From Leisingera sp. M658 (GTDB taxonomy: Bacteria > Pseudomonadota > Alphaproteobacteria > Rhodobacterales > Rhodobacteraceae): 64,000 nt of DNA. Shown one piece after another: positions 1 through 64,000 of this stretch. The stretch is from the NCBI RefSeq assembly GCF_025144145.1, contig NZ_CP083546.1, positions 946,501 to 1,010,500 on the forward strand, in the 5' to 3' direction. How positions within the stretch are numbered: the first letter of the stretch is position 1; each line of letters begins with the position of its first letter. The notes below the pieces were generated by a model, which searched no databases, had not been told where the DNA came from, and saw only the letters and a list, made by a program, of their open reading frames with translations. A program made the translations under genes and the position numbers.

Positions 1-67
1 GGGGCGAACAGCTTGCCATCCTCTGGTGCCGCCACCGAGGCTGATCCGGGAACAGAGCGCACCGGCA

Positions 68-1138
68 TCAGCGCAGCCTTGCAGGCGACAGGGCCGCGAC
101 GGCGGACGCATCCAGTACCGGCGTGCGGCCTGCCGTCAGATCGGCAATCAGCTGCGAGGCGGAGGGGGCGGTCATGATGCCATAGCCGCCCTGGGCCGCA
201 CACCAGATGAAATCCGGCTGCTCCGGGTCCGGGCCCAGCACCAGGGTGCCGTCGGCCACAAAACTGCGCAGCCCGGCAAAGTTGCTTTCGACCCGCGTCA
301 CCGGCTCGGTCACCATTTCCTCGTAGCGCGCCAGTCCCTCGGCCAGCACCATGTCGTCGGCATAGGCGTCATGCGGGTCCACCGGGTCGGTATCGGCGGG
401 GGAGACCAACAGCTTGCCCGCGTCGGGTTTGGCGTACCAGGTTTCACCGACACCGATCATCATCGGCCAGCCGCTGACGTCATGCCCGCCCGGCGCAGGC
501 AGCCGCGCCATCGAGCGGCGTTTGGGCTGCAGGCCGATGGTTTTCACACCCGCCAGTGCCGCAACCTGATCCGCCCAGGCGCCCGCCGCGTTGACCAGCT
601 TGCGGGCCTGATAGGTCTGGCCGCCCGCAGTGACCTCCCAGCCTGACGCAGAGCGGGTGATGGCGGTAACCGGCGTCTTGGTCACGATCTGCCCGCCGGC
701 GGCGCGCAAGGTTTTGGCGAAATCCTGCAGCATCCGGTCGGTGTCGATATCCTCGGCCGCGCCGCTGACGGCGGCAAAGCCGACGGTATCGGGGTTCAGG
801 ATAGGAATCATGGCGCGGGCCTCGTCCAGCTCCAGCGTAGCCATCTGCAGCTCATCCACGTCGCGGGCAAAGCCCTCGGCATCGTCCTTGGTCCCCACCA
901 GCATCAGCCCGCGCGGCGACAGGTAGCCGCCGTCGCGCAAATAGGCGGCGCTGGCGCGGTTCAGGTCGATGGTGGGGCCGTGGCCGTAGTTTTCCTCGAA
1001 CAAAGCAGCGGAGCGGCCCGAGGAATGGTAGCCAAGCGCATCCTCCATCTCCAGCAGGGTAACGCTGCCAAGGTCTGCAAGCCGGGCGGCGGCGCTGGTG
1101 CCGGCCATGCCGCCGCCGATGACGATGAAATCCTGCAT
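68..1138 (-). CDS. FAD-dependent glycine/D-amino-acid oxidase family protein
   Basis: A 356-residue protein of the DAO/DadA flavoprotein family, which oxidises amines or amino acids with FAD. The N-terminus carries the dinucleotide-binding pattern G8-x-G10-x-x-G13 followed by an acidic strand end (LLEME). The C-terminus has the second FAD contact typical of the family (CAAQGGYGIMTAP). The start was placed at the ATG at 1138 because the open frame upstream runs back through the aldo/keto reductase gene and has no family similarity. It starts 4 nt after the stop of that gene, so the two are probably co-transcribed. The substrate cannot be told from the sequence. Confidence 0.85.
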   Translation of the reverse strand: MQDFIVIGGGMAGTSAAARLADLGSVTLLEMEDALGYHSSGRSAALFEENYGHGPTIDLNRASAAYLRDGGYLSPRGLMLVGTKDDAEGFARDVDELQMATLELDEARAMIPILNPDTVGFAAVSGAAEDIDTDRMLQDFAKTLRAAGGQIVTKTPVTAITRSASGWEVTAGGQTYQARKLVNAAGAWADQVAALAGVKTIGLQPKRRSMARLPAPGGHDVSGWPMMIGVGETWYAKPDAGKLLVSPADTDPVDPHDAYADDMVLAEGLARYEEMVTEPVTRVESNFAGLRSFVADGTLVLGPDPEQPDFIWCAAQGGYGIMTAPSASQLIADLTAGRTPVLDASAVAALSPARLR

Positions 1139-1142
1139 GGGT

Positions 1143-2081
1143 CTAATCCTGTTCTTCCAGCCGGTCGGTCGCGGGTGCGGGCCGGGGGCTGAGTGCTTCA
1201 ATTGCTTGGTAAAGGTCCGGGTCCATAGCGAAATCCAACGCCGCCAGCGAGGGTTGCAGCTGCTGGACAGTGCGGGCGGAGATGATCGGCACAGGGCGGC
1301 TGGGATGCGCTGCGGCCCAGGCAACGGCCAGAGTGGCGGGATCGGTTCCATGATCCGCTGCCAGAGCGGTCAGGGCTTGGGCGGCTTCATGCATGAAGGC
1401 CAGCCCGTAGCGGGTGCGGTAGCCTTTGTCCTCGGTGATGCGGCCGCTGCCGCCGGCGGCGTATTTGCCGGTCAGCAGCCCGCCGCCCAGCGGGGAATAG
1501 GGGGCGGCGGTTATGCCCTGATCAGCGCACATCGGCAGGATTTCCACTTCAGCCTGGCGCTTCACCAGCGAATACATCGGCTGCAGGATGTCCACGGCGG
1601 TGCCGGAGGCAAGGCCCGCCATCTGCGCCTTCATCACTTGCCATGCAGCAAAGTTCGACAGCGCCGCATATCGGATCAGCCCTTCGTCTTTGAGGGCCGC
1701 AAAACAGTCCATGGTTTCGCGCAGGCCGGTATGCGGATCAAACCGATGCAGGTAGAGCACATCGACCATGTCCAGCCCCAGCCGGCGGCGGCTTTCGTCA
1801 AACTGAGTGCGGATGTTCGCGGCGCCGGCACCGCCGGTATAGCCGGCCTTGGTGGCGATCAGCAGCTGCTCGCGCTCCTCCCGGATCAGGCGGCCCAGGA
1901 TCTCCTCCGAGCGGCCACCCGTATAGATCCAGGCGGTGTCAAAGTGGCTGATGCCAGCGGTGCGGCAGGCGGCGTACATCCGGGCCGATTGCGCCTCATC
2001 GGCGCGGCCGCCGAATTGCATGCAGCCAAAGGCAAAGCGGCTCGCGGGGGTGCCATCGGTGGAAGTCAGATTCTGCGTCAT
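1143..2081 (-). CDS. Aldo/keto reductase
   Basis: A 312-residue NAD(P)H-dependent aldo/keto reductase of the TIM-barrel superfamily. The catalytic tetrad is visible: Asp48 (HFDTA), Tyr53 (IYTGG), Lys78 (ATKAG) and His112 (YLHRFD). The length is normal for the family. It is the first gene of a probable two-gene unit with the FAD oxidoreductase 4 nt downstream. The context suggests oxidation and reduction of a small sugar or amine, but the substrate is unknown. Confidence 0.88.
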   Translation of the reverse strand: MTQNLTSTDGTPASRFAFGCMQFGGRADEAQSARMYAACRTAGISHFDTAWIYTGGRSEEILGRLIREEREQLLIATKAGYTGGAGAANIRTQFDESRRRLGLDMVDVLYLHRFDPHTGLRETMDCFAALKDEGLIRYAALSNFAAWQVMKAQMAGLASGTAVDILQPMYSLVKRQAEVEILPMCADQGITAAPYSPLGGGLLTGKYAAGGSGRITEDKGYRTRYGLAFMHEAAQALTALAADHGTDPATLAVAWAAAHPSRPVPIISARTVQQLQPSLAALDFAMDPDLYQAIEALSPRPAPATDRLEEQD

Positions 2082-2212
2082 GCGCGGAGCTTGGCATAGG
2101 GGGCGCGGCAGGGAAAGACGGATTGCAGCCTTCGTGCAGCCCAGGCCTGGATGCCATAATGCGGCCCGGTTTTCTTGTCAGGATAGGCGCGGCAAAGCTA
2201 CGGAGAGTAAAC

Positions 2213-2803
2213 GTGAAACAGTTTCTGATGATCGGGGCGGCGGCGCTTCTGGCAGCCTGTGCGGGACCGGAGAAGCCCGATTACTGGTCGGCAACACGGG
2301 CAGGTTCCGGTGCGCAGGCGGGAGGGCAGATCAGGGTGCGGACCGGGGCAAGCGGCACAGATTACCGTGCAGCAGCCGAGGCTGAGATGGCCCCCCATGC
2401 AGCGATGCGCCCGGGCCTGCACAAGACCCGCACCGGCGCCCCATGGCTGGTGGCCCATTCGGCGGGCTTCCAGGCTGGCGGCGCACGGCTGACGGCCCCC
2501 GAAGCCGCCGGGGCTGCGATTGCCTACAAGGCGTTTGAACGCAAGTCGCCCTATGCGGCAAAGACCCGTCTGGGGGATGCACAGACCCGGTTCCGGATCG
2601 TCACCGTGGATGGCAGCAGCTTTGCAGTGCTGTTTGCCATCAGCATGCCCAATGCCGGGCTGCAGACCGGCGGCAGTGCCGCGCTGCAGGAGCTGACAGC
2701 CTATGTCGCGCAGATTTCAGGCTGCGCAGTGACCGGCGCGCCGCTGGCTGAACGGGATGGCGGACAGGTGCGTCGGCTGGCGGCGCCGGTGCGCTGTTCC
2801 TGA
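2213..2803 (+). CDS. Small lipoprotein of unknown function
   Basis: A 196-residue protein starting with a GTG at 2213, eight bases after a GGAG ribosome-binding site. A longer frame upstream lacks a signal. The N-terminus is a lipoprotein signal: a hydrophobic stretch, then the lipobox L-A-A-C with lipidated Cys16. The rest is a soluble Ala/Gly-rich domain with no motif I recognise. It is probably anchored in an outer or inner membrane leaflet facing the periplasm. It ends just before the hairpin terminator shared with the convergent purine operon. Confidence 0.75.
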   Translation: MKQFLMIGAAALLAACAGPEKPDYWSATRAGSGAQAGGQIRVRTGASGTDYRAAAEAEMAPHAAMRPGLHKTRTGAPWLVAHSAGFQAGGARLTAPEAAGAAIAYKAFERKSPYAAKTRLGDAQTRFRIVTVDGSSFAVLFAISMPNAGLQTGGSAALQELTAYVAQISGCAVTGAPLAERDGGQVRRLAAPVRCS

Positions 2804-2830
2804 CCGGGGCCGGGGACACCGAATGAAAAA

Positions 2831-2850
2831 GGCCCGCCAACTGGCGGGCC
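2831..2850. terminator. Bidirectional rho-independent terminator
   Basis: A perfect GC-rich inverted repeat with arms GGCCCGCCA and TGGCGGGCC and a two-base centre, flanked by an A-run on the left and TTT on the right. It lies between the convergent lipoprotein gene and the purine transporter operon and can serve both. Confidence 0.85.
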
Positions 2851-2875
2851 TTTCCATTTCTGAGTGACGCGCAGC

Positions 2876-3949
2876 TTACTGCGGGATGTCGCCTTCCAAG
2901 CCTTCGACATAGAAGTTCATGCCAGCCAGGGTGCCGTCGTCTGCGGTCTCGCCCTCAGCCAGCCAGTCCGAGCCGTCCTGCTTTTTGATCGGGCCGGTGA
3001 ACGGGTGGTAGGAGCCGTTTGCAATGGACTCCTTGATTGCCAGCGCGGCGGCTTTCACATCCGCCGGTACCGCGTCGGAAATCTCGCCGATGCCAACCAT
3101 GCCGGCGCCGATGCCGTCCCAGGTGTCAACCGACTCCCAGTTGCCGTCGATCACCGCCTTGGTGCGGGCGATGTAGTAGGGCGCCCAGTCGTCGATAATT
3201 GAAGACACCCGCGGCTTGGGACCGTATTCCGCCATGTCGGAGGCCTGGCCGAAGGTGATCACATTGCCTGCGGCCTGTGCGGCGGCCTGCGGCGCGGTGG
3301 AGTCGGTGTGCTGCAGGATCACGTCGGCACCCTGTTCGATCAGCACCTTGGCGGCATCTGCCTCTTTCGCCGGGTCGAACCAGGTGAAGGCCCAGACGAT
3401 CTTGAACTGGACGTCGGGGTTCACCTTCTTGGCGTGGATATAGGCGGAGTTGATGCCCCGCACCACTTCCGGGATCGGATATGAGCCGATGTAGCCGACC
3501 ACGTTGCTTTCAGTCATGTGGCCCGCGATGGTGCCCTGTACTGCACGGCCCTCGTAAAAGCGGGCGGAATAGGTCGAGACGTTGTCGGCGCGTTTATAGC
3601 CGGTGGCGTGCTCGAACTTCACGTTCGGGAACTTCTTGGCGACGTTGATGGTCGGGTCCATGTAGCCGAAGGAGGTGGTGAAGATCAGGTCGGCGCCCTC
3701 CAGCGCCATCTGGGTCATAACCCGCTCGGCATCCGGGCCTTCGGCGACGTTTTCCACGTACACAGTTTCGACCTTGTCGCCGAATTCAGCCTCAACCGCT
3801 TTGCGGCCCTGGTCGTGCTCATAGGTCCAGCCGCCGTCGCCGACGGGGCCGACATAGACAAAACCCACTTTGGTGGTGTCGGCCATCGCCGCACCGGCGG
3901 CCAGGCCAAGCGCCATCGCGGCGCTGGTCAGAAGTTTGGTCAGTTTCAT
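2876..3949 (-). CDS. BMP-family nucleoside-binding protein of an ABC transporter
   Basis: A 357-residue periplasmic binding protein of the BmpA/PnrA/NupN family, which binds purine nucleosides and passes them to the membrane permeases. The start at 3949 follows a GGGAGA ribosome-binding site; the frame upstream overlaps the permease gene and is not used. A signal peptide of about 23 residues ends at A-M-A. The mature domain opens with the family pattern VGFVYVGPVGDGGWTYEHD. It is the last gene of the xdhABC-transporter operon, 61 nt after the second permease and just before the terminator, and its higher copy need fits that position. Confidence 0.9.
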   Translation of the reverse strand: MKLTKLLTSAAMALGLAAGAAMADTTKVGFVYVGPVGDGGWTYEHDQGRKAVEAEFGDKVETVYVENVAEGPDAERVMTQMALEGADLIFTTSFGYMDPTINVAKKFPNVKFEHATGYKRADNVSTYSARFYEGRAVQGTIAGHMTESNVVGYIGSYPIPEVVRGINSAYIHAKKVNPDVQFKIVWAFTWFDPAKEADAAKVLIEQGADVILQHTDSTAPQAAAQAAGNVITFGQASDMAEYGPKPRVSSIIDDWAPYYIARTKAVIDGNWESVDTWDGIGAGMVGIGEISDAVPADVKAAALAIKESIANGSYHPFTGPIKKQDGSDWLAEGETADDGTLAGMNFYVEGLEGDIPQ

Positions 3950-4010
3950 CAATTTCTCCCCAGTTTGGATCTTTTTGGCCCCGGGGTGCCGGGGCAGTGA
4001 AAAGCCCCCC

Positions 4011-4931
4011 TTAACGGGAGGCATGGAAGTTGCGGCCAAGCGAGGCGGGTGCGCTGCTTTTGTCCGCCGAAAGGATAACAAGCACAATGATCGTAATCAG
4101 ATAGGGCGACATTGCCAGATACTCGACCGGAATGGCAACGCCTGCCGCCTGCAGATTGAGCTGCACCACGGTGACCCCGCCGAACAGGTAGGCACCCAGC
4201 AAAGCGCGCCAGGGTTTCCAGCTGGCAAAGACCACCAGCGCCAGCGCAATCCAGCCGATGCCGGCGGTCATGCCTTCGGTCCATTGCGGCACGCGAATGA
4301 GGCTGATGTAGGCACCGCCAAGACCGGCGCAGGCGCCGCCGAACATGATTGCCATCAGGCGGATTTTCAGCACCTTGTATCCCAGCGCATGGGCGGCGTC
4401 GTGGTTCTCGCCCACTGCGCGCAGCACCAGCCCGATGCGGGAATACTTCAGCACCCACCAGACCGCGGCGGTCAGCACGATACCGAAGTAAAGGATGATG
4501 TCATGGCCGAACAGGATCGGGCCGACCACGGGCAGATCGCTGAGCACCGGGATATGGATATCGCCCATCTGCGGCGGTTTCACACCGACATAAGACTGCC
4601 CCAACAGCGCCGAAAGCCCCAGCCCGAACAGGGTCAAAGACAGGCCCGAGGCCACCTGATTTGCCTGGGCAAACTGGGTGAGGATGGCAAACAGGATCGA
4701 CAGCGCTGCACCTGCAATGGCGGCAGCGACAAAGCCCAGCAAGGGCGAGCCGCTCTCCACCGCCACGGCAAAGCCTGCGATGGCGCCGATGATCATCATC
4801 CCCTCGACGCCGAGGTTCAACACTCCGGATTTCTCGACCACCAGCTCGCCTATGGCGGCCAGCAGCAGCGGAGTTGCCGCCACCATCAGCGAAGCGATGA
4901 GCAGGACCGGGTTGATTGCAGAAAGATCCAT
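4011..4931 (-). CDS. Nucleoside ABC transporter permease (NupQ type)
   Basis: A 306-residue integral membrane permease of the BPD_transp_2 family with roughly nine hydrophobic segments. The family pattern GVLNLGVEGMM near residue 40 is clear. It pairs with the permease encoded just upstream to form the channel of a BMP-type nucleoside importer. Its ATG overlaps the stop codon of the upstream permease by one base (TAATG), indicating translational coupling. Confidence 0.9.
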   Translation of the reverse strand: MDLSAINPVLLIASLMVAATPLLLAAIGELVVEKSGVLNLGVEGMMIIGAIAGFAVAVESGSPLLGFVAAAIAGAALSILFAILTQFAQANQVASGLSLTLFGLGLSALLGQSYVGVKPPQMGDIHIPVLSDLPVVGPILFGHDIILYFGIVLTAAVWWVLKYSRIGLVLRAVGENHDAAHALGYKVLKIRLMAIMFGGACAGLGGAYISLIRVPQWTEGMTAGIGWIALALVVFASWKPWRALLGAYLFGGVTVVQLNLQAAGVAIPVEYLAMSPYLITIIVLVILSADKSSAPASLGRNFHASR

Positions 4932-6013
4932 TATGCCACCTCCGGCTTGCTGAGTGCGATACGGAAATTGGTCAACAGGTCGAAGGCCAGCAGGAAGAAC
5001 AGCAGCATCCCCTGGAACACCTGAATGGCCGCGGCGGGCAGCTGCAGGTTCGACTGCGCGATGTCGCCGCCGATGTATGTCAGCGCCATCAGCCCGCCGG
5101 CCAGCAGGATGCCCACGGGATGCAGGCGGCCCAGGAAGGCGACGATAATGGCGGTAAAGCCATAGCCCACGTTAAAGTCGATGCTGACCTGGCCGGACGG
5201 GCCGGAGACCTCGAACATGCCGGCCAGCCCGGCCAAAGCGCCAGAGGTGCCAAGGCAGAACAGCACCAGCCGGGTGGGGTTCACGCCGGCAAATTTGGCC
5301 GCGCGCGGCGCCTCGCCAGTGAGGCGGATGTGGTAGCCAGTCATGTGGCGGTTCAGCAGCACATAGGCAAAGATCACCGCAATCAGCGCCGCCACCACGC
5401 CCCAGTGCATCCCAGATCCGGCAATCAGCTCAGCATTATGGGCGCTGTCCCAGGATTGCAGGTTGCGTGATCCGGGGAAGCCGAAACCCTCCGGGTTCTT
5501 CAGCAGCCCCAGCGAGACGGATGCCAGGAACTGCTCGGCCACATAGACCAGCATCAGCGAGACCAGGATTTCATTGGTGCCGAACCGGGTTTTCAGAATG
5601 GCCGGGATCATCGCCCAGATCCAGCCGCCAAAGGCACCGGCGATCACCATAAAGGGGAAAATGAGGAAGGATTCGGAAGGATAAAACGCCAGCCCGGCCC
5701 CGGCACCGAATATGGCGCCCATGATGTACTGCCCTTCGGCACCGATATTCCAGATGCCGGCCCTGAAACCCAGCGACAGGCCGATGGCAATCAGCACCAG
5801 CGGCGCACCTTTGACCAGCAGCTGGGGGCGGTAGTAGAAAGAGAACTCGCCAAACAGCGGCTCCCAGAAAATGGTGCGGATCGCCTCAACCGGCGGTTTG
5901 CCAAGGGCTGCAAATAACAGTCCGCCAAACAGCATCGTCGCCAGCACCGCCACCAGCGGCGTTGCCATCGACCAGGCGCGCGACGGCTGCGGCCGTTTCT
6001 CAAGCCGGATCAT
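4931..6013 (-). CDS. Nucleoside ABC transporter permease (NupP type)
   Basis: A 360-residue integral membrane permease, longer than its partner as usual for the first permease of this transporter class. The pattern GIWNIGAEGQYIMGA around residue 85-100 is the family signature and is homologous to the GVLNLGVEGMM stretch in the partner. It lies 42 nt after the ATPase gene and is coupled to the next permease by a one-base stop/start overlap. It acts in the cytoplasmic membrane in purine nucleoside uptake. Confidence 0.9.
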   Translation of the reverse strand: MIRLEKRPQPSRAWSMATPLVAVLATMLFGGLLFAALGKPPVEAIRTIFWEPLFGEFSFYYRPQLLVKGAPLVLIAIGLSLGFRAGIWNIGAEGQYIMGAIFGAGAGLAFYPSESFLIFPFMVIAGAFGGWIWAMIPAILKTRFGTNEILVSLMLVYVAEQFLASVSLGLLKNPEGFGFPGSRNLQSWDSAHNAELIAGSGMHWGVVAALIAVIFAYVLLNRHMTGYHIRLTGEAPRAAKFAGVNPTRLVLFCLGTSGALAGLAGMFEVSGPSGQVSIDFNVGYGFTAIIVAFLGRLHPVGILLAGGLMALTYIGGDIAQSNLQLPAAAIQVFQGMLLFFLLAFDLLTNFRIALSKPEVA

Positions 6014-6055
6014 GTAGCGGCTCCCTGTTTCATCGTTATATTTCTTTTGCGGAGG

Positions 6056-7573
6056 TCAAACATGCGCCACCTCCATGCCGTGGGCGCCGCCCATCATCAG
6101 ACCGATTTCGTCCACCGTCAGACCCGCGGCCTCACGCGGGGCGCTCAGGCGGCCTTCGTTCAATGCGGCAAAGCTGTCGGAGATTTCCATCAGCTCGTCC
6201 AGATCCTGGCTGATGCAGATCACCGCCGCCCCCTTGGCGGCCAGATCCAGCAGCGACTGGCGGATGGCTGCGGCAGCTGCGGCATCAACGCCCCAGGTCG
6301 GCTGGTTCACTACCAGCACATCCGGGTCCTGCAGAACCTCGCGTCCGATCACAAACTTCTGCAGATTGCCGCCGGACAGCGAGCGCGCCGCATTGCCGGG
6401 ACCAGGCGTGCGGACGTCAAAAGCCTTGATGATCCGCTCGGCAAAATCCTTGGTCGCCCCCCAATCCAGAAACCCGTTTTTTTCCAGCCCCTCGCGCACC
6501 GATCCGGTGAGCATGGCATTCTCCGTCAGGCTCATATCCGGGGCGGCGGCGTGGCCAAGGCGTTCTTCGGGTGCTGCCAGAACGCCCAGCTTGCGCCGCG
6601 CGGCGGGGCCAAGGCGGCCGATGGGTTGCCCATGCAGTTTCACCGCATCCGCATCGGTCAGGACCTCGCCGGAGAGCACACCCAGCAGTTCGTCCTGCCC
6701 GTTGCCTGCCACGCCGCCGATGCCAAGGATCTCGCCCTTCTTCACCGTCAAATGCACGTTCTTCAGCGCGGTGCCAAAGGCCGAAGGCGCCGGCACCGAC
6801 AGGCCGGAGATATCCATCGCCACACCGCCGAATTCGCGGCTGCCGCGTTCCGGGGTCTGCAGGGTGCTGCCGACCATCATCTCCGCCATGTCGCGGGCCG
6901 AGGTTTCAGCCGGTGTGCATTCGCCGACGTTCTTGCCCAGCCGCAGAATGGTGGCGTGATCGCAGAGCGTGCGGATTTCCTCCAGCTTGTGCGAAATATA
7001 GAGGATCGAGGTGCCCTCGGACTGCAGCTTCTGCAGGGTCTTGAACAGGATCTCCACCTCCTGCGGGGTCAGCACCGAGGTCGGCTCGTCCATGATCAGC
7101 AGTTTCGGGTCCTGCAGCAGGCAACGGATGATCTCCACCCGCTGACGTTCGCCGGCGGACAAATCTCCAACAGTGCGGAAGGGATCCAGCGGCAACCCAT
7201 AGGTCTCCGACACTTCGCGGATGCGGGCGGCGAGGTCGCGCAATTCCGGCGGGTTTTCCATCCCCAGCGCGATATTCTCGGCCACGTTCAGCGCGTCGAA
7301 CAGCGAGAAGTGCTGGAACACCATGGCGATGCCGTCAGCGCGTGCCGCACGCGGTTCAGCCGGGGCGAAAGGCTCCCCGCGCAGCAGCATCTGGCCGCTG
7401 TCGGGCTTCACAAGGCCATAGATCATCTTGACCAGCGTCGATTTCCCGGCGCCGTTTTCACCAAGAAGGGCATGTACTTCGCCCTCGCCGATGTCAAAGG
7501 AGACGGAGTCATTGGCCACAACCCCGGGGTAGGCCTTGGTCAGGCCTTGCAGGCTTAACAGTGGTACACTCAC
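6056..7573 (-). CDS. Nucleoside ABC transporter ATP-binding protein (double NBD, NupO type)
   Basis: A 505-residue ATPase with two fused nucleotide-binding domains. The first has Walker A GENGAGKST at residues 38-46, signature LSAGERQRVEI and Walker B LLIMDEPTS. The second has a degenerate Walker A (GGVAGNGQDEL) but an intact LSGGNLQKFVIGRE signature, the usual pattern for sugar and nucleoside importers. The GTG start at 7573 overlaps the xdhC stop by four bases (GTGA). The frame open further upstream belongs to xdhC sequence read in another frame. It energises the two permeases downstream. Confidence 0.9.
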   Translation of the reverse strand: MSVPLLSLQGLTKAYPGVVANDSVSFDIGEGEVHALLGENGAGKSTLVKMIYGLVKPDSGQMLLRGEPFAPAEPRAARADGIAMVFQHFSLFDALNVAENIALGMENPPELRDLAARIREVSETYGLPLDPFRTVGDLSAGERQRVEIIRCLLQDPKLLIMDEPTSVLTPQEVEILFKTLQKLQSEGTSILYISHKLEEIRTLCDHATILRLGKNVGECTPAETSARDMAEMMVGSTLQTPERGSREFGGVAMDISGLSVPAPSAFGTALKNVHLTVKKGEILGIGGVAGNGQDELLGVLSGEVLTDADAVKLHGQPIGRLGPAARRKLGVLAAPEERLGHAAAPDMSLTENAMLTGSVREGLEKNGFLDWGATKDFAERIIKAFDVRTPGPGNAARSLSGGNLQKFVIGREVLQDPDVLVVNQPTWGVDAAAAAAIRQSLLDLAAKGAAVICISQDLDELMEISDSFAALNEGRLSAPREAAGLTVDEIGLMMGGAHGMEVAHV

Positions 7574-8505
7574 GCGCGCCGGTCCTTTCTCAGTTCTTCT
7601 TTTGCACTCAGCCGCAGCAGCTGGGCCGCGACGCCGACCGCAATCATCTGCGGATGTTTTCCAAGTTGCGGATCGCCGATCGGGCAGGTGATCCGTGAAA
7701 TCCGGTCCGGGCTGTGGCCCAGGGCGGCAAGACGCGACCGGAACCGCGCCCATTTGGTTTTGGAGCCGATCAGCCCGGCGAAGGCAAAGCCGTGGCCCAG
7801 CAAAGCGTGGCATAGCGCCAGATCCAGCGCGTGGGAATAGGTTAGCACCAAATGCGCAGCGTTTTCAGGCGCATGCGGCACCAGAAGCGCAACGTCAGCT
7901 GCCGGAACCGCGGTGACGCCGTCGGGGATCTTAGCCGGGAACCGCTCGGCGGCGGTATCGGCCCAGGTGATCTGCAGGTCCGGCAGCGGCGCCAGAACGT
8001 TCACCAGCGCCCGGCCGACATGGCCCGCGCCCCAGATCCAGACCGGCAGTTGCGGCTGATGCAGCGGTTCGATCATCCAGCCGTCCACCAGCTGCGGCGA
8101 AGGGGGCAGGCCCTGGCTGCGGGCGGCAGCGAGGATGCGTTTCACCGCCATCGGCATCGGCGCCGGGCTGGCGGAGCGGGCGATGATCTCCTGATCCAGC
8201 GCGGCCAGATCCGCGGTCTCATAGACCTCGCTCAGCAGGGTGACGGCGCCGCCGCAGCATTGGCCCAGGTCCGGCCCCAATGCATGGGTGCTGAACGTCT
8301 TGGACTCGGCTTGCAGGCGTGCGGCTTCGGCGGCCTCAAACTCCAAGGCGCCACCGCCGATGGTGCCGCTTTGGCCATCCTTCCACACCAGCATGGCGGT
8401 GCCCGTCTCGCGCGGGGAGGAGCCGCGGATGGCAGCGATCACCACGCGAGTGACGCGGCCATGTTCGGAAACCGCCTTGCGGAGGGCTGCAACATCAAAC
8501 CCCAT
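7570..8505 (-). CDS. xdhC: Xanthine dehydrogenase accessory protein XdhC
   Basis: A 311-residue XdhC/CoxI protein, which binds molybdenum cofactor, promotes its sulfuration and inserts it into xanthine dehydrogenase. The N-terminal pattern RGSSPRETGTAMLV and the later CCGGAVTLL are typical, and a Rossmann-like C-terminal part begins at WIWGAGHVGRALV. It starts 11 nt inside the end of xdhB and ends overlapping the transporter ATPase. That places cofactor insertion, xanthine oxidation and nucleoside import in one transcript. Confidence 0.93.
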   Translation of the reverse strand: MGFDVAALRKAVSEHGRVTRVVIAAIRGSSPRETGTAMLVWKDGQSGTIGGGALEFEAAEAARLQAESKTFSTHALGPDLGQCCGGAVTLLSEVYETADLAALDQEIIARSASPAPMPMAVKRILAAARSQGLPPSPQLVDGWMIEPLHQPQLPVWIWGAGHVGRALVNVLAPLPDLQITWADTAAERFPAKIPDGVTAVPAADVALLVPHAPENAAHLVLTYSHALDLALCHALLGHGFAFAGLIGSKTKWARFRSRLAALGHSPDRISRITCPIGDPQLGKHPQMIAVGVAAQLLRLSAKEELRKDRRA

Positions 8506-10828
8506 CGCGCACCCTCCGGATTGCGCGCCAGACTTTCTCTGCCGTCGCCGGCGCGTTCAGCGCCGGGTAGCTGTCGCCAAAGGCGGAAACCGCATCGCTG
8601 AGCGCCAGCCAGGCGGAGATGCCCAGCATAAAAGGCGGCTCCCCCACCGCCTTGGAGCGGTAGATGGTGTCCTCGCGGTTCTGCCCGTCGTAAAGTGCAA
8701 CGTTGAACACATCGGGCCGGTCCGAGCAGGCAGGGATCTTGTAGGTCGAGGGCGCATGAGTCCTGAGCCGCCCGGCACCGTCCCAGACCAGTTCTTCGGT
8801 GGTCAGCCAGCCGGCGCCCTGCACATAGCCGCCCTCGATCTGGCCGATGTCGATGCCTGGGTTCAGCGACGCGCCGGCATCGTGCAGAATGTCTGCACGC
8901 AGGATACGGTTCTCACCGGTGAGGGCGTCCACAACAACCTCGGTCACAGCGGCGCCATAGGCGAAATAGTAAAACGGGCGGCCCTGGCCCTTGATCCGGT
9001 CCCATTCCACCTTGGGTGTCTTGTAAAAGCCGGTGGCTGACAGGCTGACGCGGCCCTGGTAGCAGGTCATGGCGGCCTGATCGAAGGACATTTTGTCCTG
9101 GCCAATGCGCACCATGCCACCTTCAAACACCACATCGCCGGGGCGGGCCTGATGTTGCAACGCCAGATACTCGGCCATGCGGTCTCGAAGGATGTCGCAG
9201 GCCGCCTTCACCGCCATGCCATTAAGGTCGGACCCCGACGAGGCCGCGGTGGCGGAGGTATTGGGCACTTTGGCGGTGTCGGTTGCGGTGATCTTGACCT
9301 TCTCCAGCGGGATGCCAAAGCGGCTGGCGGCAACCTGTGCCACCTTCTGAAACAGCCCCTGGCCCATCTCGGTGCCGCCGTGGTTCAGATGCACCGAGCC
9401 GTCCTGATAGACATGCACCAGCGCGCCGGCTTGATTGAGATGCGTCAGCGTAAAGGAAATCCCGAACTTCACCGGCGAAAAGGCAATGCCGCGCTTCAGA
9501 TGCGCCTGGCCCTTGTTCCACTTCGCAATGGCTGCTTTGCGCGCCGCATAATCCGAGGAGCGCAGCAAATCCGCCGTCATCCCATGCAGCTCAAAATCTG
9601 TGACTTCCATGCCATAAGGCGTGGTGTTGTCTTTCCTCTTGCTGGAAATATCCCGGGGGGGCGGGGGGGCAGAGCCCCCCTCCGCCGGTGCCGCGTAATA
9701 ATTCCTCCGCCGCAGCTCCGCCGGGTCCATCCCGAGGTCATGGGCGATATGGTCCATCACCCGCTCGATCCCGACCATGCCCTGCGGTCCGCCAAAACCG
9801 CGGTAGGCGGTGGCGCTTTGCCGGTTGGTGCGCAGGCGGTGGCTCTCGATCCGGATATCGGGGATCAGATAGGCGTTATCCGCGTGCAGCATCGCGCGGT
9901 CGGCGACCGGCAGCGACAAGTCCTGCGCCCAGCCGCAATCTGCCAGATGCAGGAACTCGACCCCTTGCAGAAGGCCGTCCTCATCAAATCCAGCGCGGTA
10001 GGAGATGCGGAAGGCGTGGCGCTTGCCGGTGATCACCATGTCGTCGTCACGGTCATAGCGCATCTTGCAGGGCTTGCCGGTCAGCCGCGCCGCAACGGCA
10101 CAAGCGACGGCCAAAGCATTGCCCTGGCTTTCCTTGCCGCCAAAGCCGCCGCCCATGCGGCGGGTTTCGACCCTGACACTATGCATTGGCAGGCCGATGG
10201 CGTCCGCCACTTTGTGCTGGATCTCGGCCGGGTGCTGGGTCGAGGAGAAGACATGCATGCCGCCATCCTCCTGCGGCCAGGCCATTGCCGCCTGGCCTTC
10301 GAGGTAGAAATGCTCCTGTCCGCCGAGGTCGAATGTGCCCTCAATCATGCGCGGAGCGGCAGCGATGGCGGCAGCGGCGTCGCCCTTGGCATAGATGCGC
10401 GGGCCTTCCTCGAACCGGCTGTCAGCGGCAAGGGCCGCGTCCAGTGTCAGCAGGGCGGGCTCCTCGGCATAGTCCACCCGGCCCTTGCGGGCGGCGATGC
10501 GGGCGTTGCGATGGCTGTTGGCAACCACCAGGAACACCGGCTGGCCGACGTAGTTGACCGTGCCCGAAGCCAGCAGCGGCTCGTCATGGATCGAAGGGGA
10601 GACGTCGTTGGAAAACGGCAGCCCCCTGGCGGTCAGCACCGCCACGACACCGGGGCTGTGCTGCGCGTCGTGCAGGTGCATGCCGGTGATATGGCCGCGG
10701 GCGATGGGGGAGAGGCCAAAGGCCAGATGCAGCGTGCCAGCGGGCGAGGGTATGTCATCCACATAGCGGGCGGCGCCGGTCACATGCAGTTCGGCGGCGT
10801 CATGGGGGAGGGGTTTTGAAATGCTCAT
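8495..10828 (-). CDS. xdhB: Xanthine dehydrogenase molybdopterin-binding subunit
   Basis: A 777-residue large subunit holding the molybdopterin centre that hydroxylates hypoxanthine and xanthine. GGGFGGKE and [10 protein letters not shown] mark the cofactor site. The start at 10828 follows a GGAGGTG ribosome-binding site and overlaps the xdhA stop by four bases. Residues about 381-400 form an unusual Pro/Ser/Lys-rich linker ([15 protein letters not shown]) encoded by a palindromic repeat that interrupts the sequence in frame. A related element sits in xdhA. The insertion lies in a surface-type linker and the frame remains open, so the enzyme is probably functional. Confidence 0.94.
9629..9687 (+). 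repeat. Intragenic palindromic element inside xdhB
   Basis: A C/G-run palindrome (CCCGGGGGGGC then GGGGGGGCAGAGCCCCCC) preceded by CTTTCCTCTTGCTGGAAATA. The same layout, CTTTC-CTT-GAAATA-CCGGGGGG-GGCAGnGCCCCCCTCCGCC, occurs in xdhA at 11694-11758. Here the element lies in the opposite sense to the gene. It adds about 20 codons without breaking the frame. Confidence 0.75.
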
Positions 10829-12249
10829 GGTTTCACCTCCAGCACCGAAACTGCCGCGCCGTTCATCTCTGCGAAATAGCGGCAAAGCATGCTGCGCGCG
10901 GTTTCCAGCCGGTAATCGGCTGAGGCACGCATGTCGCTCATCGGGGTGAAGTCCTGATCAAAGGCCGCGGCGGCGGCCTGGATCGTGGCTTCATCCCAGG
11001 GCTGGCCTGTGAGCGCGGCCTCGACGTTCGCGGCGCGCTTGGGGATACCTGCCATGCCGCCGAAAGCGATGCGGGCCGTGGTGATCCGGCCGTTCCCGAC
11101 TGTCACGTTGAAAGCACCCAGCACGGCGGAGATGTCCTGATCAAAACGTTTCGACAGCTTGTAGACCTTCAGCGCGCCGGGCTGGCGGGGAAAGCTGACG
11201 GCCTCGACAAATTCGCCGGGCTGGCGGTCCTGTTTGCCGTAGCCGAGGAAGAAATCCTCCAGCGGCAAATCGCGGCGGTCATCCCCATTGCGCAAGTGCA
11301 GGGTGGCACCGAGCGCGATCAGTGCGGGCGGGGTGTCGCCAATGGGGGAGCCGTTGGCGATATTGCCGCCAACTGTCGCGGCGGCGCGCACCTGCTGGGA
11401 GGCGAAGCGGCGGAGCATTTCGGCGAATGACGGGTGCAGCGGTTCTATTGCGGTACGCAGGGCGTTCATGTCTGCCATAGCGCCAATGCGGACGGAGGTG
11501 TCCGTGACCTCAATGTCCTTCAGGTCTGTGCAGCCGTCCAGGAAGATCATCTGCGGCAGATGGCGCAGCTGCTTGGTGACCCAGAGGCCGACGTCGGTGG
11601 CGCCGGCCACAAGGGTTGCATCCGGGTTGGCGCTGTAGAGTTCGGCTAGTTCGTCTGCGGAGGCGGGCAGCAGCGGGGGCGTTGCCGCAGGGGGGGCGGA
11701 GGGGGGCGCTGCCTCCCGGCCTGCGGCCTCCCCCCGGAGTATTTCGGAAAAAGTGAAAGAGGTTTCATCCGCGATCCAGTCCGGGACCGGGGCGCCGCTG
11801 GCGGCCTTGGCGGCGCGGATGATCGGGGCGTAGCCGGTGCAGCGGCAAAGGTTGCCGGCCAGCTGGTCGTCATAATCCGTCGCACCGTTGGTGTGGGCGG
11901 TCACCATCGACATGATGAAGCCGGGGGTGCAGAAGCCGCATTGGCTGCCGTGATGATCGATCATGGCCTGCTGCACCGGATGCAGGCTGCCGTCCGGGCC
12001 TGCGGCACCTTCGACAGTGCGGACAGATTTGCCGTTGAGCTGGGGCAGGAACAGAATGCAGGCATTCAGCGCCTTCGATCCGCGTGAATCGGTGACCATC
12101 ACGGTGCAGGCGCCGCAATCGCCCTCATTGCAGCCTTCTTTGGTGCCGGTGAGACCCTTAGCGTCGCGCAGCCAGTCCAACAGCGTGACTGAGGCGTCTG
12201 CGTGTTCGATCAGAACGTCTTCACCATTCAGACGAAAGGCGAGTGCCAT
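10825..12249 (-). CDS. xdhA: Xanthine dehydrogenase iron-sulfur/FAD subunit
   Basis: A 474-residue small subunit carrying two [2Fe-2S] clusters and FAD. The plant-type ferredoxin cluster uses Cys40, Cys45, Cys48 and Cys64. The second cluster uses Cys104, Cys107, Cys135 and Cys137 (CGFC and CRC). The FAD domain follows from about residue 200 ([25 protein letters not shown]). The linker between the two halves, residues about 165-185, is encoded by a palindromic repeat ([19 protein letters not shown]). It is the first gene of the purine operon, which continues without gaps into xdhB and xdhC. Confidence 0.94.
11694..11758 (-). repeat. Intragenic palindromic element inside xdhA
   Basis: Read on the minus strand it runs CTTTCACTTTTTCCGAAATA, then CTCCGGGGGGAGGC, a short spacer, and GAGGCAGCGCCCCCC ending TCCGCC. 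This matches the xdhB element almost throughout, apart from a 12-base difference in the centre. It lies in the sense of the gene, in the linker between the iron-sulfur and FAD domains. Confidence 0.75.
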
Positions 12250-12607
12250 CTTCCCGGGATCCGCCGCGTTACCCTGTTGACCCGGTGTGCCTCCCTTCGA
12301 TGCGGCGTAGAAGGAGAGGCGGGCTGTGTATTGCTTGCGGATACCAGCCTAGGGAGCAGGCCCTTGGCAAAGCAAGGAAAACCGCTGCTGCGCTGCAGTA
12401 TTCCGCGGCGCAAGAAAATTGCGGATGCAGCGGTTATGCTGTTATTTTTTATGCCTTTTAGCTGTATGTTTGGGGCGGGTCTCTCTTTGCGGGGCGAAAC
12501 AGCTTCAAATTAATCCTGAAAATGGCGGGTAATCCTTTCGCTATTCCGGGAGGCGGACCGGCACTTCACCCTTTCACCGTGCTGCGGCAATAAGATAGCG
12601 TGGCGGC
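12250..12607. other. Divergent intergenic region, xdhA to dnaE
   Basis: A 358-base stretch between the divergent xdhA and dnaE genes. It must hold the promoters of both. Its dnaE-proximal half is more AT-rich (TTATTTTTTATGCC around 12440). No convincing gene, RNA or operator was recognised. Short frames here lack ribosome-binding sites and family similarity. Confidence 0.5.
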
Positions 12608-16120
<3,513 letters not shown>

Positions 16121-16123
16121 GGG

Positions 16124-16735
16124 GTGCAGGGATTTTCTACCGCGCTTCAAATACAGGGACTGGTTGAACGTGCTCGCCAAACATATTCAGGAGAATATGA
16201 AAGTTGAGTGCGCGTAGGACGTTCACTTGCTTCTGTTCGAGGGGATAATCAGGGGCACGCATTCGAACATCTTGATGCAAACGTCGATCTTATTTTGAGG
16301 CAGTTGGAGAGCGATCAGATAGCAGCGTTGGAGAAGTTTGGAGAGCATCTCGGCGGCGGGGTCATGTTTATTCAAATAAGCCTGTCGAAGATGTGGCTGT
16401 TTTCCATGTACGAGATATTGAGGGAGACCTGCGATTTCCCGAGTTGTCTGGGCGCGGGCAAAAGCGTGTACTGCATTCGAAAAGATTGTCTGCGTTGCAG
16501 AGTTAGAAATTTACGTGACGAATTGAATCCAGTTCGAACCGCATTGGCCAAACTGCAGCCTGAAAAGGCGTGGAAAGCCTCTCCGAGTAAACGCAATTAT
16601 CATCCTTCTCTCTTGCTCGACGAAAGTAGCGGCTCGTTTGCTTGGAAAGCACATTCAGACCGCAGGGGATCGTGTGCAACGGTTAGCCGGTTGGAGTTTT
16701 CTAATAAGGTATTAGAAGTCTTGGGCCCGGAGTAA
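16124..16735 (+). pseudogene. Hypothetical gene interrupted by an in-frame TGA
   Basis: Directly after dnaE lies an AT-richer reading frame with ordinary protein-like composition. From 16208 to 16735 it encodes 175 residues, including MWLFSMYEILRETC, a Cys-rich stretch near residues 78-94 and LRDELNPVRTALAKL. I recognise no family. The same frame is also open and protein-like from a GTG at 16124 (GLVERARQTYSGEYES) up to a single TGA at 16205-16207. This suggests a longer gene broken by a nonsense codon, or a start at GTG 16208. Base composition differs from its neighbours, consistent with transfer. Confidence 0.45.
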
Positions 16736-16750
16736 CGGCGCGGAGCGCCC

Positions 16751-16890
16751 CGGGCCTGCGGCAGCCCGTTCGGGCGGGCTGCCGCAATGGCAAGGCTGGG
16801 TGCTCCGCCGGAGAAGTCGTACCGGTTTGGCCGGGATAAACTGCCCCGAATACCTGTTGAGGCGCCAGCCCACGGGCTGCCGCAGGCCCG
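16751..16890. repeat. Inverted-repeat cluster between the hypothetical gene and slyX
   Basis: An 18-bp word, CGGGCCTGCGGCAGCCCG at 16751-16768, recurs as its perfect reverse complement at 16873-16890. The first copy also pairs locally: 16757-16768 and 16775-16786 form a 12-bp perfect stem. The result is a REP/BIME-like structure that can also terminate transcription from either side. Confidence 0.6.
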
Positions 16891-16907
16891 TCATGACTGG
16901 ATTTTGC

Positions 16908-17102
16908 TCAGTAATGCGGCGGGCGTTCGTCGCCGAAGACCGCGCCGCCGGTGCCGTCCTGCTCGCGGGTGGCCTCGCGCTGCATCAGCATGGCGACGCG
17001 GCGGGTCAGGGTGTCGATCTCCTGCTGCTGCCGGGCGATCACGTCGCTCATCTCCTCCACGCTGCGGGTCAGATGGGCGATTTGCTCTTCCAGATGCTGC
17101 AT
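16908..17102 (-). CDS. slyX: SlyX family protein
   Basis: A 64-residue SlyX-type protein. It is almost entirely a heptad-repeat coiled coil (LEEQIAHLTRSVEEMSDVIARQ in two halves) and ends in the PPHY tail that marks the family. The biological role of SlyX is not settled. It is divergent from hisS with about 260 bases between. Confidence 0.85.
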   Translation of the reverse strand: MQHLEEQIAHLTRSVEEMSDVIARQQQEIDTLTRRVAMLMQREATREQDGTGGAVFGDERPPHY

Positions 17103-17175
17103 GGGGCTCTCCTGTGCGCGGCTGGCCTGTCATAGGGCCATTGCCTGCCTGGGTCCATGGGGCGGCTGTTGCTGA

Positions 17176-17240
17176 CGCGGGTTTTCTGGCGGAAAACCCG
17201 CGGGCCTCCGGCGGGGATATTTTCCGTCAGAAGAAGGCGG
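17176..17240 (+). repeat. Hairpin plus palindromic-element remnant upstream of hisS
   Basis: A 10-bp perfect stem (CGCGGGTTTT at 17176-17185 pairing with 17193-17202) is followed by GCCTCCGGCGGGGATATTTT and CAGAAGAAG. The latter resembles the tail of the elements inside xdhA and xdhB read in reverse, so this appears to be an intergenic member of the same family. Confidence 0.5.
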
Positions 17241-17361
17241 CGCGGCGCTATGGCCGTTGGGTTCCTGCGTCCCTGTGTGTGCCCGGCTCCTTCTTGCTGT
17301 TGCGGCTGGCATCCGCTAGACCGCCGGGCAAGTGAAACCGCTACCCGTGAGGAGGCCGAAC

Positions 17362-18849
17362 ATGGCCAAAGTGAAGAAACAGCCCCGCCCCAAGGCACAA
17401 ACGCCCAAGGGGTTCCGTGACTATTTCGGTGCGGAGGTGACCCAGCGCAGCGAGATGCTGCGGGCCATTGCGGGTGTGTATCATCATTACGGGTTTGAGG
17501 CGCTGGAGTCCGCGGCGGTGGAAACCGTTGAGGCGCTGGGCAAGTTCTTGCCCGATGTGGACCGCCCCAACGAGGGTGTGTTTGCCTGGCAGGAGACCGA
17601 GGACGATGGAAACGGCGACTGGATGGCGCTGCGCTATGACCTGACGGCGCCCTTGGCGCGGGTCTATGCCCAGCACCGCAATGATCTGCCGACACCGTAC
17701 CGCCGCTATGCGATGGGGCCGGTCTGGCGCAATGAAAAGCCGGGACCGGGCCGCTTCCGCCAGTTTTACCAGTGTGACGCGGACACCGTGGGCACCGCCT
17801 CGATGGCCGCCGATGCCGAGATCTGCGCGATGCTGTCGGACACGCTGGAGACCGTCGGCATTCCCCGCGGCGACTATCTGGTCCGGGTCAACAACCGCAA
17901 GGTTCTGAACGGCGTGCTGGAAGTGATGGGGATCGGTGACGACCCTGCTGTACGTGACAACGTTCTTCGCACTATCGACAAGTTCGACAAGGTGGGTGAG
18001 GCGGGCGTGCGCGAGCTGCTGACCAAGGGGCGGCTGGATGCTTCGGGTGCCTTCATCGACGGCGTTGGCCTGTCTGATGATCAGGCCGCGCCGGTGCTGG
18101 CGTTTCTGACCTCCAAGGCGGCGGAGGCGGCGGGCACCATTGCCAACCTGCGTGCTGCCGTGGGTGACAGTGCGGTGGGCCAGGAGGGCATTGCCGAGCT
18201 GGAGCAGATCGGCGAGCTGCTGGCTGCGGGCGGCTATGGCAAGGACCGGATCGAGATTGATCCTTCGGTTGTGCGGGGGCTTGGCTATTACACCGGGCCG
18301 GTGTTTGAGGCGGAGCTGACCTTTGATATCCTCGACGAAAAGGGCCGCAAACGGCAGTTCGGATCGGTTGCGGGCGGCGGGCGCTATGACGGGCTGGTCA
18401 AGCGCTTTACGGGCCAGGAAGTGCCTGCAGTGGGTGTGTCCATAGGCGTTGACCGGCTGCTGGCGGCGCTGCATGCCAAGGGGCGGCTTTCGGCGGAGGC
18501 TGCCGGCCCCGTTGTCGTCACCGTCATGGACCGCGCCCGGATGGCAGATTACCAGGCCATGGTTGCTGAGCTGCGCAACGCGGGCATCCGGGCCGAGGTT
18601 TACCTGGGCAATCCCAAGAATTTCGGCAACCAGTTGAAATATGCGGATAAGCGGAATTCGCCTGTGGCCGTGATCGAAGGCGGTGATGAAAAAGCAAATG
18701 GCGTGGTGCAGATCAAGGACCTGATCCTGGGTGCCAAGATCGCCGAGAGCGCGACCCTGGAAGAGTGGAAAGAACGTCCGAGCCAGTTTGAAGTGCCGCG
18801 CACGGAACTGGCCGCCAAGGTGCGGGAAATTCTGGACGGGCAGGACTGA
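17362..18849 (+). CDS. hisS: Histidyl-tRNA synthetase
   Basis: A 495-residue class II aminoacyl-tRNA synthetase that charges tRNA-His. Motif 2 ([20 protein letters not shown]), the histidine-binding loop [11 protein letters not shown] and motif 3 region ([12 protein letters not shown]) are all present, followed by the anticodon-binding domain. The ATG at 17362 follows GAGGAGG; the frame extends ten codons upstream without a good start. It is followed after two bases by hisZ, the usual alphaproteobacterial order, linking charging and histidine synthesis. Confidence 0.96.
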
Positions 18850-18851
18850 TC

Positions 18852-19940
18852 ATGGCGGCTCAATCGCAAATTCAGGCCCGCGCTGCGATGCTGCGGGTCC
18901 GCTTTGAGGCCGCAGGCGCGCAGGTGGTGGACACGCCGCTGCTGCAGCCGGCCGGCACGTTGCTGGATCTTTACGGCGAGGACATCCGGGCGCGCGCCTA
19001 TGTGACGTCAGATGCGCTGCACGGCGAGCAGATGCTGCGCCCGGATTTCACTGTGCCGGTGGTGGAGGCGCATATGCGCCACGGGGCGGAGCCTGCGCGC
19101 TACACCTATTCAGGCGAGGTGTTCCGGCGGCAGGAGGTCGACCCTGACCGGCCCAACGAATACCTGCAAGTCGGCTATGAGGTGTTTGAGCGCAACGATG
19201 CGGCGGCAGCGGATGCGGAGGTGTTTGCGCTGTTTGCGCTGCAGGTGCGCGGGCTGCCTTTGCGGGCGGCAACCGGCGATATCGGCATTCTGATGGCCGC
19301 CGTGCAAGGGCTGAAAACCACGGAAAAGCGCAAGGCGGCGCTGATGCGCCATATCTGGCGGCCGCGCCGGTTCCGGGCGTTGCTGGACCGGTTCGCGGGC
19401 CGGGCATCGGTCCCGGAGAACCGCAAGAAGCTGCTGGAGACCGAGGGTGATCTGACCGGGTCGGCGGTGGAGCTTGGCAAACGCCGCGCGGCAGAGGTGC
19501 AGGCGCGGGTTGAAGCGCTGCGCGAAGATGCCAAGGCGCCGCCGATTGCCGAGAATGAGCTGCTGGCGCTGGAAGCGCTGATGGCGGTACGCGAAACGGT
19601 ACCCTACGCGGTAGAGCAGATGCGCGACATCGCGGTGGACCTGCCGCAGATCAATCTGGCGCTGGACCGCCTGGATGAACGCACCGCGGCGATGAAGGCG
19701 CGCGGAGTGGATGTGGAAGCCCTCGATTTCGAGGCCTCTTACGGGCGCACCTCGATGGAGTATTACGACGGGTTTGTGTTCGGCTTTTATGCCGAGGCGC
19801 GGCCTGATTTGCCGCCGATCGCCAGCGGCGGGCGCTATGATGCGCTGACCCGGCGCCTGGGCGGGGGCGAGGAAATCCCGGCGGTCGGCGGTGTGCTGCG
19901 CCCGGACCTGATGCTGCAGCTTGAGGAGGTGCGCGCATGA
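18852..19940 (+). CDS. hisZ: ATP phosphoribosyltransferase regulatory subunit
   Basis: A 362-residue HisRS paralogue without tRNA-charging function. It binds the short form of HisG and is needed for its activity and feedback by histidine. The class II synthetase fold is visible (RPDFTVPVVEAH, FRRQEVDPDRPNEYLQVGYEVF, SGGRYDAL). The C-terminal anticodon domain is missing, as expected. It lies between hisS and hisG; its end overlaps the hisG start by four bases. Confidence 0.94.
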   Translation: MAAQSQIQARAAMLRVRFEAAGAQVVDTPLLQPAGTLLDLYGEDIRARAYVTSDALHGEQMLRPDFTVPVVEAHMRHGAEPARYTYSGEVFRRQEVDPDRPNEYLQVGYEVFERNDAAAADAEVFALFALQVRGLPLRAATGDIGILMAAVQGLKTTEKRKAALMRHIWRPRRFRALLDRFAGRASVPENRKKLLETEGDLTGSAVELGKRRAAEVQARVEALREDAKAPPIAENELLALEALMAVRETVPYAVEQMRDIAVDLPQINLALDRLDERTAAMKARGVDVEALDFEASYGRTSMEYYDGFVFGFYAEARPDLPPIASGGRYDALTRRLGGGEEIPAVGGVLRPDLMLQLEEVRA

Positions 19941-20635
19941 GTTTGAAGCTGGGGGTGCCGTCCAAGGGGCGGCTGATGGAGAAGACATTCGACTGGTTCG
20001 CCAAACGCGGCGTGACATTGGCGCGTACCGGGTCCGACCGGGAATATGCCGGCGCGGTCGAGGGTGTTGCGAACATGGAGCTGGTGCTGCTGTCGGCGGG
20101 GGAAATCCCGCGCGAGCTGGCGGCGGGGCGGATCCACCTGGGCGTCACCGGCACCGATCTGGTGCAGGAGAAGCTGCCGCGGTTCGAGCAGCAGCTAGAG
20201 AGCCTGGCCGAACTGGGCTTTGGCCATGCCGACCTGATCCTGGCGGTGCCGCAGTTCTGGATTGATGTGGACACGCTGGATGATCTGGATGCGGTGGCGT
20301 CTGCCTTTCGCACCGAGCATGGGCACCGGTTGCGGATTGCCACCAAATACCACCGGCTGGTGCGGGAATTCCTGACCGATGCCGGGGTGGCGGATTACCA
20401 GCTGGTGGACAGCCAGGGCGCGACTGAGGGCACGGTAAAAAACGAGACCGCCGAGATGGTGGCCGACATTACCTCGACCGGCGAGACGCTGCGGGCCAAT
20501 CATCTGAAGCTGCTGGCGGACGGGCTGGTGCTGAAGTCCCAGGCGACGCTGTGGCGCAGCCGGGTGGCGAAATACGGGCTGGATGAGAAGGCGGCGCTGA
20601 ACACGCTGCTGGATCTGCTGGAACACCAGCGATAG
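19937..20635 (+). CDS. hisG: ATP phosphoribosyltransferase catalytic subunit, short form
   Basis: A 232-residue HisG(S) enzyme that couples ATP and PRPP in the first step of histidine synthesis. The N-terminus LGVPSKGRLMEKT and the PRPP site region (DSQGATEGTVKNETAEMVADI) are clear. The length lacks the C-terminal regulatory domain of the long form, which fits the presence of hisZ directly upstream. The ATG overlaps the hisZ stop (ATGA). Confidence 0.95.
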   Translation: MSLKLGVPSKGRLMEKTFDWFAKRGVTLARTGSDREYAGAVEGVANMELVLLSAGEIPRELAAGRIHLGVTGTDLVQEKLPRFEQQLESLAELGFGHADLILAVPQFWIDVDTLDDLDAVASAFRTEHGHRLRIATKYHRLVREFLTDAGVADYQLVDSQGATEGTVKNETAEMVADITSTGETLRANHLKLLADGLVLKSQATLWRSRVAKYGLDEKAALNTLLDLLEHQR

Positions 20636-20644
20636 ACGGGACCG

Positions 20645-20662
20645 CCCGCGCGTAAGCGCGGG
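20645..20662 (+). terminator. Hairpin after hisG
   Basis: Perfect 7-bp GC stem CCCGCGC/GCGCGGG with loop GTAA, ten bases after the hisG stop. There is no T-run directly behind it, so its strength as an intrinsic terminator is uncertain. Confidence 0.55.
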
Positions 20663-20805
20663 CTGAGCCCAACGCCATTCGGGCATCTTTGATGCCTGCA
20701 ATGGGGACGGGAGATCCTCTTTTTTGAAACCTAAGCGGTCCGTGAGCCAGAGTTCTCCCGCCCGGAGCAGCGGCATCCAAGATACCGCCGTTCCGGTTGG
20801 GCCGG

Positions 20806-20827
20806 GCGCCGGGCTGACGCCCGGCGC
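20806..20827 (-). terminator. Hairpin downstream of the DUF1489 gene
   Basis: Perfect 9-bp stem GCGCCGGGC/GCCCGGCGC with loop TGAC, 35 bases past the stop of the minus-strand DUF1489 gene. No T-run follows. Together with the hisG hairpin it separates the two convergent units. Confidence 0.5.
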
Positions 20828-20861
20828 TGGCGAGGCACGCCGCGGGGGGGTGCGGAAAGCC

Positions 20862-21293
20862 TCAGATCACTCCGATTTCCGCCAGTGCCTGCGAGAGTTC
20901 CAGCGGCAGCGGCTCTTCTTGGCTTTTGCCGGCAGGCAGGTCGGCGGGTGAGTCTTCGGTTTTCAGATAGCGCCAGCCCTGGAATGGGCGTTTCGGCGCG
21001 GTGAGGGTACGGTGCAATTCCGGTTCCAGAATGATGGCGCAGCGGCGGATGCCGTCTTCGCCGATGACCTCATCCATGCGCAGCACGCGCTGGCGGCATT
21101 GGATCAGCCCCTTGATCACCCAATAGATTGAGCCGCCGTTGAGGATCTCCGCCTCGCGCTTGGGCCACATGCGGGTGACGTGGCGTGGCAGGCCTTCGGG
21201 CAGTTCGCGGCGGCGCATCTCCTGCCAGGCCATCAGGCTTTCGACGCTTTCGGTGCCAACCGAAAGCTTCACAAGGTTCACGCATTTATCCAC
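20862..21293 (-). CDS. DUF1489 family protein
   Basis: A 143-residue protein of the DUF1489 family, common in Rhodobacteraceae and without a known function. The N-terminal NLVKLSVGTESVESLMAWQ and central GGSIYWVIKGLIQCRQ with the C-terminal GWRYL block are the conserved parts. The start used is a GTG at 21293 preceded by GGGGAA. A second GTG five codons later is also possible. It is divergent from nrdJ. Confidence 0.8.
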   Translation of the reverse strand: MDKCVNLVKLSVGTESVESLMAWQEMRRRELPEGLPRHVTRMWPKREAEILNGGSIYWVIKGLIQCRQRVLRMDEVIGEDGIRRCAIILEPELHRTLTAPKRPFQGWRYLKTEDSPADLPAGKSQEEPLPLELSQALAEIGVI

Positions 21294-21492
21294 AGGTTCC
21301 CCACAGAGTCGTCCAGAGCGGCACCTTTATATAGTAGTTCGGAGTTTGGTGCTAGCAAGGTCTTGTGGTACACTCGGTAATAAATTCTCAGCGATGTACG
21401 TTTTCAGCGTTGAGAAATCTGTCTTGCCTGTAGTATCGAAGCCGCCATTCAAGCTGCATTCGTGCTGCCACACGACTCAAAGGATTCGCCAT
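21286..21492 (+). promoter_or_regulatory. nrdJ upstream region with DnaA-box-like and NrdR-like words
   Basis: TTATCCACA at 21286-21294 matches the DnaA-box consensus and overlaps the start of the divergent DUF1489 gene. Around 21323-21338 the word CACCTTTATATAGTAG partly matches an NrdR box; a second NrdR box, normally needed, was not found. Both sites are only suggestive. No B12 riboswitch core was seen in the leader. Confidence 0.3.
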
Positions 21493-23778
21493 ATGAGCCG
21501 CTTCGCCGCCCCCATCGCCGAGCAAATCTGGGATATGAAATACCGTTTCAAGCAGGCCGATGGCACGCCGATCGACGTCACCGTCGAGGACAGCTGGCGG
21601 CGCATCGCGCGCGATTTGGCGCGGGCGGAGCAATCGCCGGATGCCTGGGAGGAGAAGTTCTTTGCCGCGCTGGAAGACTTTAAATACCTGCCCGCAGGCC
21701 GGATCACCGCAGGTGCAGGCACCGCGCGCCAGGTGACCCTGTTCAACTGCTTTGTGATGGGCACCGTGCCGGACAGCATGTCGGGGATTTTCGACATGCT
21801 GAAAGAAGCAGCGCTGACCATGCAACAGGGCGGCGGCATCGGCTATGACTTCTCAACCATCCGGCCGCGCGGCGCGGATGTGAAGGGCGTGGCGGCGGAT
21901 GCCTCCGGCCCGTTGTCGTTCATGGATGTGTGGGATGCGATGTGCCGCACCATCATGTCGGCGGGCTCGCGCCGCGGCGCGATGATGGCCACCATGCGCT
22001 GCGACCATCCGGATGTTGAGGCTTTCATCACTGCCAAATCCGATTCTGCCCGCCTGCGCATGTTCAATATGTCGGTGCTGATCACCGATGCTTTCATGGA
22101 TGCGGTCAAGGCCGACGGGTCCTGGGAACTGGTGTTTGACGGCAAGGTCTACCACACCGTGCAGGCGCGCGATCTGTGGAACAAGATCATGCAGGCGACC
22201 TATGATTATGCCGAGCCCGGCGTGATCTTCATCGATCGGATCAACAAGGCCAACAACCTTTCCTATATCGAAAACATCTGCGCCACCAACCCCTGCGGCG
22301 AGCAGCCGCTGCCGCCCTATGGTGCGTGCCTTTTGGGCTCGGTCAACATGGCGCGGCTGGTGGCCAATCCGTTTGAGAAAGACGCGCATCTGGACCAGGA
22401 GGCGATGCAGGAGCTAGTCGCCACCGCGGTGCGGATGATGGACAATGTGGTCGATGTCTCCAAATTCCCGCTGGAGGCGCAGGCGCAGGAAGCCAAGAAC
22501 AAGCGCCGGATCGGCCTGGGGGTCACGGGCCTGGCCGATGCGCTCTTGATGCTTGGTCTGGAGTATGGTTCGGACGAAGCGGCGCGTCAAACCGACGAAT
22601 GGCTGCATAGCATTGCCCGCGCCGCGTATCTGGCGTCGGTGGATTTGGCCAAGGAGAAGGGTGCCTTCCCGCTGTTCGACGCCGAGGCGTACCTCAGCTC
22701 CGGCAATATGCTGAACATGGACGAGGACGTGCGCGACGCAATCCGCGAGCATGGCATCCGCAACGCACTGCTGACCTCCATCGCGCCGACCGGCACCATT
22801 TCGCTGTATGCCGGCAATGTGTCCTCGGGCATTGAGCCGGTGTTTGCCTATGCATACACCCGCAAGGTGCTGCAGAAGGACGGGTCGCGCACCGAAGAGG
22901 AAGTGGTCGATTACGCAGTGCAGATGTACCGCGAGAAATTCGGCGCCGATGCCAAACTGCCCGGTTACTTCGTCAACGCCCAGACCCTGCCGCCCGCGGC
23001 CCATGTCAAGATGCAGGCGGCGGCGCAGAAATGGATCGACTCGTCGATCTCCAAGACCATCAACTGCCCGGAAGACATCTCCTTTGATGACTTCAAGGAC
23101 GTTTACATGCAGGCCTGGGATCAGGGCTGCAAAGGCTGCACCACTTACCGTCCGAATGACGTGACCGGCTCGGTTCTGTCGGTCAGCGAAAGCGCCGACA
23201 CCGCGCCGGGCGAGACCGCCCAGGCACCGCATGAGAGCGATAGTGCCGAAGTGGTCTACATGTCCGAACCGCTGGACCGCCCGCAGTCTCTGGAGGGCCA
23301 TACCTACAAGCTGAAGTGGCCCGACAGCGAGCACGCGATCTATCTGACCATCAACGATATCATCATCAACCACCACCGCCGTCCGTTCGAGGTGTTTATC
23401 AACTCCAAGAACATGGAGCATTATGCCTGGACGCTGGCGCTGACCCGGATGATCTCGGCCGTGTTCCGCCGCGGCGGTGATGTGTCCTTTGTGGTCGAGG
23501 AGTTGAAAGCGGTGTTCGACCCGCGCGGCGGCGCCTGGGTGCAGGGCAAATACATCCCGTCGATCCTGGCGGCGATTGGCGGCGTGATCGAAACGCATAT
23601 GGTCAAGACCGGCTTTCTGGAAGGCGAGGGAATGGGGCTGAAATCCGACCCGCAGGCGCAGGTGGTGAACCTGAACGCCCCGCGCGGCAAAGCCTGCCCG
23701 AGCTGCGGCCAGTTCGACATGCAGATGGTCGAAGGCTGCATGACCTGCCGCAGCTGCGGTCATTCGAAGTGCGGCTGA
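21493..23778 (+). CDS. nrdJ: Adenosylcobalamin-dependent class II ribonucleotide reductase
   Basis: A 761-residue vitamin B12-dependent reductase making deoxyribonucleotides without oxygen. The catalytic Cys and Glu lie in NPCGEQPLPPYG near residue 266. The C-terminus ends in two CxxC pairs (CPSCGQFD and CMTCRSCGHSKCG) that act in redox shuttling or zinc binding. The ATG at 21493 gives the family N-terminus (IWDMKYRFKQADGTP). The frame open upstream is leader sequence. A 37-kb transposon begins 26 bases after its stop; the coding sequence is intact. Confidence 0.95.
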   Translation: MSRFAAPIAEQIWDMKYRFKQADGTPIDVTVEDSWRRIARDLARAEQSPDAWEEKFFAALEDFKYLPAGRITAGAGTARQVTLFNCFVMGTVPDSMSGIFDMLKEAALTMQQGGGIGYDFSTIRPRGADVKGVAADASGPLSFMDVWDAMCRTIMSAGSRRGAMMATMRCDHPDVEAFITAKSDSARLRMFNMSVLITDAFMDAVKADGSWELVFDGKVYHTVQARDLWNKIMQATYDYAEPGVIFIDRINKANNLSYIENICATNPCGEQPLPPYGACLLGSVNMARLVANPFEKDAHLDQEAMQELVATAVRMMDNVVDVSKFPLEAQAQEAKNKRRIGLGVTGLADALLMLGLEYGSDEAARQTDEWLHSIARAAYLASVDLAKEKGAFPLFDAEAYLSSGNMLNMDEDVRDAIREHGIRNALLTSIAPTGTISLYAGNVSSGIEPVFAYAYTRKVLQKDGSRTEEEVVDYAVQMYREKFGADAKLPGYFVNAQTLPPAAHVKMQAAAQKWIDSSISKTINCPEDISFDDFKDVYMQAWDQGCKGCTTYRPNDVTGSVLSVSESADTAPGETAQAPHESDSAEVVYMSEPLDRPQSLEGHTYKLKWPDSEHAIYLTINDIIINHHRRPFEVFINSKNMEHYAWTLALTRMISAVFRRGGDVSFVVEELKAVFDPRGGAWVQGKYIPSILAAIGGVIETHMVKTGFLEGEGMGLKSDPQAQVVNLNAPRGKACPSCGQFDMQMVEGCMTCRSCGHSKCG

Positions 23779-23804
23779 AGGGGCTGGGGGTTCTTGTTGA
23801 TGTG

Positions 23805-23831
23805 TGACGTCCGACAGCGGAACTGCGTCTT
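23805..23831 (+). repeat. Left terminal inverted repeat of the transposon
   Basis: Begins TGACGTCCGACA and ends AACTGCGTCTT. It matches the right end, read on the minus strand from 61187, at 24 of 27 positions. The next bases include TGCGACAAA, a word also found inside the right end (minus strand, about 61106-61114), as expected for repeated transposase sites. Confidence 0.88.
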
Positions 23832-23917
23832 TGCGACAAAAAACGGGTTTTTGATCTAGGCTTCTACGGCGCTGTAGAACTGTCCGTTTGGGCGGCAAAG
23901 TGCCTCACCAATCAGAG

Positions 23918-23941
23918 AAGGCGGAGCTAGTGCTCCGCCTT
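23918..23941. terminator. Hairpin near the left transposon end
   Basis: Perfect 10-bp stem AAGGCGGAGC/GCTCCGCCTT with loop TAGT followed by a pyrimidine-rich stretch. It lies within the left end, between nrdJ and the convergent nucleotidyltransferase gene, and could insulate the cargo from nrdJ transcription. The rest of 23842-24071 holds nothing I recognise. Confidence 0.6.
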
Positions 23942-24071
23942 CCTCGCTTTCTGGGTGGGTACATGCGAAACTGGATTGCTTTCCGCAGTCATTTGCAATT
24001 CCTTGAGCCCAATTTTGTTTGCCGCTCAATCCAGTATGACCTCCTGTTGTCAACGCGACATAGCCTGAAGT

Positions 24072-24386
24072 TCAATGCTCAAGAAGGGCCGACAGCGTCC
24101 TTTCAGTGAGGTCTTCCGCAAAGTGCAGGTCCAGTTTGACCTGGGCGTTTGAAGCGGTGTCTTCCGCGAACCTGCGGACCATTGCGCGCTCCCCGCAAGA
24201 CAGCTTGCCCAGTATCATTAGGTCAATGTCCGAGTGCTCTCGGAAATCCCCCTTAGCGAGCGATCCGAAAAGCTCATGTGCGATTCCTTTGCGTGCCAAT
24301 TCCGAATGAATCGTCTGCCAGGCGGCTTTTGCCGCCTTCAGATGCAGTTGCCTGCGCTGCTCCTGCAAAACTTCGAAACGTGTCAT
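24072..24386 (-). CDS. MNT-type nucleotidyltransferase domain protein
   Basis: A 104-residue small nucleotidyltransferase of the MNT (minimal) class. The metal-binding motif reads GSLAKGDF then SDIDLMI, and a further Asp in VKLDLHF would be the third ligand. The ATG at 24386 follows GGGAG at good spacing; the frame extends further upstream without a signal. MNT proteins usually pair with a HEPN toxin and silence it by AMPylation. No HEPN gene adjoins this one, so it is an orphan or acts with the RES/HEPN-type protein 4.4 kb away. Confidence 0.75.
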   Translation of the reverse strand: MTRFEVLQEQRRQLHLKAAKAAWQTIHSELARKGIAHELFGSLAKGDFREHSDIDLMILGKLSCGERAMVRRFAEDTASNAQVKLDLHFAEDLTERTLSALLEH

Positions 24387-24718
24387 CCGGGTCTCCCTGC
24401 CCCCAAAATAGAGGCTGCTCCGGTAACTGTCATGGGAAAGGTTGATTTGGGGCAGCTGCATGGCCACAAGCGAAAGCTTGATTTGGGAAATGGCAAAGGG
24501 CCGTTCCCGGTACTCGTGTAAACAGGGGCGGAAAGCAGACGATCGCTACGGGCGCGGGATAAATTCAAGCAGCTAAGCAAAGCAGACATCGAATAGGCTG
24601 ACGTTTTGAGCACGGTAGCCCTAGATGCACACATGGCATTTCAAATTGAAATGCATCTCAATATACTCATCCTAAACGTGCCACGTGATCTTGATAGCGG
24701 CCGAAACAGGAATTTTTA
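24387..24718. other. Divergent intergenic region upstream of the Gabija-like operon
   Basis: A 332-base region between the nucleotidyltransferase gene and the OLD-family nuclease gene. Composition falls toward AT-rich near the nuclease gene. It holds a perfect inverted repeat at 24636-24654, listed separately, and no convincing gene. Confidence 0.5.
24636..24654 (+). promoter_or_regulatory. Perfect inverted repeat, candidate operator of the Gabija-like operon
   Basis: Arms GCATTTCAA and TTGAAATGC around a single central A, 65 bases before the gajA-like start. The size and symmetry suit a dimeric repressor. No cognate regulator is encoded next to it. Confidence 0.45.
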
Positions 24719-26560
24719 ATGCATATTCATCGTCTCAAGATTTCCGGCCTGCGTGGGGTGCAAGACGCAGACATTACATTTGGCAAACACTCAGTTCTTG
24801 TTGGGCCGAACAATAATGGCAAGACAACGATTGTTGAGGCTCTTGCACTGTTGCTAGGGAGGGACCGATTGGTTCGGCGCTTGACCGAACATGACTTTCA
24901 CCAAAGCAGACCAATCGAAACATCTCGAATCTTAATTGTCGCCACCATCGCAGGCTTTCCCGAAAATGACCCGCAACATAGTCCGTCTTGGTTTGCGATG
25001 GATCGCGGAGGCGTTGAGAAGTGGCTCAACCCAAGTACAGGCTCCCTTGCCGCCTCGGCAGACGAACATCACACTGAGCTTAGTGTTCAGATAGCATTTG
25101 CGGCCCGTTTTGATCTCCAAGAACTCGAAGCCGAAACTGTCAGGTTCTTTGTGGATGATGAAGCAAACCTTGGTGATCCGTTCCATGAAGATACAAGCCA
25201 CACTCCGATTTCGTCAAAGACGCTTCAAGAACTTGGATTCTTCATGGTCCCAGCTTCCCGAGCATGGGACAAATGGATTTCTTTTACTTCAGAGCTTTTT
25301 CGACGTCTCGTTGCAACATTGGGTGGTCTTCCTGCGACTGCTATACGCGATGCAAGGGAACGTCTTTGGGAACCGGGAACAGGTCAGCGGTTAGAAGAAC
25401 AGGACGGCCTAAAAGCAATTGTTGAGCAGGCCAATGATGAACTTGGAAAGCTCATGCCATCATCACCAAGACTTCAGCTTCGGATTACAGGCACAGACAG
25501 CAATTCAGTCCTTGAAACTGTCGTGCCTCATTTTGCTCACGGGGACGGCCCAACCCTCCCTTCCGCCCGGCAGGGAACTGTCTTGACTTCCTTGCAAAGC
25601 CTTCTGTTGCTGATGCAATTCGGCAAGGCCAGAGCAGATGCGAATAAGTCATTCGTCCTCGCGGTGGAGGAGCCCGAACTACACATTCAACCTTCTCAAC
25701 AAAAGCGGCTCGTCAACCGGCTAAACGCGCTCTGCGATCAGACTATTGTCACTACACACTCGCCACTTGTTGCGGCGATGTTCCCTGTCGAAGCAACTTA
25801 CTTTGTCGACAACGACGATGGGCAAATGTCTGTTTCGCCATTGTCAAAGACAGCACCCGCTGGTCCGACCAATCACAAGCAACACCTCTTTTTTGCTTGG
25901 CGACAAAAGCTGATTGCCGCGCTGATGCATCAGCGTGTTTTGGTCCCAGAGGGTATCAGCGATGTCGCTTGGCTAGAGGCGCTCCAAACTGCTTTGGAGC
26001 TTAGGCAAAGTTGGGATTCGCCTGAAGACGAACAATCGAAGTTTTCGACGTTTGTTGGGGTCGTGCCCACAGACGACGCAAAGATTGCTGAGACGCACGA
26101 AGCGGTCAGACGGGTCCATCATCATTGCGCGATCCTTGTCGACGGAGATCAAGCCGGAAGGGACTACCTAACGGAACTGAATGCGGTTGATCCATCGCCT
26201 AGTGCGGCAATCATATGGCCAACTGGTTGGAAAGTTGAGCACGTGGTCACTTGGATTGCGGAAGCAAACCTTGCACAAGTTTTGCCTCACTTAGCTGAAG
26301 CCAATGGCACGGCAATCGGTAACGCGGCAGAGCTTTCTGCTTTTCTAGAAAAAAGAAAGTCCTACGCCCCCACACAAGAAATCACGTCGGCGATCCTGAT
26401 GGGCGAAGCCGCATGCCGCAAGAGGGCAGCGCAGCTACTTAATGCACTGTGTGACACACTAATTGACCCATCAGTCCAGAGCTCTCCACTTTTCGTTCGA
26501 GAGACCGACGACGGTGCTGCAATGCCCACCTTCCGTTTCGAACCGCCCAATGACCTTTGA
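24719..26560 (+). CDS. gajA: Gabija-like GajA: OLD-family ATPase/TOPRIM nuclease
   Basis: A 613-residue protein with an N-terminal ABC-type ATPase and a C-terminal TOPRIM nuclease, the OLD family layout. Walker A GPNNNGKTT is at 29-37, Walker B VEEPELHIQP at 316-325, the H-loop TTHSP at 345-349. The TOPRIM acidic motifs are VLVPEGISD at 407-415 and VDGDQAG at 474-480. Adjacent to a UvrD-like helicase it fits class 2 OLD, the GajA of Gabija, a nucleotide-sensing DNA endonuclease against phage. AGGA lies eight bases before the ATG. AT-rich relative to the backbone. Confidence 0.85.
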   Translation: MHIHRLKISGLRGVQDADITFGKHSVLVGPNNNGKTTIVEALALLLGRDRLVRRLTEHDFHQSRPIETSRILIVATIAGFPENDPQHSPSWFAMDRGGVEKWLNPSTGSLAASADEHHTELSVQIAFAARFDLQELEAETVRFFVDDEANLGDPFHEDTSHTPISSKTLQELGFFMVPASRAWDKWISFTSELFRRLVATLGGLPATAIRDARERLWEPGTGQRLEEQDGLKAIVEQANDELGKLMPSSPRLQLRITGTDSNSVLETVVPHFAHGDGPTLPSARQGTVLTSLQSLLLLMQFGKARADANKSFVLAVEEPELHIQPSQQKRLVNRLNALCDQTIVTTHSPLVAAMFPVEATYFVDNDDGQMSVSPLSKTAPAGPTNHKQHLFFAWRQKLIAALMHQRVLVPEGISDVAWLEALQTALELRQSWDSPEDEQSKFSTFVGVVPTDDAKIAETHEAVRRVHHHCAILVDGDQAGRDYLTELNAVDPSPSAAIIWPTGWKVEHVVTWIAEANLAQVLPHLAEANGTAIGNAAELSAFLEKRKSYAPTQEITSAILMGEAACRKRAAQLLNALCDTLIDPSVQSSPLFVRETDDGAAMPTFRFEPPNDL

Positions 26561-27878
26561 CTTCTTCGAAGGGCCTGCTGGATCTGGAAAGACCTTCAGC
26601 ATGGTGGCTCACGCCCGTCAATTGATCGAGAACGACGTGTTGGGTGAAGGTCAACGTATGCTTGCCCTTACCTTTATGAACGGTGCGCGACGGCGGCTAA
26701 CGGAAAGCTTGAACGCTGAAACTTCATTCAGACGGAAGTTCGACTGTCTTACCTTTGACTCTTTTGCTCAGACATTAGCCACACGAAGAAGCGCGAAACT
26801 GACCGACGAGATGCGGCAGCAAGCAGGGGAATTGGGCCAGTTTCACGGGCCTTGTTTCTTGGCTGGTGAGCTCCTGAAAGATGCAGAGGTTCGCCGTTGG
26901 GTGGCAAGAACCTACCCCTTGGTGCTGGTCGATGAGGCTCAAGACCTTGATATCCATCGGCAAGGAATAATTCTTGGTTTGAAGGAGTGTTGCGCGGTTG
27001 TTGTTGCCGCGGACAGTTTCCAGTGTTTGAGCGATGGCCAAGAAACAGCAGACTTCATCGACCAATTGCTAGGCGCCGGAACCTCTCACTCCCTTACTCA
27101 AAGTCACCGAACAGACAAGAGTGGTTTGCTTGCCGCCGCTTTGGCAGTGAGGAGAGGTGAAGACATTCGGGACGTGTTGAAAGAGGAAACGATCGGGAAG
27201 ACTGACAGGGTTCATTGGGTCGGCGAAGGTATTGAACTTTTGGAAGTTCCAGCCACGGCTAAAAATCCAGGATTGCTCGCATGGAATTTGGCGTTTCAAT
27301 TGAGACTTGGCTCTGACGACGTTGCAATCCTCACGCCAGATTCGAAGTACACAATCATACGGAGAGCAATTAATACGGTCACAGAAAAGCAAAGGCCATG
27401 GCCACACAACGCATTTTCAGTCTGTTGGGAAGGCGGTGATAACAGCATTGCGGACGAGCTGACAGAAGCGATTGGGTTTCCAGCCTCAGCTTCATACGAT
27501 GAAGTATGTGCATTGCTGGCCAATCACTTGGCAATGCCCACGGTCAAATCAGTGGACCGGCGTATCCGCAGGCTGCATAGGGTGACAGGCCAAAGTGAGT
27601 TCAAAAAAGATCAACTGGTTTCCTTTGTCTCAGATGCAGTCAGAACCAACACACGCCTTGGCTTCAGGAAAAGTGCGAGAATAAAAGCTATGTCCATTCA
27701 TGGAGCAAAAAACAGGGAGTTTGACAGAGTTATTGTCTTGTGGCCGCAATCAGCAACCGGAAGTGATGAGCACAAGCGGCGCTTGCTCTACAATGCAGTG
27801 ACACGCGCAAAGAGCCATTGCGCCATTATTGTTCTTGGAGATGGGCGGCTGAATTCATCTCCCTTCGCTCCATCCTAA
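26550..27878 (+). CDS. gajB: Gabija-like GajB: UvrD/Rep-type helicase
   Basis: A 442-residue superfamily 1 helicase. Motifs in order: Walker A GPAGSGKT at 8-15, Walker B VDEAQD at 127-132, AADSFQCL (motif III position), QSHRTDKSG (motif IV) and, near the C-terminus, SIHGAKNREFDRVIVL and LYNAVTRAKS (motifs V and VI). It is shorter than housekeeping UvrD, as GajB proteins are. The ATG lies 11 bases inside the end of gajA, so translation is coupled. In Gabija, GajB hydrolyses nucleotides and joins GajA in a large complex. Confidence 0.83.
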   Translation: MTFDFFEGPAGSGKTFSMVAHARQLIENDVLGEGQRMLALTFMNGARRRLTESLNAETSFRRKFDCLTFDSFAQTLATRRSAKLTDEMRQQAGELGQFHGPCFLAGELLKDAEVRRWVARTYPLVLVDEAQDLDIHRQGIILGLKECCAVVVAADSFQCLSDGQETADFIDQLLGAGTSHSLTQSHRTDKSGLLAAALAVRRGEDIRDVLKEETIGKTDRVHWVGEGIELLEVPATAKNPGLLAWNLAFQLRLGSDDVAILTPDSKYTIIRRAINTVTEKQRPWPHNAFSVCWEGGDNSIADELTEAIGFPASASYDEVCALLANHLAMPTVKSVDRRIRRLHRVTGQSEFKKDQLVSFVSDAVRTNTRLGFRKSARIKAMSIHGAKNREFDRVIVLWPQSATGSDEHKRRLLYNAVTRAKSHCAIIVLGDGRLNSSPFAPS

Positions 27879-27888
27879 AGGGATTTTC

Positions 27889-28473
27889 ATGGAATTCATC
27901 ACCCAGTTTTTTCAGGCTTTGAAGTCACCAAAAACGGCCCTTGTGCTGTTTTTGTTTAGTGGAGCGCTCCTGTTTATTCCCATCGACCGTTTGGGGCTAA
28001 AACAGCCCGAGTTTACCGACGCGTATCAGACGCAAATTCTGTTAGTTTTCTTTTTGTCCTCGGCAGTTCTTATCTTGGAAATGGCAATATGGACGGTTTC
28101 CACGATCAGTGCTCCCTTCCAAAGGCGGGCACGCGAAAAGGCTTACCAAGAGAATATCGAAAAGACTTTTTATTCACTGAACCTCGATGAACTTTGTGTG
28201 CTTTGGGCAATGACTCAAGGTGGCTCAAAAACGATTAAGGCGAGCTATGACAACCATGTAATGGTGTCGCTCAGGCAGAAAAATGCCTTAGGATTGATGA
28301 CGGGTTTCCAAAGCTTACACGAGGCGCATCACTATATGCCTGACGCACTTTTTGAACTTGTGGCGGAGCGTGGTTACGAGCGCATGCCTGCAGAATTTAG
28401 GAACTCCGTACGGTTTGAGGATGAAGTCCGAGAGAGAGTGCATCGATCTATAGATTGGCGCACTTGGGGCTAG
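27889..28473 (+). CDS. SieB-like two-helix membrane protein
   Basis: A 194-residue protein with two membrane helices at about residues 14-32 and 47-69 and then a cytoplasmic domain (REKAYQENIEKTFYSLNLDELCVLWAMTQGG). The layout and the domain resemble superinfection exclusion protein B, which aborts phage infection; I judge this by pattern only. It starts 10 bases after gajB and shares its composition, so it looks like a third operon member. Gabija is described as a two-gene system, so this would be an added effector or an independent passenger. Confidence 0.6.
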   Translation: MEFITQFFQALKSPKTALVLFLFSGALLFIPIDRLGLKQPEFTDAYQTQILLVFFLSSAVLILEMAIWTVSTISAPFQRRAREKAYQENIEKTFYSLNLDELCVLWAMTQGGSKTIKASYDNHVMVSLRQKNALGLMTGFQSLHEAHHYMPDALFELVAERGYERMPAEFRNSVRFEDEVRERVHRSIDWRTWG

Positions 28474-28771
28474 TTTCCCCGTGCTCTGTTCGTCCTAGGT
28501 AGTTGAGGTTTTTGCGTGTTCAGCGAACGACCCCAACTTGGGCTGCAATCGCAGCATTGCAGTGTTGCGCCGAGAGCCCACTCTGGGCCGCCCGTGCCGG
28601 CCGTGTGCGCACTTCCATGCTGTATCAGTTGGAGAATAGAAACGATGACGGTTTGCGGCTCCCCATGATCCATCTTGCCAAGAACAATGCCAGTGAGTGT
28701 CTGTAGCATCCAGGGTGAGCTGAGATGCGACACGGACTACCGCCTTTGTTAGGCTGATTCCGGAATCCAAG
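28474..28771. other. Intergenic region without recognised content
   Basis: About 300 bases between two convergent genes. Short frames on the minus strand show no family similarity or start signal. I see no hairpin or repeat of note. Confidence 0.4.
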
Positions 28772-29977
28772 TTACCCATTTAGCGGGTAGTGTTGAGGTC
28801 CTGGGGCAATAGTGGAAGGACGTTCAGGCGCGGTATAACTGACGCTCTCAACGTATCGCACTCCAGAATGGGCGTCTACAAATGCCGCATTCGTTGGGTC
28901 GAAAAGGCAAAGGTTGGCACCTTCTGAAACCGAACTGCGAAAACGAACTGCATCGAACCCTCGCTGCTTCAAAACCTCGGCCAGCAATTGAGTGATCCGA
29001 TAGCTGACCTTGTCCTCCGGCGTCACGGGTGTGCTCATCAGGCGATCAAAGTAATGAATGACTTCGTACATCTCTAGCCGATTTTCGTTGGTCGCAAAGA
29101 GGGCAATATCTGGATCAAAGTCTGCAACGCAAAGATCCTTGTTGATTTCAAATCCACCCAGAGAAACATAGTGCCCGGGATGGGGGCGTATTTCCGCGAG
29201 AGCGGTATCTGGATTGGATCCAAGGTAAAGTACAGGATTGCCTATGCGGTTGAGTCGACCGTTTCCTGGGTTCGGTGACGCGCCAATCTGGGCGCCCATG
29301 TGAGGTTTGCGTACGATTTTACTTTCGAAGCCCAGGGAGCGAACGAAGCGACTTTCGTAGCCGGTGCGCGCCCTAAACCAAATGCCTCCCTTTGGCAACA
29401 CGAATTTCAGGTCTGATATGAATGGGGAAATCACCGCATCGAGTTCTCCCGAAACTTCTTCGAAGTTTTCAGCATCGATGCGCTTTCTTAGATCGCTTAC
29501 TGTTTTTGGCCTTGCACGAGAGATGGCGAAGTTCATCATGCGCTGGCCACCGGAATCGAATCCCGCATAAACTGAAATTCCCTTATCCCAATCCGGATAA
29601 GCCGGCTCCTGCAATAGGTAATCAAATTCGTCAAGATGTTCGTCACAAGCAAACGGCTTGAGTATTGGGTTCTCAGGGTTACTAAACAGATCGAGAACTG
29701 AATCTCCACCCCAATGGTGGTTGTATGCGAGTTCATCCCAGTAAAAACGGATCAGTGCTCGAATTAGCATTACCATTGATTCAGTGTCGTTCGGATTGCG
29801 CACCGTGGCATCCGTTTTGCAACAAATGCCACAGACCCCAATGACACTGTCGGCTTCAATGTTGCGTTTTAAACTCGGATGCTGTGCGCACTCTAAACAA
29901 ACGCTGACCTTCAAATCTTCTTCATCCACTTGCACTAGTCTACTGCCTCGTCTAGTCAACAAGCGAGAGAATGTCAT
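28772..29977 (-). CDS. RES domain protein with HEPN/RES-type N-terminus
   Basis: A 401-residue protein. The C-terminal half is a RES domain: GIWFRARTGYE, then NRIGNPVLYLGSNPDTALAEIRPHPG split by the usual Arg and Glu contacts, and EGANLCLFDP near the end. RES proteins degrade NAD+ and serve as toxins, normally next to a Xre-family antitoxin. The N-terminal part has two Cys pairs (CLEC and CGICC) followed by a helical region, as in the HEPN/RES N-terminal domain family. The ATG at 29977 was preferred because GGAGGT precedes it. No Xre antitoxin adjoins it, which suggests a larger defence-type protein rather than a classical pair. Confidence 0.75.
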   Translation of the reverse strand: MTFSRLLTRRGSRLVQVDEEDLKVSVCLECAQHPSLKRNIEADSVIGVCGICCKTDATVRNPNDTESMVMLIRALIRFYWDELAYNHHWGGDSVLDLFSNPENPILKPFACDEHLDEFDYLLQEPAYPDWDKGISVYAGFDSGGQRMMNFAISRARPKTVSDLRKRIDAENFEEVSGELDAVISPFISDLKFVLPKGGIWFRARTGYESRFVRSLGFESKIVRKPHMGAQIGASPNPGNGRLNRIGNPVLYLGSNPDTALAEIRPHPGHYVSLGGFEINKDLCVADFDPDIALFATNENRLEMYEVIHYFDRLMSTPVTPEDKVSYRITQLLAEVLKQRGFDAVRFRSSVSEGANLCLFDPTNAAFVDAHSGVRYVESVSYTAPERPSTIAPGPQHYPLNG

Positions 29978-30260
29978 CAGATGTGGTGAACCTCCATAGG
30001 GGAACACCACATTTTTTCAGAGTAATTCATCCCATTTCTGTCGGCTGGCGCTATATGTTTGATGCCCAACTGAGCGACAGGAATAAGCCTTTGGTTGCTT
30101 TGGATTATTTGCCGTCGTTTGCGTCTATTACGCGAGTGGCGGCATTGCCCCGCCTCACCGGCCTCTGACGATCGTGCCGATGCTGCATAGCGCATGAAGG
30201 GCCGTTTCGGTGAAGCCGCGTCGCAGCGACCGGTTCGGGTGTGAAAGGCAGCAATGGGCG

Positions 30261-30758
30261 TCAGTGTCGGAGCGGTTTTGGCCCTTCAAGTCCCAATTTG
30301 AGCCGTTCGATCTGAGTGGACGCGGACTGTGCTCTTGCAATGAAATGATGCCATTCTGAAGGTGCCGACGCATCAGGCTTGGGTGTTGAAGCAAGGAGTT
30401 CTTTAAGCGTTTTCAATCCTGTACGCTCAATTGTGCTAATGTGTTGCGTTTCATCCGGTTCAGCAAACATCGAGCACCCCAGACTACTGCCAAGTGCAGG
30501 AAAGTGCCGGGCCTTGTGACTGTCCCATTCCTGTCGCGTTTGAAGGCAAGCCTCTTGAAGTATCAGGAAGCTACGCTTCGCATTTGAGATGCTGTCCTGC
30601 GCTTTTACTTGCAAAGCCGTGATATCGGAATCTCTGGCAGCTTTGATCGCTTGCTTTGACGTGCGGAAGGCAAGTGCCGCATAGAATAATGCACCAGCGG
30701 AAATCAGGATTGAAAGGATCTCAAAAGCATTTTGCACAACAAGTTCCAAATTTTCCAA
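30261..30758 (-). CDS. Membrane-anchored hypothetical protein
   Basis: A 165-residue protein with one N-terminal membrane helix (about residues 10-31, ILSILISAGALFYAALAF), then a Lys/Ala-rich helical segment that could form a coiled coil (TSKQAIKAARDSD). I recognise no family. The topology, a short anchor plus a cytoplasmic helical domain, is frequent among defence accessory proteins, but nothing in the sequence proves such a role. Confidence 0.55.
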   Translation of the reverse strand: MENLELVVQNAFEILSILISAGALFYAALAFRTSKQAIKAARDSDITALQVKAQDSISNAKRSFLILQEACLQTRQEWDSHKARHFPALGSSLGCSMFAEPDETQHISTIERTGLKTLKELLASTPKPDASAPSEWHHFIARAQSASTQIERLKLGLEGPKPLRH

Positions 30759-31038
30759 ATGTAGTTTCCTTCCGAATGCAGTCTCAAAAAGTCATTTTAT
30801 GGTGCCCTTCGATAATACAAGATCGGGTCAGGTTTGATTGATTTCAAGACGTCATATTCGACATACCATCGCCAATGGCAGCTTTGCGGAAGTGGCGTTG
30901 CTGCATTTTAGCAAGCGATCAAAGTCCGGTAAGGGCCGACTATGTCTTTGGTGAGCGCCGGGCGTTACGAACTTTAGCAACCCTGCTACCCGAGCTCAGC
31001 GGCAGCGAGGAGTGGCATGGCCTCTCGCAAGCGGCAGT

Positions 31039-31596
31039 TCACAGACTGCAACCTGGTTCCACCGCATTCCAGTACTGGTTTACAGGCAACCTTCGGGCGC
31101 GCTGCTCAATCTCTGGCAGGCTCACAGGTTGGAAATCCCAAACGTCGACACCCACGTTTATGCTGTTGCGCGTACCCTGCCAGTTATTGTGGACGTGGCC
31201 GAACAATTGGAGCGCTTTGCGGCGGGCGCCCGGGAAGGTGATCATTGGGTAATGGCATAGGAACACTCTCCGGCCATCAACCAGAATCTCAGCCATGTCC
31301 CTGACGCTGTCCCATTGCAGCCTTCGAACCCAGGGACGGTCATGGTTCCCCGTGATCAGGTGCTTTTTGCCCGGGATCTGCTCGAATAATTGGCGCAGTC
31401 TTTCCCGTTCCTGGTTGGTGACCTTCCCAACGGCAAAGTCGCCCAGAATCCAAAAGTCATCATCGGGCTGCACGCGCGCCCGGTACCGCTCAAGGATGTG
31501 CGCATCCATTTCTTCAGCACTGGCATAAGGCCGGTTGCAGAAACGAATGGCGTTCTCATGGCCAAAGTGCGGGTCCGCGGTAAACCAGACAGCCAT
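31039..31596 (-). CDS. Calcineurin-like metallophosphoesterase (small)
   Basis: A 185-residue metallophosphoesterase. All metal-binding blocks are present: ADPHFGHENA, LGDFAVG, TGNHDRP, CHYP and FGHVHN. The length and the FGH start are those of small phage- and plasmid-type calcineurin-like phosphoesterases that act on nucleotides or RNA ends; the substrate is unknown. It is the last of three such genes in a row on the minus strand. Confidence 0.82.
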   Translation of the reverse strand: MAVWFTADPHFGHENAIRFCNRPYASAEEMDAHILERYRARVQPDDDFWILGDFAVGKVTNQERERLRQLFEQIPGKKHLITGNHDRPWVRRLQWDSVRDMAEILVDGRRVFLCHYPMITFPGARRKALQLFGHVHNNWQGTRNSINVGVDVWDFQPVSLPEIEQRARRLPVNQYWNAVEPGCSL

Positions 31597-31868
31597 GTGA
31601 TCCCCTCGTTCTCAGCGCAGTACTGCCTGCCTGTTCTGGAAAGGCTGCCGTTTTCCGCCGCGAGACTCAAGGAATAAGTTAGCCACTTCAAGTGCTTGTC
31701 AGAATTTCCCGTTTTCGCAAAGTCGGCGCACCATGGGGCTGTGGCTCCTTTCCAAGGCTGCTCGCTTGCCGCGATTTCAGCTTCGCCATTATCCTCAACG
31801 TGTGCCGCGGCAGGAGTTGCTGATACACTTGAACCCTGTTCCAGGATCGAATTTTGCTTCCACCCTTC

Positions 31869-32726
31869 TTAGCTGGAACCGGCTGAAGCGAAGATCTGGC
31901 ACATAGTTTTTCCGTCGCTGGAATAGAAGTGAGCCCAGCCTATTTGAGGCCGTGTTGAAGCCCCGGCGTCCAGGCAAATGGCCCGGTAGTTATCAATCCC
32001 GTCCATCTCGGCCATGGCCTCTACCCGCGGGTTCAAATCCTCTCGCACGGCCGGTGTGTGTCCATGGACAACGATTGTTGCCCCCTTGAAATAACCCCCT
32101 TCGCCATAGTCCCAGCCATCTGCGAAACATAAGAACTTGTGACGGATTCCGGCCCAGTGGCTATCAGAGAGAGGCCGGTGCCGGTCTAGATGTCTTTCCG
32201 GAGAGGCATCCGGATCCAAACCGGCATGAACCATGAGAAGATCGCCGATCCTCACATGCGATGGTGCGGAATGGATCGCGCGAATGAATGCCTCCGGAAT
32301 GGAAGAGGCAATGCGCTCCCTGACATCCGAAAATGGCTCTGGAGCCATGTCCGGGGCGATTTCCGCCAGCAGTGACCGGCCGCCATTGGCCAGCCAGAGA
32401 TGATGATCACCGCCGTTCAGAACATTGAGGAGCGCCAGCTCATGGTTGCCTGGCAAAATGAGCTTTTCGTCTGCGCCTGCCAGGCTTCCCGCTTCTAGTG
32501 CCAAGCGGATGGCGCGCAAGCTCTCAGGGCCGCGGTCAATCAGGTCACCGAGAAAGACCAGCACCCGCTTCTCAGCAGTTCTGTCTATTACGCGAATTGC
32601 CTCAAGGATCGCTGCAAGCTGGTCCGCTCTCCCATGCACATCTCCGATGGCAAAAAGCTCGATACCTTGCGGAAGGGTGCCGGGCAGAGGGCGCTGCGGA
32701 AGGCTGAAATTTCGGGTCTGTGGCAT
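31869..32726 (-). CDS. PPP-type metallophosphoesterase (serine/threonine phosphatase-like)
   Basis: A 285-residue phosphatase of the PPP/ApaH group. The motifs are AIGDVHGR, LGDLIDRGPES, LPGNHELAL and VHGHTPA. This is the set used by bacterial serine/threonine phosphatases and diadenosine tetraphosphatases. The sequence between motifs does not separate the two options. It lies between two other metallophosphoesterases of different subfamilies, 113 bases after the upstream one. Confidence 0.82.
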   Translation of the reverse strand: MPQTRNFSLPQRPLPGTLPQGIELFAIGDVHGRADQLAAILEAIRVIDRTAEKRVLVFLGDLIDRGPESLRAIRLALEAGSLAGADEKLILPGNHELALLNVLNGGDHHLWLANGGRSLLAEIAPDMAPEPFSDVRERIASSIPEAFIRAIHSAPSHVRIGDLLMVHAGLDPDASPERHLDRHRPLSDSHWAGIRHKFLCFADGWDYGEGGYFKGATIVVHGHTPAVREDLNPRVEAMAEMDGIDNYRAICLDAGASTRPQIGWAHFYSSDGKTMCQIFASAGSS

Positions 32727-32839
32727 GTTCCATCACGGTGGTTGATTGTTGTTTTTTGGGGGGCGGAGAGGAATGACCTGAGATGTTTTCCAGGCATGGT
32801 CCTAGCGGCGCTTAGGGGGAACTATTCCATCCTCCAATT

Positions 32840-33748
32840 TCACCCTGAAGCACCCGGCAACGGGACCAGGCACAGCTCCTCCAGCGGAAGCTCTTCTGGA
32901 CCGTGCTTTTCAAGGGGAAAGCCGACGGAGACATTGCGCACGGGGGTGCTTCCGACCTGGGCCGCCAGCCGACGGTGAGAGTGCCCGAAGTACCATCCGT
33001 CAATCCAGTGCTGATCGAACAGAGGCGTGAGGTCAGAGTGAAACGCCGGGGTGAGGTCGTCGATCTGACCGGCGGCGTCGGGATGGGGGCCGTGGTGCGT
33101 GACTACGAAGCTGCGGCCGTTTGGGACCCAATGAGGTTCTGCAAGTCGATCCTCCAGCCAACTCCGCTGGGTGTTGTGCAAGGCCAGGATGTCCTCCGGT
33201 GTAATGGCAACCTGCTGCGGACGCCCGAGCAGTTCGGATGGTGAGAGCGGGCCAGCTTCCAGCCGTTTGAAAATCTGCGAATAGTCGTTCATGTGCTGAC
33301 GCGCCACGTTCATGGCAGCCTCGGGATCGTTCAGCATGGCAAAGTCTGTCCAAAGGGTCGTGCAGAAGTAGCGGTCGTCGCCATGGCGCACCTCGCGCTG
33401 CTGTGCGAATTGAACCCCGGCCGCTTTGGCCAGCTTTTCCAGCTCATCATCAGCGCACAGACAGGCGGCGTAATAGTCGTGATTGCCTGGGAAAATGATC
33501 GTCCTTGATGGGTCTATGAAGCGGCGCAGATAGGCGAAGGCTGCCGACCAGTTTGTGAATGGAGCGTTTGCTAGGTCTCCCGCAATGATCAAGGCATCGA
33601 GTTCAGCCCATTGCAGGCTGCGATCCAGGCCGTGCGACTCGAATGGCTCTCTGCGGATTTTATTGTAGCTGTCGTGGTGGAGGTCTGCGAGCACTGCGAC
33701 CTTGCCCGTTTTCCAGGGAATTTCGATCGGGGTACGGGACATGATCAT
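32840..33748 (-). CDS. Calcineurin-like metallophosphoesterase (large)
   Basis: A 302-residue metallophosphoesterase with the motifs LADLHHDSY, IAGDLAN, FPGNHDYY, THHGPH and GHSHRR. It is of a different subfamily from its two neighbours. An alternative ATG lies two codons downstream. It follows the tniQ-like gene on the same strand after about 180 bases. Confidence 0.82.
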   Translation of the reverse strand: MIMSRTPIEIPWKTGKVAVLADLHHDSYNKIRREPFESHGLDRSLQWAELDALIIAGDLANAPFTNWSAAFAYLRRFIDPSRTIIFPGNHDYYAACLCADDELEKLAKAAGVQFAQQREVRHGDDRYFCTTLWTDFAMLNDPEAAMNVARQHMNDYSQIFKRLEAGPLSPSELLGRPQQVAITPEDILALHNTQRSWLEDRLAEPHWVPNGRSFVVTHHGPHPDAAGQIDDLTPAFHSDLTPLFDQHWIDGWYFGHSHRRLAAQVGSTPVRNVSVGFPLEKHGPEELPLEELCLVPLPGASG

Positions 33749-33927
33749 GTTTCGGTGCTTCGGCTCTGGCTGGCTTTCTTAGATCGCCCGTAACATCCAT
33801 GCACGTTTCCGGGGTGGAGTCTAGGCGTTTGGTTTTAAATGATTTTTCGCAAAAGCCATTGCCGTTCTCAGATCGGGTGGAATGGAAAAGACCGCTACAG
33901 AGAGCATCTCGGCGAACTGGCTTCAGC

Positions 33928-35760
33928 TCAGGCTTCGTCGAGCAGGAGGTCAATCTCTGATCTCTCAAAAATAGCCCCATAGTCTTCGCCATCCGGACTG
34001 AACGGAAGAACACCATTCTCTTTCAATCTGACCCGCAGGGACTGCCAAGTCATTCCCTTTTCGACGGCGAGGCCGCGCAGCGTAACGAACCTTTTGTGGA
34101 ATGCCTCGATATCTGCTGGCGATAGAAAGCGTTGCATTGCGCCCGTTTTGGGGTTCAACCCTACGGTTGAAGGGGTGTGGCCTCTCCTCACCAAACGAAC
34201 CGCGGCAGCCCTCACGAGACCGCACTGCTGTGCAAACTTTTCCAGGCTGATGCCTGGTGCATCGGGTCGCTGCATTAGGCGTTCAACTTCATCAGTCGTA
34301 ACGAGAAGAGAAAGATAGCCGTCCTTGGTCATGTGTTTGCCAATGCGGCGCAGTTGGCCAGTTTCAATCATTTGGATGATCGCGCCAGGCCTGATCTGAA
34401 GACGCTGTCCAGCCTTTGGAATGTCAGACCATTGGTGCATCGGCACATAGATCGGTTCTGCTCCGGTCAACAGTTTTTCGATGAAGGCCCGGCCAGCCCG
34501 AACATCCCACAGGGGCTTATGATCCGCCCCATCGAGAAAGGGTTGAAAATAGCCGTCTTCTCTAAGAAGTTCGAACTGATACCTTGGAATACTCAGTGCG
34601 GTCTGGAATTCACCTGCTGACTTTAGTGAATTCAAACCATCAAGGAATGGTTTGGCCGCAGCAGCGTCAAATACTTCCCACTTGCCCTTGTCGCCAGCCT
34701 CCCTAGGCTGGACGTATCCGGCTTCGACAAGGAGCTTGCGCAACCGGCGGGGGTCCATTCCCACCTCCCGCGAAGCCGTGATAACCGAGTGGACGCGGCG
34801 CTCCAAAACAGGTTCGCCCATGAGATCGTCTCCAGGCCCCAACGGCCAGGTTGTCGCAATGTGGTCACGCAGAATAGCTCTGAATTGTGAGTACTCTTCA
34901 GAACGCAAATCGAATGCCAACCGGTCATAGAGGTCTCCGAACTTCTTCTTGGGGCCCTCTGTCGGTTCTCCAACCTGGTCCTGGATCTGGCCCAGAGCAT
35001 CGCGGATGCGTTCTTCGCCGCAATATGCCCATTGGAATCCTGCGCTAAAGACGAGCCAGGCATCTTCAGGTGGGAATTTTCTCCATTTCGGCCACTTTTG
35101 GGTCCAAAGGGTTCTTCCCAACAACTCGCAGAAATGAGCGGCAGGATAGAGGGAAAACTGATCCAGCCAGATGCCGGATTTCTCGCCGCGCAGCCGCGCT
35201 CCAATCCATTTGTCGAAATCACTGGGTTCACGCGTGGGTTCGTCCAGTTCGCCTGAAAAGATGGCTGGAGCGATTTCTGCCATGCGAGTAGCTACATCGT
35301 ACCTGTCTGTCTTGGATGAAGCTTTCCAAAGAGGGACAAGCGGGTGAAGGTGCTCAAGACAAAGCGTGACCGGCCGGAAAAGCCAGTCTCCGCGTAGATG
35401 CATTGCCTGGTCTGGCGGCAAATCCTGACCTTCTGCGTCCTCGCGCAGGCATAGAGGGCAGCCGCGAACCGTTGTTTCTCTAATCGCCTTGGCATGCATG
35501 TACTGCCCGCGGAACCGATGCCGCCTGGAGCCAAGGTATTTCGGAGACCAGGCTTCGATCGCCTCCGCGGACTGGCTGCAGAGTATCGCAAGCTGCGCCA
35601 AGTCCTTTGTTGCCCCGTCGATGATCCTGGTGAAAGAAAGCCCCATGTCGGCAGTGAAATCCTGGGTGCTGACGCCATTGTAGGCAGCAACACGGGAAGC
35701 GAAGGAAAAGGCTGGCTCGCGGTTGCCAAGCTCCGGGACAAGGGACAGGTGCTGGTTCAT
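33928..35760 (-). CDS. tniQ: TnsD/TniQ-family transposition targeting protein
   Basis: A 610-residue protein whose N-terminal domain has the TniQ pattern: EPAFSFASRVAAYNGVS at 15-31 and the zinc-binding pairs C101-x2-C104 (CPLC) and C134-x2-H137 (CLEH). Proteins of this length resemble TnsD rather than short TniQ; the long C-terminal part, with several helix-turn-helix-like stretches (SLEKFAQQCGLVRAAAVRLV), would read a specific target. TnsD picks the chromosomal attachment site and recruits the TniB/TnsC ATPase. Unusually it is 24 kb from the tniA-tniB remnants, on the other strand, with metallophosphoesterase genes behind it. Confidence 0.8.
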   Translation of the reverse strand: MNQHLSLVPELGNREPAFSFASRVAAYNGVSTQDFTADMGLSFTRIIDGATKDLAQLAILCSQSAEAIEAWSPKYLGSRRHRFRGQYMHAKAIRETTVRGCPLCLREDAEGQDLPPDQAMHLRGDWLFRPVTLCLEHLHPLVPLWKASSKTDRYDVATRMAEIAPAIFSGELDEPTREPSDFDKWIGARLRGEKSGIWLDQFSLYPAAHFCELLGRTLWTQKWPKWRKFPPEDAWLVFSAGFQWAYCGEERIRDALGQIQDQVGEPTEGPKKKFGDLYDRLAFDLRSEEYSQFRAILRDHIATTWPLGPGDDLMGEPVLERRVHSVITASREVGMDPRRLRKLLVEAGYVQPREAGDKGKWEVFDAAAAKPFLDGLNSLKSAGEFQTALSIPRYQFELLREDGYFQPFLDGADHKPLWDVRAGRAFIEKLLTGAEPIYVPMHQWSDIPKAGQRLQIRPGAIIQMIETGQLRRIGKHMTKDGYLSLLVTTDEVERLMQRPDAPGISLEKFAQQCGLVRAAAVRLVRRGHTPSTVGLNPKTGAMQRFLSPADIEAFHKRFVTLRGLAVEKGMTWQSLRVRLKENGVLPFSPDGEDYGAIFERSEIDLLLDEA

Positions 35761-36020
35761 TTCACTTGGATATCAAATGCCACAGATGGTGTAAGGCGCG
35801 ATTTGACTAGGAAGCCTGGGAAGCAAGGCAATCTAGATTGTGTCCGCGCTAGGCTTCAATGGAGAAGTAGTGCGTTGTAATCAGGGCTTGTGTTTAAGCG
35901 TTGGGCGGGGCAGAGCTGACAGATGCTGGCCGCGTCTGCCAGATTTGGGCCAAGTGGCCCTGCCTCGAAAGGTGTGTTGGGTCTTGAGCTGTCAGCACCC
36001 TGATGCTTGGCCTTGGCTCC

Positions 36021-37448
36021 CTATTTCAAAAAGTACTTCTCCGCTTCAGGATGATCCTTGAGTTGTTCCGGCCGGTAGGCACGCATCTCACCGAGATGAG
36101 AGACGGTTTCAGCTTCCAGCCGGGTGATTACTGAAGGATGTAAGGGAAAAATGGAGTTCACAATCCGTGGCTTTTGTGGCCAGCGTTTTTTCAGCGGGCC
36201 AAAACTGAACATGAAAGTCTCTTCGTGCTGCATGCCGAGAGGATCTGGCATAACGTAGAGCTTGTCGGCATTGAATTGGACTTCTGGTACGCATTCCTCC
36301 AGTTCTTCAAGCATCCAGCCAAGGGCTATATCGCTCAACCGGGATTCCGGTTCGGGATAGCTTCCACCGACGTCGCTGTGGCAGCCTGGGAACCAGACCT
36401 GCTTCAGCCATGGCGGGTTACGTCCTTCTGTCTTTTTTGCCTCTGCTGGCATTGCCCATTTCACGCGCGGAAAATTTTTCCTGTGCTCGTCGATAGCGAG
36501 CGCGTGTCGGGCAAAGCCGACATCTGAGTCCAGCCACTTGTCATAATTCTTCAGGTTCCATTTGGCGTAATGGCCGTATCTCCAGATCAACGGCCAATCC
36601 GCTATCCTGGAGAGCCTCAGTGGGCGATCCTCGTCAGGCGAGAAAAATTTCCACTGCGACCACTTCAGCTTGCCGTACCAGTAAGCAATGACCCCCAGAA
36701 GAATGACAAGTGGTGCCCATACGAACCACGGCCAGGAGAGCCACAGTGCCATTACTAGTGCAGCCAATAGAGCGACTACCGCCGTCCCAGCCGCAATTCC
36801 TACTTGCGCATTGCCTAGGGCAGCTACTGTATCGAAGACACCAATGAATGTTGGCTGCACGTTGCCTTGCACATCCTTTTCCGCATCCGGAACGTAGCTG
36901 CCGTACTTTTGCCGGAACCGGCGCCCGAGCTCTTCCCTTCTCTCGTAATACGGTTGCTGCCCCCGGGGATAGCCGTTGCCGTGATTGTAAACGTAGTTGA
37001 CGGCATCAGAGGCGAGCTTGCGAAGTCTTGGCCCGAACCGAGGTACCTGTGAACCGTCTGGCATCTTTGTGGGAATGCCGCAGAGGTTCATTACATTGGC
37101 TACAGCACGGACAGTGTATGCTCCGCGGGAAAAGCCAAAAAGCAGGATCCTGTCGCCAGGCTCGTAGTACGAAATGATCTTCTCATAGCAATCAATGACG
37201 TTTTCATCGATACCGGTTCCGACAGCCGCAGACAGGACATTGCGAAGCCGCTTCAGGGTAAAGCCGCCAACTTCCCCCGCGCCCAGGCCGGCGTCGTAGA
37301 AACAAACCTGCTCGCTTGGCTTGATGGGTGAAGATGGGCCGGGGCGCATTGCCCGGTACATCTTGTAAATGTTTGAAAGGCGCTGGTCTGGACGCAGGCC
37401 GCCCACTTGTCCTGTTCCATCTGAGAAGATCAAAATGTTCTTGGGCAT
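36021..37448 (-). CDS. DUF2235 (Tle1-like) alpha/beta hydrolase with membrane segments
   Basis: A 475-residue protein of the DUF2235 family, alpha/beta hydrolases that include type VI secretion phospholipases. The start motif NILIFSDGTGQ, the nucleophile motif GFSRGAYTVR (GxSxG), GVFDTVAALG with the catalytic Asp and CHSDVGGSYPE with the His are all visible. Two hydrophobic segments in the middle (GTAVVALLAALVMALW and WFVWAPLVILLGVIAYW) imply membrane attachment. The ATG at 37448 begins the conserved domain; a further 20 codons upstream are open. No type VI genes adjoin it. Confidence 0.8.
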   Translation of the reverse strand: MPKNILIFSDGTGQVGGLRPDQRLSNIYKMYRAMRPGPSSPIKPSEQVCFYDAGLGAGEVGGFTLKRLRNVLSAAVGTGIDENVIDCYEKIISYYEPGDRILLFGFSRGAYTVRAVANVMNLCGIPTKMPDGSQVPRFGPRLRKLASDAVNYVYNHGNGYPRGQQPYYERREELGRRFRQKYGSYVPDAEKDVQGNVQPTFIGVFDTVAALGNAQVGIAAGTAVVALLAALVMALWLSWPWFVWAPLVILLGVIAYWYGKLKWSQWKFFSPDEDRPLRLSRIADWPLIWRYGHYAKWNLKNYDKWLDSDVGFARHALAIDEHRKNFPRVKWAMPAEAKKTEGRNPPWLKQVWFPGCHSDVGGSYPEPESRLSDIALGWMLEELEECVPEVQFNADKLYVMPDPLGMQHEETFMFSFGPLKKRWPQKPRIVNSIFPLHPSVITRLEAETVSHLGEMRAYRPEQLKDHPEAEKYFLK

Positions 37449-37815
37449 TATCGCGCTCGTAATATTCCAGGGGCGGTTTAGTAACGGATAGCGGTATTCT
37501 TTCACCAAATCACTACTAATAATTGTGCGCCTGACACCGAGCTGAGCAACCGCCCCTCAACCTGTTCTTGGAAGCCGACTTTAGTGCCGCCTGCGGCGAA
37601 CTTGCGGCATGAGCCCTCACCAGTCGTTGCCATTTTGTGCTGCATGCGCTCGCAGCTAAGATTTTTCTGCACGCGCGCAAATTCTCATGTTGCGGTGCGG
37701 CGGCCATTCCGGCTGTTCGCGCACCACGCAGCATTCATTAAGGTGGGAATTTACAGGTCGCCGGACCTTGCTGTCATTCGCTGCGCAAGCAGCCTAGCCA
37801 ACTCCATGTGTCCGC
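37449..37815. other. Intergenic region without recognised content
   Basis: A 367-base stretch between the DUF2235 gene and the proline-racemase-like gene. The frames in it have biased GC-rich composition and no start signals or similarity. It probably holds the promoter of the DUF2235 gene. Confidence 0.4.
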
Positions 37816-38754
37816 TTAGCGCGGCAGGAATACGTGCCTTGCAACCGTCCGAACGGTAGCTGTTACTGAGGCTCGACCCCTGGCGATTTGGCACTCAAAG
37901 GTTCCTCCAGGTGCTTCAATCAGTGCGGGCTGGTCAGGTGTCAACGCCCCATTCCCTAGGCCGGCCGCTAAAACGGATAAAGCTCCGGTGCCCCCCGCAG
38001 AATTTGCCACTTCACCTTTGTCAGACACCCAAACAGTCTTGATGTGATTGTCTGAAGCCTTGGTAAAGAACATGACCAGGTATTGGCTGTAATTGCCCCC
38101 TATACCAAATTGAGCCATCGGAAACTGACTGCCCGCAGTTGCACTTAACTCGATGGCGGCGTCAGATAAAGCGGAGTGGTCGCCGAGTGCGATGTTAAGC
38201 TTGTCCGTATCTACAACCAAGTACGGCAACCCGGCATTGACCACTGAAACCGGGACTGCCTCACCTCCAGTTCGTAGCAGCTCTTGGGTGTTGATCAGCA
38301 AATCCGGAGCGGAAACAAACCATTTGGCATGTGTCACAGCAATATTCCTGCGCACCAGCTCCACTTCCATTGAACCACTTGCGGTGTCGAGAACGAAGTG
38401 CTGTTGGTCCGCAGATAACGTGGAACCTTGTTTCTCCGCGAGTACTGTAGCCGCTGCCATCAGTGCGGTTCCTGCATAGGGTGCGAAAGCAAATCGGGAA
38501 GCCAGAAACAACGCCCCGTCCGAGCCTTGCTCAAATGGCGGGTAGAGCAGGCAAGAATTGATTAAGTGGTTGCCGTTGGGCGGCAGGTTCAGGAAATCGC
38601 GGATCGGTTCATGTTCCAACCGGAGCTCTGTTAAGGCGTCAACTGCGTTACGCGACGCAAGCTCCGGCAAACCAGTGTTTACTACTCGAAGTATGTCACC
38701 AGCCAACTCTACATCAATTGCAGTAATTGGCTTCTGCTTTGCAACGGCTGCCAT
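37816..38754 (-). CDS. Proline-racemase-fold protein lacking both catalytic cysteines
   Basis: A 312-residue protein that follows the proline racemase layout: AGDILRVVNTGLPEL near the start, FVLDTASGSMEVELV in the middle, and AGGTGALSVLAAGL near the end. In true racemases and hydroxyproline epimerases the sequences MCGH and PCGTG carry the two catalytic cysteines. Here the equivalents read YAGT and AGGTG, so both are lost. It may be a dehydratase-like, PhzF-like or non-enzymatic member of the fold. A truncated IS66 element begins just upstream of its start. Confidence 0.6.
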   Translation of the reverse strand: MAAVAKQKPITAIDVELAGDILRVVNTGLPELASRNAVDALTELRLEHEPIRDFLNLPPNGNHLINSCLLYPPFEQGSDGALFLASRFAFAPYAGTALMAAATVLAEKQGSTLSADQQHFVLDTASGSMEVELVRRNIAVTHAKWFVSAPDLLINTQELLRTGGEAVPVSVVNAGLPYLVVDTDKLNIALGDHSALSDAAIELSATAGSQFPMAQFGIGGNYSQYLVMFFTKASDNHIKTVWVSDKGEVANSAGGTGALSVLAAGLGNGALTPDQPALIEAPGGTFECQIARGRASVTATVRTVARHVFLPR

Positions 38755-38777
38755 CGAGATTCCTTAACGTCAGATGA

Positions 38778-40148
38778 TTGATCAACTTGTTCCACTGGAA
38801 ATTCTTAGAGTCAGCTGTTCTGAAAGACAATCTGGCCCCTGAGGCCGATCCGCCTGTCACGCCGACACAGACCGCGAAGCCACGCAAATCCAACCGGGGG
38901 TCATTTCCAAAACATTTGCCACGCATCGAACAAGTGATTGAGCTGGACAGCACGGTCTGTGGTTGTGGTTCTGAACGGCATGTCATTGGCGAGGATGTCA
39001 GTGAGCGGCTCGATATCATCCCGGCCCACTTCCGCGTGATCGTCACCCGCCGCCCAAAGTATGCCTGCCGGTCTTGCGAAGATGGTATTACCCAGGCACC
39101 CGCTCCGGCGCATCTGATCCCCGGTGGCATGCCGACCGAGGCAACCATTGCCCATGTGATTGTCAGCAAATACGCTGATCATCTTCCTCTGTATCGCCAG
39201 GCGCAGATTTATGGACGTCAGGGGATCGATCTGGACCGGTCCACACTGGCCGCATGGGTCGGCCGGGCAGCGTTCGAGTTGCGCCCCGTATACGAGGCGC
39301 TGATGGCTGATCTGAAGCGGTCAACCAAACTGTTCCTGGACGAGACGGTGGCGCCGGTCCTTGATCCTGGCCGTAAGAAAACGAAAACCGGATACTTTTG
39401 GGCGCTCGCCCGAGATGACCGGCCCTGGACTGGAGAAGATCCACCCGGCGTGGCCTTCACCTATGCGCCGGGCCGCGCTGGTGAATATGCAGAGCAAATT
39501 CTGAGGGGCTTCAACGGCACGCTGCAAGTTGACGGCTACGCCGGATACAACCGCCTGCTTAAGCGGCAGGAAGGTGCGATCCGATTGGCTCACTGCTGGG
39601 CGCATGCCCGACGCAAGCTCTTTGACGTTGCCAAATCTGGCACAACCACCCCAATTGCGGATGAGGGGATCGCGCAAATCCAGGCTCTCTACCGCATAGA
39701 AAAGGCAATCAGAGGCAACGCCCCTGAAGCCCGAAAAGCAGCGCGGCTGGAGCGTGCAAAACCACTGATTGATCAGATGGACATCTGGCTCAGGGACAAT
39801 CGTGCTCGTGTTTCCGCCAAATCACCCATCGGTGAGACCTTGAGTTACATTGCCAAATACTGGGAAGGCCTGACCGTGTTCCTTGGCGACGGTCGCGTGG
39901 AACTGGATTCCAACAGCGTCGAGCGGACAATCCGTCCAATTGCCCTGAACAGGAAAAACGCATTGTTCGCTGGGCATGAAACTGGAGCGCAGAACGGGGC
40001 AATCCTCGCGTCGCTGATTGAAACCTGTAAACTGAACAGCGTCGATCCCCATGCCTGGCTTGTCAAAACCCTGACCGCCATCGCCAATGGACATAAGCAA
40101 TCCGATATCAACGCCCTGCTGCCCTGGACTTACACTCCGCAAGTGTGA
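38778..40148 (+). pseudogene. IS66-family transposase TnpC, N-terminally truncated
   Basis: A 456-residue frame with the IS66 transposase core: zinc-finger-like region with CGCGSE and CRSC, the catalytic domain (LFLDETVAPV, DGYAGYNRLL) and the C-terminal VERTIRPIALNRKNALFAG block. Full-length TnpC proteins are about 50-70 residues longer at the N-terminus, and tnpA and tnpB are absent. The first 15-20 codons look foreign to the family. It is a decayed copy that cannot move by itself. Confidence 0.85.
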
Positions 40149-40164
40149 TCGGCGCACCGCTTAC
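38799..40164 (+). mobile_element. Partial IS66-family insertion sequence
   Basis: The right end is intact: the transposase is followed by an inverted-repeat tip reading GTAAGCGGTGCGCC on the minus strand, ending at 40164, the IS66 hallmark. No left end, tnpA or tnpB is seen, so the copy was cut near 38800. It separates the defence-type half of the transposon from the catabolic half. Confidence 0.7.
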
Positions 40165-40329
40165 GTATATCTCGGCCGCTTCCCGTGTCCTACTCCTCAG
40201 TTGTTACGCTGAGCCAGTAACACTCTCATATCAAATTGCCCTAGTTGGACCCATTCGCGCTGACGTCAAACAGTATCCCTTTTGTGCATATCTGATCCTT
40301 TAACTCGGGAATCGAATACAATATTGGAC

Positions 40330-41322
40330 TCAGCTCGCAAATCCTTGTCCGAATTCTCGGCGGTAGGCGACTTTCATAGTTGAGACATTGGAGAAGCCGC
40401 AGGCCAGGGCGATGTCCAATACCCGCATGTCCGTTTGGCGGAGTAGGGATTTTGCGTGGTGTAGTCGCATGTGCTGGTAGTATTTAGAGGGAGTCAAAGC
40501 TGTGTGGATCTTAAACAGTCGCTCCATTTGACGTCGTGAAATATGAGCCTTCTTGGCAACCATTTCCATGGACAAAGGGTTTTCAATGTGTTCGCTCATC
40601 AGGCGAATAGCTGTTTTTAAGGCTTTGTGTCGTGATTCATGCAAGTCACCCGCCACGTTTTGAGGCTGATCGGACCCCGCACGAAGCTTAGATTGGCCAC
40701 ATTGCTGCAGCACCGCCAGTGCCAACGAGCGCCCCATGTCCTGTTCAATGAAACTGGCCGCAAAGTCCAATGCCGCAGTGCCGTCCACGCAACTCAACAC
40801 GTCTCTTTCTCGACAAAAAAGGCCTTCATGCGGAAGAAGGTGAGAATAGCATTCAGAAAAGGCGGATTTCTCGGATTGAGAGACCACAAATTGTTCGGAA
40901 ACCAGAACCCCCGCTTCGGCGAAAAGGCGGGCGCATGGGCCAATATAGCCGATCCCGTTTCCAAACCGTTTGCGTCGGCGGATCCAGTTGATAACAAGCT
41001 GCCGTTCAGTCGAAGAGGTCAACTCCCCGCCGACAACCAGGCTACAGCGCTGGCAACCTTCGGTGCCGAGCAGTACATCCTCATCGATATGAAACCCGTT
41101 AGAGCATCCAAAAGTGTCATCTTCCAGGGAAAGCACCCGCCAGCGAAACGCCTCGCGATGGGTCAGCGCATTGACAATGCGCAGAGGTTCCAAAAATCCA
41201 CCCAGAGTGAGCATCGATACCCCAGGCAGGACAAGAATATCGAATTCCCGGGTCAGAGCGAGCCTGTCCTGATCCAGCTTTATAACGCAGTGATTGGAGG
41301 AGATTGAACTTTGTAGTCCCAT
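40330..41322 (-). CDS. GlxA-type AraC-family transcriptional regulator
   Basis: A 330-residue activator with an N-terminal DJ-1/PfpI-like sensor domain (FDILVLPGVSMLTLGGFLEPLRI) and a C-terminal AraC DNA-binding domain with two helix-turn-helix units (MEMVAKKAHISRRQMERLF and VLDIALACGFSNVSTMKVAY). Proteins of this class, such as GbdR, control glycine betaine, dimethylglycine and sarcosine catabolism. Its position directly before the Ldh2-sox genes fits that role. Confidence 0.88.
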   Translation of the reverse strand: MGLQSSISSNHCVIKLDQDRLALTREFDILVLPGVSMLTLGGFLEPLRIVNALTHREAFRWRVLSLEDDTFGCSNGFHIDEDVLLGTEGCQRCSLVVGGELTSSTERQLVINWIRRRKRFGNGIGYIGPCARLFAEAGVLVSEQFVVSQSEKSAFSECYSHLLPHEGLFCRERDVLSCVDGTAALDFAASFIEQDMGRSLALAVLQQCGQSKLRAGSDQPQNVAGDLHESRHKALKTAIRLMSEHIENPLSMEMVAKKAHISRRQMERLFKIHTALTPSKYYQHMRLHHAKSLLRQTDMRVLDIALACGFSNVSTMKVAYRREFGQGFAS

Positions 41323-41375
41323 GGGATCAATGGTTTCGCGCGTGATTGCAGTGTGTTGGATAGGATCGTTGAGGA

Positions 41376-42383
41376 TCAGAGTTGGGTGATCTTTTCGAGC
41401 AATGACTGCGGCACGCAGACGCCCTGGTTTCTATTTTTTGCTCTGGCTTGATACCGTCGATCGCCAGGCAGGCGGGCCCCATCAACCCCGGCGAGTTCTT
41501 CGAGGAAGCTGTCGCTATGGCTGCCCCAGGCGGCATCGCCAAATCTAGAAGGGTCCATGGCCAAAAAGAACATACCGCCCCGGGGCGGGCCGCCGTCACC
41601 ATTGTCTCGGCGTTTCGCTTCGACGCTGAAGGCTTCGCCAATCAATCCTGCGGCCAGCAGTTCGATCATCAATGCGATGGAGCTACCCTTGTGACCGCCA
41701 AAGGGCAGCATGACACCTTTGAGAACCTCAGCTGCATCTGTCGTCGCATTGCCATCTTGATCCAGCCCCACCCCGGGCGGCAGGGGCTTGCCATCACGGG
41801 CTGCAATCATCACCTCTCCGCGTGCCATGGCCGCCGAAGACTGATCAATGACCAACGGCGGCTTGTCTTTGCGCGGCCAAGCAAAGGCCATCGGATTAGT
41901 GCCAAAAAAGGGTTCCTGACTACCAGCCGGAGCGACCGCTGGAAGATAGGCAGTGCAGGCCAAGGCAACACAACCCTGACGCGCAAGGGGTTCAACATCT
42001 GCCCAAAGGGCCGAGAAGTGATGAACATTTGTGAGGGCCATCACTGCAACCCCGATGGATTGCGCATGCTCAATCAAAGCCGCCTGCGTCTGTTGCAACG
42101 CGAGCGGTGCAAACCCACCACAACCATTCACTTGGATCACAGCGGAGCCTAATGGCCCCGCTGTGATTTCTGGCCGGGCCGTACCGTTAGCTTTGCCGCT
42201 CTTGAGCGCAGCAACATAGCCTGGCAGGCGGAACATCCCGTGCGAATGACAGCCGTCCAGTTCGGCTTTGGCAATGTTACCCGCAATGGCTTGAGCATTT
42301 TCGGCGTCGCACCCATTTCGCAACAGGCAGGCTTGGCTGATACCTTGGATTTCGGTCTGGAAAAGAGGCTTTGACATGGGCAC
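41376..42383 (-). CDS. Ldh2/malate dehydrogenase-2 family oxidoreductase
   Basis: A 335-residue NAD(P)-dependent dehydrogenase of the Ldh2 family. The family motif DGCHSHGMFRLPGYV is at about residues 43-57, with His in the active site, and GGHKGSSIALMIEL near residue 232 lies at the cofactor site. Members act on 2-oxo acids or cyclic imines: pyrroline/piperideine-2-carboxylate reductase, malate or (R)-sulfolactate dehydrogenase (ComC type). Beside sarcosine oxidase a cyclic imino acid is likely. With the CuyA-like lyase in the same block, sulfolactate is another option. The sequence does not decide. Confidence 0.82.
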   Translation of the reverse strand: MPMSKPLFQTEIQGISQACLLRNGCDAENAQAIAGNIAKAELDGCHSHGMFRLPGYVAALKSGKANGTARPEITAGPLGSAVIQVNGCGGFAPLALQQTQAALIEHAQSIGVAVMALTNVHHFSALWADVEPLARQGCVALACTAYLPAVAPAGSQEPFFGTNPMAFAWPRKDKPPLVIDQSSAAMARGEVMIAARDGKPLPPGVGLDQDGNATTDAAEVLKGVMLPFGGHKGSSIALMIELLAAGLIGEAFSVEAKRRDNGDGGPPRGGMFFLAMDPSRFGDAAWGSHSDSFLEELAGVDGARLPGDRRYQARAKNRNQGVCVPQSLLEKITQL

Positions 42384-42405
42384 GACGGTTTACCTTTCTA
42401 CTTGC

Positions 42406-42990
42406 TTAAGCGGGTGACGAGATCGTCAGGCCAAAATTCCAGGCGGCATCTCGGAGATAGTCGAAAACGCTCATGGCCCAGGTGGTAGGGACAAAAAGAT
42501 CAAAGCCCTGATCTGAGGTGCGGTGGAACATCACTGCAACATGATGAATGCCGGATTGACGGAATTCCCCAACTGGAAATTCAGCCCGGCTGAAATCGAG
42601 CGCGGCAACCCGCTGCAGCACGGCTTCAACCTCAGCACCAGAGAGATGCAACCGGCACCGGGCATTCTCCAATGCAACCACCCCTGCTTGTTCGGGCGAT
42701 AATGAGGTTGTCAGACGGGCTAGTTGGTCCGGATCGTCATGCTGTATCATCACTCTCGCAGGGGCGATCTTGAAGATCGTACACCCTTTTGCCTCTTGGG
42801 CAGTGTGAAAGCTCAGCGGATGCGCCAGGCCCAAGACCTGTCCGATCAAGCTATCAAAACCCTCCCAGCCAGCGACCTGCACAAGGCCTCCAACAGGTTT
42901 CTCCTGCAGATCGACCAAGGTGCTATTGGTTTGGCCACCGTAGCTACCGGGCGTCATGACGGAGGTGAGTGGGGAATAGGGATCAGCCAT
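42406..42990 (-). CDS. soxG: Sarcosine oxidase gamma subunit
   Basis: A 194-residue gamma subunit of heterotetrameric sarcosine oxidase. The start at 42990 lies eight bases inside the end of soxA; the frame extends further upstream within soxA sequence. Last gene of the soxB-D-A-G order read along the minus strand. The subunit is structural, related to the tetrahydrofolate-binding T-protein fold, and completes the enzyme that converts sarcosine to glycine. Confidence 0.85.
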   Translation of the reverse strand: MADPYSPLTSVMTPGSYGGQTNSTLVDLQEKPVGGLVQVAGWEGFDSLIGQVLGLAHPLSFHTAQEAKGCTIFKIAPARVMIQHDDPDQLARLTTSLSPEQAGVVALENARCRLHLSGAEVEAVLQRVAALDFSRAEFPVGEFRQSGIHHVAVMFHRTSDQGFDLFVPTTWAMSVFDYLRDAAWNFGLTISSPA

Positions 42991-45961
42991 TTTGCCGCGT
43001 TCCTTCCGGATCAAAGAAATGAGGGGATGTGACCTTGGCCGTCTTTGTGCTGTCGCCCAAAAAATCAATCACACGTATCCTGTCGCCATGGCGAGCAGGC
43101 CCTTTGGCCAGGAAGCCCAGGGCGATGTATTTTCCCAAAGCTGGTGAATAGGTTGTTGAGGACACCCAGCCGAGCCCGTGGTTTTTGGTGCTACCACCCA
43201 GGTCATAGAGGATGGACCCGGATTTGACCCCCGCATCCCCTTCGATCTCCAAACCCACCAGAGTTGGACGATCCTCCGCCAACAGATGTGGGCGATGTTT
43301 TAGAACCGATCCAACAAAGGGCTTTTTGCGTGAGGCCATTTTGTCCAACCCAATATCGCGCAGGGTGGTGCGGCCATCCAGTTCGGGCCCCGCCACATGG
43401 CCCTTTTCGATGCGCAGGGTGCCCATGGATTCTGTACCATAGGGACAAATGTTAAAGGTGGCACCCTTTTGCATGATCTCCTGCCAGACCGCCTTACCGA
43501 ATTTTGCCGGGACATAAACCTCATAAGCCAGCTCGCCGGAAAAGCTCATCCGGTGGATACGGCAGGGAACATCCGCAATATCGGCATAGACAAAATGATT
43601 GTTCGGCATCGTATCGGCGCTCAGATCCACCATTCCGCAGACTTCTGTCAGCAGGTCGCGGGACTTTGGACCGGCGACGGCCATGGCCGCCCATTGATCG
43701 GTCACCGAGGTAACATGGACCTTGAGATCCTGCCAAGCAGTCTGCAACAGCTGCTCTGCTAGGGCCAGAACCTGTGCGGCATGAGCTGTGGTTGTGGACA
43801 TGAAGTAATCATACTCCCCAATCCGCGCCGTGGCCCCATCATCCAGCACAATGCCATCTTCACGCAGCATCGCGCCGTAGCGGATGCGCCCGATTTGCAG
43901 CGTTTTCCAGCCGTTGACATACATCCGGTTGAGGAACTCAGCAGCATCCGGTCCCTGCACCTGGATCTTGCCCAGGGTCGAGACATCCACCATGCCAACC
44001 TGGCTGCGCACATGCTCGGCTTCACGGCGATAGGCCGCGTCAACATCCTCTCCTGCTTCTGGGTAGAACCAGGGGCGGAGCCACAGCCCTGCCTGAGTCA
44101 GTTCAGCGCCCTGTTCCACATGCCAGTCGTGCAGTGGTGACAGCCGAGTCGGGCTGAAATGATGCAGGGCATCATTTGCGGCCAAAGCACCAACCGCAGT
44201 GGGGGTGAAGGGTGGGCGGAAAGTGGTGGTGCCCACCTCGGGGATCGTCATGCTGCGCAGTTCGGCCATTCGGGACAGGGCTGGCAGATTCGACAGCTTG
44301 CCTTGGTCGGTGGCCATGCCGGTGGTGGTATAACGTTTCAGATGTTCGACAGAGACATAGCCTTCGCGGTGCGCCAGCTCGATATCGGAGGTGCCGACAT
44401 CATGTTGCATATCCACAAAAGCCTTGCCTGCGGTCTTGCCGTTCTGCTGGGTCAGACGCCAGATCGGGCTGATCGCGCGCGCCCAATGATCGGCTGCACC
44501 CGTAGGGGCCGCAAGCGGGGTGCCGCCAGACGGATCTCCGCCAGCGGCAGCCCCCTGTGCGATGGAGTCGGCCAGGGAGCGAGCCGCTATCGCACTACCC
44601 GCCGCCTGCAGCGTCGGAATGGCATCATTGTCGGGAAGGAAGCAGCGCGCAGCCTCATCAAAGACGGGCTTTTTCTGGCGATGGCTCCACAGATGAACCA
44701 CGGGCGACCACCCGCTTGAGACGGCGATGAGGTCACAGGGCACAGAATGCGGCGCAGCAGTGGCGCGCCCTTCGGCGTTGATCGGCGCAAGCAAGGCACC
44801 AGTCACTGACTTACGCCCCTGGGCTGCGATAACCCCCGTGGTCGGCATCACCTTGCCGCCATGGCTTTGCAGCTGCTGGGCTAGATCTGCAGGGGCCTCT
44901 AGTCGAAGATCTGCCACCGTCACAGATGCACCGGCCTTTGCGAGATCAATCGCAGTTCCATAGGCGCTGTCATTATTCGTGGCCACGACGACAGTCTTGC
45001 CAGCCATCACCGCAAAACGGTTGAGGTAGGTACGCACCGAAGAGGCCAGCATCACGCCGGGGATATCATTGCCGCCAAAGGCTAGAAAACGCTCGATTGC
45101 GCCGGTTGCCATCACCGCGCGTTTGGCACTGATCTTCCAATAGACCTGCCGGTTCTGGTTATCAGGTACATGACGAACATGGTCCCATACCCGTTCGACA
45201 GCTCCGTAAACGTCACTGTCATAAGCACCAAAAACCGTTGTCCGTTTGAGAATGCGGACATTGTTCATTGCTTCCAGTTCATTACGGGTATCTTCCAACC
45301 ATTTGTCGCTGTCACTGCCTACCGGATTGGACAATAGCGAGCCGCCAAGCTCAAAATCCTGTTCGGCCAAAATAACCCTCTCGCCTTTGCGACCAGCAGC
45401 CAAGGCCGCGCTTAGACCTGCCGGCCCTGCACCAATCACCAGAAGGTCACAATAGGCATTTGTCTTTTGATAGGTATCGGGATCATTCTGATGAACACCA
45501 AAGCCCATACCTGCGGCCTTGCGAATGAAAGTTTCGCAGTACATCCAGAATTTGGTGCCATTGAAAGGACCAATAAAAGTCTTGTAGTAAAAGCCAGCAC
45601 TTAGGAATGGAGCAATTATTCGGGTCGCACTCTGGGCATCGAACCGGACATTTGGCCAGGCATTTTGGCCAGCTGCTTGCAACCCGTCATAAGCTTCAAG
45701 CGTGGTGGCGCGAGTATTGGGTTCGCTATGGGCACCCTGGCCCAATTGTACCAAAGCATTGGGCTCTTCGACGCCGGCGCTATAGATGCCACGGGGGCGA
45801 TGATATTTGAAACTACGGGCAACAATTCCGGTATCAGCAGCCAAGAGCGCTGAAGCCAGCGTGTCTCCGGTATGTGCGGGGATTGCGCGACCATCAAAAA
45901 GGACCGTTACGGTCGAGGTGCGGTCAATGCGCCCGCCCTGGGGCAAACGTTCGGCGCTCAT
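42983..45961 (-). CDS. soxA: Sarcosine oxidase alpha subunit
   Basis: A 992-residue alpha subunit. It has an N-terminal ferredoxin-like region (VTVLFDGRAIPAHTGDTLAS), an NAD-binding Rossmann domain (CDLLVIGAGPAGLSAALAA), then a C-terminal aminomethyltransferase (GcvT-like) domain from about residue 600 that takes the one-carbon unit to tetrahydrofolate. Full length. The ATG at 45961 overlaps the soxD stop by four bases. The enzyme demethylates sarcosine to glycine, producing 5,10-methylene-tetrahydrofolate and hydrogen peroxide. Confidence 0.95.
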   Translation of the reverse strand: MSAERLPQGGRIDRTSTVTVLFDGRAIPAHTGDTLASALLAADTGIVARSFKYHRPRGIYSAGVEEPNALVQLGQGAHSEPNTRATTLEAYDGLQAAGQNAWPNVRFDAQSATRIIAPFLSAGFYYKTFIGPFNGTKFWMYCETFIRKAAGMGFGVHQNDPDTYQKTNAYCDLLVIGAGPAGLSAALAAGRKGERVILAEQDFELGGSLLSNPVGSDSDKWLEDTRNELEAMNNVRILKRTTVFGAYDSDVYGAVERVWDHVRHVPDNQNRQVYWKISAKRAVMATGAIERFLAFGGNDIPGVMLASSVRTYLNRFAVMAGKTVVVATNNDSAYGTAIDLAKAGASVTVADLRLEAPADLAQQLQSHGGKVMPTTGVIAAQGRKSVTGALLAPINAEGRATAAPHSVPCDLIAVSSGWSPVVHLWSHRQKKPVFDEAARCFLPDNDAIPTLQAAGSAIAARSLADSIAQGAAAGGDPSGGTPLAAPTGAADHWARAISPIWRLTQQNGKTAGKAFVDMQHDVGTSDIELAHREGYVSVEHLKRYTTTGMATDQGKLSNLPALSRMAELRSMTIPEVGTTTFRPPFTPTAVGALAANDALHHFSPTRLSPLHDWHVEQGAELTQAGLWLRPWFYPEAGEDVDAAYRREAEHVRSQVGMVDVSTLGKIQVQGPDAAEFLNRMYVNGWKTLQIGRIRYGAMLREDGIVLDDGATARIGEYDYFMSTTTAHAAQVLALAEQLLQTAWQDLKVHVTSVTDQWAAMAVAGPKSRDLLTEVCGMVDLSADTMPNNHFVYADIADVPCRIHRMSFSGELAYEVYVPAKFGKAVWQEIMQKGATFNICPYGTESMGTLRIEKGHVAGPELDGRTTLRDIGLDKMASRKKPFVGSVLKHRPHLLAEDRPTLVGLEIEGDAGVKSGSILYDLGGSTKNHGLGWVSSTTYSPALGKYIALGFLAKGPARHGDRIRVIDFLGDSTKTAKVTSPHFFDPEGTRQNG

Positions 45962-46224
45962 TTCGCGTGCTCCTGTGCAAGTTTGCACCCAAAAACTTCA
46001 TGTGTGGCAGTGTCGCGTTCCACAACAAGCCACTGTCGGCACCCCAAAACGTGATGCCAGAGTTCTTTGTGCGGCCCCTTTGGATTGTCCCGGATGAACA
46101 CATATTCCACCCAAGCTTTGGGATCGCTTTCGTTCATCGCGGGGCGTTTGACCGTGGCGTCTCCCAAATAGGAGAACTCGGTCTCGTCCCGCAGCCCGCA
46201 GACCGGGCAGTTCAGCTTAATCAT
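45958..46224 (-). CDS. soxD: Sarcosine oxidase delta subunit
   Basis: An 88-residue delta subunit. It begins LNCPVCGLRDETEFSYLGD, where the Cys pair joins later Cys/His residues (WHHVLGCRQWL) to bind zinc, and contains the conserved YVFIRDNPKGPHKELWHH block. It starts 10 bases after soxB and overlaps soxA. The frame open further upstream is soxB sequence in another frame. Confidence 0.93.
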   Translation of the reverse strand: MIKLNCPVCGLRDETEFSYLGDATVKRPAMNESDPKAWVEYVFIRDNPKGPHKELWHHVLGCRQWLVVERDTATHEVFGCKLAQEHAK

Positions 46225-46234
46225 GTCTCTGACC

Positions 46235-47491
46235 TCATTGCAGGTTGGGTTGCGGACCGTGCGCTTTTTCGTCGATTTGATAGCCACGTTCAAAGCGCGA
46301 CAGGGTGAATTCGGCGTTGTCCTTGTGAGGTTCGTCTTTGGCCATGGTCCAGGCAAAGCACCAACCACCTGCTGGCGTCGCCTTAAAGCCGCCGTAACAC
46401 CAGCCACCATTGAGATAGAGGCCTTCGACCGGCAATTTGGAGATAATGGGCGAGCCATCCATGGTCATATCCATGGCCCCGGCCCAGTGACGCAGCAGCC
46501 GCAGACGCGAAATGGAAGGCACCAGGGATTTGGCTGCCGCCATTGTCGCATCCACAATCGGCATGCCGCCGCGCTGTGCGTAGCTGTTGTAGCCATCCAG
46601 ATCACCGCCAAGCACCAAACCACCTTTATCAGACTGGCTGATGTAGAAATGCGCAGCACCAAAGCTTACGACATTATCGATAAATGGTTTGAGAGGCTCG
46701 GTTACAAAGGCCTGAAGAGAATGTGTCTCGATGGGCAGTCTAAGACCGGCCTTTTCGGTCAATTGAGTCGTGTTCCCAGCCACTGCCAGGCCCACCTTTG
46801 GGGCACGGATATTGCCTCTGGTGGTTTCGACACCGACAACGCGGTTTCCCTCCCACAAGAAACCTTTGACCTCGCATTGCTGGATGATGTCGGCTCCAAG
46901 CTGGTCAGCACCTCGCGCATAGCCCCAAGCCACAGCATCGTGACGCGCCGTGCCGGCTCGGCTTTGAAACAGTGCGCCATGGATCGGAAAGCGAGCATTT
47001 GGCGTATAATCCAGGTAGGGCAGCCGCCGCTGCACTTCGGCCCGGTCGATCAACTCGGCGTCAATGCCATGAGCCCGCATGATATTACCGCGCCGCCGTA
47101 GCCCGTCCAACTGAGCCGGCGAATGACCAAGGTGAAACTGCCCACGCTGGGACATCATCACGTTATAGTTCAAATCCTGGCTTAGGTTCTCCCACAGCTG
47201 CATGGAGCGCTCATAGAACATGGTATTGCCAGGCAGCATGTAGTTTGAGCGCACAATGGTTGTGTTGCGCCCGGTGTTGCCGCCGCCGAGCCAACCCTTT
47301 TCCAAGACTGCTACATTTCTGATGCCGTGCTCTTTTGCCAGATAGTAGGCCGTTGCGAGGCCGTGCCCGCCGCCCCCTACGATAACTGCGTCATAACTGG
47401 GTTTGGGATCAGGATCGCGCCAGGCGCGCGACCAGCCAAGGTTGCCACCAAGAGCTTTTCTGAACACTTCAAAGGCGGAATAGCGTGACAC
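46235..47491 (-). CDS. soxB: Sarcosine oxidase beta subunit
   Basis: A 418-residue beta subunit holding FAD and the covalently bound FMN at the subunit interface. The dinucleotide motif VGGGGHGLATAYYLA is at about 37-51 and the NTGRNTTIVRSNY block follows. The C-terminus (GWCYGGFKATPAGGWCFA) is typical. It is the first gene of the sox operon, with a promoter in the 137-base region shared with the divergent rpiR-type gene. Confidence 0.95.
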   Translation of the reverse strand: MSRYSAFEVFRKALGGNLGWSRAWRDPDPKPSYDAVIVGGGGHGLATAYYLAKEHGIRNVAVLEKGWLGGGNTGRNTTIVRSNYMLPGNTMFYERSMQLWENLSQDLNYNVMMSQRGQFHLGHSPAQLDGLRRRGNIMRAHGIDAELIDRAEVQRRLPYLDYTPNARFPIHGALFQSRAGTARHDAVAWGYARGADQLGADIIQQCEVKGFLWEGNRVVGVETTRGNIRAPKVGLAVAGNTTQLTEKAGLRLPIETHSLQAFVTEPLKPFIDNVVSFGAAHFYISQSDKGGLVLGGDLDGYNSYAQRGGMPIVDATMAAAKSLVPSISRLRLLRHWAGAMDMTMDGSPIISKLPVEGLYLNGGWCYGGFKATPAGGWCFAWTMAKDEPHKDNAEFTLSRFERGYQIDEKAHGPQPNLQ

Positions 47492-47528
47492 GCGAAACAG
47501 GCTCCATATTGAGGTTTATTTTGCCATA

Positions 47529-47555
47529 TGATACATACATGTTCTTAATGTATCA
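47529..47555. promoter_or_regulatory. Candidate operator between soxB and the RpiR-type gene
   Basis: Perfect inverted repeat TGATACAT / ATGTATCA separated by 11 bases in the divergent promoter region. The word TATGATACAT recurs in the promoter region of the MmgE/PrpD-TRAP operon at 53725-53734, so one regulator, probably the RpiR-type protein, may control both units. Confidence 0.5.
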
Positions 47556-47628
47556 ATTGATCTTTTAGATATTGGACAGATTTCTTATGGTGAGTTAACA
47601 AATCAACTGACAGGTAGCAGGAGTGGCC

Positions 47629-48483
47629 ATGCCGACTATTATCGACCGAATTTTGAACGAACTTCCTGATTTGCCAAAAAAGCTCAGGGTGGCAGCCAAG
47701 TTTGCCGTCGACCGCCCGGATCGAATGGCCTTTGGCTCGATGCGGGCAGTCGCAACTGAAAGCGGTGTGTCCTCGCCTACGATGCACAGACTGGCGCGAT
47801 ATTTCGACTATGAAAGCTATGATGAGTTCAAAACCCAGTTTCAGACAGAAGTTGCCGCGAGCAGTTTCAGTACCCGTGCGGAAAAGCTCTATGAATCTCG
47901 CGTAGAAACGGCAGCTGAACCGCTACTGAAAGGGCTGCAGGACGCTGCGCGTGAAAACATTGACGCCGGTTTCCAGAACAACCCGATCGAAACGCTGCAA
48001 GCCATTGGCGACACGATTCGCACTGCCAGGACGACTCACATCGTGGCGACCGGGTCGATGGCCTGGGTTGCGGCCCATCTAGAGGCAACAGGTGGCATTG
48101 CCTTTCCAGGTCTTCGCATGACACGTTCGGGTGTTGCCAGCGCGATTGAAACACTAGCCACTGTGCAGGAAGGTGATGCGGTGATAGCAATCGCAGTTTC
48201 CCCATATGCCAAATCTGCAATCGAAGCCCTTGAATACGCTAGGGATATCGGCGTCACCACTCTGGCAATCACCGATCGGCGCAGCTCTCCTTTGGTCGGA
48301 ATTGCCTGCCATAGCATCATCGCGCCCACGAACAGTCCGCATTACTACCCTTCGGTGGTGTCGATCTGTTCCTTGGTCGAAGCTGTCCTGGCCTTTGCGG
48401 TTGCTGACAGCGCCGGAGGAGCTATTGGGCGCATCGAAAAAGTGGTGTCTCTGCGAAAGCAAAGCGGGGCCTATCTGGAATGA
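47629..48483 (+). CDS. MurR/RpiR-family transcriptional regulator
   Basis: A 284-residue regulator with an N-terminal RpiR helix-turn-helix domain (MRAVATESGVSSPTMHRLARYF) and a C-terminal SIS domain that senses a phosphorylated or related small ligand (IVATGSMAWVAAHLEA, DAVIAIAVSPYAKSAIEAL). The ATG at 47629 follows AGGAG; a GTG two codons earlier overlaps that site and is less likely. It is divergent from the sox operon and faces the hydrolase-TRAP operon. Confidence 0.88.
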   Translation: MPTIIDRILNELPDLPKKLRVAAKFAVDRPDRMAFGSMRAVATESGVSSPTMHRLARYFDYESYDEFKTQFQTEVAASSFSTRAEKLYESRVETAAEPLLKGLQDAARENIDAGFQNNPIETLQAIGDTIRTARTTHIVATGSMAWVAAHLEATGGIAFPGLRMTRSGVASAIETLATVQEGDAVIAIAVSPYAKSAIEALEYARDIGVTTLAITDRRSSPLVGIACHSIIAPTNSPHYYPSVVSICSLVEAVLAFAVADSAGGAIGRIEKVVSLRKQSGAYLE

Positions 48484-48519
48484 TAACCCCCGCCTTAAGA
48501 TCTATCATGTGCGCTTTTC

Positions 48520-49278
48520 TTAGCCGCGATCTACGGTAAGAAACTCGCGCAACGAGATGTTGAACAGATCGCTTTTTTCCAGGTGAACGCAATGGGCACC
48601 ACCGGAAATGAGGTTTAGACTTGCATTCTTGATACCAGAGGCAAGCTGCACCAAGCCCGGAACACCATAAGAGCGATCCTTATCGCCGGAAATCACCAGA
48701 ACCGGCATTTCCAGTTCCGACAAGCGCTCTGTCACATCCCAGGTTTGAAAGGCCTTGAGTGATCCCAGAACCGCGGCTTCGCTCGCCCCGGCACCTGCTC
48801 CCAGGCAGAAGGGATACATCGGCGCCCTATCATAATCGACAAACCAAGTTGCAGACACTCGCTTAGCCAAAGCTTCTATACCTTCGGCCTTGGCCCTCTT
48901 GGCGGTCTCGTCAAAGGTTTCAAAACGGCCAGGCAGATTGCCTGAACAATGGGTCGCGTAGAGCACAAGCTGCTCCACCCGGTCGGGATGATCCAGTGCA
49001 GTCTGAAGCGCAATCATTCCCCCCATCGAATGACCGAGCAGACTGAAGCGCTCGACACCCAGCTTATCCAATAGAGCAACCTGGGCTTGAGACAGCGCCT
49101 CGATCGAGTCCAGCGCCGGTTCCGCTGCACTGCCCGCATATCCCGGCAGATCTGGGGCGATCATGTCAAAGGATTGCCCCAGAGCGGCCATCTGGGGGGC
49201 GAAGTAGCCGCCCCCTCCCAGGAATCCGTGCTGCATGACGAAAGTCTTGCCAGTGCCGTATCGGTGATAGTTCAGCAT
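48520..49278 (-). CDS. Alpha/beta hydrolase
   Basis: A 252-residue alpha/beta-fold hydrolase. The oxyanion motif HGFLGGG near residue 17, nucleophile elbow GHSMGG, the acidic residue in VISGDKDRS and the catalytic His in GGAHCVH are present. The start at 49278 follows AAGGAGT. It starts 10 bases after dctM and is the last gene of the PrpD-TRAP operon, so it probably hydrolyses the imported substrate or an ester or amide intermediate. Confidence 0.85.
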   Translation of the reverse strand: MLNYHRYGTGKTFVMQHGFLGGGGYFAPQMAALGQSFDMIAPDLPGYAGSAAEPALDSIEALSQAQVALLDKLGVERFSLLGHSMGGMIALQTALDHPDRVEQLVLYATHCSGNLPGRFETFDETAKRAKAEGIEALAKRVSATWFVDYDRAPMYPFCLGAGAGASEAAVLGSLKAFQTWDVTERLSELEMPVLVISGDKDRSYGVPGLVQLASGIKNASLNLISGGAHCVHLEKSDLFNISLREFLTVDRG

Positions 49279-49288
49279 ATCATACTCC

Positions 49289-50590
49289 TTAGCTGGCCAG
49301 TTCTGGCAGGAAAAGCGCCATCTGCGGGAAGAACAGCAGCAAGACAATGAGGATCGCCAGAGCTCCGATGAAGGGGAGCGATCCCAGAATGACATCCTTT
49401 AGATCAACATCCTTAGGTGCGAGCCCCTGTATCACGTATAAGTTTAACCCCACAGGTGGCGTTAACACCGCGATCTCCATGGTGATGGTATAGATGATGC
49501 CAAACCAGATCAGATCATAGCCGACCGTGCTGATCAGCGGGAACAGTGTCGGCAGGGTAATGAAGGTGATCGAAACAGGCTCCAGGAACATGCCGACAAT
49601 CAGATAGAAGGCGATGACCATGGCCAGAACCATATAGGGCGCCAGCTCCAATGTCAGGAAGGCTTCGGTGAATTGCTGCGGAACGCGGTGATAGGTCAGA
49701 ACAAAGCCAAAGAGCGTGCCAGCAGACAACAGGAGGCCCAGATAACCCATGGTCCGCATCGTTGCCATCAGCGCGCCTTTCAGCCCTTCCCAACGCAGCC
49801 CACCAACGGTGACGGCGATAAGGAAGGTCAGGAAGGCAGCAATGGCAGCCGCTTCGGTTGGGGTTGCGATACCGGCATAGATGGAAACGGTGATCACCAA
49901 ACCAATGACCAGAACTGGCAGCACCGCAGACAGAATTTCAAACAGCGGCAGGCGCAGCGCTTTGTCCACCTTTGGAATGGAAGAGGGGCTGAAGATGCCC
50001 CAGACCACAACAACCAGGGCAAACATGGTTGTCAGAGCCAGGCCGGGAATGATGCCGGCAATGAAAAGATCACCAATCGAGACATCCACGACGATGCCAT
50101 AGAACAACAGGATCAGGCTTGGCGGGATCAACACACTGAGAGTCCCCCCCGCCGCAAGAACTCCTGCCGATAGGCGCTTGCCATAGCCGAGCTTCAGCAT
50201 CTCAGGCAAAGCCACGCCGCCGATGGTCAGGGAACCCACCATGCTAGAGCCGCAGACCGCCCCGAAGCCCGCACAGGCGCCGATGCTTCCATAGGCGGCA
50301 GAGCCGCGGACTCGCACGCCCTGATGCATAAAGCGATAAAGATTGGGGCCAATGGTGGATCGGGCGATCAGCTCACCAAGGAAGACAAACAGCGGTACCG
50401 CCAGAAGGATATAGTCAACCCAAACCCCCCAGATTTTCAGCTCGACACTAATCAAAGAGGTGCTGAAATCCTGGATCAGCCAAAGAAACGGCAAGGAGGC
50501 AGCCGCCAGCGCAAAGGGCAATGGCAGCCCCAGCGAAATGAGAACCATCAGCAGAGCTAGCAGCCCGCCGCCAACATGATACCATTCCAT
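49289..50590 (-). CDS. dctM: TRAP transporter large permease DctM
   Basis: A 433-residue 12-helix membrane protein of the DctM family, the main channel of a TRAP importer driven by a sodium or proton gradient. GFGAVCGSSMVGSLTIGGVALPEM and AAGGTLSVLIPPSLILLFYG (shown in the sequence as consecutive blocks) are the family signatures. It starts one base after dctQ. Confidence 0.93.
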   Translation of the reverse strand: MEWYHVGGGLLALLMVLISLGLPLPFALAAASLPFLWLIQDFSTSLISVELKIWGVWVDYILLAVPLFVFLGELIARSTIGPNLYRFMHQGVRVRGSAAYGSIGACAGFGAVCGSSMVGSLTIGGVALPEMLKLGYGKRLSAGVLAAGGTLSVLIPPSLILLFYGIVVDVSIGDLFIAGIIPGLALTTMFALVVVVWGIFSPSSIPKVDKALRLPLFEILSAVLPVLVIGLVITVSIYAGIATPTEAAAIAAFLTFLIAVTVGGLRWEGLKGALMATMRTMGYLGLLLSAGTLFGFVLTYHRVPQQFTEAFLTLELAPYMVLAMVIAFYLIVGMFLEPVSITFITLPTLFPLISTVGYDLIWFGIIYTITMEIAVLTPPVGLNLYVIQGLAPKDVDLKDVILGSLPFIGALAILIVLLLFFPQMALFLPELAS

Positions 50591-50591
50591 C

Positions 50592-51107
50592 TTAGTTTTC
50601 CTCGCCTGTCGAATGATTGGTTTTATTTTTGAGGGTTCTGAAGACGATCACAAAAAGGATCAGGCAGAAGATGATCAGGGCCAGGGCCGTCGGCGCCCAG
50701 AACCATGCGCGCGGCCAGCTCAATACCTCGGAAGATGCACCGGTGCGCGAAGCCCGAAAGAAGGCTTCGGTCGCGGCAAAAGCAAAGAAACCGCCGACCG
50801 CCAACATGATGATCAAGTTGAGTGCTCGGACGATGCGCGCCAGTTTGCCAGGCAGCACATCCACAAACATTGTGACCTTTGGCAGGGCGTCCATTTGCAT
50901 AGCATAGGCCAGCCCCAAAAAGGCACAGGGAACCAGCATAAGCGCGGTTGCCTCGGTGACATATAGATCAGGCGCATTGAACACATATCGCATCACCACC
51001 CCATAAGAGATCCAGATTGTCTGAATAACAATTATGATTGCGCCAAGTGCGGCAAGGAGTGGCCCCAGCCGTTCTATGAAACCCATTCTGCGGGTGTTCT
51101 GTTGCAT
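50592..51107 (-). CDS. dctQ: TRAP transporter small permease DctQ
   Basis: A 171-residue protein with four predicted membrane helices, the DctQ layout. YVTEATALMLVPCAFLGLAYAM and the helix around residues 96-115 are typical. It lies between the binding protein and the large permease. Confidence 0.88.
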   Translation of the reverse strand: MQQNTRRMGFIERLGPLLAALGAIIIVIQTIWISYGVVMRYVFNAPDLYVTEATALMLVPCAFLGLAYAMQMDALPKVTMFVDVLPGKLARIVRALNLIIMLAVGGFFAFAATEAFFRASRTGASSEVLSWPRAWFWAPTALALIIFCLILFVIVFRTLKNKTNHSTGEEN

Positions 51108-51200
51108 GACTCTCCTCCCAAGGCGCTACTTTTTTTGGGGACCTGCAACTACAGGCCCCCAGACTTGCTTAAGCGTCATCCGAATGTTTCGGTGCCTGTA

Positions 51201-52199
51201 TTATTGCTGGTGTTTGGCTAGAAGTGCGCGGATTTTATCTGCGGTTTCTTTGCCGCAGGTGTTGTCCAGCTCTTCGTCCCACTGCGGTACGATCGACGCG
51301 AGAAGAGCTTCTTTTTCTTCTGTTGTAAGCGACCGCGCAGAGCCGCCGCCATTCATGACCGCATCACCAACATTTTCATTGACCCAGGCCTCATAGCGGG
51401 GCTTCAGCCACGTCTGCGCTTCGCGGCTGGCGTCGCGGATCGCCTGCTGATCTTCGGGACTCAGGGTGTCGAACTTGTTTTTGTTCATCATATACATGAC
51501 GTTGCCGTAGAACAAATCAGCGTTGATCATATGCGGCATGACGGTCCAGAGCTTCCAGGAGCTATAGGTTGCAACACCCATATTGATGCCATCAACCACG
51601 CCACGTTCAGCCGATTGAAAAACCTCCTTGGGAGAGACAAAAACCGGGCTTCCGCCCCAGCCTTCGATCATCGCACTCACCAGTGGCCCGATCGAACGCA
51701 CCTGCAAACCATTCAGGTTGCTCAGGTCCACATTCTGCTCCTGGAACCACCATTCCTGGTCAAAGGAATAGTTCGACGAGAAGATGTTAACCAGGCCGAC
51801 CTTGGCGGCTTCTTCAGCCAGGATTGCCGTCATTTCCTCATCCAGAGCGATCTGGTTCTCCAGATCAACTGAGGCGGGATAGAAGGCGCCCGCACGGTAG
51901 CAGGGGAGGCGATCATCATAGGAGATGTGACTGACATCGGCGACCCCGCCCAGAACGGCATCAATACCCTCGCTCCAGCCATTCAAGGTGGCAGAGGGGA
52001 AGATTTCGATTTTGACCCGGCCTTCGGTTTTTTCTGATACGAGATCTGCAAAATGCTGAAAACCCTCGTAGCGGATATCAACCTCGTTCACATAGGTGGA
52101 CAGGCGCACCAGTTGTTCGGCATTTGCAGCACCTGCACAGGTAGCCAATGCGATGGCGACTGCCGAAGCTGATGTTTTGATTTTGTTGATAAAGTTCAC
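51201..52199 (-). CDS. dctP: TRAP transporter substrate-binding protein DctP
   Basis: A 332-residue periplasmic binding protein with a signal peptide of about 27 residues ending A-N-A. The conserved Arg region NLNGLQVRSIGPLVSAM, which binds a carboxylate or sulfonate group, and GVVDGINMG are visible. It follows the MmgE/PrpD gene by 37 bases and precedes dctQ by 93, a gap that often allows higher expression of the binding protein. The ligand is probably a small acid with a negative group. Confidence 0.92.
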   Translation of the reverse strand: MNFINKIKTSASAVAIALATCAGAANAEQLVRLSTYVNEVDIRYEGFQHFADLVSEKTEGRVKIEIFPSATLNGWSEGIDAVLGGVADVSHISYDDRLPCYRAGAFYPASVDLENQIALDEEMTAILAEEAAKVGLVNIFSSNYSFDQEWWFQEQNVDLSNLNGLQVRSIGPLVSAMIEGWGGSPVFVSPKEVFQSAERGVVDGINMGVATYSSWKLWTVMPHMINADLFYGNVMYMMNKNKFDTLSPEDQQAIRDASREAQTWLKPRYEAWVNENVGDAVMNGGGSARSLTTEEKEALLASIVPQWDEELDNTCGKETADKIRALLAKHQQ

Positions 52200-52236
52200 T
52201 TTCTTCTCCTCCAGGTTGGTGTTTTATCGTGTCTCT

Positions 52237-53655
52237 TTAGGCAGCAGTCTCCCACAGGACTTTTGCCGCCAATTCCAACAGATCCACGGTTTGCAGATCA
52301 ATTTCGTGCTGGGCGAGGCCTGCAAAGTTCAGGCATTCGTTGAATTTTCTGATGAGGTCGCCGTTGGACAGCGGCCTGTTCGGCATTCCAAAGGCTTCAC
52401 CACAAAAATGGGTGCGGCTGACGCCGTCAGCATACTTGAACGTTACGCGAGTGCTTTCCGGAAAGTCAGAGGCCATTGGTTCGGCCGATAGCTCCGGACA
52501 GATTCGGGTGGTTACCCGGTCCATGATCCACTGTTTGGCATCATCGGCAAGCTCGGCTGCGCTCAGATCCTGTAGGCGGACGCTACCATGTAACATTGCA
52601 CATGCTACGCTATAGGGAAGCGAAAATTGTGCCTGCTGTGGGTTGACGGGCCGGTCATAGACCAGGCTTGCTGAGACCAGCTTGGGAACCTCTGCTTCAA
52701 TGGCGACAACCTCAGCTAAAGGTTTTGTAGCCTCCCGGGTCAACAGGCTCGCCGCTTCAATGGCAGCGTGGGCGGCAGAACAGACGGGGCTAGTTTTGAA
52801 AAGCAGCCCTGGTGATTGGACACGCCAACGCTCAGCGAGCGGGCAAATTCCTTCCCGTTTGGAAATTCCCTGATTGAGCAGGGAAAAGAACCCGTTCTTC
52901 TGTTCAAAGGCATCCTTGGGTCCGGTCAATCCCGCCTGCGCGGCCCGCGCCAGCGTGATCGCCTGACCAGCAACATTCCCGACCAGGTAGGGCTTTGCAT
53001 CCGTGCCGGCAATTGCCCGTTCAATGCCCGCTGTGACGGCTGCAGTGCCAATGGCATTGGCCGTTTGCTCGGCGTTCAGACCCAGCAACCGGGCGACGCC
53101 GGCCACGGTTCCAATGAGGGCACAAGATCCCGTCGCCCACCAGCCCTGCATGAAATGGCTATGGGTGCAGATTTCTCCCAGGGCGTAAGAGACCTCGGAT
53201 CCAATGACAAAGGCTTGAAGCAGGTCTTTTTCCGAGGCGTCGACAGATTGTGCCACCGCAAGTACAGCCGGAAGGATAATGGCCGAACCATGGATCATTC
53301 CAGTGTAGCTGTTGTCATCAAAATCCCAGACATGTGCGGCCATGCCGTTACATGTCGCGGCAGTAATAGGGTCGGTTTTGATCCCGGTAACAGCCAGGCT
53401 TGCGCCACCCGAACCGGCGCCATGCGCTGCGAGGGCCTGAACGCCAAGATGCTGGCCGCCAGCGACGATAACACCAATGGTGTCAAGAACCGCACGGCGC
53501 GCGCAGATGAGAGCATCCTCCGGCACATCCTCAAACGAGAGCTTGGACGCCCAGGCGCCAAAGTGTTCCGCCAGGTTTTCCCCTGCGGCAAACTCTGTGC
53601 CGAGAGATGTCTCGGTCAACTTTCTACTCCTTTTGTTGCTTTCAACAAGAGCCAT
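52237..53655 (-). CDS. MmgE/PrpD family protein
   Basis: A 472-residue member of the MmgE/PrpD family, which includes 2-methylcitrate dehydratase, cis-aconitate decarboxylase and iminodisuccinate epimerase. Conserved parts are ARRAVLDTIGVIVAGG, NGMAAHVWDFDDNSYTG with the active-site Asp/His region, and FSLPYSVACAML. The ATG at 53655 starts the family N-terminus; the frame open upstream runs through the promoter. First gene of the TRAP operon, so it likely acts on the imported acid. Confidence 0.88.
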   Translation of the reverse strand: MALVESNKRSRKLTETSLGTEFAAGENLAEHFGAWASKLSFEDVPEDALICARRAVLDTIGVIVAGGQHLGVQALAAHGAGSGGASLAVTGIKTDPITAATCNGMAAHVWDFDDNSYTGMIHGSAIILPAVLAVAQSVDASEKDLLQAFVIGSEVSYALGEICTHSHFMQGWWATGSCALIGTVAGVARLLGLNAEQTANAIGTAAVTAGIERAIAGTDAKPYLVGNVAGQAITLARAAQAGLTGPKDAFEQKNGFFSLLNQGISKREGICPLAERWRVQSPGLLFKTSPVCSAAHAAIEAASLLTREATKPLAEVVAIEAEVPKLVSASLVYDRPVNPQQAQFSLPYSVACAMLHGSVRLQDLSAAELADDAKQWIMDRVTTRICPELSAEPMASDFPESTRVTFKYADGVSRTHFCGEAFGMPNRPLSNGDLIRKFNECLNFAGLAQHEIDLQTVDLLELAAKVLWETAA

Positions 53656-53711
53656 GTTTGAGTTTCCTGTTATCGTTTGGGATGGTGCCGGAACAAGTCT
53701 GACAAACATTG

Positions 53712-53755
53712 AAATATATTTCGTATGATACATTTTATTCAAAATGCGTCAAATG
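53712..53755. promoter_or_regulatory. Candidate RpiR-type operator upstream of the MmgE/PrpD-TRAP operon
   Basis: GAAATATATTTC at 53712-53723 is a perfect palindrome preceded by T and fits the TGAAA/TTTCA type of RpiR sites. It is followed by TATGATACAT, shared with the soxB-rpiR region, and by a second AT-rich word AAATGATATATTTT at 53752-53765. Confidence 0.45.
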
Positions 53756-53823
53756 ATATATTTTGGCCGGTAGCATTTTTTACCCCCTTGCGAAGACATC
53801 TCTGGGTCTGATCTTCGCAAGCC

Positions 53824-54171
53824 TCAGAGGGCTGCAGTGATGGTGATTTCAACCTTCAGATCAGGGCTGGCCAAGACGGCCTCACCACAGGCGCGCGCAG
53901 GCTCATGGCCTGAAACAACCCATTGATCCCAAACTGAATTCATCTCAGCGAAATCCTCCATAGACGCCAGCCAGACAATCGCTTGCAGGATTTTTGTCTT
54001 GTCAGATCCAGCTTCTGCCAGCAGGGCTTCAACCTTTTTCATAATGCCAGCCGTCTGCTCGACTACGCTGGCACCACGTTCGCCCACCTGACCGCATAGA
54101 TAGACCGTGCCCTGATGCACGACGATCCTGCTCATCCGTCCATTACTGTGTTTTCTGGTGATTTCAGTCAT
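53824..54171 (-). CDS. ridA: RidA-family enamine/imine deaminase
   Basis: A 115-residue RidA/YjgF-type protein. VYLCGQVGERGASVVEQTAGIMKKVE split in its two conserved halves and the C-terminal CGEAVLASPDLKVEI with the Glu of the family are visible. RidA hydrolyses 2-aminoacrylate and related enamines to the keto acid and ammonia. It sits two genes from the CuyA/DcyD-type lyase, whose reaction releases 2-aminoacrylate, so the two probably act in sequence. The ATG at 54171 was chosen because the upstream frame is YeiH sequence. Confidence 0.88.
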   Translation of the reverse strand: MTEITRKHSNGRMSRIVVHQGTVYLCGQVGERGASVVEQTAGIMKKVEALLAEAGSDKTKILQAIVWLASMEDFAEMNSVWDQWVVSGHEPARACGEAVLASPDLKVEITITAAL

Positions 54172-54197
54172 GGGGGGCTCCTTTTGGAACGCCGGTT

Positions 54198-55193
54198 TCA
54201 AACGCCGACCCACTTCACAAAGGCTAGGGCGATCAACAGGAGGAATAGGGTTTCCACGCAGAGGATTGCTGCGTAGGACGGGCGCACATGCAGAAACTTG
54301 GCCAGGCTCGTCTTTACGCCAAGCGCGGAAATAGCCACGATCAAACACCAGCGTGACAGTTCGTTGACGGCTGCAATCACGTCGTCAGGCAGAAGACCGG
54401 AGTTTGCCAGGATGGCCAGCAGAACAAACATCACGAGGAACCCTGGCAGGCCAACCTTTTGTGACTGGCTGCCCCGGAAGCTGACCATGACAACCACCAT
54501 AACCACAGGCAAAAGTGCGACCCGCAGCATTTTGACAAAGGTCGCCACCACACCAGCTTCATCACTGATGGAATAGCCTGCACCCACCACCTGGGCGACA
54601 TCATGGATGGTGGCCCCGATCAGAAAGCCGCTTTCCAGATCGTTCATCCCCATGGCCTGAAACAGGATGGGATAGGCAATCATCGCAATCGTTGAAAGCG
54701 CGGTAACGCCGACAACGACAAACAGGGTGTCTTCCTCGCGGCTGGGATGTTTGGGCAGGACCGAAGCAATGGCCAGCGCGGCAGAGGCCCCGCAGATTGC
54801 AACCGATCCACCGGCCAAGAGCCCAAAGGCGCTGCGGCGCCCCAAAAGAGTGGACAACAATACGCCGCAACCAAGGGTCGCCAGAACAAAACCAACAATT
54901 GCTAGAACCGAAACCCAGCCAAGGCTTTCAACATCGCCCAAGCTCAACCTCAAACCCAGCAGTCCTACACCGAACCTCAGCAAAGTTTTGGCTGAGAATT
55001 CGATGCCTGGACGGCAGCTTTCGTCCTCGGCAAGAAAATGAAACGCCATGCCTATCAGAAGCGCAAACAGCATCACTGGAGCGGCATAATGTTCGGACAG
55101 AAAAGTTGCCGCAGCTGCGATCACCAACGCGACTATGAAACCACGTGTATGGGTTCCAAAGGTTTCACGCAGGCCTGACACTTTTGCATTCAT
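54198..55193 (-). CDS. YeiH/UPF0324-family putative sulfate exporter
   Basis: A 331-residue membrane protein with about ten helices of the YeiH/UPF0324 family. LLRFGVGLLGLRLSLGDV and GATIHDVAQVVGAGYSI are its characteristic segments. Members beside sulfonate-degradation genes are proposed to export sulfite or sulfate. Between ridA and the CuyA/DcyD-type gene this function is reasonable: the lyase would release sulfite or sulfide that must leave the cell. Confidence 0.85.
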   Translation of the reverse strand: MNAKVSGLRETFGTHTRGFIVALVIAAAATFLSEHYAAPVMLFALLIGMAFHFLAEDESCRPGIEFSAKTLLRFGVGLLGLRLSLGDVESLGWVSVLAIVGFVLATLGCGVLLSTLLGRRSAFGLLAGGSVAICGASAALAIASVLPKHPSREEDTLFVVVGVTALSTIAMIAYPILFQAMGMNDLESGFLIGATIHDVAQVVGAGYSISDEAGVVATFVKMLRVALLPVVMVVVMVSFRGSQSQKVGLPGFLVMFVLLAILANSGLLPDDVIAAVNELSRWCLIVAISALGVKTSLAKFLHVRPSYAAILCVETLFLLLIALAFVKWVGV

Positions 55194-55211
55194 GGCGTTT
55201 CAATACCTGTC

Positions 55212-56231
55212 TTAGATCTGAGCCCAGCGACCGGTAAAGTCGAAAGCGCTGTCATACCCAAACAGAGCGACCGAACCACCGGTGTGCAGGAAGACCACGC
55301 GCTCGCCTTTTTTGAAGTGGCCCTTACGGATCAAATCAATAAAACCGGCAGCCCCTTTGGCCGAATAGACTGGATCCAGCAGGATCGACTCGAGTTCGGC
55401 AAACATCTTGATCGCTTCCAAACCGCTTTCAGTCGGAATGCCGTATCCCTCACCGACATAATCGGTGTTGGCGACCACGTCTTCGCGCTGAACCACTCCT
55501 GCACAGCCCAGTTTCTCTGCCGTGGTGCAGGCTAGGTTGTAGACGTTTTCTTCTTGCTTTGCCTTTGGCGCCCGCACCCCGATCCCTAGCAGCGGGATCT
55601 GCGCATTCATCGCTTTCAGACCGGTGATCAGGCCGGCCTGGGTGCCGGCGCTGCCGGTTGCATGCACCAGGTGATTGATCTTCATACCTGCATTGTTGAC
55701 CTGGCTGAGCAATTCGAATGCGCAGTTCACATAGCCAAGCGCACCGGTTGGGTTCGAGCCACCACCTGGAATGGTGTAGACCTTTTTGCCGTCAGCCCGC
55801 ATTTGGTCAGCGACCTTTTCCATTTCGGCATTCATATCACCGCCACCAGGACGCTTTTCGGTGGTTGCGCCATGCAAGTGGTCCAACAGTACATTGCCGT
55901 TGTTGTTGTAGTTGGCGTTGTTTGACCCGGTGCGATCTTCCAGCAGAATATGGCATTGCATACCCAGTTTGGCGGCAAAGGCTGCGGTCTGACGCGCGTG
56001 GTTGGACTGGGTCGCCCCCTGCGTCAAGACAATTTCTGCTCCCTGCATTTCGGCTTCGGCCATCAGGAACTCAAGCTTTCGGGTCTTGTTGCCGCCGGTC
56101 GAAAGGCCGGTGCAATCGTCGCGCTTGATCCATATCTCTGGACCACCTAGTTCTGCAGTCAAGCGATCGAGGCGCTCCAGCGGAGTTGGCAAATGAGCAA
56201 TGAAGCGGCGGGGGTATCGGGCAAGATGCAA
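55212..56231 (-). CDS. cuyA: CuyA/DcyD-type PLP lyase (L-cysteate sulfo-lyase or D-cysteine desulfhydrase)
   Basis: A 339-residue PLP enzyme of the ACC deaminase/D-cysteine desulfhydrase family. The cofactor lysine is Lys49 in [13 protein letters not shown] and the substrate loop is [15 protein letters not shown]. Two activities are known in this subgroup: L-cysteate sulfo-lyase (CuyA, known in Roseobacter) giving sulfite, ammonia and pyruvate, and D-cysteine desulfhydrase giving sulfide. The exporter next door favours CuyA, but the sequence alone does not separate them. First gene of the lyase-exporter-ridA unit and divergent from a LysR-type regulator. Confidence 0.8.
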
Positions 56232-56335
56232 GGGACTCTCCTATTTTACTTTGCTGCATGTTATTTTGGAGGGTTCGCCATTTCTAATTCGAAATTCCGA
56301 CCCTATAATGCAACTTGTGCATATTGGAGTGGGCA

Positions 56336-57217
56336 ATGCGCTTAGAATGGATCGAAGACATTTTGGCAGTACTGGAAAACGGCTCGCTAAGCAGGGCCGC
56401 AGAAAAAAGGCTTTTAACCCAGTCCGCCTTTACACGGCGCATTCGGGCGATCGAAGAAAACATCGGTGCGGAACTTTGTGACCGCAATCGAAAGCCAGTT
56501 ACGCTTATTCAAGGTGTCGCAGCGCTGGAGCCAGAGCTGCGCGATCTGAGCGCCCGGTTGACGCGTGTGAAACGGCTTTTGAAACAGGCTCCGGAACAGA
56601 ACAGGCCGGCAGTGCAGATCGCCTGCCAACACGCGCTGACGACAACATTGTCCTCTTCTCTTATTCAAGCGATCTCCTCTGGAGATCAGTCCATCCGTAT
56701 CCGGTCTGGCAATCGCGACGAATGCATGAGGTTGCTGTTTACGGATGAAGTCGAAATCGCAATCACCTATGAAATGCTGGGAGAGACAACCACTTCGATC
56801 CCCGGGACGCTGGAGAAATCCCATCTAGGAGATGATACCCTAATTCCGGTTTGCGCCCCTCAAATGGAGGAGGCAGCACGCAGTGCCGAGATTCCCATCA
56901 TCAGCTACCCATCAGAAGTTTACCTTGGACAGATCTTCTACCAGGCGATTGTTCCTCGCATAGCTGAATCGACAGAGCTGGTATCAAAGGCCGAAACCGC
57001 TTTGACGCTTGCTATGCTGCAATTCGCCCGCGACGCTCTGGGCGTTGCCTGGCTCCCTGTATCATTAGTTTCAGAATCGCTTGCGAACGGGCAGCTGGTG
57101 GACGTAAGTGATTGCCTCCCGTCACAGAACATGGCCATATTGATGAGTCGTTTGCCCGGGAAAACGGGAACGCAAACCGACCAAATTTGGAAGTTCTATG
57201 GCGTGAGCGATACCTGA
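56336..57217 (+). CDS. LysR-family transcriptional regulator
   Basis: A 293-residue LysR-type regulator. The helix-turn-helix is near the start (LEWIEDILAVLENGSLSRAA and TQSAFTRRIRAIEENIG), and the effector domain follows. The ATG at 56336 has GGAG nearby. Divergent from the CuyA/DcyD-type gene with 104 bases between, so it most likely controls that operon, as CuyR does in related clusters. Confidence 0.88.
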   Translation: MRLEWIEDILAVLENGSLSRAAEKRLLTQSAFTRRIRAIEENIGAELCDRNRKPVTLIQGVAALEPELRDLSARLTRVKRLLKQAPEQNRPAVQIACQHALTTTLSSSLIQAISSGDQSIRIRSGNRDECMRLLFTDEVEIAITYEMLGETTTSIPGTLEKSHLGDDTLIPVCAPQMEEAARSAEIPIISYPSEVYLGQIFYQAIVPRIAESTELVSKAETALTLAMLQFARDALGVAWLPVSLVSESLANGQLVDVSDCLPSQNMAILMSRLPGKTGTQTDQIWKFYGVSDT

Positions 57218-57378
57218 AGCACGACTTCTATTGGTGATAAGGGTAGCCCTGTAGGCCCATGAACAATGCGAGATGGCACGTAAGCGGCTTTGTTGATGGC
57301 ATGGATGCCCCCTCCTGACGGCATCGCAATTTGCCAATGTGATGAGTGTTGAAACCATCACTGAAGGAAGGAGCATCC

Positions 57379-57429
57379 ATGTTCGAAGTTACTATCATCG
57401 GTGTCTACTTGGCAAAGCGCGTATTCTAG
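57379..57429 (+). pseudogene. IS110-family transposase N-terminal fragment
   Basis: Preceded by AAGGAAGGAG, a 16-codon frame reads MFEVTIIGVYLAKRVF and stops at TAG. The sequence matches the IS110 start, where the usual residue is Asp (IGVDLAK); here the catalytic Asp is Tyr. The rest of the element is missing. The stretch 57218-57378 before it holds no gene that I can support. Confidence 0.6.
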
Positions 57430-57645
57430 GTTCTCAGGGCCTGGAGCGACGGGTTGGTCCGCCAGATCATCCGTGGGGAGCGCGAAGACGTTTTTCGCAT
57501 TCGCGAGAGCAGCCTGAGCCCCTGGTTGTCGCGGCTGGAACGGGAATGGTGTGGCGGCTGCCGGAACGGTGCAGAGCTCTGGCGCCGGCTACGGGCCGAT
57601 GGGTTCCAGGGCTGGACGTGTCGCGGTTTGATGCCGCTCCTTTGA
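57430..57645 (+). pseudogene. Degenerate transposase fragment, possibly ISL3-like
   Basis: The frame from about 57430 encodes LVRQIIRGEREDVFRIRES and later WRRLRADGFQG, which I recognise as a piece of a transposase, probably the ISL3 family. It lacks the ends and is fused to unrelated sequence on both sides. Confidence 0.4.
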
Positions 57646-57675
57646 TAGCATTTACTGCAGCAAAGTAGACGAGTT

Positions 57676-57996
57676 ATGGGAACGAAACGGACGGACGAAT
57701 TCCGCGCTGATGCAGTGCGGATCGCGCTGACAAGCGGGTTAACACGCAAACAGGTGGCGTCTGATTTGGGCGTTGGCGTATCGACGCTGAACAAGTGGAA
57801 CACGACGCATCGCGATACGGAAGTGGTGTCGGACAAAGACCTCGGCCTTGCCCGCGAGAATGAACGGCTTCGACGGGAGAACCGTATTCTCAAGGAGGAG
57901 AGGGACATCCTAAAAAAACCGTTCCGGGCCGCAGCCCGCCTGTGCGCGGTAGCAACAGCTTGTGCTACGTTTTACCCGAAGGGCAGTTGCCGATAG
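57676..57996 (+). pseudogene. IS3-family OrfA, truncated
   Basis: The 106-codon frame begins as an IS3-type OrfA with a helix-turn-helix (LTRKQVASDLGVGVSTLNKW) and a leucine-zipper-like end (LARENERLRRENRILKEERD). The normal end after ILKK is replaced by an unrelated tail, so it was cut at about 57920. OrfB is absent. The 57922-58143 stretch appears to be the leader of the next IS110 copy. Confidence 0.7.
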
Positions 57997-58143
57997 CTTA
58001 TTGGTGGTTCTGACCCCGTTAAAAAACGTGGCACATGGGTTGATGCGCACTTGAGAATGGTGACGTCGCATTTGTGGCGATCCCGGTTAGGAAGATGACG
58101 AACTTGCATGGCCCACGCCCTTCGGCTGAACGGAGGAGATGCC

Positions 58144-58395
58144 ATGACAAAACCCAAGACCGGTGACCACCCGGATTTGAAGATGGTCAATCCCAATGCA
58201 GCAGCGATTGATATCGGTTCGACCATGCATATGGCAGCGGTGAACCCTAACACAGGGACCATGCCGGTGCGCGCCTTCGGGACGTTCACTCAGGATCTGC
58301 ACGATCTGGCCTCCTGGTTCCAGTCGTGCGGCGTCACCAGCGTGGCCATGGAGTCGACCGGCGTTTATCTGCCTGCATTCAAAACACTGGAAATG
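58144..58395 (+). pseudogene. IS110-family transposase N-terminal fragment (part 1 of a chimeric frame)
   Basis: From the ATG at 58144, preceded by GGAGGAG, the frame has the IS110 DEDD-domain start: AAAIDIGSTMHMAAVNP with the first Asp, then AMESTGVYLPAFKTLE. The element is cut there and the frame goes on without a stop into an amidase fragment. The whole open frame is 615 codons, 58108-59955. Confidence 0.8.
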
Positions 58396-58878
58396 TTCCG
58401 GGTCAATACACTGTCGCCCGTTGAACATATGCAGGCCGTGATCGACCGCGCCGCCGAAGTGGAGCCCAAGGTGAACGCCTTCACCTACACTTACTTCGAT
58501 GAGGCCATGAGCGCTGCCCGAGCTGCGGAGGAGAAATCTACATCGGGTCAGGACACCCGCCCGCTAGAGGGGTTGGCCATCGGTATTAAGGATGAAAGCG
58601 ATGTTGAGGGCCTGCCGGCTTCCAACGGCTCGCTGCTGCTGAAAGACATTATTGCGACCTCAACTTCACCGATGAATGAGCATGTCTTCCGCGCTGGCGG
58701 CATCATGCATGCGCGCACCGCCACACCCGAATTCTCCGGCACCGTCATCACCAACAGCAAGCTTTGGGGTGTGACCCGCAATCCCTGGAACCTCAGCCAG
58801 ACCCCCGGAGGATCTTCAGGCGGCTCCAGCGCCTCTCTGGCGTCAGGCAGCTCGGCGCTCTGCACCGGGTCGGATGTC
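58396..58878 (+). pseudogene. Amidase-signature enzyme fragment (part 2 of a chimeric frame)
   Basis: About 160 codons of an amidase (GatA/AS family): LSPVEHMQAVIDRAAEVEPKV, the catalytic-lysine region LAIGIKDESDV, and NPWNLSQTPGGSSGGSSASL with the serine motif, ending at SALCTGSDV just before the usual GGSIR motif. Both ends are missing, so the enzyme cannot work. It joins the IS110 piece on the left and the TniA piece on the right in one frame. Confidence 0.8.
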
Positions 58879-59955
58879 CGCCTGATTGGGGATGGCGATA
58901 TCCAGCAGGTGTCCAATGACAACGGAACGGAATATGGCAGAGATCCGTTCGGAGGTGCAGCATTCTCGCAGGCAGTGCGGCATTTGGCAGTGTCGCATAT
59001 GAATACTGTGGCGGGGGTGTCATCTCTGCGCGGGCACATGGAGCGCTTCTTCTGGACTTGTGATCTGAAGTGGGCCCGCTATTTGCCCGGGTACACGGCC
59101 AATAACCCTCAAAATCGAAATGACCGAAAGCCTGGTGAGGAGGCCTGCATCACCGATGATGAGTTGCACGCTATGTTCGTGGCGTTCATTGCCGAGTACC
59201 ACAACACGCCGCATCGTGGATTGAATTTCCGTACTCCTGCGGCGGTCTGGGACGAGTTGACTGAAGGGCAGACCTACGACTACGGCCAGATGCCATCCGC
59301 GTCGCAACTTCGTGAAGCCTGCGGCTTTTACACGGATGCCAGCGTCTGCGAAGCCGGGATCAGGTACGCGGGCGCAGTTTATTCCAATGAGTACACCCGC
59401 AATCAGCGCAAAGCCCGTTTGGTTGACCGCATCGCTAAGCCTGGGGAAAAAGTCGAGATTAAGGTTGATCCTTTCGATCTGGGTGCAATCACGGTCCTTG
59501 CGAAGGGCGAAATGATTTCAGTCAGCGCTCGCGATCCGCAAATGAATGGCAAAACGCTGCGCCAGTGGCAAACCGAGAAGCTCATTCGCAAGCAGCGTGC
59601 CGAGGCTGAAAACCTTTCCCGGAAAGGCGCCAGGGACGAAGCCTGCAATCTTTGGGAAAAGATGGCTTCTTCAATCGCGCAGAACGCGGATGTGGGGATG
59701 TCTGGCTATTCTCAGGCTGAAATCGACCGCGCCGCTCTGGAACTCGGTTTTGGCAAAGGACAGCATGAAAAACCGTACATCGGGCGCGATGAATACGTGG
59801 ACCCTGTCCACGGAGGCTTCGAGATTGGTGGCGGCGAATTTGTGGAGGAAGACCACCTTCGTGAGGAGGCTGAAACTGACTCCCCAACCAGCATGGACCG
59901 ATTTCGGTCTGCAGCGCGAAACCGCAAACGCAAAAAGAAACCGGAGTTGGAATAA
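58879..59955 (+). pseudogene. tniA: Truncated tniA (Mu/Tn7-type DDE transposase, C-terminal part)
   Basis: About 358 codons of a TniA/TnsB-type transposase. NDNGTEYG has the second catalytic Asp, GHMERFFWT the Glu, and EYHNTPHRGL, TPAAVWDEL and the basic C-terminal tail follow. The DNA-binding domains and the first catalytic Asp are gone, replaced by the amidase and IS110 pieces. The stop overlaps the tniB start by one base, so this is the element's own core gene, inactivated by insertion and deletion. An in-frame fusion product could still be made. Confidence 0.82.
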
Positions 59956-60965
59956 TGACCATTACTGAAGGCGATCTGGCGGACTTCAACCAATACAGTG
60001 ATACCGCTGAGTAAATGGTCAGCCTTGAGAACTATTTCGTGAAAACTCAGACGTACTGGGATTTTCGGGACCGGGTTTTCAAGGTGCTTGCGGCGCGTCA
60101 GGCGCGTCTTAAGGCAGGCAAGCACGAGTTGAAAGGTGCAGCTCTTATCGGTCCTGCAGGTGCCGGTAAATCCCGGATCGTCAAGGAAATCATCCAAGAG
60201 TATCACGCTCTGACTGAAGTTTGTGGCAGGCAAGAGTTCGGTGCTCAAATCGTCAGTGTGATCGTTCCTGGGCGTGCATCCGTGAAAGATACGCTGAAAG
60301 AGATCCTCCGAGCCCTTGGCTACCCAGTAAAATCTAACCGTGATGAAGACTATCTCACGCAGAGGGTGATGTTTTTCATGAAGAAAATGGGCGTGGCTGC
60401 TCTGCACCTCGACGAGGTGCAGGACAGCGGACGGTACAAAACCAGCGATAGCGTTGAAGTATTCAGCAAGCGGTTTCGCAACCTCATGCAAGATAGGGAG
60501 TGGCCGGTTTGCCTGATCATGACAGCAACGCCAGAAGGAAAAATGTTGATCAACCATGATCCGACGCTGACCCGCCGCTTGCGCCCGGTCGAGATGAAGC
60601 CGATGAGCTTCAAGAATGACAGTATCGTGCTGCGTAAAGCATTGGCCGAACTCTTCAAAACCGCGGGAATTTTGGATACGGGCCTCTTGGCTCAAGATGA
60701 GTTCATCAAAATTCTGATTCATGCATCTGTTGGCCGCTTCGGTGTTGCAATGGAAATGGCCATCGAGGCAATCGGGGAATGCCTTGATGAGCAAAGCCGT
60801 GAAATCGACATGGGCTTTTTTGCGGACGCCTATTCGGAGAGGATGGACTGTGATGAGGAGCTGAACCCCTTTGTTGTTGAAAACTGGAGTGCCATTGATA
60901 CTGGCACTGCCTTGCAGAGATACGAGGAAGAACGCAGGAAGCGGCGGCGACCCAAAAGCAGCTGA
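59955..60965 (+). pseudogene. tniB: tniB (TniB/TnsC-type ATPase) split by a stop codon
   Basis: The original start is the ATG at 59955, overlapping the tniA stop. After 19 codons (ending SDTAE) an in-frame TAA at 60012-60014 stops it, and an ATG follows immediately. From 60015 the remaining 316 codons are intact with Walker A GPAGAGKS (46-53 of that part), Walker B LHLDEVQD and a conserved arginine finger region TRRLRPVEM. Reinitiation at 60015 could give a nearly full ATPase lacking the N-terminal contact with the transposase. TniB/TnsC activates the transposase and selects targets with TniQ. Confidence 0.75.
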
Positions 60966-60988
60966 ACTTCGCCATGTTTTCCAAACCG

Positions 60989-61013
60989 AACCGCCCCTAG
61001 GGGCGGTTTTTTT
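60989..61013 (+). terminator. Rho-independent terminator after tniB
   Basis: A 9-bp stem AACCGCCCC/GGGGCGGTT around TA, followed directly by TTTTT. It ends the tni remnant operon about 25 bases after the tniB stop and before the right end repeat. Confidence 0.88.
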
Positions 61014-61160
61014 GTGCCCAGGTTTCGGAGCCGCATTTGAGTCTTCTTGGTCAAGACGGTCTGGACATGCCGCAGAACGGTCTGGGCGTGTCGGAAGGCG
61101 GATTTACGTTTGTCGCATGAGAATCTAAGCTATTGAAATTAAACAACCCGTAACGCGGAC

Positions 61161-61187
61161 AAGACGTAGTTCTGGTGTCGGACGTCA
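61161..61187 (-). repeat. Right terminal inverted repeat of the transposon
   Basis: Read from 61187 on the minus strand it begins TGACGTCCGACA and ends GAACTACGTCTT, matching the left end at 24 of 27 positions. Within the last 130 bases on the plus strand are a direct repeat ACGGTCTGG (about 61047-61055 and 61077-61085) and a TTTGTCGCA word also found in the left end, the usual layout of repeated transposase-binding sites. The stretch 61014-61160 contains no gene. Confidence 0.88.
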
Positions 61188-61208
61188 ATGTGAAAGCTCG
61201 CATCAGTT

Positions 61209-61243
61209 TGCAATTTGACCAGCTTAAACTGCAACTTTGACCA
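61209..61243 (+). repeat. Tandem words resembling IS21-type end repeats
   Basis: TGCAATTTGACCA at 61209-61221 and TGCAACTTTGACCA at 61230-61243 lie in direct repeat. IS21-family elements of Rhodobacteraceae have multiple terminal repeats of this type. No transposase adjoins it, so it may be a remnant beyond the transposon end. Confidence 0.4.
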
Positions 61244-61254
61244 CTAAAAGATTG

Positions 61255-61290
61255 CCGCCGCCCTCAAAGGGGCGGTGGTTCTCTATTTTT
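61255..61290 (+). terminator. Hairpin in the right flank
   Basis: Stem CCGCCGCCC/GGGCGGTGG (one G-T pair) with a 6-base loop, followed by a T-rich stretch ending TATTTTT. Before insertion of the transposon it would have lain about 90 bases after the nrdJ stop, so it could be the original nrdJ terminator. Confidence 0.55.
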
Positions 61291-61379
61291 GGACTGTGTC
61301 GTGATGAGTTGAGTGGCTTCGCATCAAGTATTCTTAGCCTCACAAGGCTCATCTAAACTCAGATAGCTGAAGTGTTGCC

Positions 61380-62735
61380 TCAGAGTTTATCAAACACCGA
61401 TCCAAACCGAGGAGCGAACAAGCGCTCATAAGTTTTCAACAAATAGGCGTCGGTCATACCTGCGACAAAGTCACATATCACCCTAAGGCCATCGCCTTCT
61501 GCTTCATACTTTTGGAACGTGTCTGTCGGCAGCAAGCGCTTTGGGTCGGATTGAAGAGCTTCAAAAACGGAAACGACCATGCTTTGTCCCTTAAACTCCA
61601 AATGCTGGACGCTTGGGCTTTTGATGACCTCAGAAAAGACCAATTTTTTCAGAGACTTCAAAAATTGGGCTTGGGGTGAGGCCAGCTTTGCACGGAATTT
61701 CAGGAGTGGCTCGTGAAATTGGCTGTACTCATCATATTCGATTGCCGTGATGAAGTGGTGAACCAAGCGACTTATATAGCGTTTTCGGGTGTCGGTGGTG
61801 CCGAATATGCCATCAAGCATCCGGCCATAGACATCGTTTTCGCTTTCCCCTGGATACTTTTCTTTCAGTGCGTTGAGGAAGGGTGAACACTTATCTTCCG
61901 GGATAAATTCCTGAAACTGCTTTGCAGAGACCAATTTCAGTGCAACGGCATCTTCAAAATCGTGCACTCCATAAGCAATGTCGTCCGCGACGTCCATGAT
62001 GCTACAATCCAGGGACTTATGCATTGAAGCATTATGCTTGCCATCTTCTTTCTCGATTGACTGGAAATGGTCACGGTCTGAGCCAGAAAGCGGCTTGAGG
62101 ATCCAAGCTACTACATCATTCTCGGTGTTCAGGTAACACTTAGGGGGCGTGGAAGCCCTGTCATCAATTATCTTGAGCGTCGAAGGAGATTCTTGCAGCC
62201 TTGGTTGAAGCTTGGTGTTTTCGGCTTCTGAGAAGCTGACGGGATACTTCAGTATTCCGAGAAGCGTACGCCTTGACAGGTTTGCGCCTGCATCTGCGGA
62301 GAAGTTCTCAAGGCGAGATAGGATCCGGAGAGTTTGGCCGTTTCCCTCGAACCCCCCAACCTTTTCTCTGTCAGCATTACGCATGCAGTAGTTCAGTGCG
62401 ATTTCACCGCCATGACCGAAAGGGGGATGCCCCAAATCATGGGAGCATCCTATCGCTTGAATAGTGCTTCGGTCAGGTAAGCATTTTGTAGCGTCATGTT
62501 TAGGATTCGACTTGGCCAATTGTTTGACCAGACCTGAGCCGATTTGTGCGACTTCCAGAGAATGGGTCAATCTGGTTCGGTAAAAGTCACTGTCTCCCAG
62601 GTTCAGAATCTGTGTCTTCCCTTGCAACCTACGAAATGATGCAGAGTGAATTACCCGGGCATAGTCAATGTCGCCCGCATCTCGAGCATCCTCTTGTTGA
62701 GCATCCCACGGCTCTCTTCGATCTAACCAAGTCAT
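61380..62735 (-). CDS. dgt: dGTPase-like HD-domain triphosphohydrolase
   Basis: A 451-residue protein of the deoxyguanosine triphosphate triphosphohydrolase family. The HD motif residues are His58 (RLTHSLEVAQ), His99-Asp100 (CSHDLGHPPFGHGG) and a later Asp (DVADDIAYGVHDFEDA). The N-terminal SASFRRLQGKTQIL is diagnostic. These enzymes remove dNTPs; some act against phage by starving replication. It is the last of three minus-strand genes beginning outside the window, next to DNA glycosylase and QueC-like genes, so a role in defence or nucleotide-pool control is likely. Confidence 0.88.
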   Translation of the reverse strand: MTWLDRREPWDAQQEDARDAGDIDYARVIHSASFRRLQGKTQILNLGDSDFYRTRLTHSLEVAQIGSGLVKQLAKSNPKHDATKCLPDRSTIQAIGCSHDLGHPPFGHGGEIALNYCMRNADREKVGGFEGNGQTLRILSRLENFSADAGANLSRRTLLGILKYPVSFSEAENTKLQPRLQESPSTLKIIDDRASTPPKCYLNTENDVVAWILKPLSGSDRDHFQSIEKEDGKHNASMHKSLDCSIMDVADDIAYGVHDFEDAVALKLVSAKQFQEFIPEDKCSPFLNALKEKYPGESENDVYGRMLDGIFGTTDTRKRYISRLVHHFITAIEYDEYSQFHEPLLKFRAKLASPQAQFLKSLKKLVFSEVIKSPSVQHLEFKGQSMVVSVFEALQSDPKRLLPTDTFQKYEAEGDGLRVICDFVAGMTDAYLLKTYERLFAPRFGSVFDKL

Positions 62736-62876
62736 GCTAACTGCTCATCCTTGTAGTAATTTATTTTATGGCGAAATAACTTGTCTATCGCCGAGATTGC
62801 CGCGCGCTCGGATGGTAGAAGATTAGTAGCGCTGCTTCGAGGCTTCTTGAGACACGTTTGTGTCGCAGGATAATGT

Positions 62877-63539
62877 TCAAATCGCAAAAGATAGCTGGCG
62901 AGACCCTTTCAGGGATTCAACCTGCCAAATCCACCCATCAAACTCGCGCCGAGAAACAGACAATAAGTCGGCGGCATAACAAAACACGTGCTTCAAGAAG
63001 CCATAGTCATCAGCATCAACGCCGACGCGCTTAGCGAATGTGCGGATGTGACGGTCTACCGCAATCGACTCGATGCCAATAAGGCATGCCAAGTAGTCAA
63101 CCGTTTTTGGACCTACGCCATTCACCTTTTGAAAGGCCGCTCCAAACTCGCCGGTCTTGTATTTTTTCTTGAGGTCTTCGACGTCTTGAACGCCTTCGTC
63201 ATACAGAAAGGCAACGATCCGTTCGAAGCGAGCGATTTTTTGGTGATGGCTCCACTGAAGGAAGGCACCTGTTTCACCATCGTTAACAATCCCGATAAGC
63301 GCGGAAATTGTATCGGCTTGCGGATGCTGGTTCAGAATGTTTGTTACTCTGGGCCGAACAACCGTAGAGTAGCGTAGTCCCGCCTGAAGAGCGGTGTCTG
63401 CCAATACTGCCCCCATATGGTTGCAAACCATGCGCTTCGTCAGGCGGGCTTCCGTTAAGCCTTGGTTGCTGGCAAAGTCAGCAACCTTCCTCGCAGCCGT
63501 TAGCACTGCAAGGGGATCATGTTCACGTGAACGCATCAT
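62877..63539 (-). CDS. Helix-hairpin-helix DNA glycosylase (OGG/EndoIII-like)
   Basis: A 220-residue protein with the HhH-GPD signature: VNGVGPKTVDYL carries the candidate catalytic Lys145, and IAVDRHIRTFAKRVG carries Asp162. The C-terminal iron-sulfur cluster of endonuclease III is absent. The start at 63539 overlaps the stop of the QueC-like gene (TGATG), showing coupled translation; the longer frame is an extension into that gene. QueC-like plus OGG-like genes are the accessory pair of type IV CBASS (Cap9 and Cap11). Confidence 0.8.
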   Translation of the reverse strand: MMRSREHDPLAVLTAARKVADFASNQGLTEARLTKRMVCNHMGAVLADTALQAGLRYSTVVRPRVTNILNQHPQADTISALIGIVNDGETGAFLQWSHHQKIARFERIVAFLYDEGVQDVEDLKKKYKTGEFGAAFQKVNGVGPKTVDYLACLIGIESIAVDRHIRTFAKRVGVDADDYGFLKHVFCYAADLLSVSRREFDGWIWQVESLKGSRQLSFAI

Positions 63540-64000
63540 CAAAGTAGCCCCGTTTGCCGGAGTGCTGCTAAACGTTCTACACAATTTGGGCAAGCCCCGC
63601 AGGGTAGTTTGCTCGAGGCTTGACAAGAGAATGTTCGACCTATCGGAACACCCAGTTTTTTAGCATCACGAGCTACATCTGCCTTGGAAGCAAATCTATA
63701 GGGTGAACAAAAGCGGACGGGTCCGACCGCTTCTGTTAAGCCATCAAGTTTGTTCAGAAACTCGGCAGTGCAATCAATTTCCTTAGCGTGGTTGCTATTT
63801 ATGAAACCCGTGTAGACTTCACGGATTCCCAAGGTTTGAGCTCTGGCTGCAGCAGCAGAAAAAAACAACATGGTTCTATAGGGCACATAAAGATCGTCGT
63901 CTTGAACTTCATCCGACCACAAGTTGGGTTCGTCAATCAATCGTGAAGTGGAGCCCCTGAATAGGTCAGAAATTTTGTTTCGTTCGGGAGGCATAACCCC
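63539..64000 (-). CDS. QueC-like protein, C-terminal part (gene continues beyond the window)
   Basis: At least 152 residues of a QueC-family (7-cyano-7-deazaguanine synthase-like) protein. YVPYRTMLFFSAAAARA, GIREVYTGFINSN, KEIDCTAEFLNKL and the zinc site Cys124, Cys132, Cys135, Cys138 (SCQASSKLPCGACPNC) are visible. The N-terminal SGG-D-S nucleotide-binding motif is missing here, so the start must lie past base 64000; the frame stays open to the edge. Divergence from genuine queuosine enzymes and the glycosylase partner suggest a defence version rather than tRNA modification. Confidence 0.78.
   Translation of the reverse strand, partial: GVMPPERNKISDLFRGSTSRLIDEPNLWSDEVQDDDLYVPYRTMLFFSAAAARAQTLGIREVYTGFINSNHAKEIDCTAEFLNKLDGLTEAVGPVRFCSPYRFASKADVARDAKKLGVPIGRTFSCQASSKLPCGACPNCVERLAALRQTGLL

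Follow-up and report, generated by a model that had tools for sequence, protein, structure and literature searches.

The window analysed here, a stretch of 64,000 nucleotides from Leisingera sp. M658, raises the question of whether the mosaic of cargo genes and transposase scraps behind the ribonucleotide reductase gene nrdJ is one transposon and, if so, of what kind it is and how it came to lie there. The reading favoured here, with a probability of roughly 0.9, is that of a Tn7-like element, probably immobile alone, which arrived behind nrdJ by cut-and-paste.

The element boundaries at 23.8 and 61.2 kb are genuine (Table 1). Direct reading confirmed the claim of an earlier note that 27-bp inverted ends agree at 24 of 27 positions and are flanked on both sides by an exact ATGTG; the left repeat reads TGACGTCCGACAGCGGAACTGCGTCTT and the reverse complement of the right one TGACGTCCGACACCAGAACTACGTCTT, and together they enclose 37 kb. 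With up to three mismatches, the 27-bp pattern has two matches in the window and none in 100 shuffles, and the chance of a 24/27 inverted pair with a 5-bp duplication arising anywhere in 64 kb is estimated, assuming equal base use, at about 1e-5. Nor is the end repeat a common dispersed sequence, a possibility that had been raised against the single-element claim: the whole genome (4,890,622 bases) holds exactly two copies of TGACGTCCGACA, one mismatch adding 21 more places. Putative TnsB sites were scored with a matrix trained on these same terminal sites and on a single inner site of the relative G094; the untrained inner sites at left position 35 of the window and right position 116 of the relative G193 score 17.7 and 13.3 (shuffle 95% values 9.3 and 9.7), and the inner right sites of the window 9.2 each against 11.0.

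Table 1. Features of the element and its surroundings, in window coordinates
Feature	Position	Strand	Basis
nrdJ, class II (vitamin-B12-dependent) ribonucleotide reductase	21481..23778	+	Pfam Ribonuc_red_lgC 3.3e-131; start inferred from 765-aa homologue in G238
Target duplication ATGTG, left copy	23800..23804	.	direct reading
Left terminal repeat, 26 bp past nrdJ stop	23805..23831	+	direct reading, pattern search
Left putative TnsB sites: end position 8, inverted one at 35	23812..23859	+	
Gabija-like GajA	24719-26560	+	padloc 7.3e-47
Gabija-like GajB	26463-27878	+	padloc 8.1e-18
SieB-like gene	27889-28473	+	Pfam SieB 1.7e-8
RES-domain protein	28772..30010	-	Pfam RES 3.2e-17
Two metallophosphatases	31869..33748	-	second = MP2, 32840-33748
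TniQ/TnsD-type target selector, 610 aa	33928..35760	-	Pfam TniQ 5.1e-15
Tle1-like phospholipase-domain protein	36021..37508	-	Pfam 1.4e-63
Catabolic cargo	37816..57217	- for most scanned genes	Pfam scans
Scrap zone: HTH_Tnp_1 piece, IS110-like piece, amidase piece, possible TnsA tail	57676..58899	+	
TnsB remnant, residues 395-740 of 744	58900..59940	+	tblastn 63% to full-length G193 TnsB
TnsC (TniB), open frame, reads out to right end	60015..60965	+	Pfam TniB 3.4e-16; 66% to G193
Right putative TnsB sites: end positions 8, 95, 116; inner two weak	61052..61180	-	
Right terminal repeat	61161..61187	-	direct reading, pattern search
Target duplication ATGTG, right copy	61188..61192	.	direct reading
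Outer end of older neighbour B	61189..61528	+	87.7% over 341 columns to G073

The claim of one defined transposon is borne out by relatives. The same end repeats, which the earlier note had proposed to seek around other cargo, bound a complete sister element of 39,360 bp in Pacificibacter marinus (132184-171543), with ends agreeing at 24/27, its own GTTGT duplication, other cargo, full tnsABC and the same place behind nrdJ, 22 bp past the stop. Its TnsA, TnsB and TnsC are 64%, 63% and 68% identical to those of G193, the TnsC match stopping about 0.23 kb short of the right end. G094 carries a third such element (18,624 bp, ends 20/27, CTATT twice) at a site other than nrdJ, with tnsABC and TniQ pieces laid out as in P. 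marinus: tnsA-tnsB-tnsC reads out to one end and tniQ to the other. It is thus extremely improbable that the repeats arose by chance in an island formed otherwise, such as an ICE or prophage; the mosaic make-up with its transposase scraps would suit such an island, but the ends are unique in the genome, the P. marinus element is complete with its own duplication, and such ends recur at the corresponding position behind nrdJ in P. marinus, G097, L257 and L260.

The element is best read, on the evidence of gene content and homology, as Tn7-like, with TnsABC and a large TniQ/TnsD-type selector. All six solved structures matched by the 744-aa TnsB of G193 are TnsB or TnsAB of Tn7-like elements (best Tn6677, 3e-9), and a TnsA-like gene stands immediately 5′ of tnsB in G193, G094 and P. 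marinus; the element is therefore placed with Tn7 rather than with Tn5053, the two having been coupled as "Tn7/Tn5053-like" in the earlier note, of which only the first half stands. In both TnsA-like proteins tested TnsA-like N is the best Pfam match (24.9 and 17.8 bits, below the cut-off of 26.5), and no TnsA chain was matched among solved structures; the TnsB of P. marinus matches Mu-transpos_C and rve weakly (19.4 and 13.6 bits, below cut-off). Tn5053/Tn402 elements share the TniB- and TniQ-type proteins, so named by Pfam, and the 5-bp duplication. A tniA-tniB-tniQ operon with tniR was not found, however: tniQ and tniB are separated in the window as well as in G094 and P. marinus, no resolvase was detected among 30 Pfam-scanned ORFs (121 mechanical ORFs listed), the site lies behind a chromosomal gene and the three relatives have the TnsA-like gene, all of which leaves a TniA-TniB-TniQ-TniR element very improbable.

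Tn7 itself combines TnsABC with TnsD, uses attTn7 behind glmS and makes a 5-bp duplication. The present elements differ from it in their site, nrdJ instead of glmS, in ends that begin TGA and not TGT as in Tn7, and in a tniQ opposite tnsABC with tnsC adjoining the end. Shared with Tn7 are a TnsABC-type set, with a TnsB-type DDE transposase in relatives, a TnsC/TniB AAA+ protein and a putative TnsA in relatives, the large TniQ/TnsD selector, the 5-bp duplication and insertion in one orientation at a set site that follows a conserved gene; Tn7 likewise inserts a short distance behind such a gene (PMC2918618). The insertion strategy is also that of Tn7-like elements at glmS, yhiN, comM, parE and tRNA genes, the sites in Table 1 of PMC11406308; that text mentions exchange of TniQ partners and does not contain the word "ribonucleotide". 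Neither "ribonucleotide reductase" nor "nrd" occurs in PMC10293859 or PMC8649781 (main texts), and a pairing of nrdJ with TniQ was not found in the main texts of the literature searched.

Of the genes that the earlier note had placed inside the element, tniB and TniQ are open frames with Pfam domains, while its "tniA" is not intact. That ORF (58108-59955) is a chimera in which TnsB is matched only at 58,900-59,940, the C-terminal 46% of the protein. TnsA is lost, and the possible last ten or so TnsA residues at 58876-58908 (9/11 identical) are not significant alone; the IS110-like piece of the scrap zone scores 18.2 Pfam bits, below the cut-off of 29. An insertion/deletion zone would have taken out almost the whole of TnsA together with the first half of TnsB, which, from its place read by eye, presumably included the first catalytic aspartate. 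Judged by sequence, the window copy is decayed, with most of its own cutting machinery gone, and the element is probably now immobile on its own. The wreck of tnsA and tnsB had been overlooked earlier, as had the apparent site-specific insertion at the nrdJ 3′ end.

Ends of the kind found here, termed A-type, start 22-26 bp past the nrdJ stop in five cases (G000, G097, L257, L258 and L260), and in 5/5 the left-type end, with inner TTNCGACAA, faces nrdJ; only G000 and P. marinus show the far end of an A-type element at nrdJ. Among the five, full tnsABC is present in P. marinus only. TnsC was not matched in G097, TnsB identity did not exceed 26% in the genome of L257 and 23% in that of L260, and most A-type copies at nrdJ look incomplete. 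At 17 of 33 named loci (13 within the flank, 4 beyond it on the same contig), the homologue of the window TniQ is downstream of nrdJ and in convergent orientation to it. No fewer than three other end-like sequences that recur also start at the same place, so that the nrdJ 3′ end looks like an attachment site used repeatedly by several kinds of element. Nrd­J is found within the 10-kb flank only in L247 among the 12 loci of the closest TniQ relatives (54-64%); L249 and L266 have close homologues on large contigs other than that of nrdJ, that of L252 sits where two ends meet back to back, away from any nrdJ, and no nrdJ was matched in the genomes of L267 and L270, which also have close homologues. 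Such homologues away from nrdJ speak against the main reading, as do the incomplete look of most A-type copies, the position of the window TniQ outside the clade adjoining A-type ends and the use of another site by this transposase family in G094.

A search for ends and duplications at 31 nrdJ loci gave a match in seven. With exact 5-bp duplications, scores were 23/26 in G000, 20 in G071, 19 in G123, 18 in G009, 18 in G263 (second 16) and 17 in G232; the seventh match, in G013 (17, +43 bp), was taken as noise. Reversed-duplication controls reached 17 (G231, G263) and 16 (G000, G075), and 18 (G013) where 4/5 of the duplication was allowed, so that G009, G263 and G232 rest mainly on a far end shortly after tniQ. 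An element was found at five of the eight loci chosen for TnsC and/or TniQ downstream of nrdJ (none in G231, G222 or G047), and 24 of the 31 loci, many interrupted by contig ends, gave no end pair. The pattern TGNCGTCCGACANNNGAA was found at 21 places, spread over 20 of 295 family genomes, as opposed to 5 with the reversed control; on inspection by eye, the sequence goes on as an end of this kind only in G000 (twice) and G097.

The far flank points to an older occupant. Collinearity with G238, of the same genus, ends 4 bp past the nrdJ stop; NrdJ and its counterpart in L. daeponensis DP1N14-2 do not differ in their last 101 residues. In G073, of another genus, the sequence from window position 61,189 on, neighbour B, directly follows nrdJ, starting 21 bp behind it; this uninterrupted junction supports a single defined insertion and implies a tandem array at the window locus. 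With the element removed and the flanks joined, no far end of B with 4-5 duplication bases passed the threshold (control 17/26 with 4/5 duplication bases), and a looser search gave matches at noise level only. If, as it seems, the insertion site is fixed, the shared ATGTG alone is no proof that both ends arrived together. The left end on one side, and the right end with TnsC on the other, may come from two tandem elements at nrdJ, the middle having been rebuilt by deletion and exchange. Because successive insertions at one fixed site usually duplicate the same 5 bp, such recombination would leave ATGTG on either side intact. This is a variant of the Tn7-like reading and not an alternative to it, and is held tentatively, at somewhat less than even odds. 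It draws on the TniQ tree, where the window protein falls in a 12-row clade (100/100) that includes TniQs of elements with ends of another family, termed C-type (L247, L250 and L252), and three A-type TniQs form a separate 100/100 clade. No tniQ lies beside the left end of the window element, though a hairpin similar to that near the left end in G097 and P. marinus is retained. Tandem neighbours occur at the window locus and, by eye, in P. marinus, and Tropicibacter (L257) has a second TniQ, of a C-associated clade, 1.2 kb further in, and no C-type end separates the two. Against this, the window has no third A-type end and no C-type end (best 10.5 versus 7.0 in one shuffle; positives such as L247, L249, L250 and L252 score 71.2, 68.2, 57.1 and 44.9, but L251 only 16.7, and L253, L244, L243 and L246 at most 9.2), a spare tniQ may be acquired without fusion, and left and right end agree at 24/27, just as they do in P. 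marinus.

On the main reading of a Tn7-like arrival, the TnsD-type TniQ would read the DNA of the nrdJ end through a row of C-terminal HTH units, predicted in a model with pLDDT 88 that matches TniQ 6v9p in Foldseek (2.1e-5), and would recruit TnsC and the TnsAB transposase, so that insertion does no harm to the conserved gene it follows, as with Tn7 behind glmS. What is left of the element serves as a carrier for the defence pair of Gabija type and for a catabolic block of D-cysteate/sarcosine type, which comprises proline-racemase-like, Ldh_2, sarcosine oxidase SoxA/SoxB, TRAP transporter, MmgE/PrpD, YeiH-like exporter and CuyA D-cysteate sulfo-lyase genes and regulators. The RES-domain protein is presumably toxin-like, by family, and homologues of MP2 are found beside TniQ elsewhere.

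More widely, it is only a little short of an even chance that the nrdJ end is a landing site common to several Rhodobacteraceae Tn7-like lineages, whose tandem pile-up would lead to exchange of target selectors and ends, with the window as a hybrid of A-type ends and TnsABC with a C-type TniQ. If so, the TniQ clade whose members have about five HTH units in a row would form a set of natural nrdJ readers, alongside related TniQs that recognise tRNA and acetyltransferase genes, and identical 5-bp duplications at such a site would be weak proof of a single arrival. A fixed, safe site with many occupants, together with the complete candidate in P. marinus, would amount to a new homing system open to experiment, would help to delineate defence and catabolic islands in this alphaproteobacterial family, and would offer a natural experiment in how TniQ proteins change their DNA target.

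The terminal repeats and 5-bp duplications of the window element (ATGTG at 23800-23804 and 61188-61192) were confirmed at their first-noted positions by direct reading of the sequence, the repeats agreeing at 24 of 27 positions, a pairing reproduced in none of 100 shuffles. The end repeat is not the common dispersed sequence that would have told against these boundaries: the opening 12 bases of the repeat have just two exact copies in the 4.89-Mb genome, and a looser pattern found 21 places in 295 family genomes, against 5 with the reversed control. By eye, three of the 21 truly continue as ends, two in the window and one in the genome G097.

The left end lies 26 bp after the stop of nrdJ, and four other ends of this type (A) begin at a similar place (see table). 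An uninterrupted junction downstream of nrdJ, which the earlier note had proposed to look for, was found in part: in G073 TGTGAAAGCTCGCATCAG... stands 21 bp behind nrdJ with 87.7% identity to window positions 61189-61528 over 341 columns, but G073 belongs to another genus and the junction is apparently itself the end of an older neighbour element. Collinearity with the same-genus genome G238 breaks 4 bp past the nrdJ stop, and L. daeponensis (L295), the closest relative found by NrdJ, carries a C-type end behind nrdJ rather than an empty site. The G073 junction, together with a right flank in Pacificibacter marinus that is by eye similar in kind to that of the window, suggests that elements stand in tandem at nrdJ. 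To the right of the element, a row of four genes directed toward nrdJ (in the window to 64000, then in locus L166) resembles a defence cluster belonging to the neighbour element.

Features of the window and related elements, and sequences recurring behind nrdJ
Feature	Coordinates	Strand	Description
Nucleotidyltransferase-domain ORF	24072-24467	-	Pfam NTP_transf_2 3.5e-7; between left end and Gabija
MP2	32840-33748	-	metallophosphatase
TniQ (P0003)	33928-35760	-	found by Pfam
Chimeric ORF, start	within 58108-59955 (whole ORF)		IS110-like, Pfam 18.2 bits, under cut-off
Chimeric ORF, middle piece			amidase
Chimeric ORF, further piece			possibly last ~10 residues of TnsA
Chimeric ORF, remaining piece			TnsB residues 395-740 of 744
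TniB	60015-60965		found by Pfam
Right-neighbour row	61380-65500 (whole row)		HD dGTPase, padloc dGTPase 6e-145
Right-neighbour row			OGG-like glycosylase, 3.8e-6
Right-neighbour row			QueC, Pfam 1.1e-31
Right-neighbour row			nucleoside 2-deoxyribosyltransferase-domain protein, 7.8e-16
P. marinus F2R14 element	132184-171543		39,360 bp; ends 24/27; GTTGT twice
G094 element			18,624 bp; ends 20/27; CTATT twice
A-type ends past nrdJ stop			G097 26 bp; Tropicibacter L257 22; P. marinus L258 22; Celeribacter L260 23
C-type sequence behind nrdJ			TCAGAGAAAGCA...TGCGCAA
D-type sequence behind nrdJ			GGAAATCACC
B-type sequence behind nrdJ			TGTAGGACCC...TTGTCCATT
E-type sequence behind nrdJ			has CACCAATT or TGGCCATTTTCGG

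The same end repeats surround other cargo in P. marinus, an arrangement that the earlier note had proposed to look for. This element lies 22 bp behind nrdJ, has full-length TnsA, TnsB, TnsC and TniQ, and carries cargo unlike that of the window: among 10 of its 17 cargo ORFs of at least 250 aa are an AAA-M41 protease, an ABC transporter with binding protein, a ROK regulator, a multicopper oxidase, a DnaJ-domain protein, a histidine kinase, IS110 and a UvrD/GajB-like piece. Among the five A-type ends at nrdJ, it alone comes with a full tnsABC set; no match to TnsC was found in G097, and matches to TnsB did not exceed 26% identity in the genome of L257 or 23% in that of L260. The G094 element has outward-directed tnsABC at one end and TniQ in pieces at the opposite end, and adjoins DNA resembling by eye the 3' part of a tRNA; ARAGORN called no tRNA there and a tRNA-Arg 19 kb on. 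In the relative G193, tnsA (254 aa), tnsB (744 aa) and tnsC are directed outward to the end TATCGTCCGACAG. Its TnsB matches six solved chains, all TnsB or TnsAB of Tn7-like elements (best 3e-9). No solved chain matched TnsA, whose identity in the relatives would follow from place and a sub-threshold match to TnsA-like N (24.9 bits in G193 and 17.8 in P. marinus; Pfam cut-off 26.5).

Of the tniA, tniB and TniQ-type genes reported earlier inside the window element, Pfam bore out the latter two, whereas tniA is represented only by a partial TnsB within a chimeric ORF; no integrase core was found by Pfam among the 30 ORFs scanned, 28 of them within the element. As judged from sequence, TnsA and half of TnsB are lost, so this copy should be unable to move by itself. 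Elsewhere the same chromosome has another TnsA-TnsB-TnsC-TniQ run, a diverged one (locus L065 8911-14432, about 3.646-3.651 Mb); since it is similar at just 23-27%, rescue by this set seems doubtful. Among the cargo of the window element are a Gabija-like pair, the D-cysteate sulfo-lyase CuyA (552 bits, cut-off 450) and SoxA and SoxB, both above cut-offs.

A three-sequence TniQ alignment used as query yielded 33 named loci, 13 of which contain nrdJ, at 0.14-0.24 kb from the aligned TniQ end in 11, 2.2 kb in L264 and 6.7 kb in L247. Four more (L250, L253, L255, L263) have nrdJ on the same contig, 12.8-31.6 kb off, and in all 17 linked loci TniQ is downstream of and convergent with nrdJ. Several of the other 16 are limited by contig ends, and the nrdJ query left out L268, L272, L273 and L274. 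Exceptions are L249 and L266, whose TniQ lies on large contigs other than that of nrdJ, and L252, whose TniQ stands at a back-to-back pair of ends; no match to nrdJ was found in the genomes of L267 and L270. Outside the group, TniQ homologues of G046 and G215 end against a GNAT acetyltransferase gene (Pfam 4e-9, 2e-9), and that of G106 against tRNA-Gln. Homologues of MP2, about 50% identical, are next to TniQ at 6 of the 33 loci and in G094, making MP2 a possible partner of TniQ.

Other elements also appear to use this place. In 61 distinct nrdJ 3' contexts, read from 72 loci, recurrent C-, D-, B- and E-type sequences begin at about the same point as the A-type end; the labels come from loose regular expressions and some are chance, hence no counts per type are given. 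Eight loci preselected for TnsC/TniQ downstream of nrdJ gave five elements, two with exact 5-bp duplications (G071, ends 20/26, starting 14 bp after nrdJ; G123, 19/26, 21 bp) and three with weaker support (G009, G263, G232). In all five the far end lies about 0.2-0.6 kb past the aligned end of TniQ, which follows TnsC. In L252, two C-type ends stand back to back at 12054/12064, 9 bp apart, each with a TniQ directed to the junction.

The 29 rows of the TniQ tree represent the window, 22 of the 33 named loci, L257 once more with its second TniQ, and five others; a group of 24 (100/100) is set apart from these last five. The window TniQ shares a 12-row group (100/100) with TniQs of the C-associated kind (a C end was seen for L247, L250 and L252), and the A-type TniQs of L257, L258 and L260 form a separate group (100/100) without it. 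The other four A-type cases have their tniQ some 0.15 kb in from the end, that of G097 being split into two overlapping pieces; at this place the window has a hairpin, the nucleotidyltransferase-domain ORF and then Gabija. The simplest reading would be a deletion or an exchange.

The literature searched contained no report of nrdJ paired with TniQ, nor of nrdJ or ribonucleotide reductase as a Tn7-type attachment site, co-mentions being unrelated by title and start of abstract; for the papers on Tn7-like elements that were compared (PMC10293859, PMC8649781, PMC11406308), nrdJ may stand in their supplementary tables. An AlphaFold2 model of the window TniQ, built with 11 homologues (mean pLDDT 88.1, pTM 0.67), has from residue 326 on five repeats of a helix-turn-helix unit, the secondary structure being read by eye. 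Its best solved Foldseek matches are TniQ proteins (6v9p at 2.1e-5, 6lnd, 7u5e; five matches below 0.001), and Xis, BldC and MerR-type domains appear at a non-significant E of about 1. From its position, we infer that TniQ reads nrdJ.
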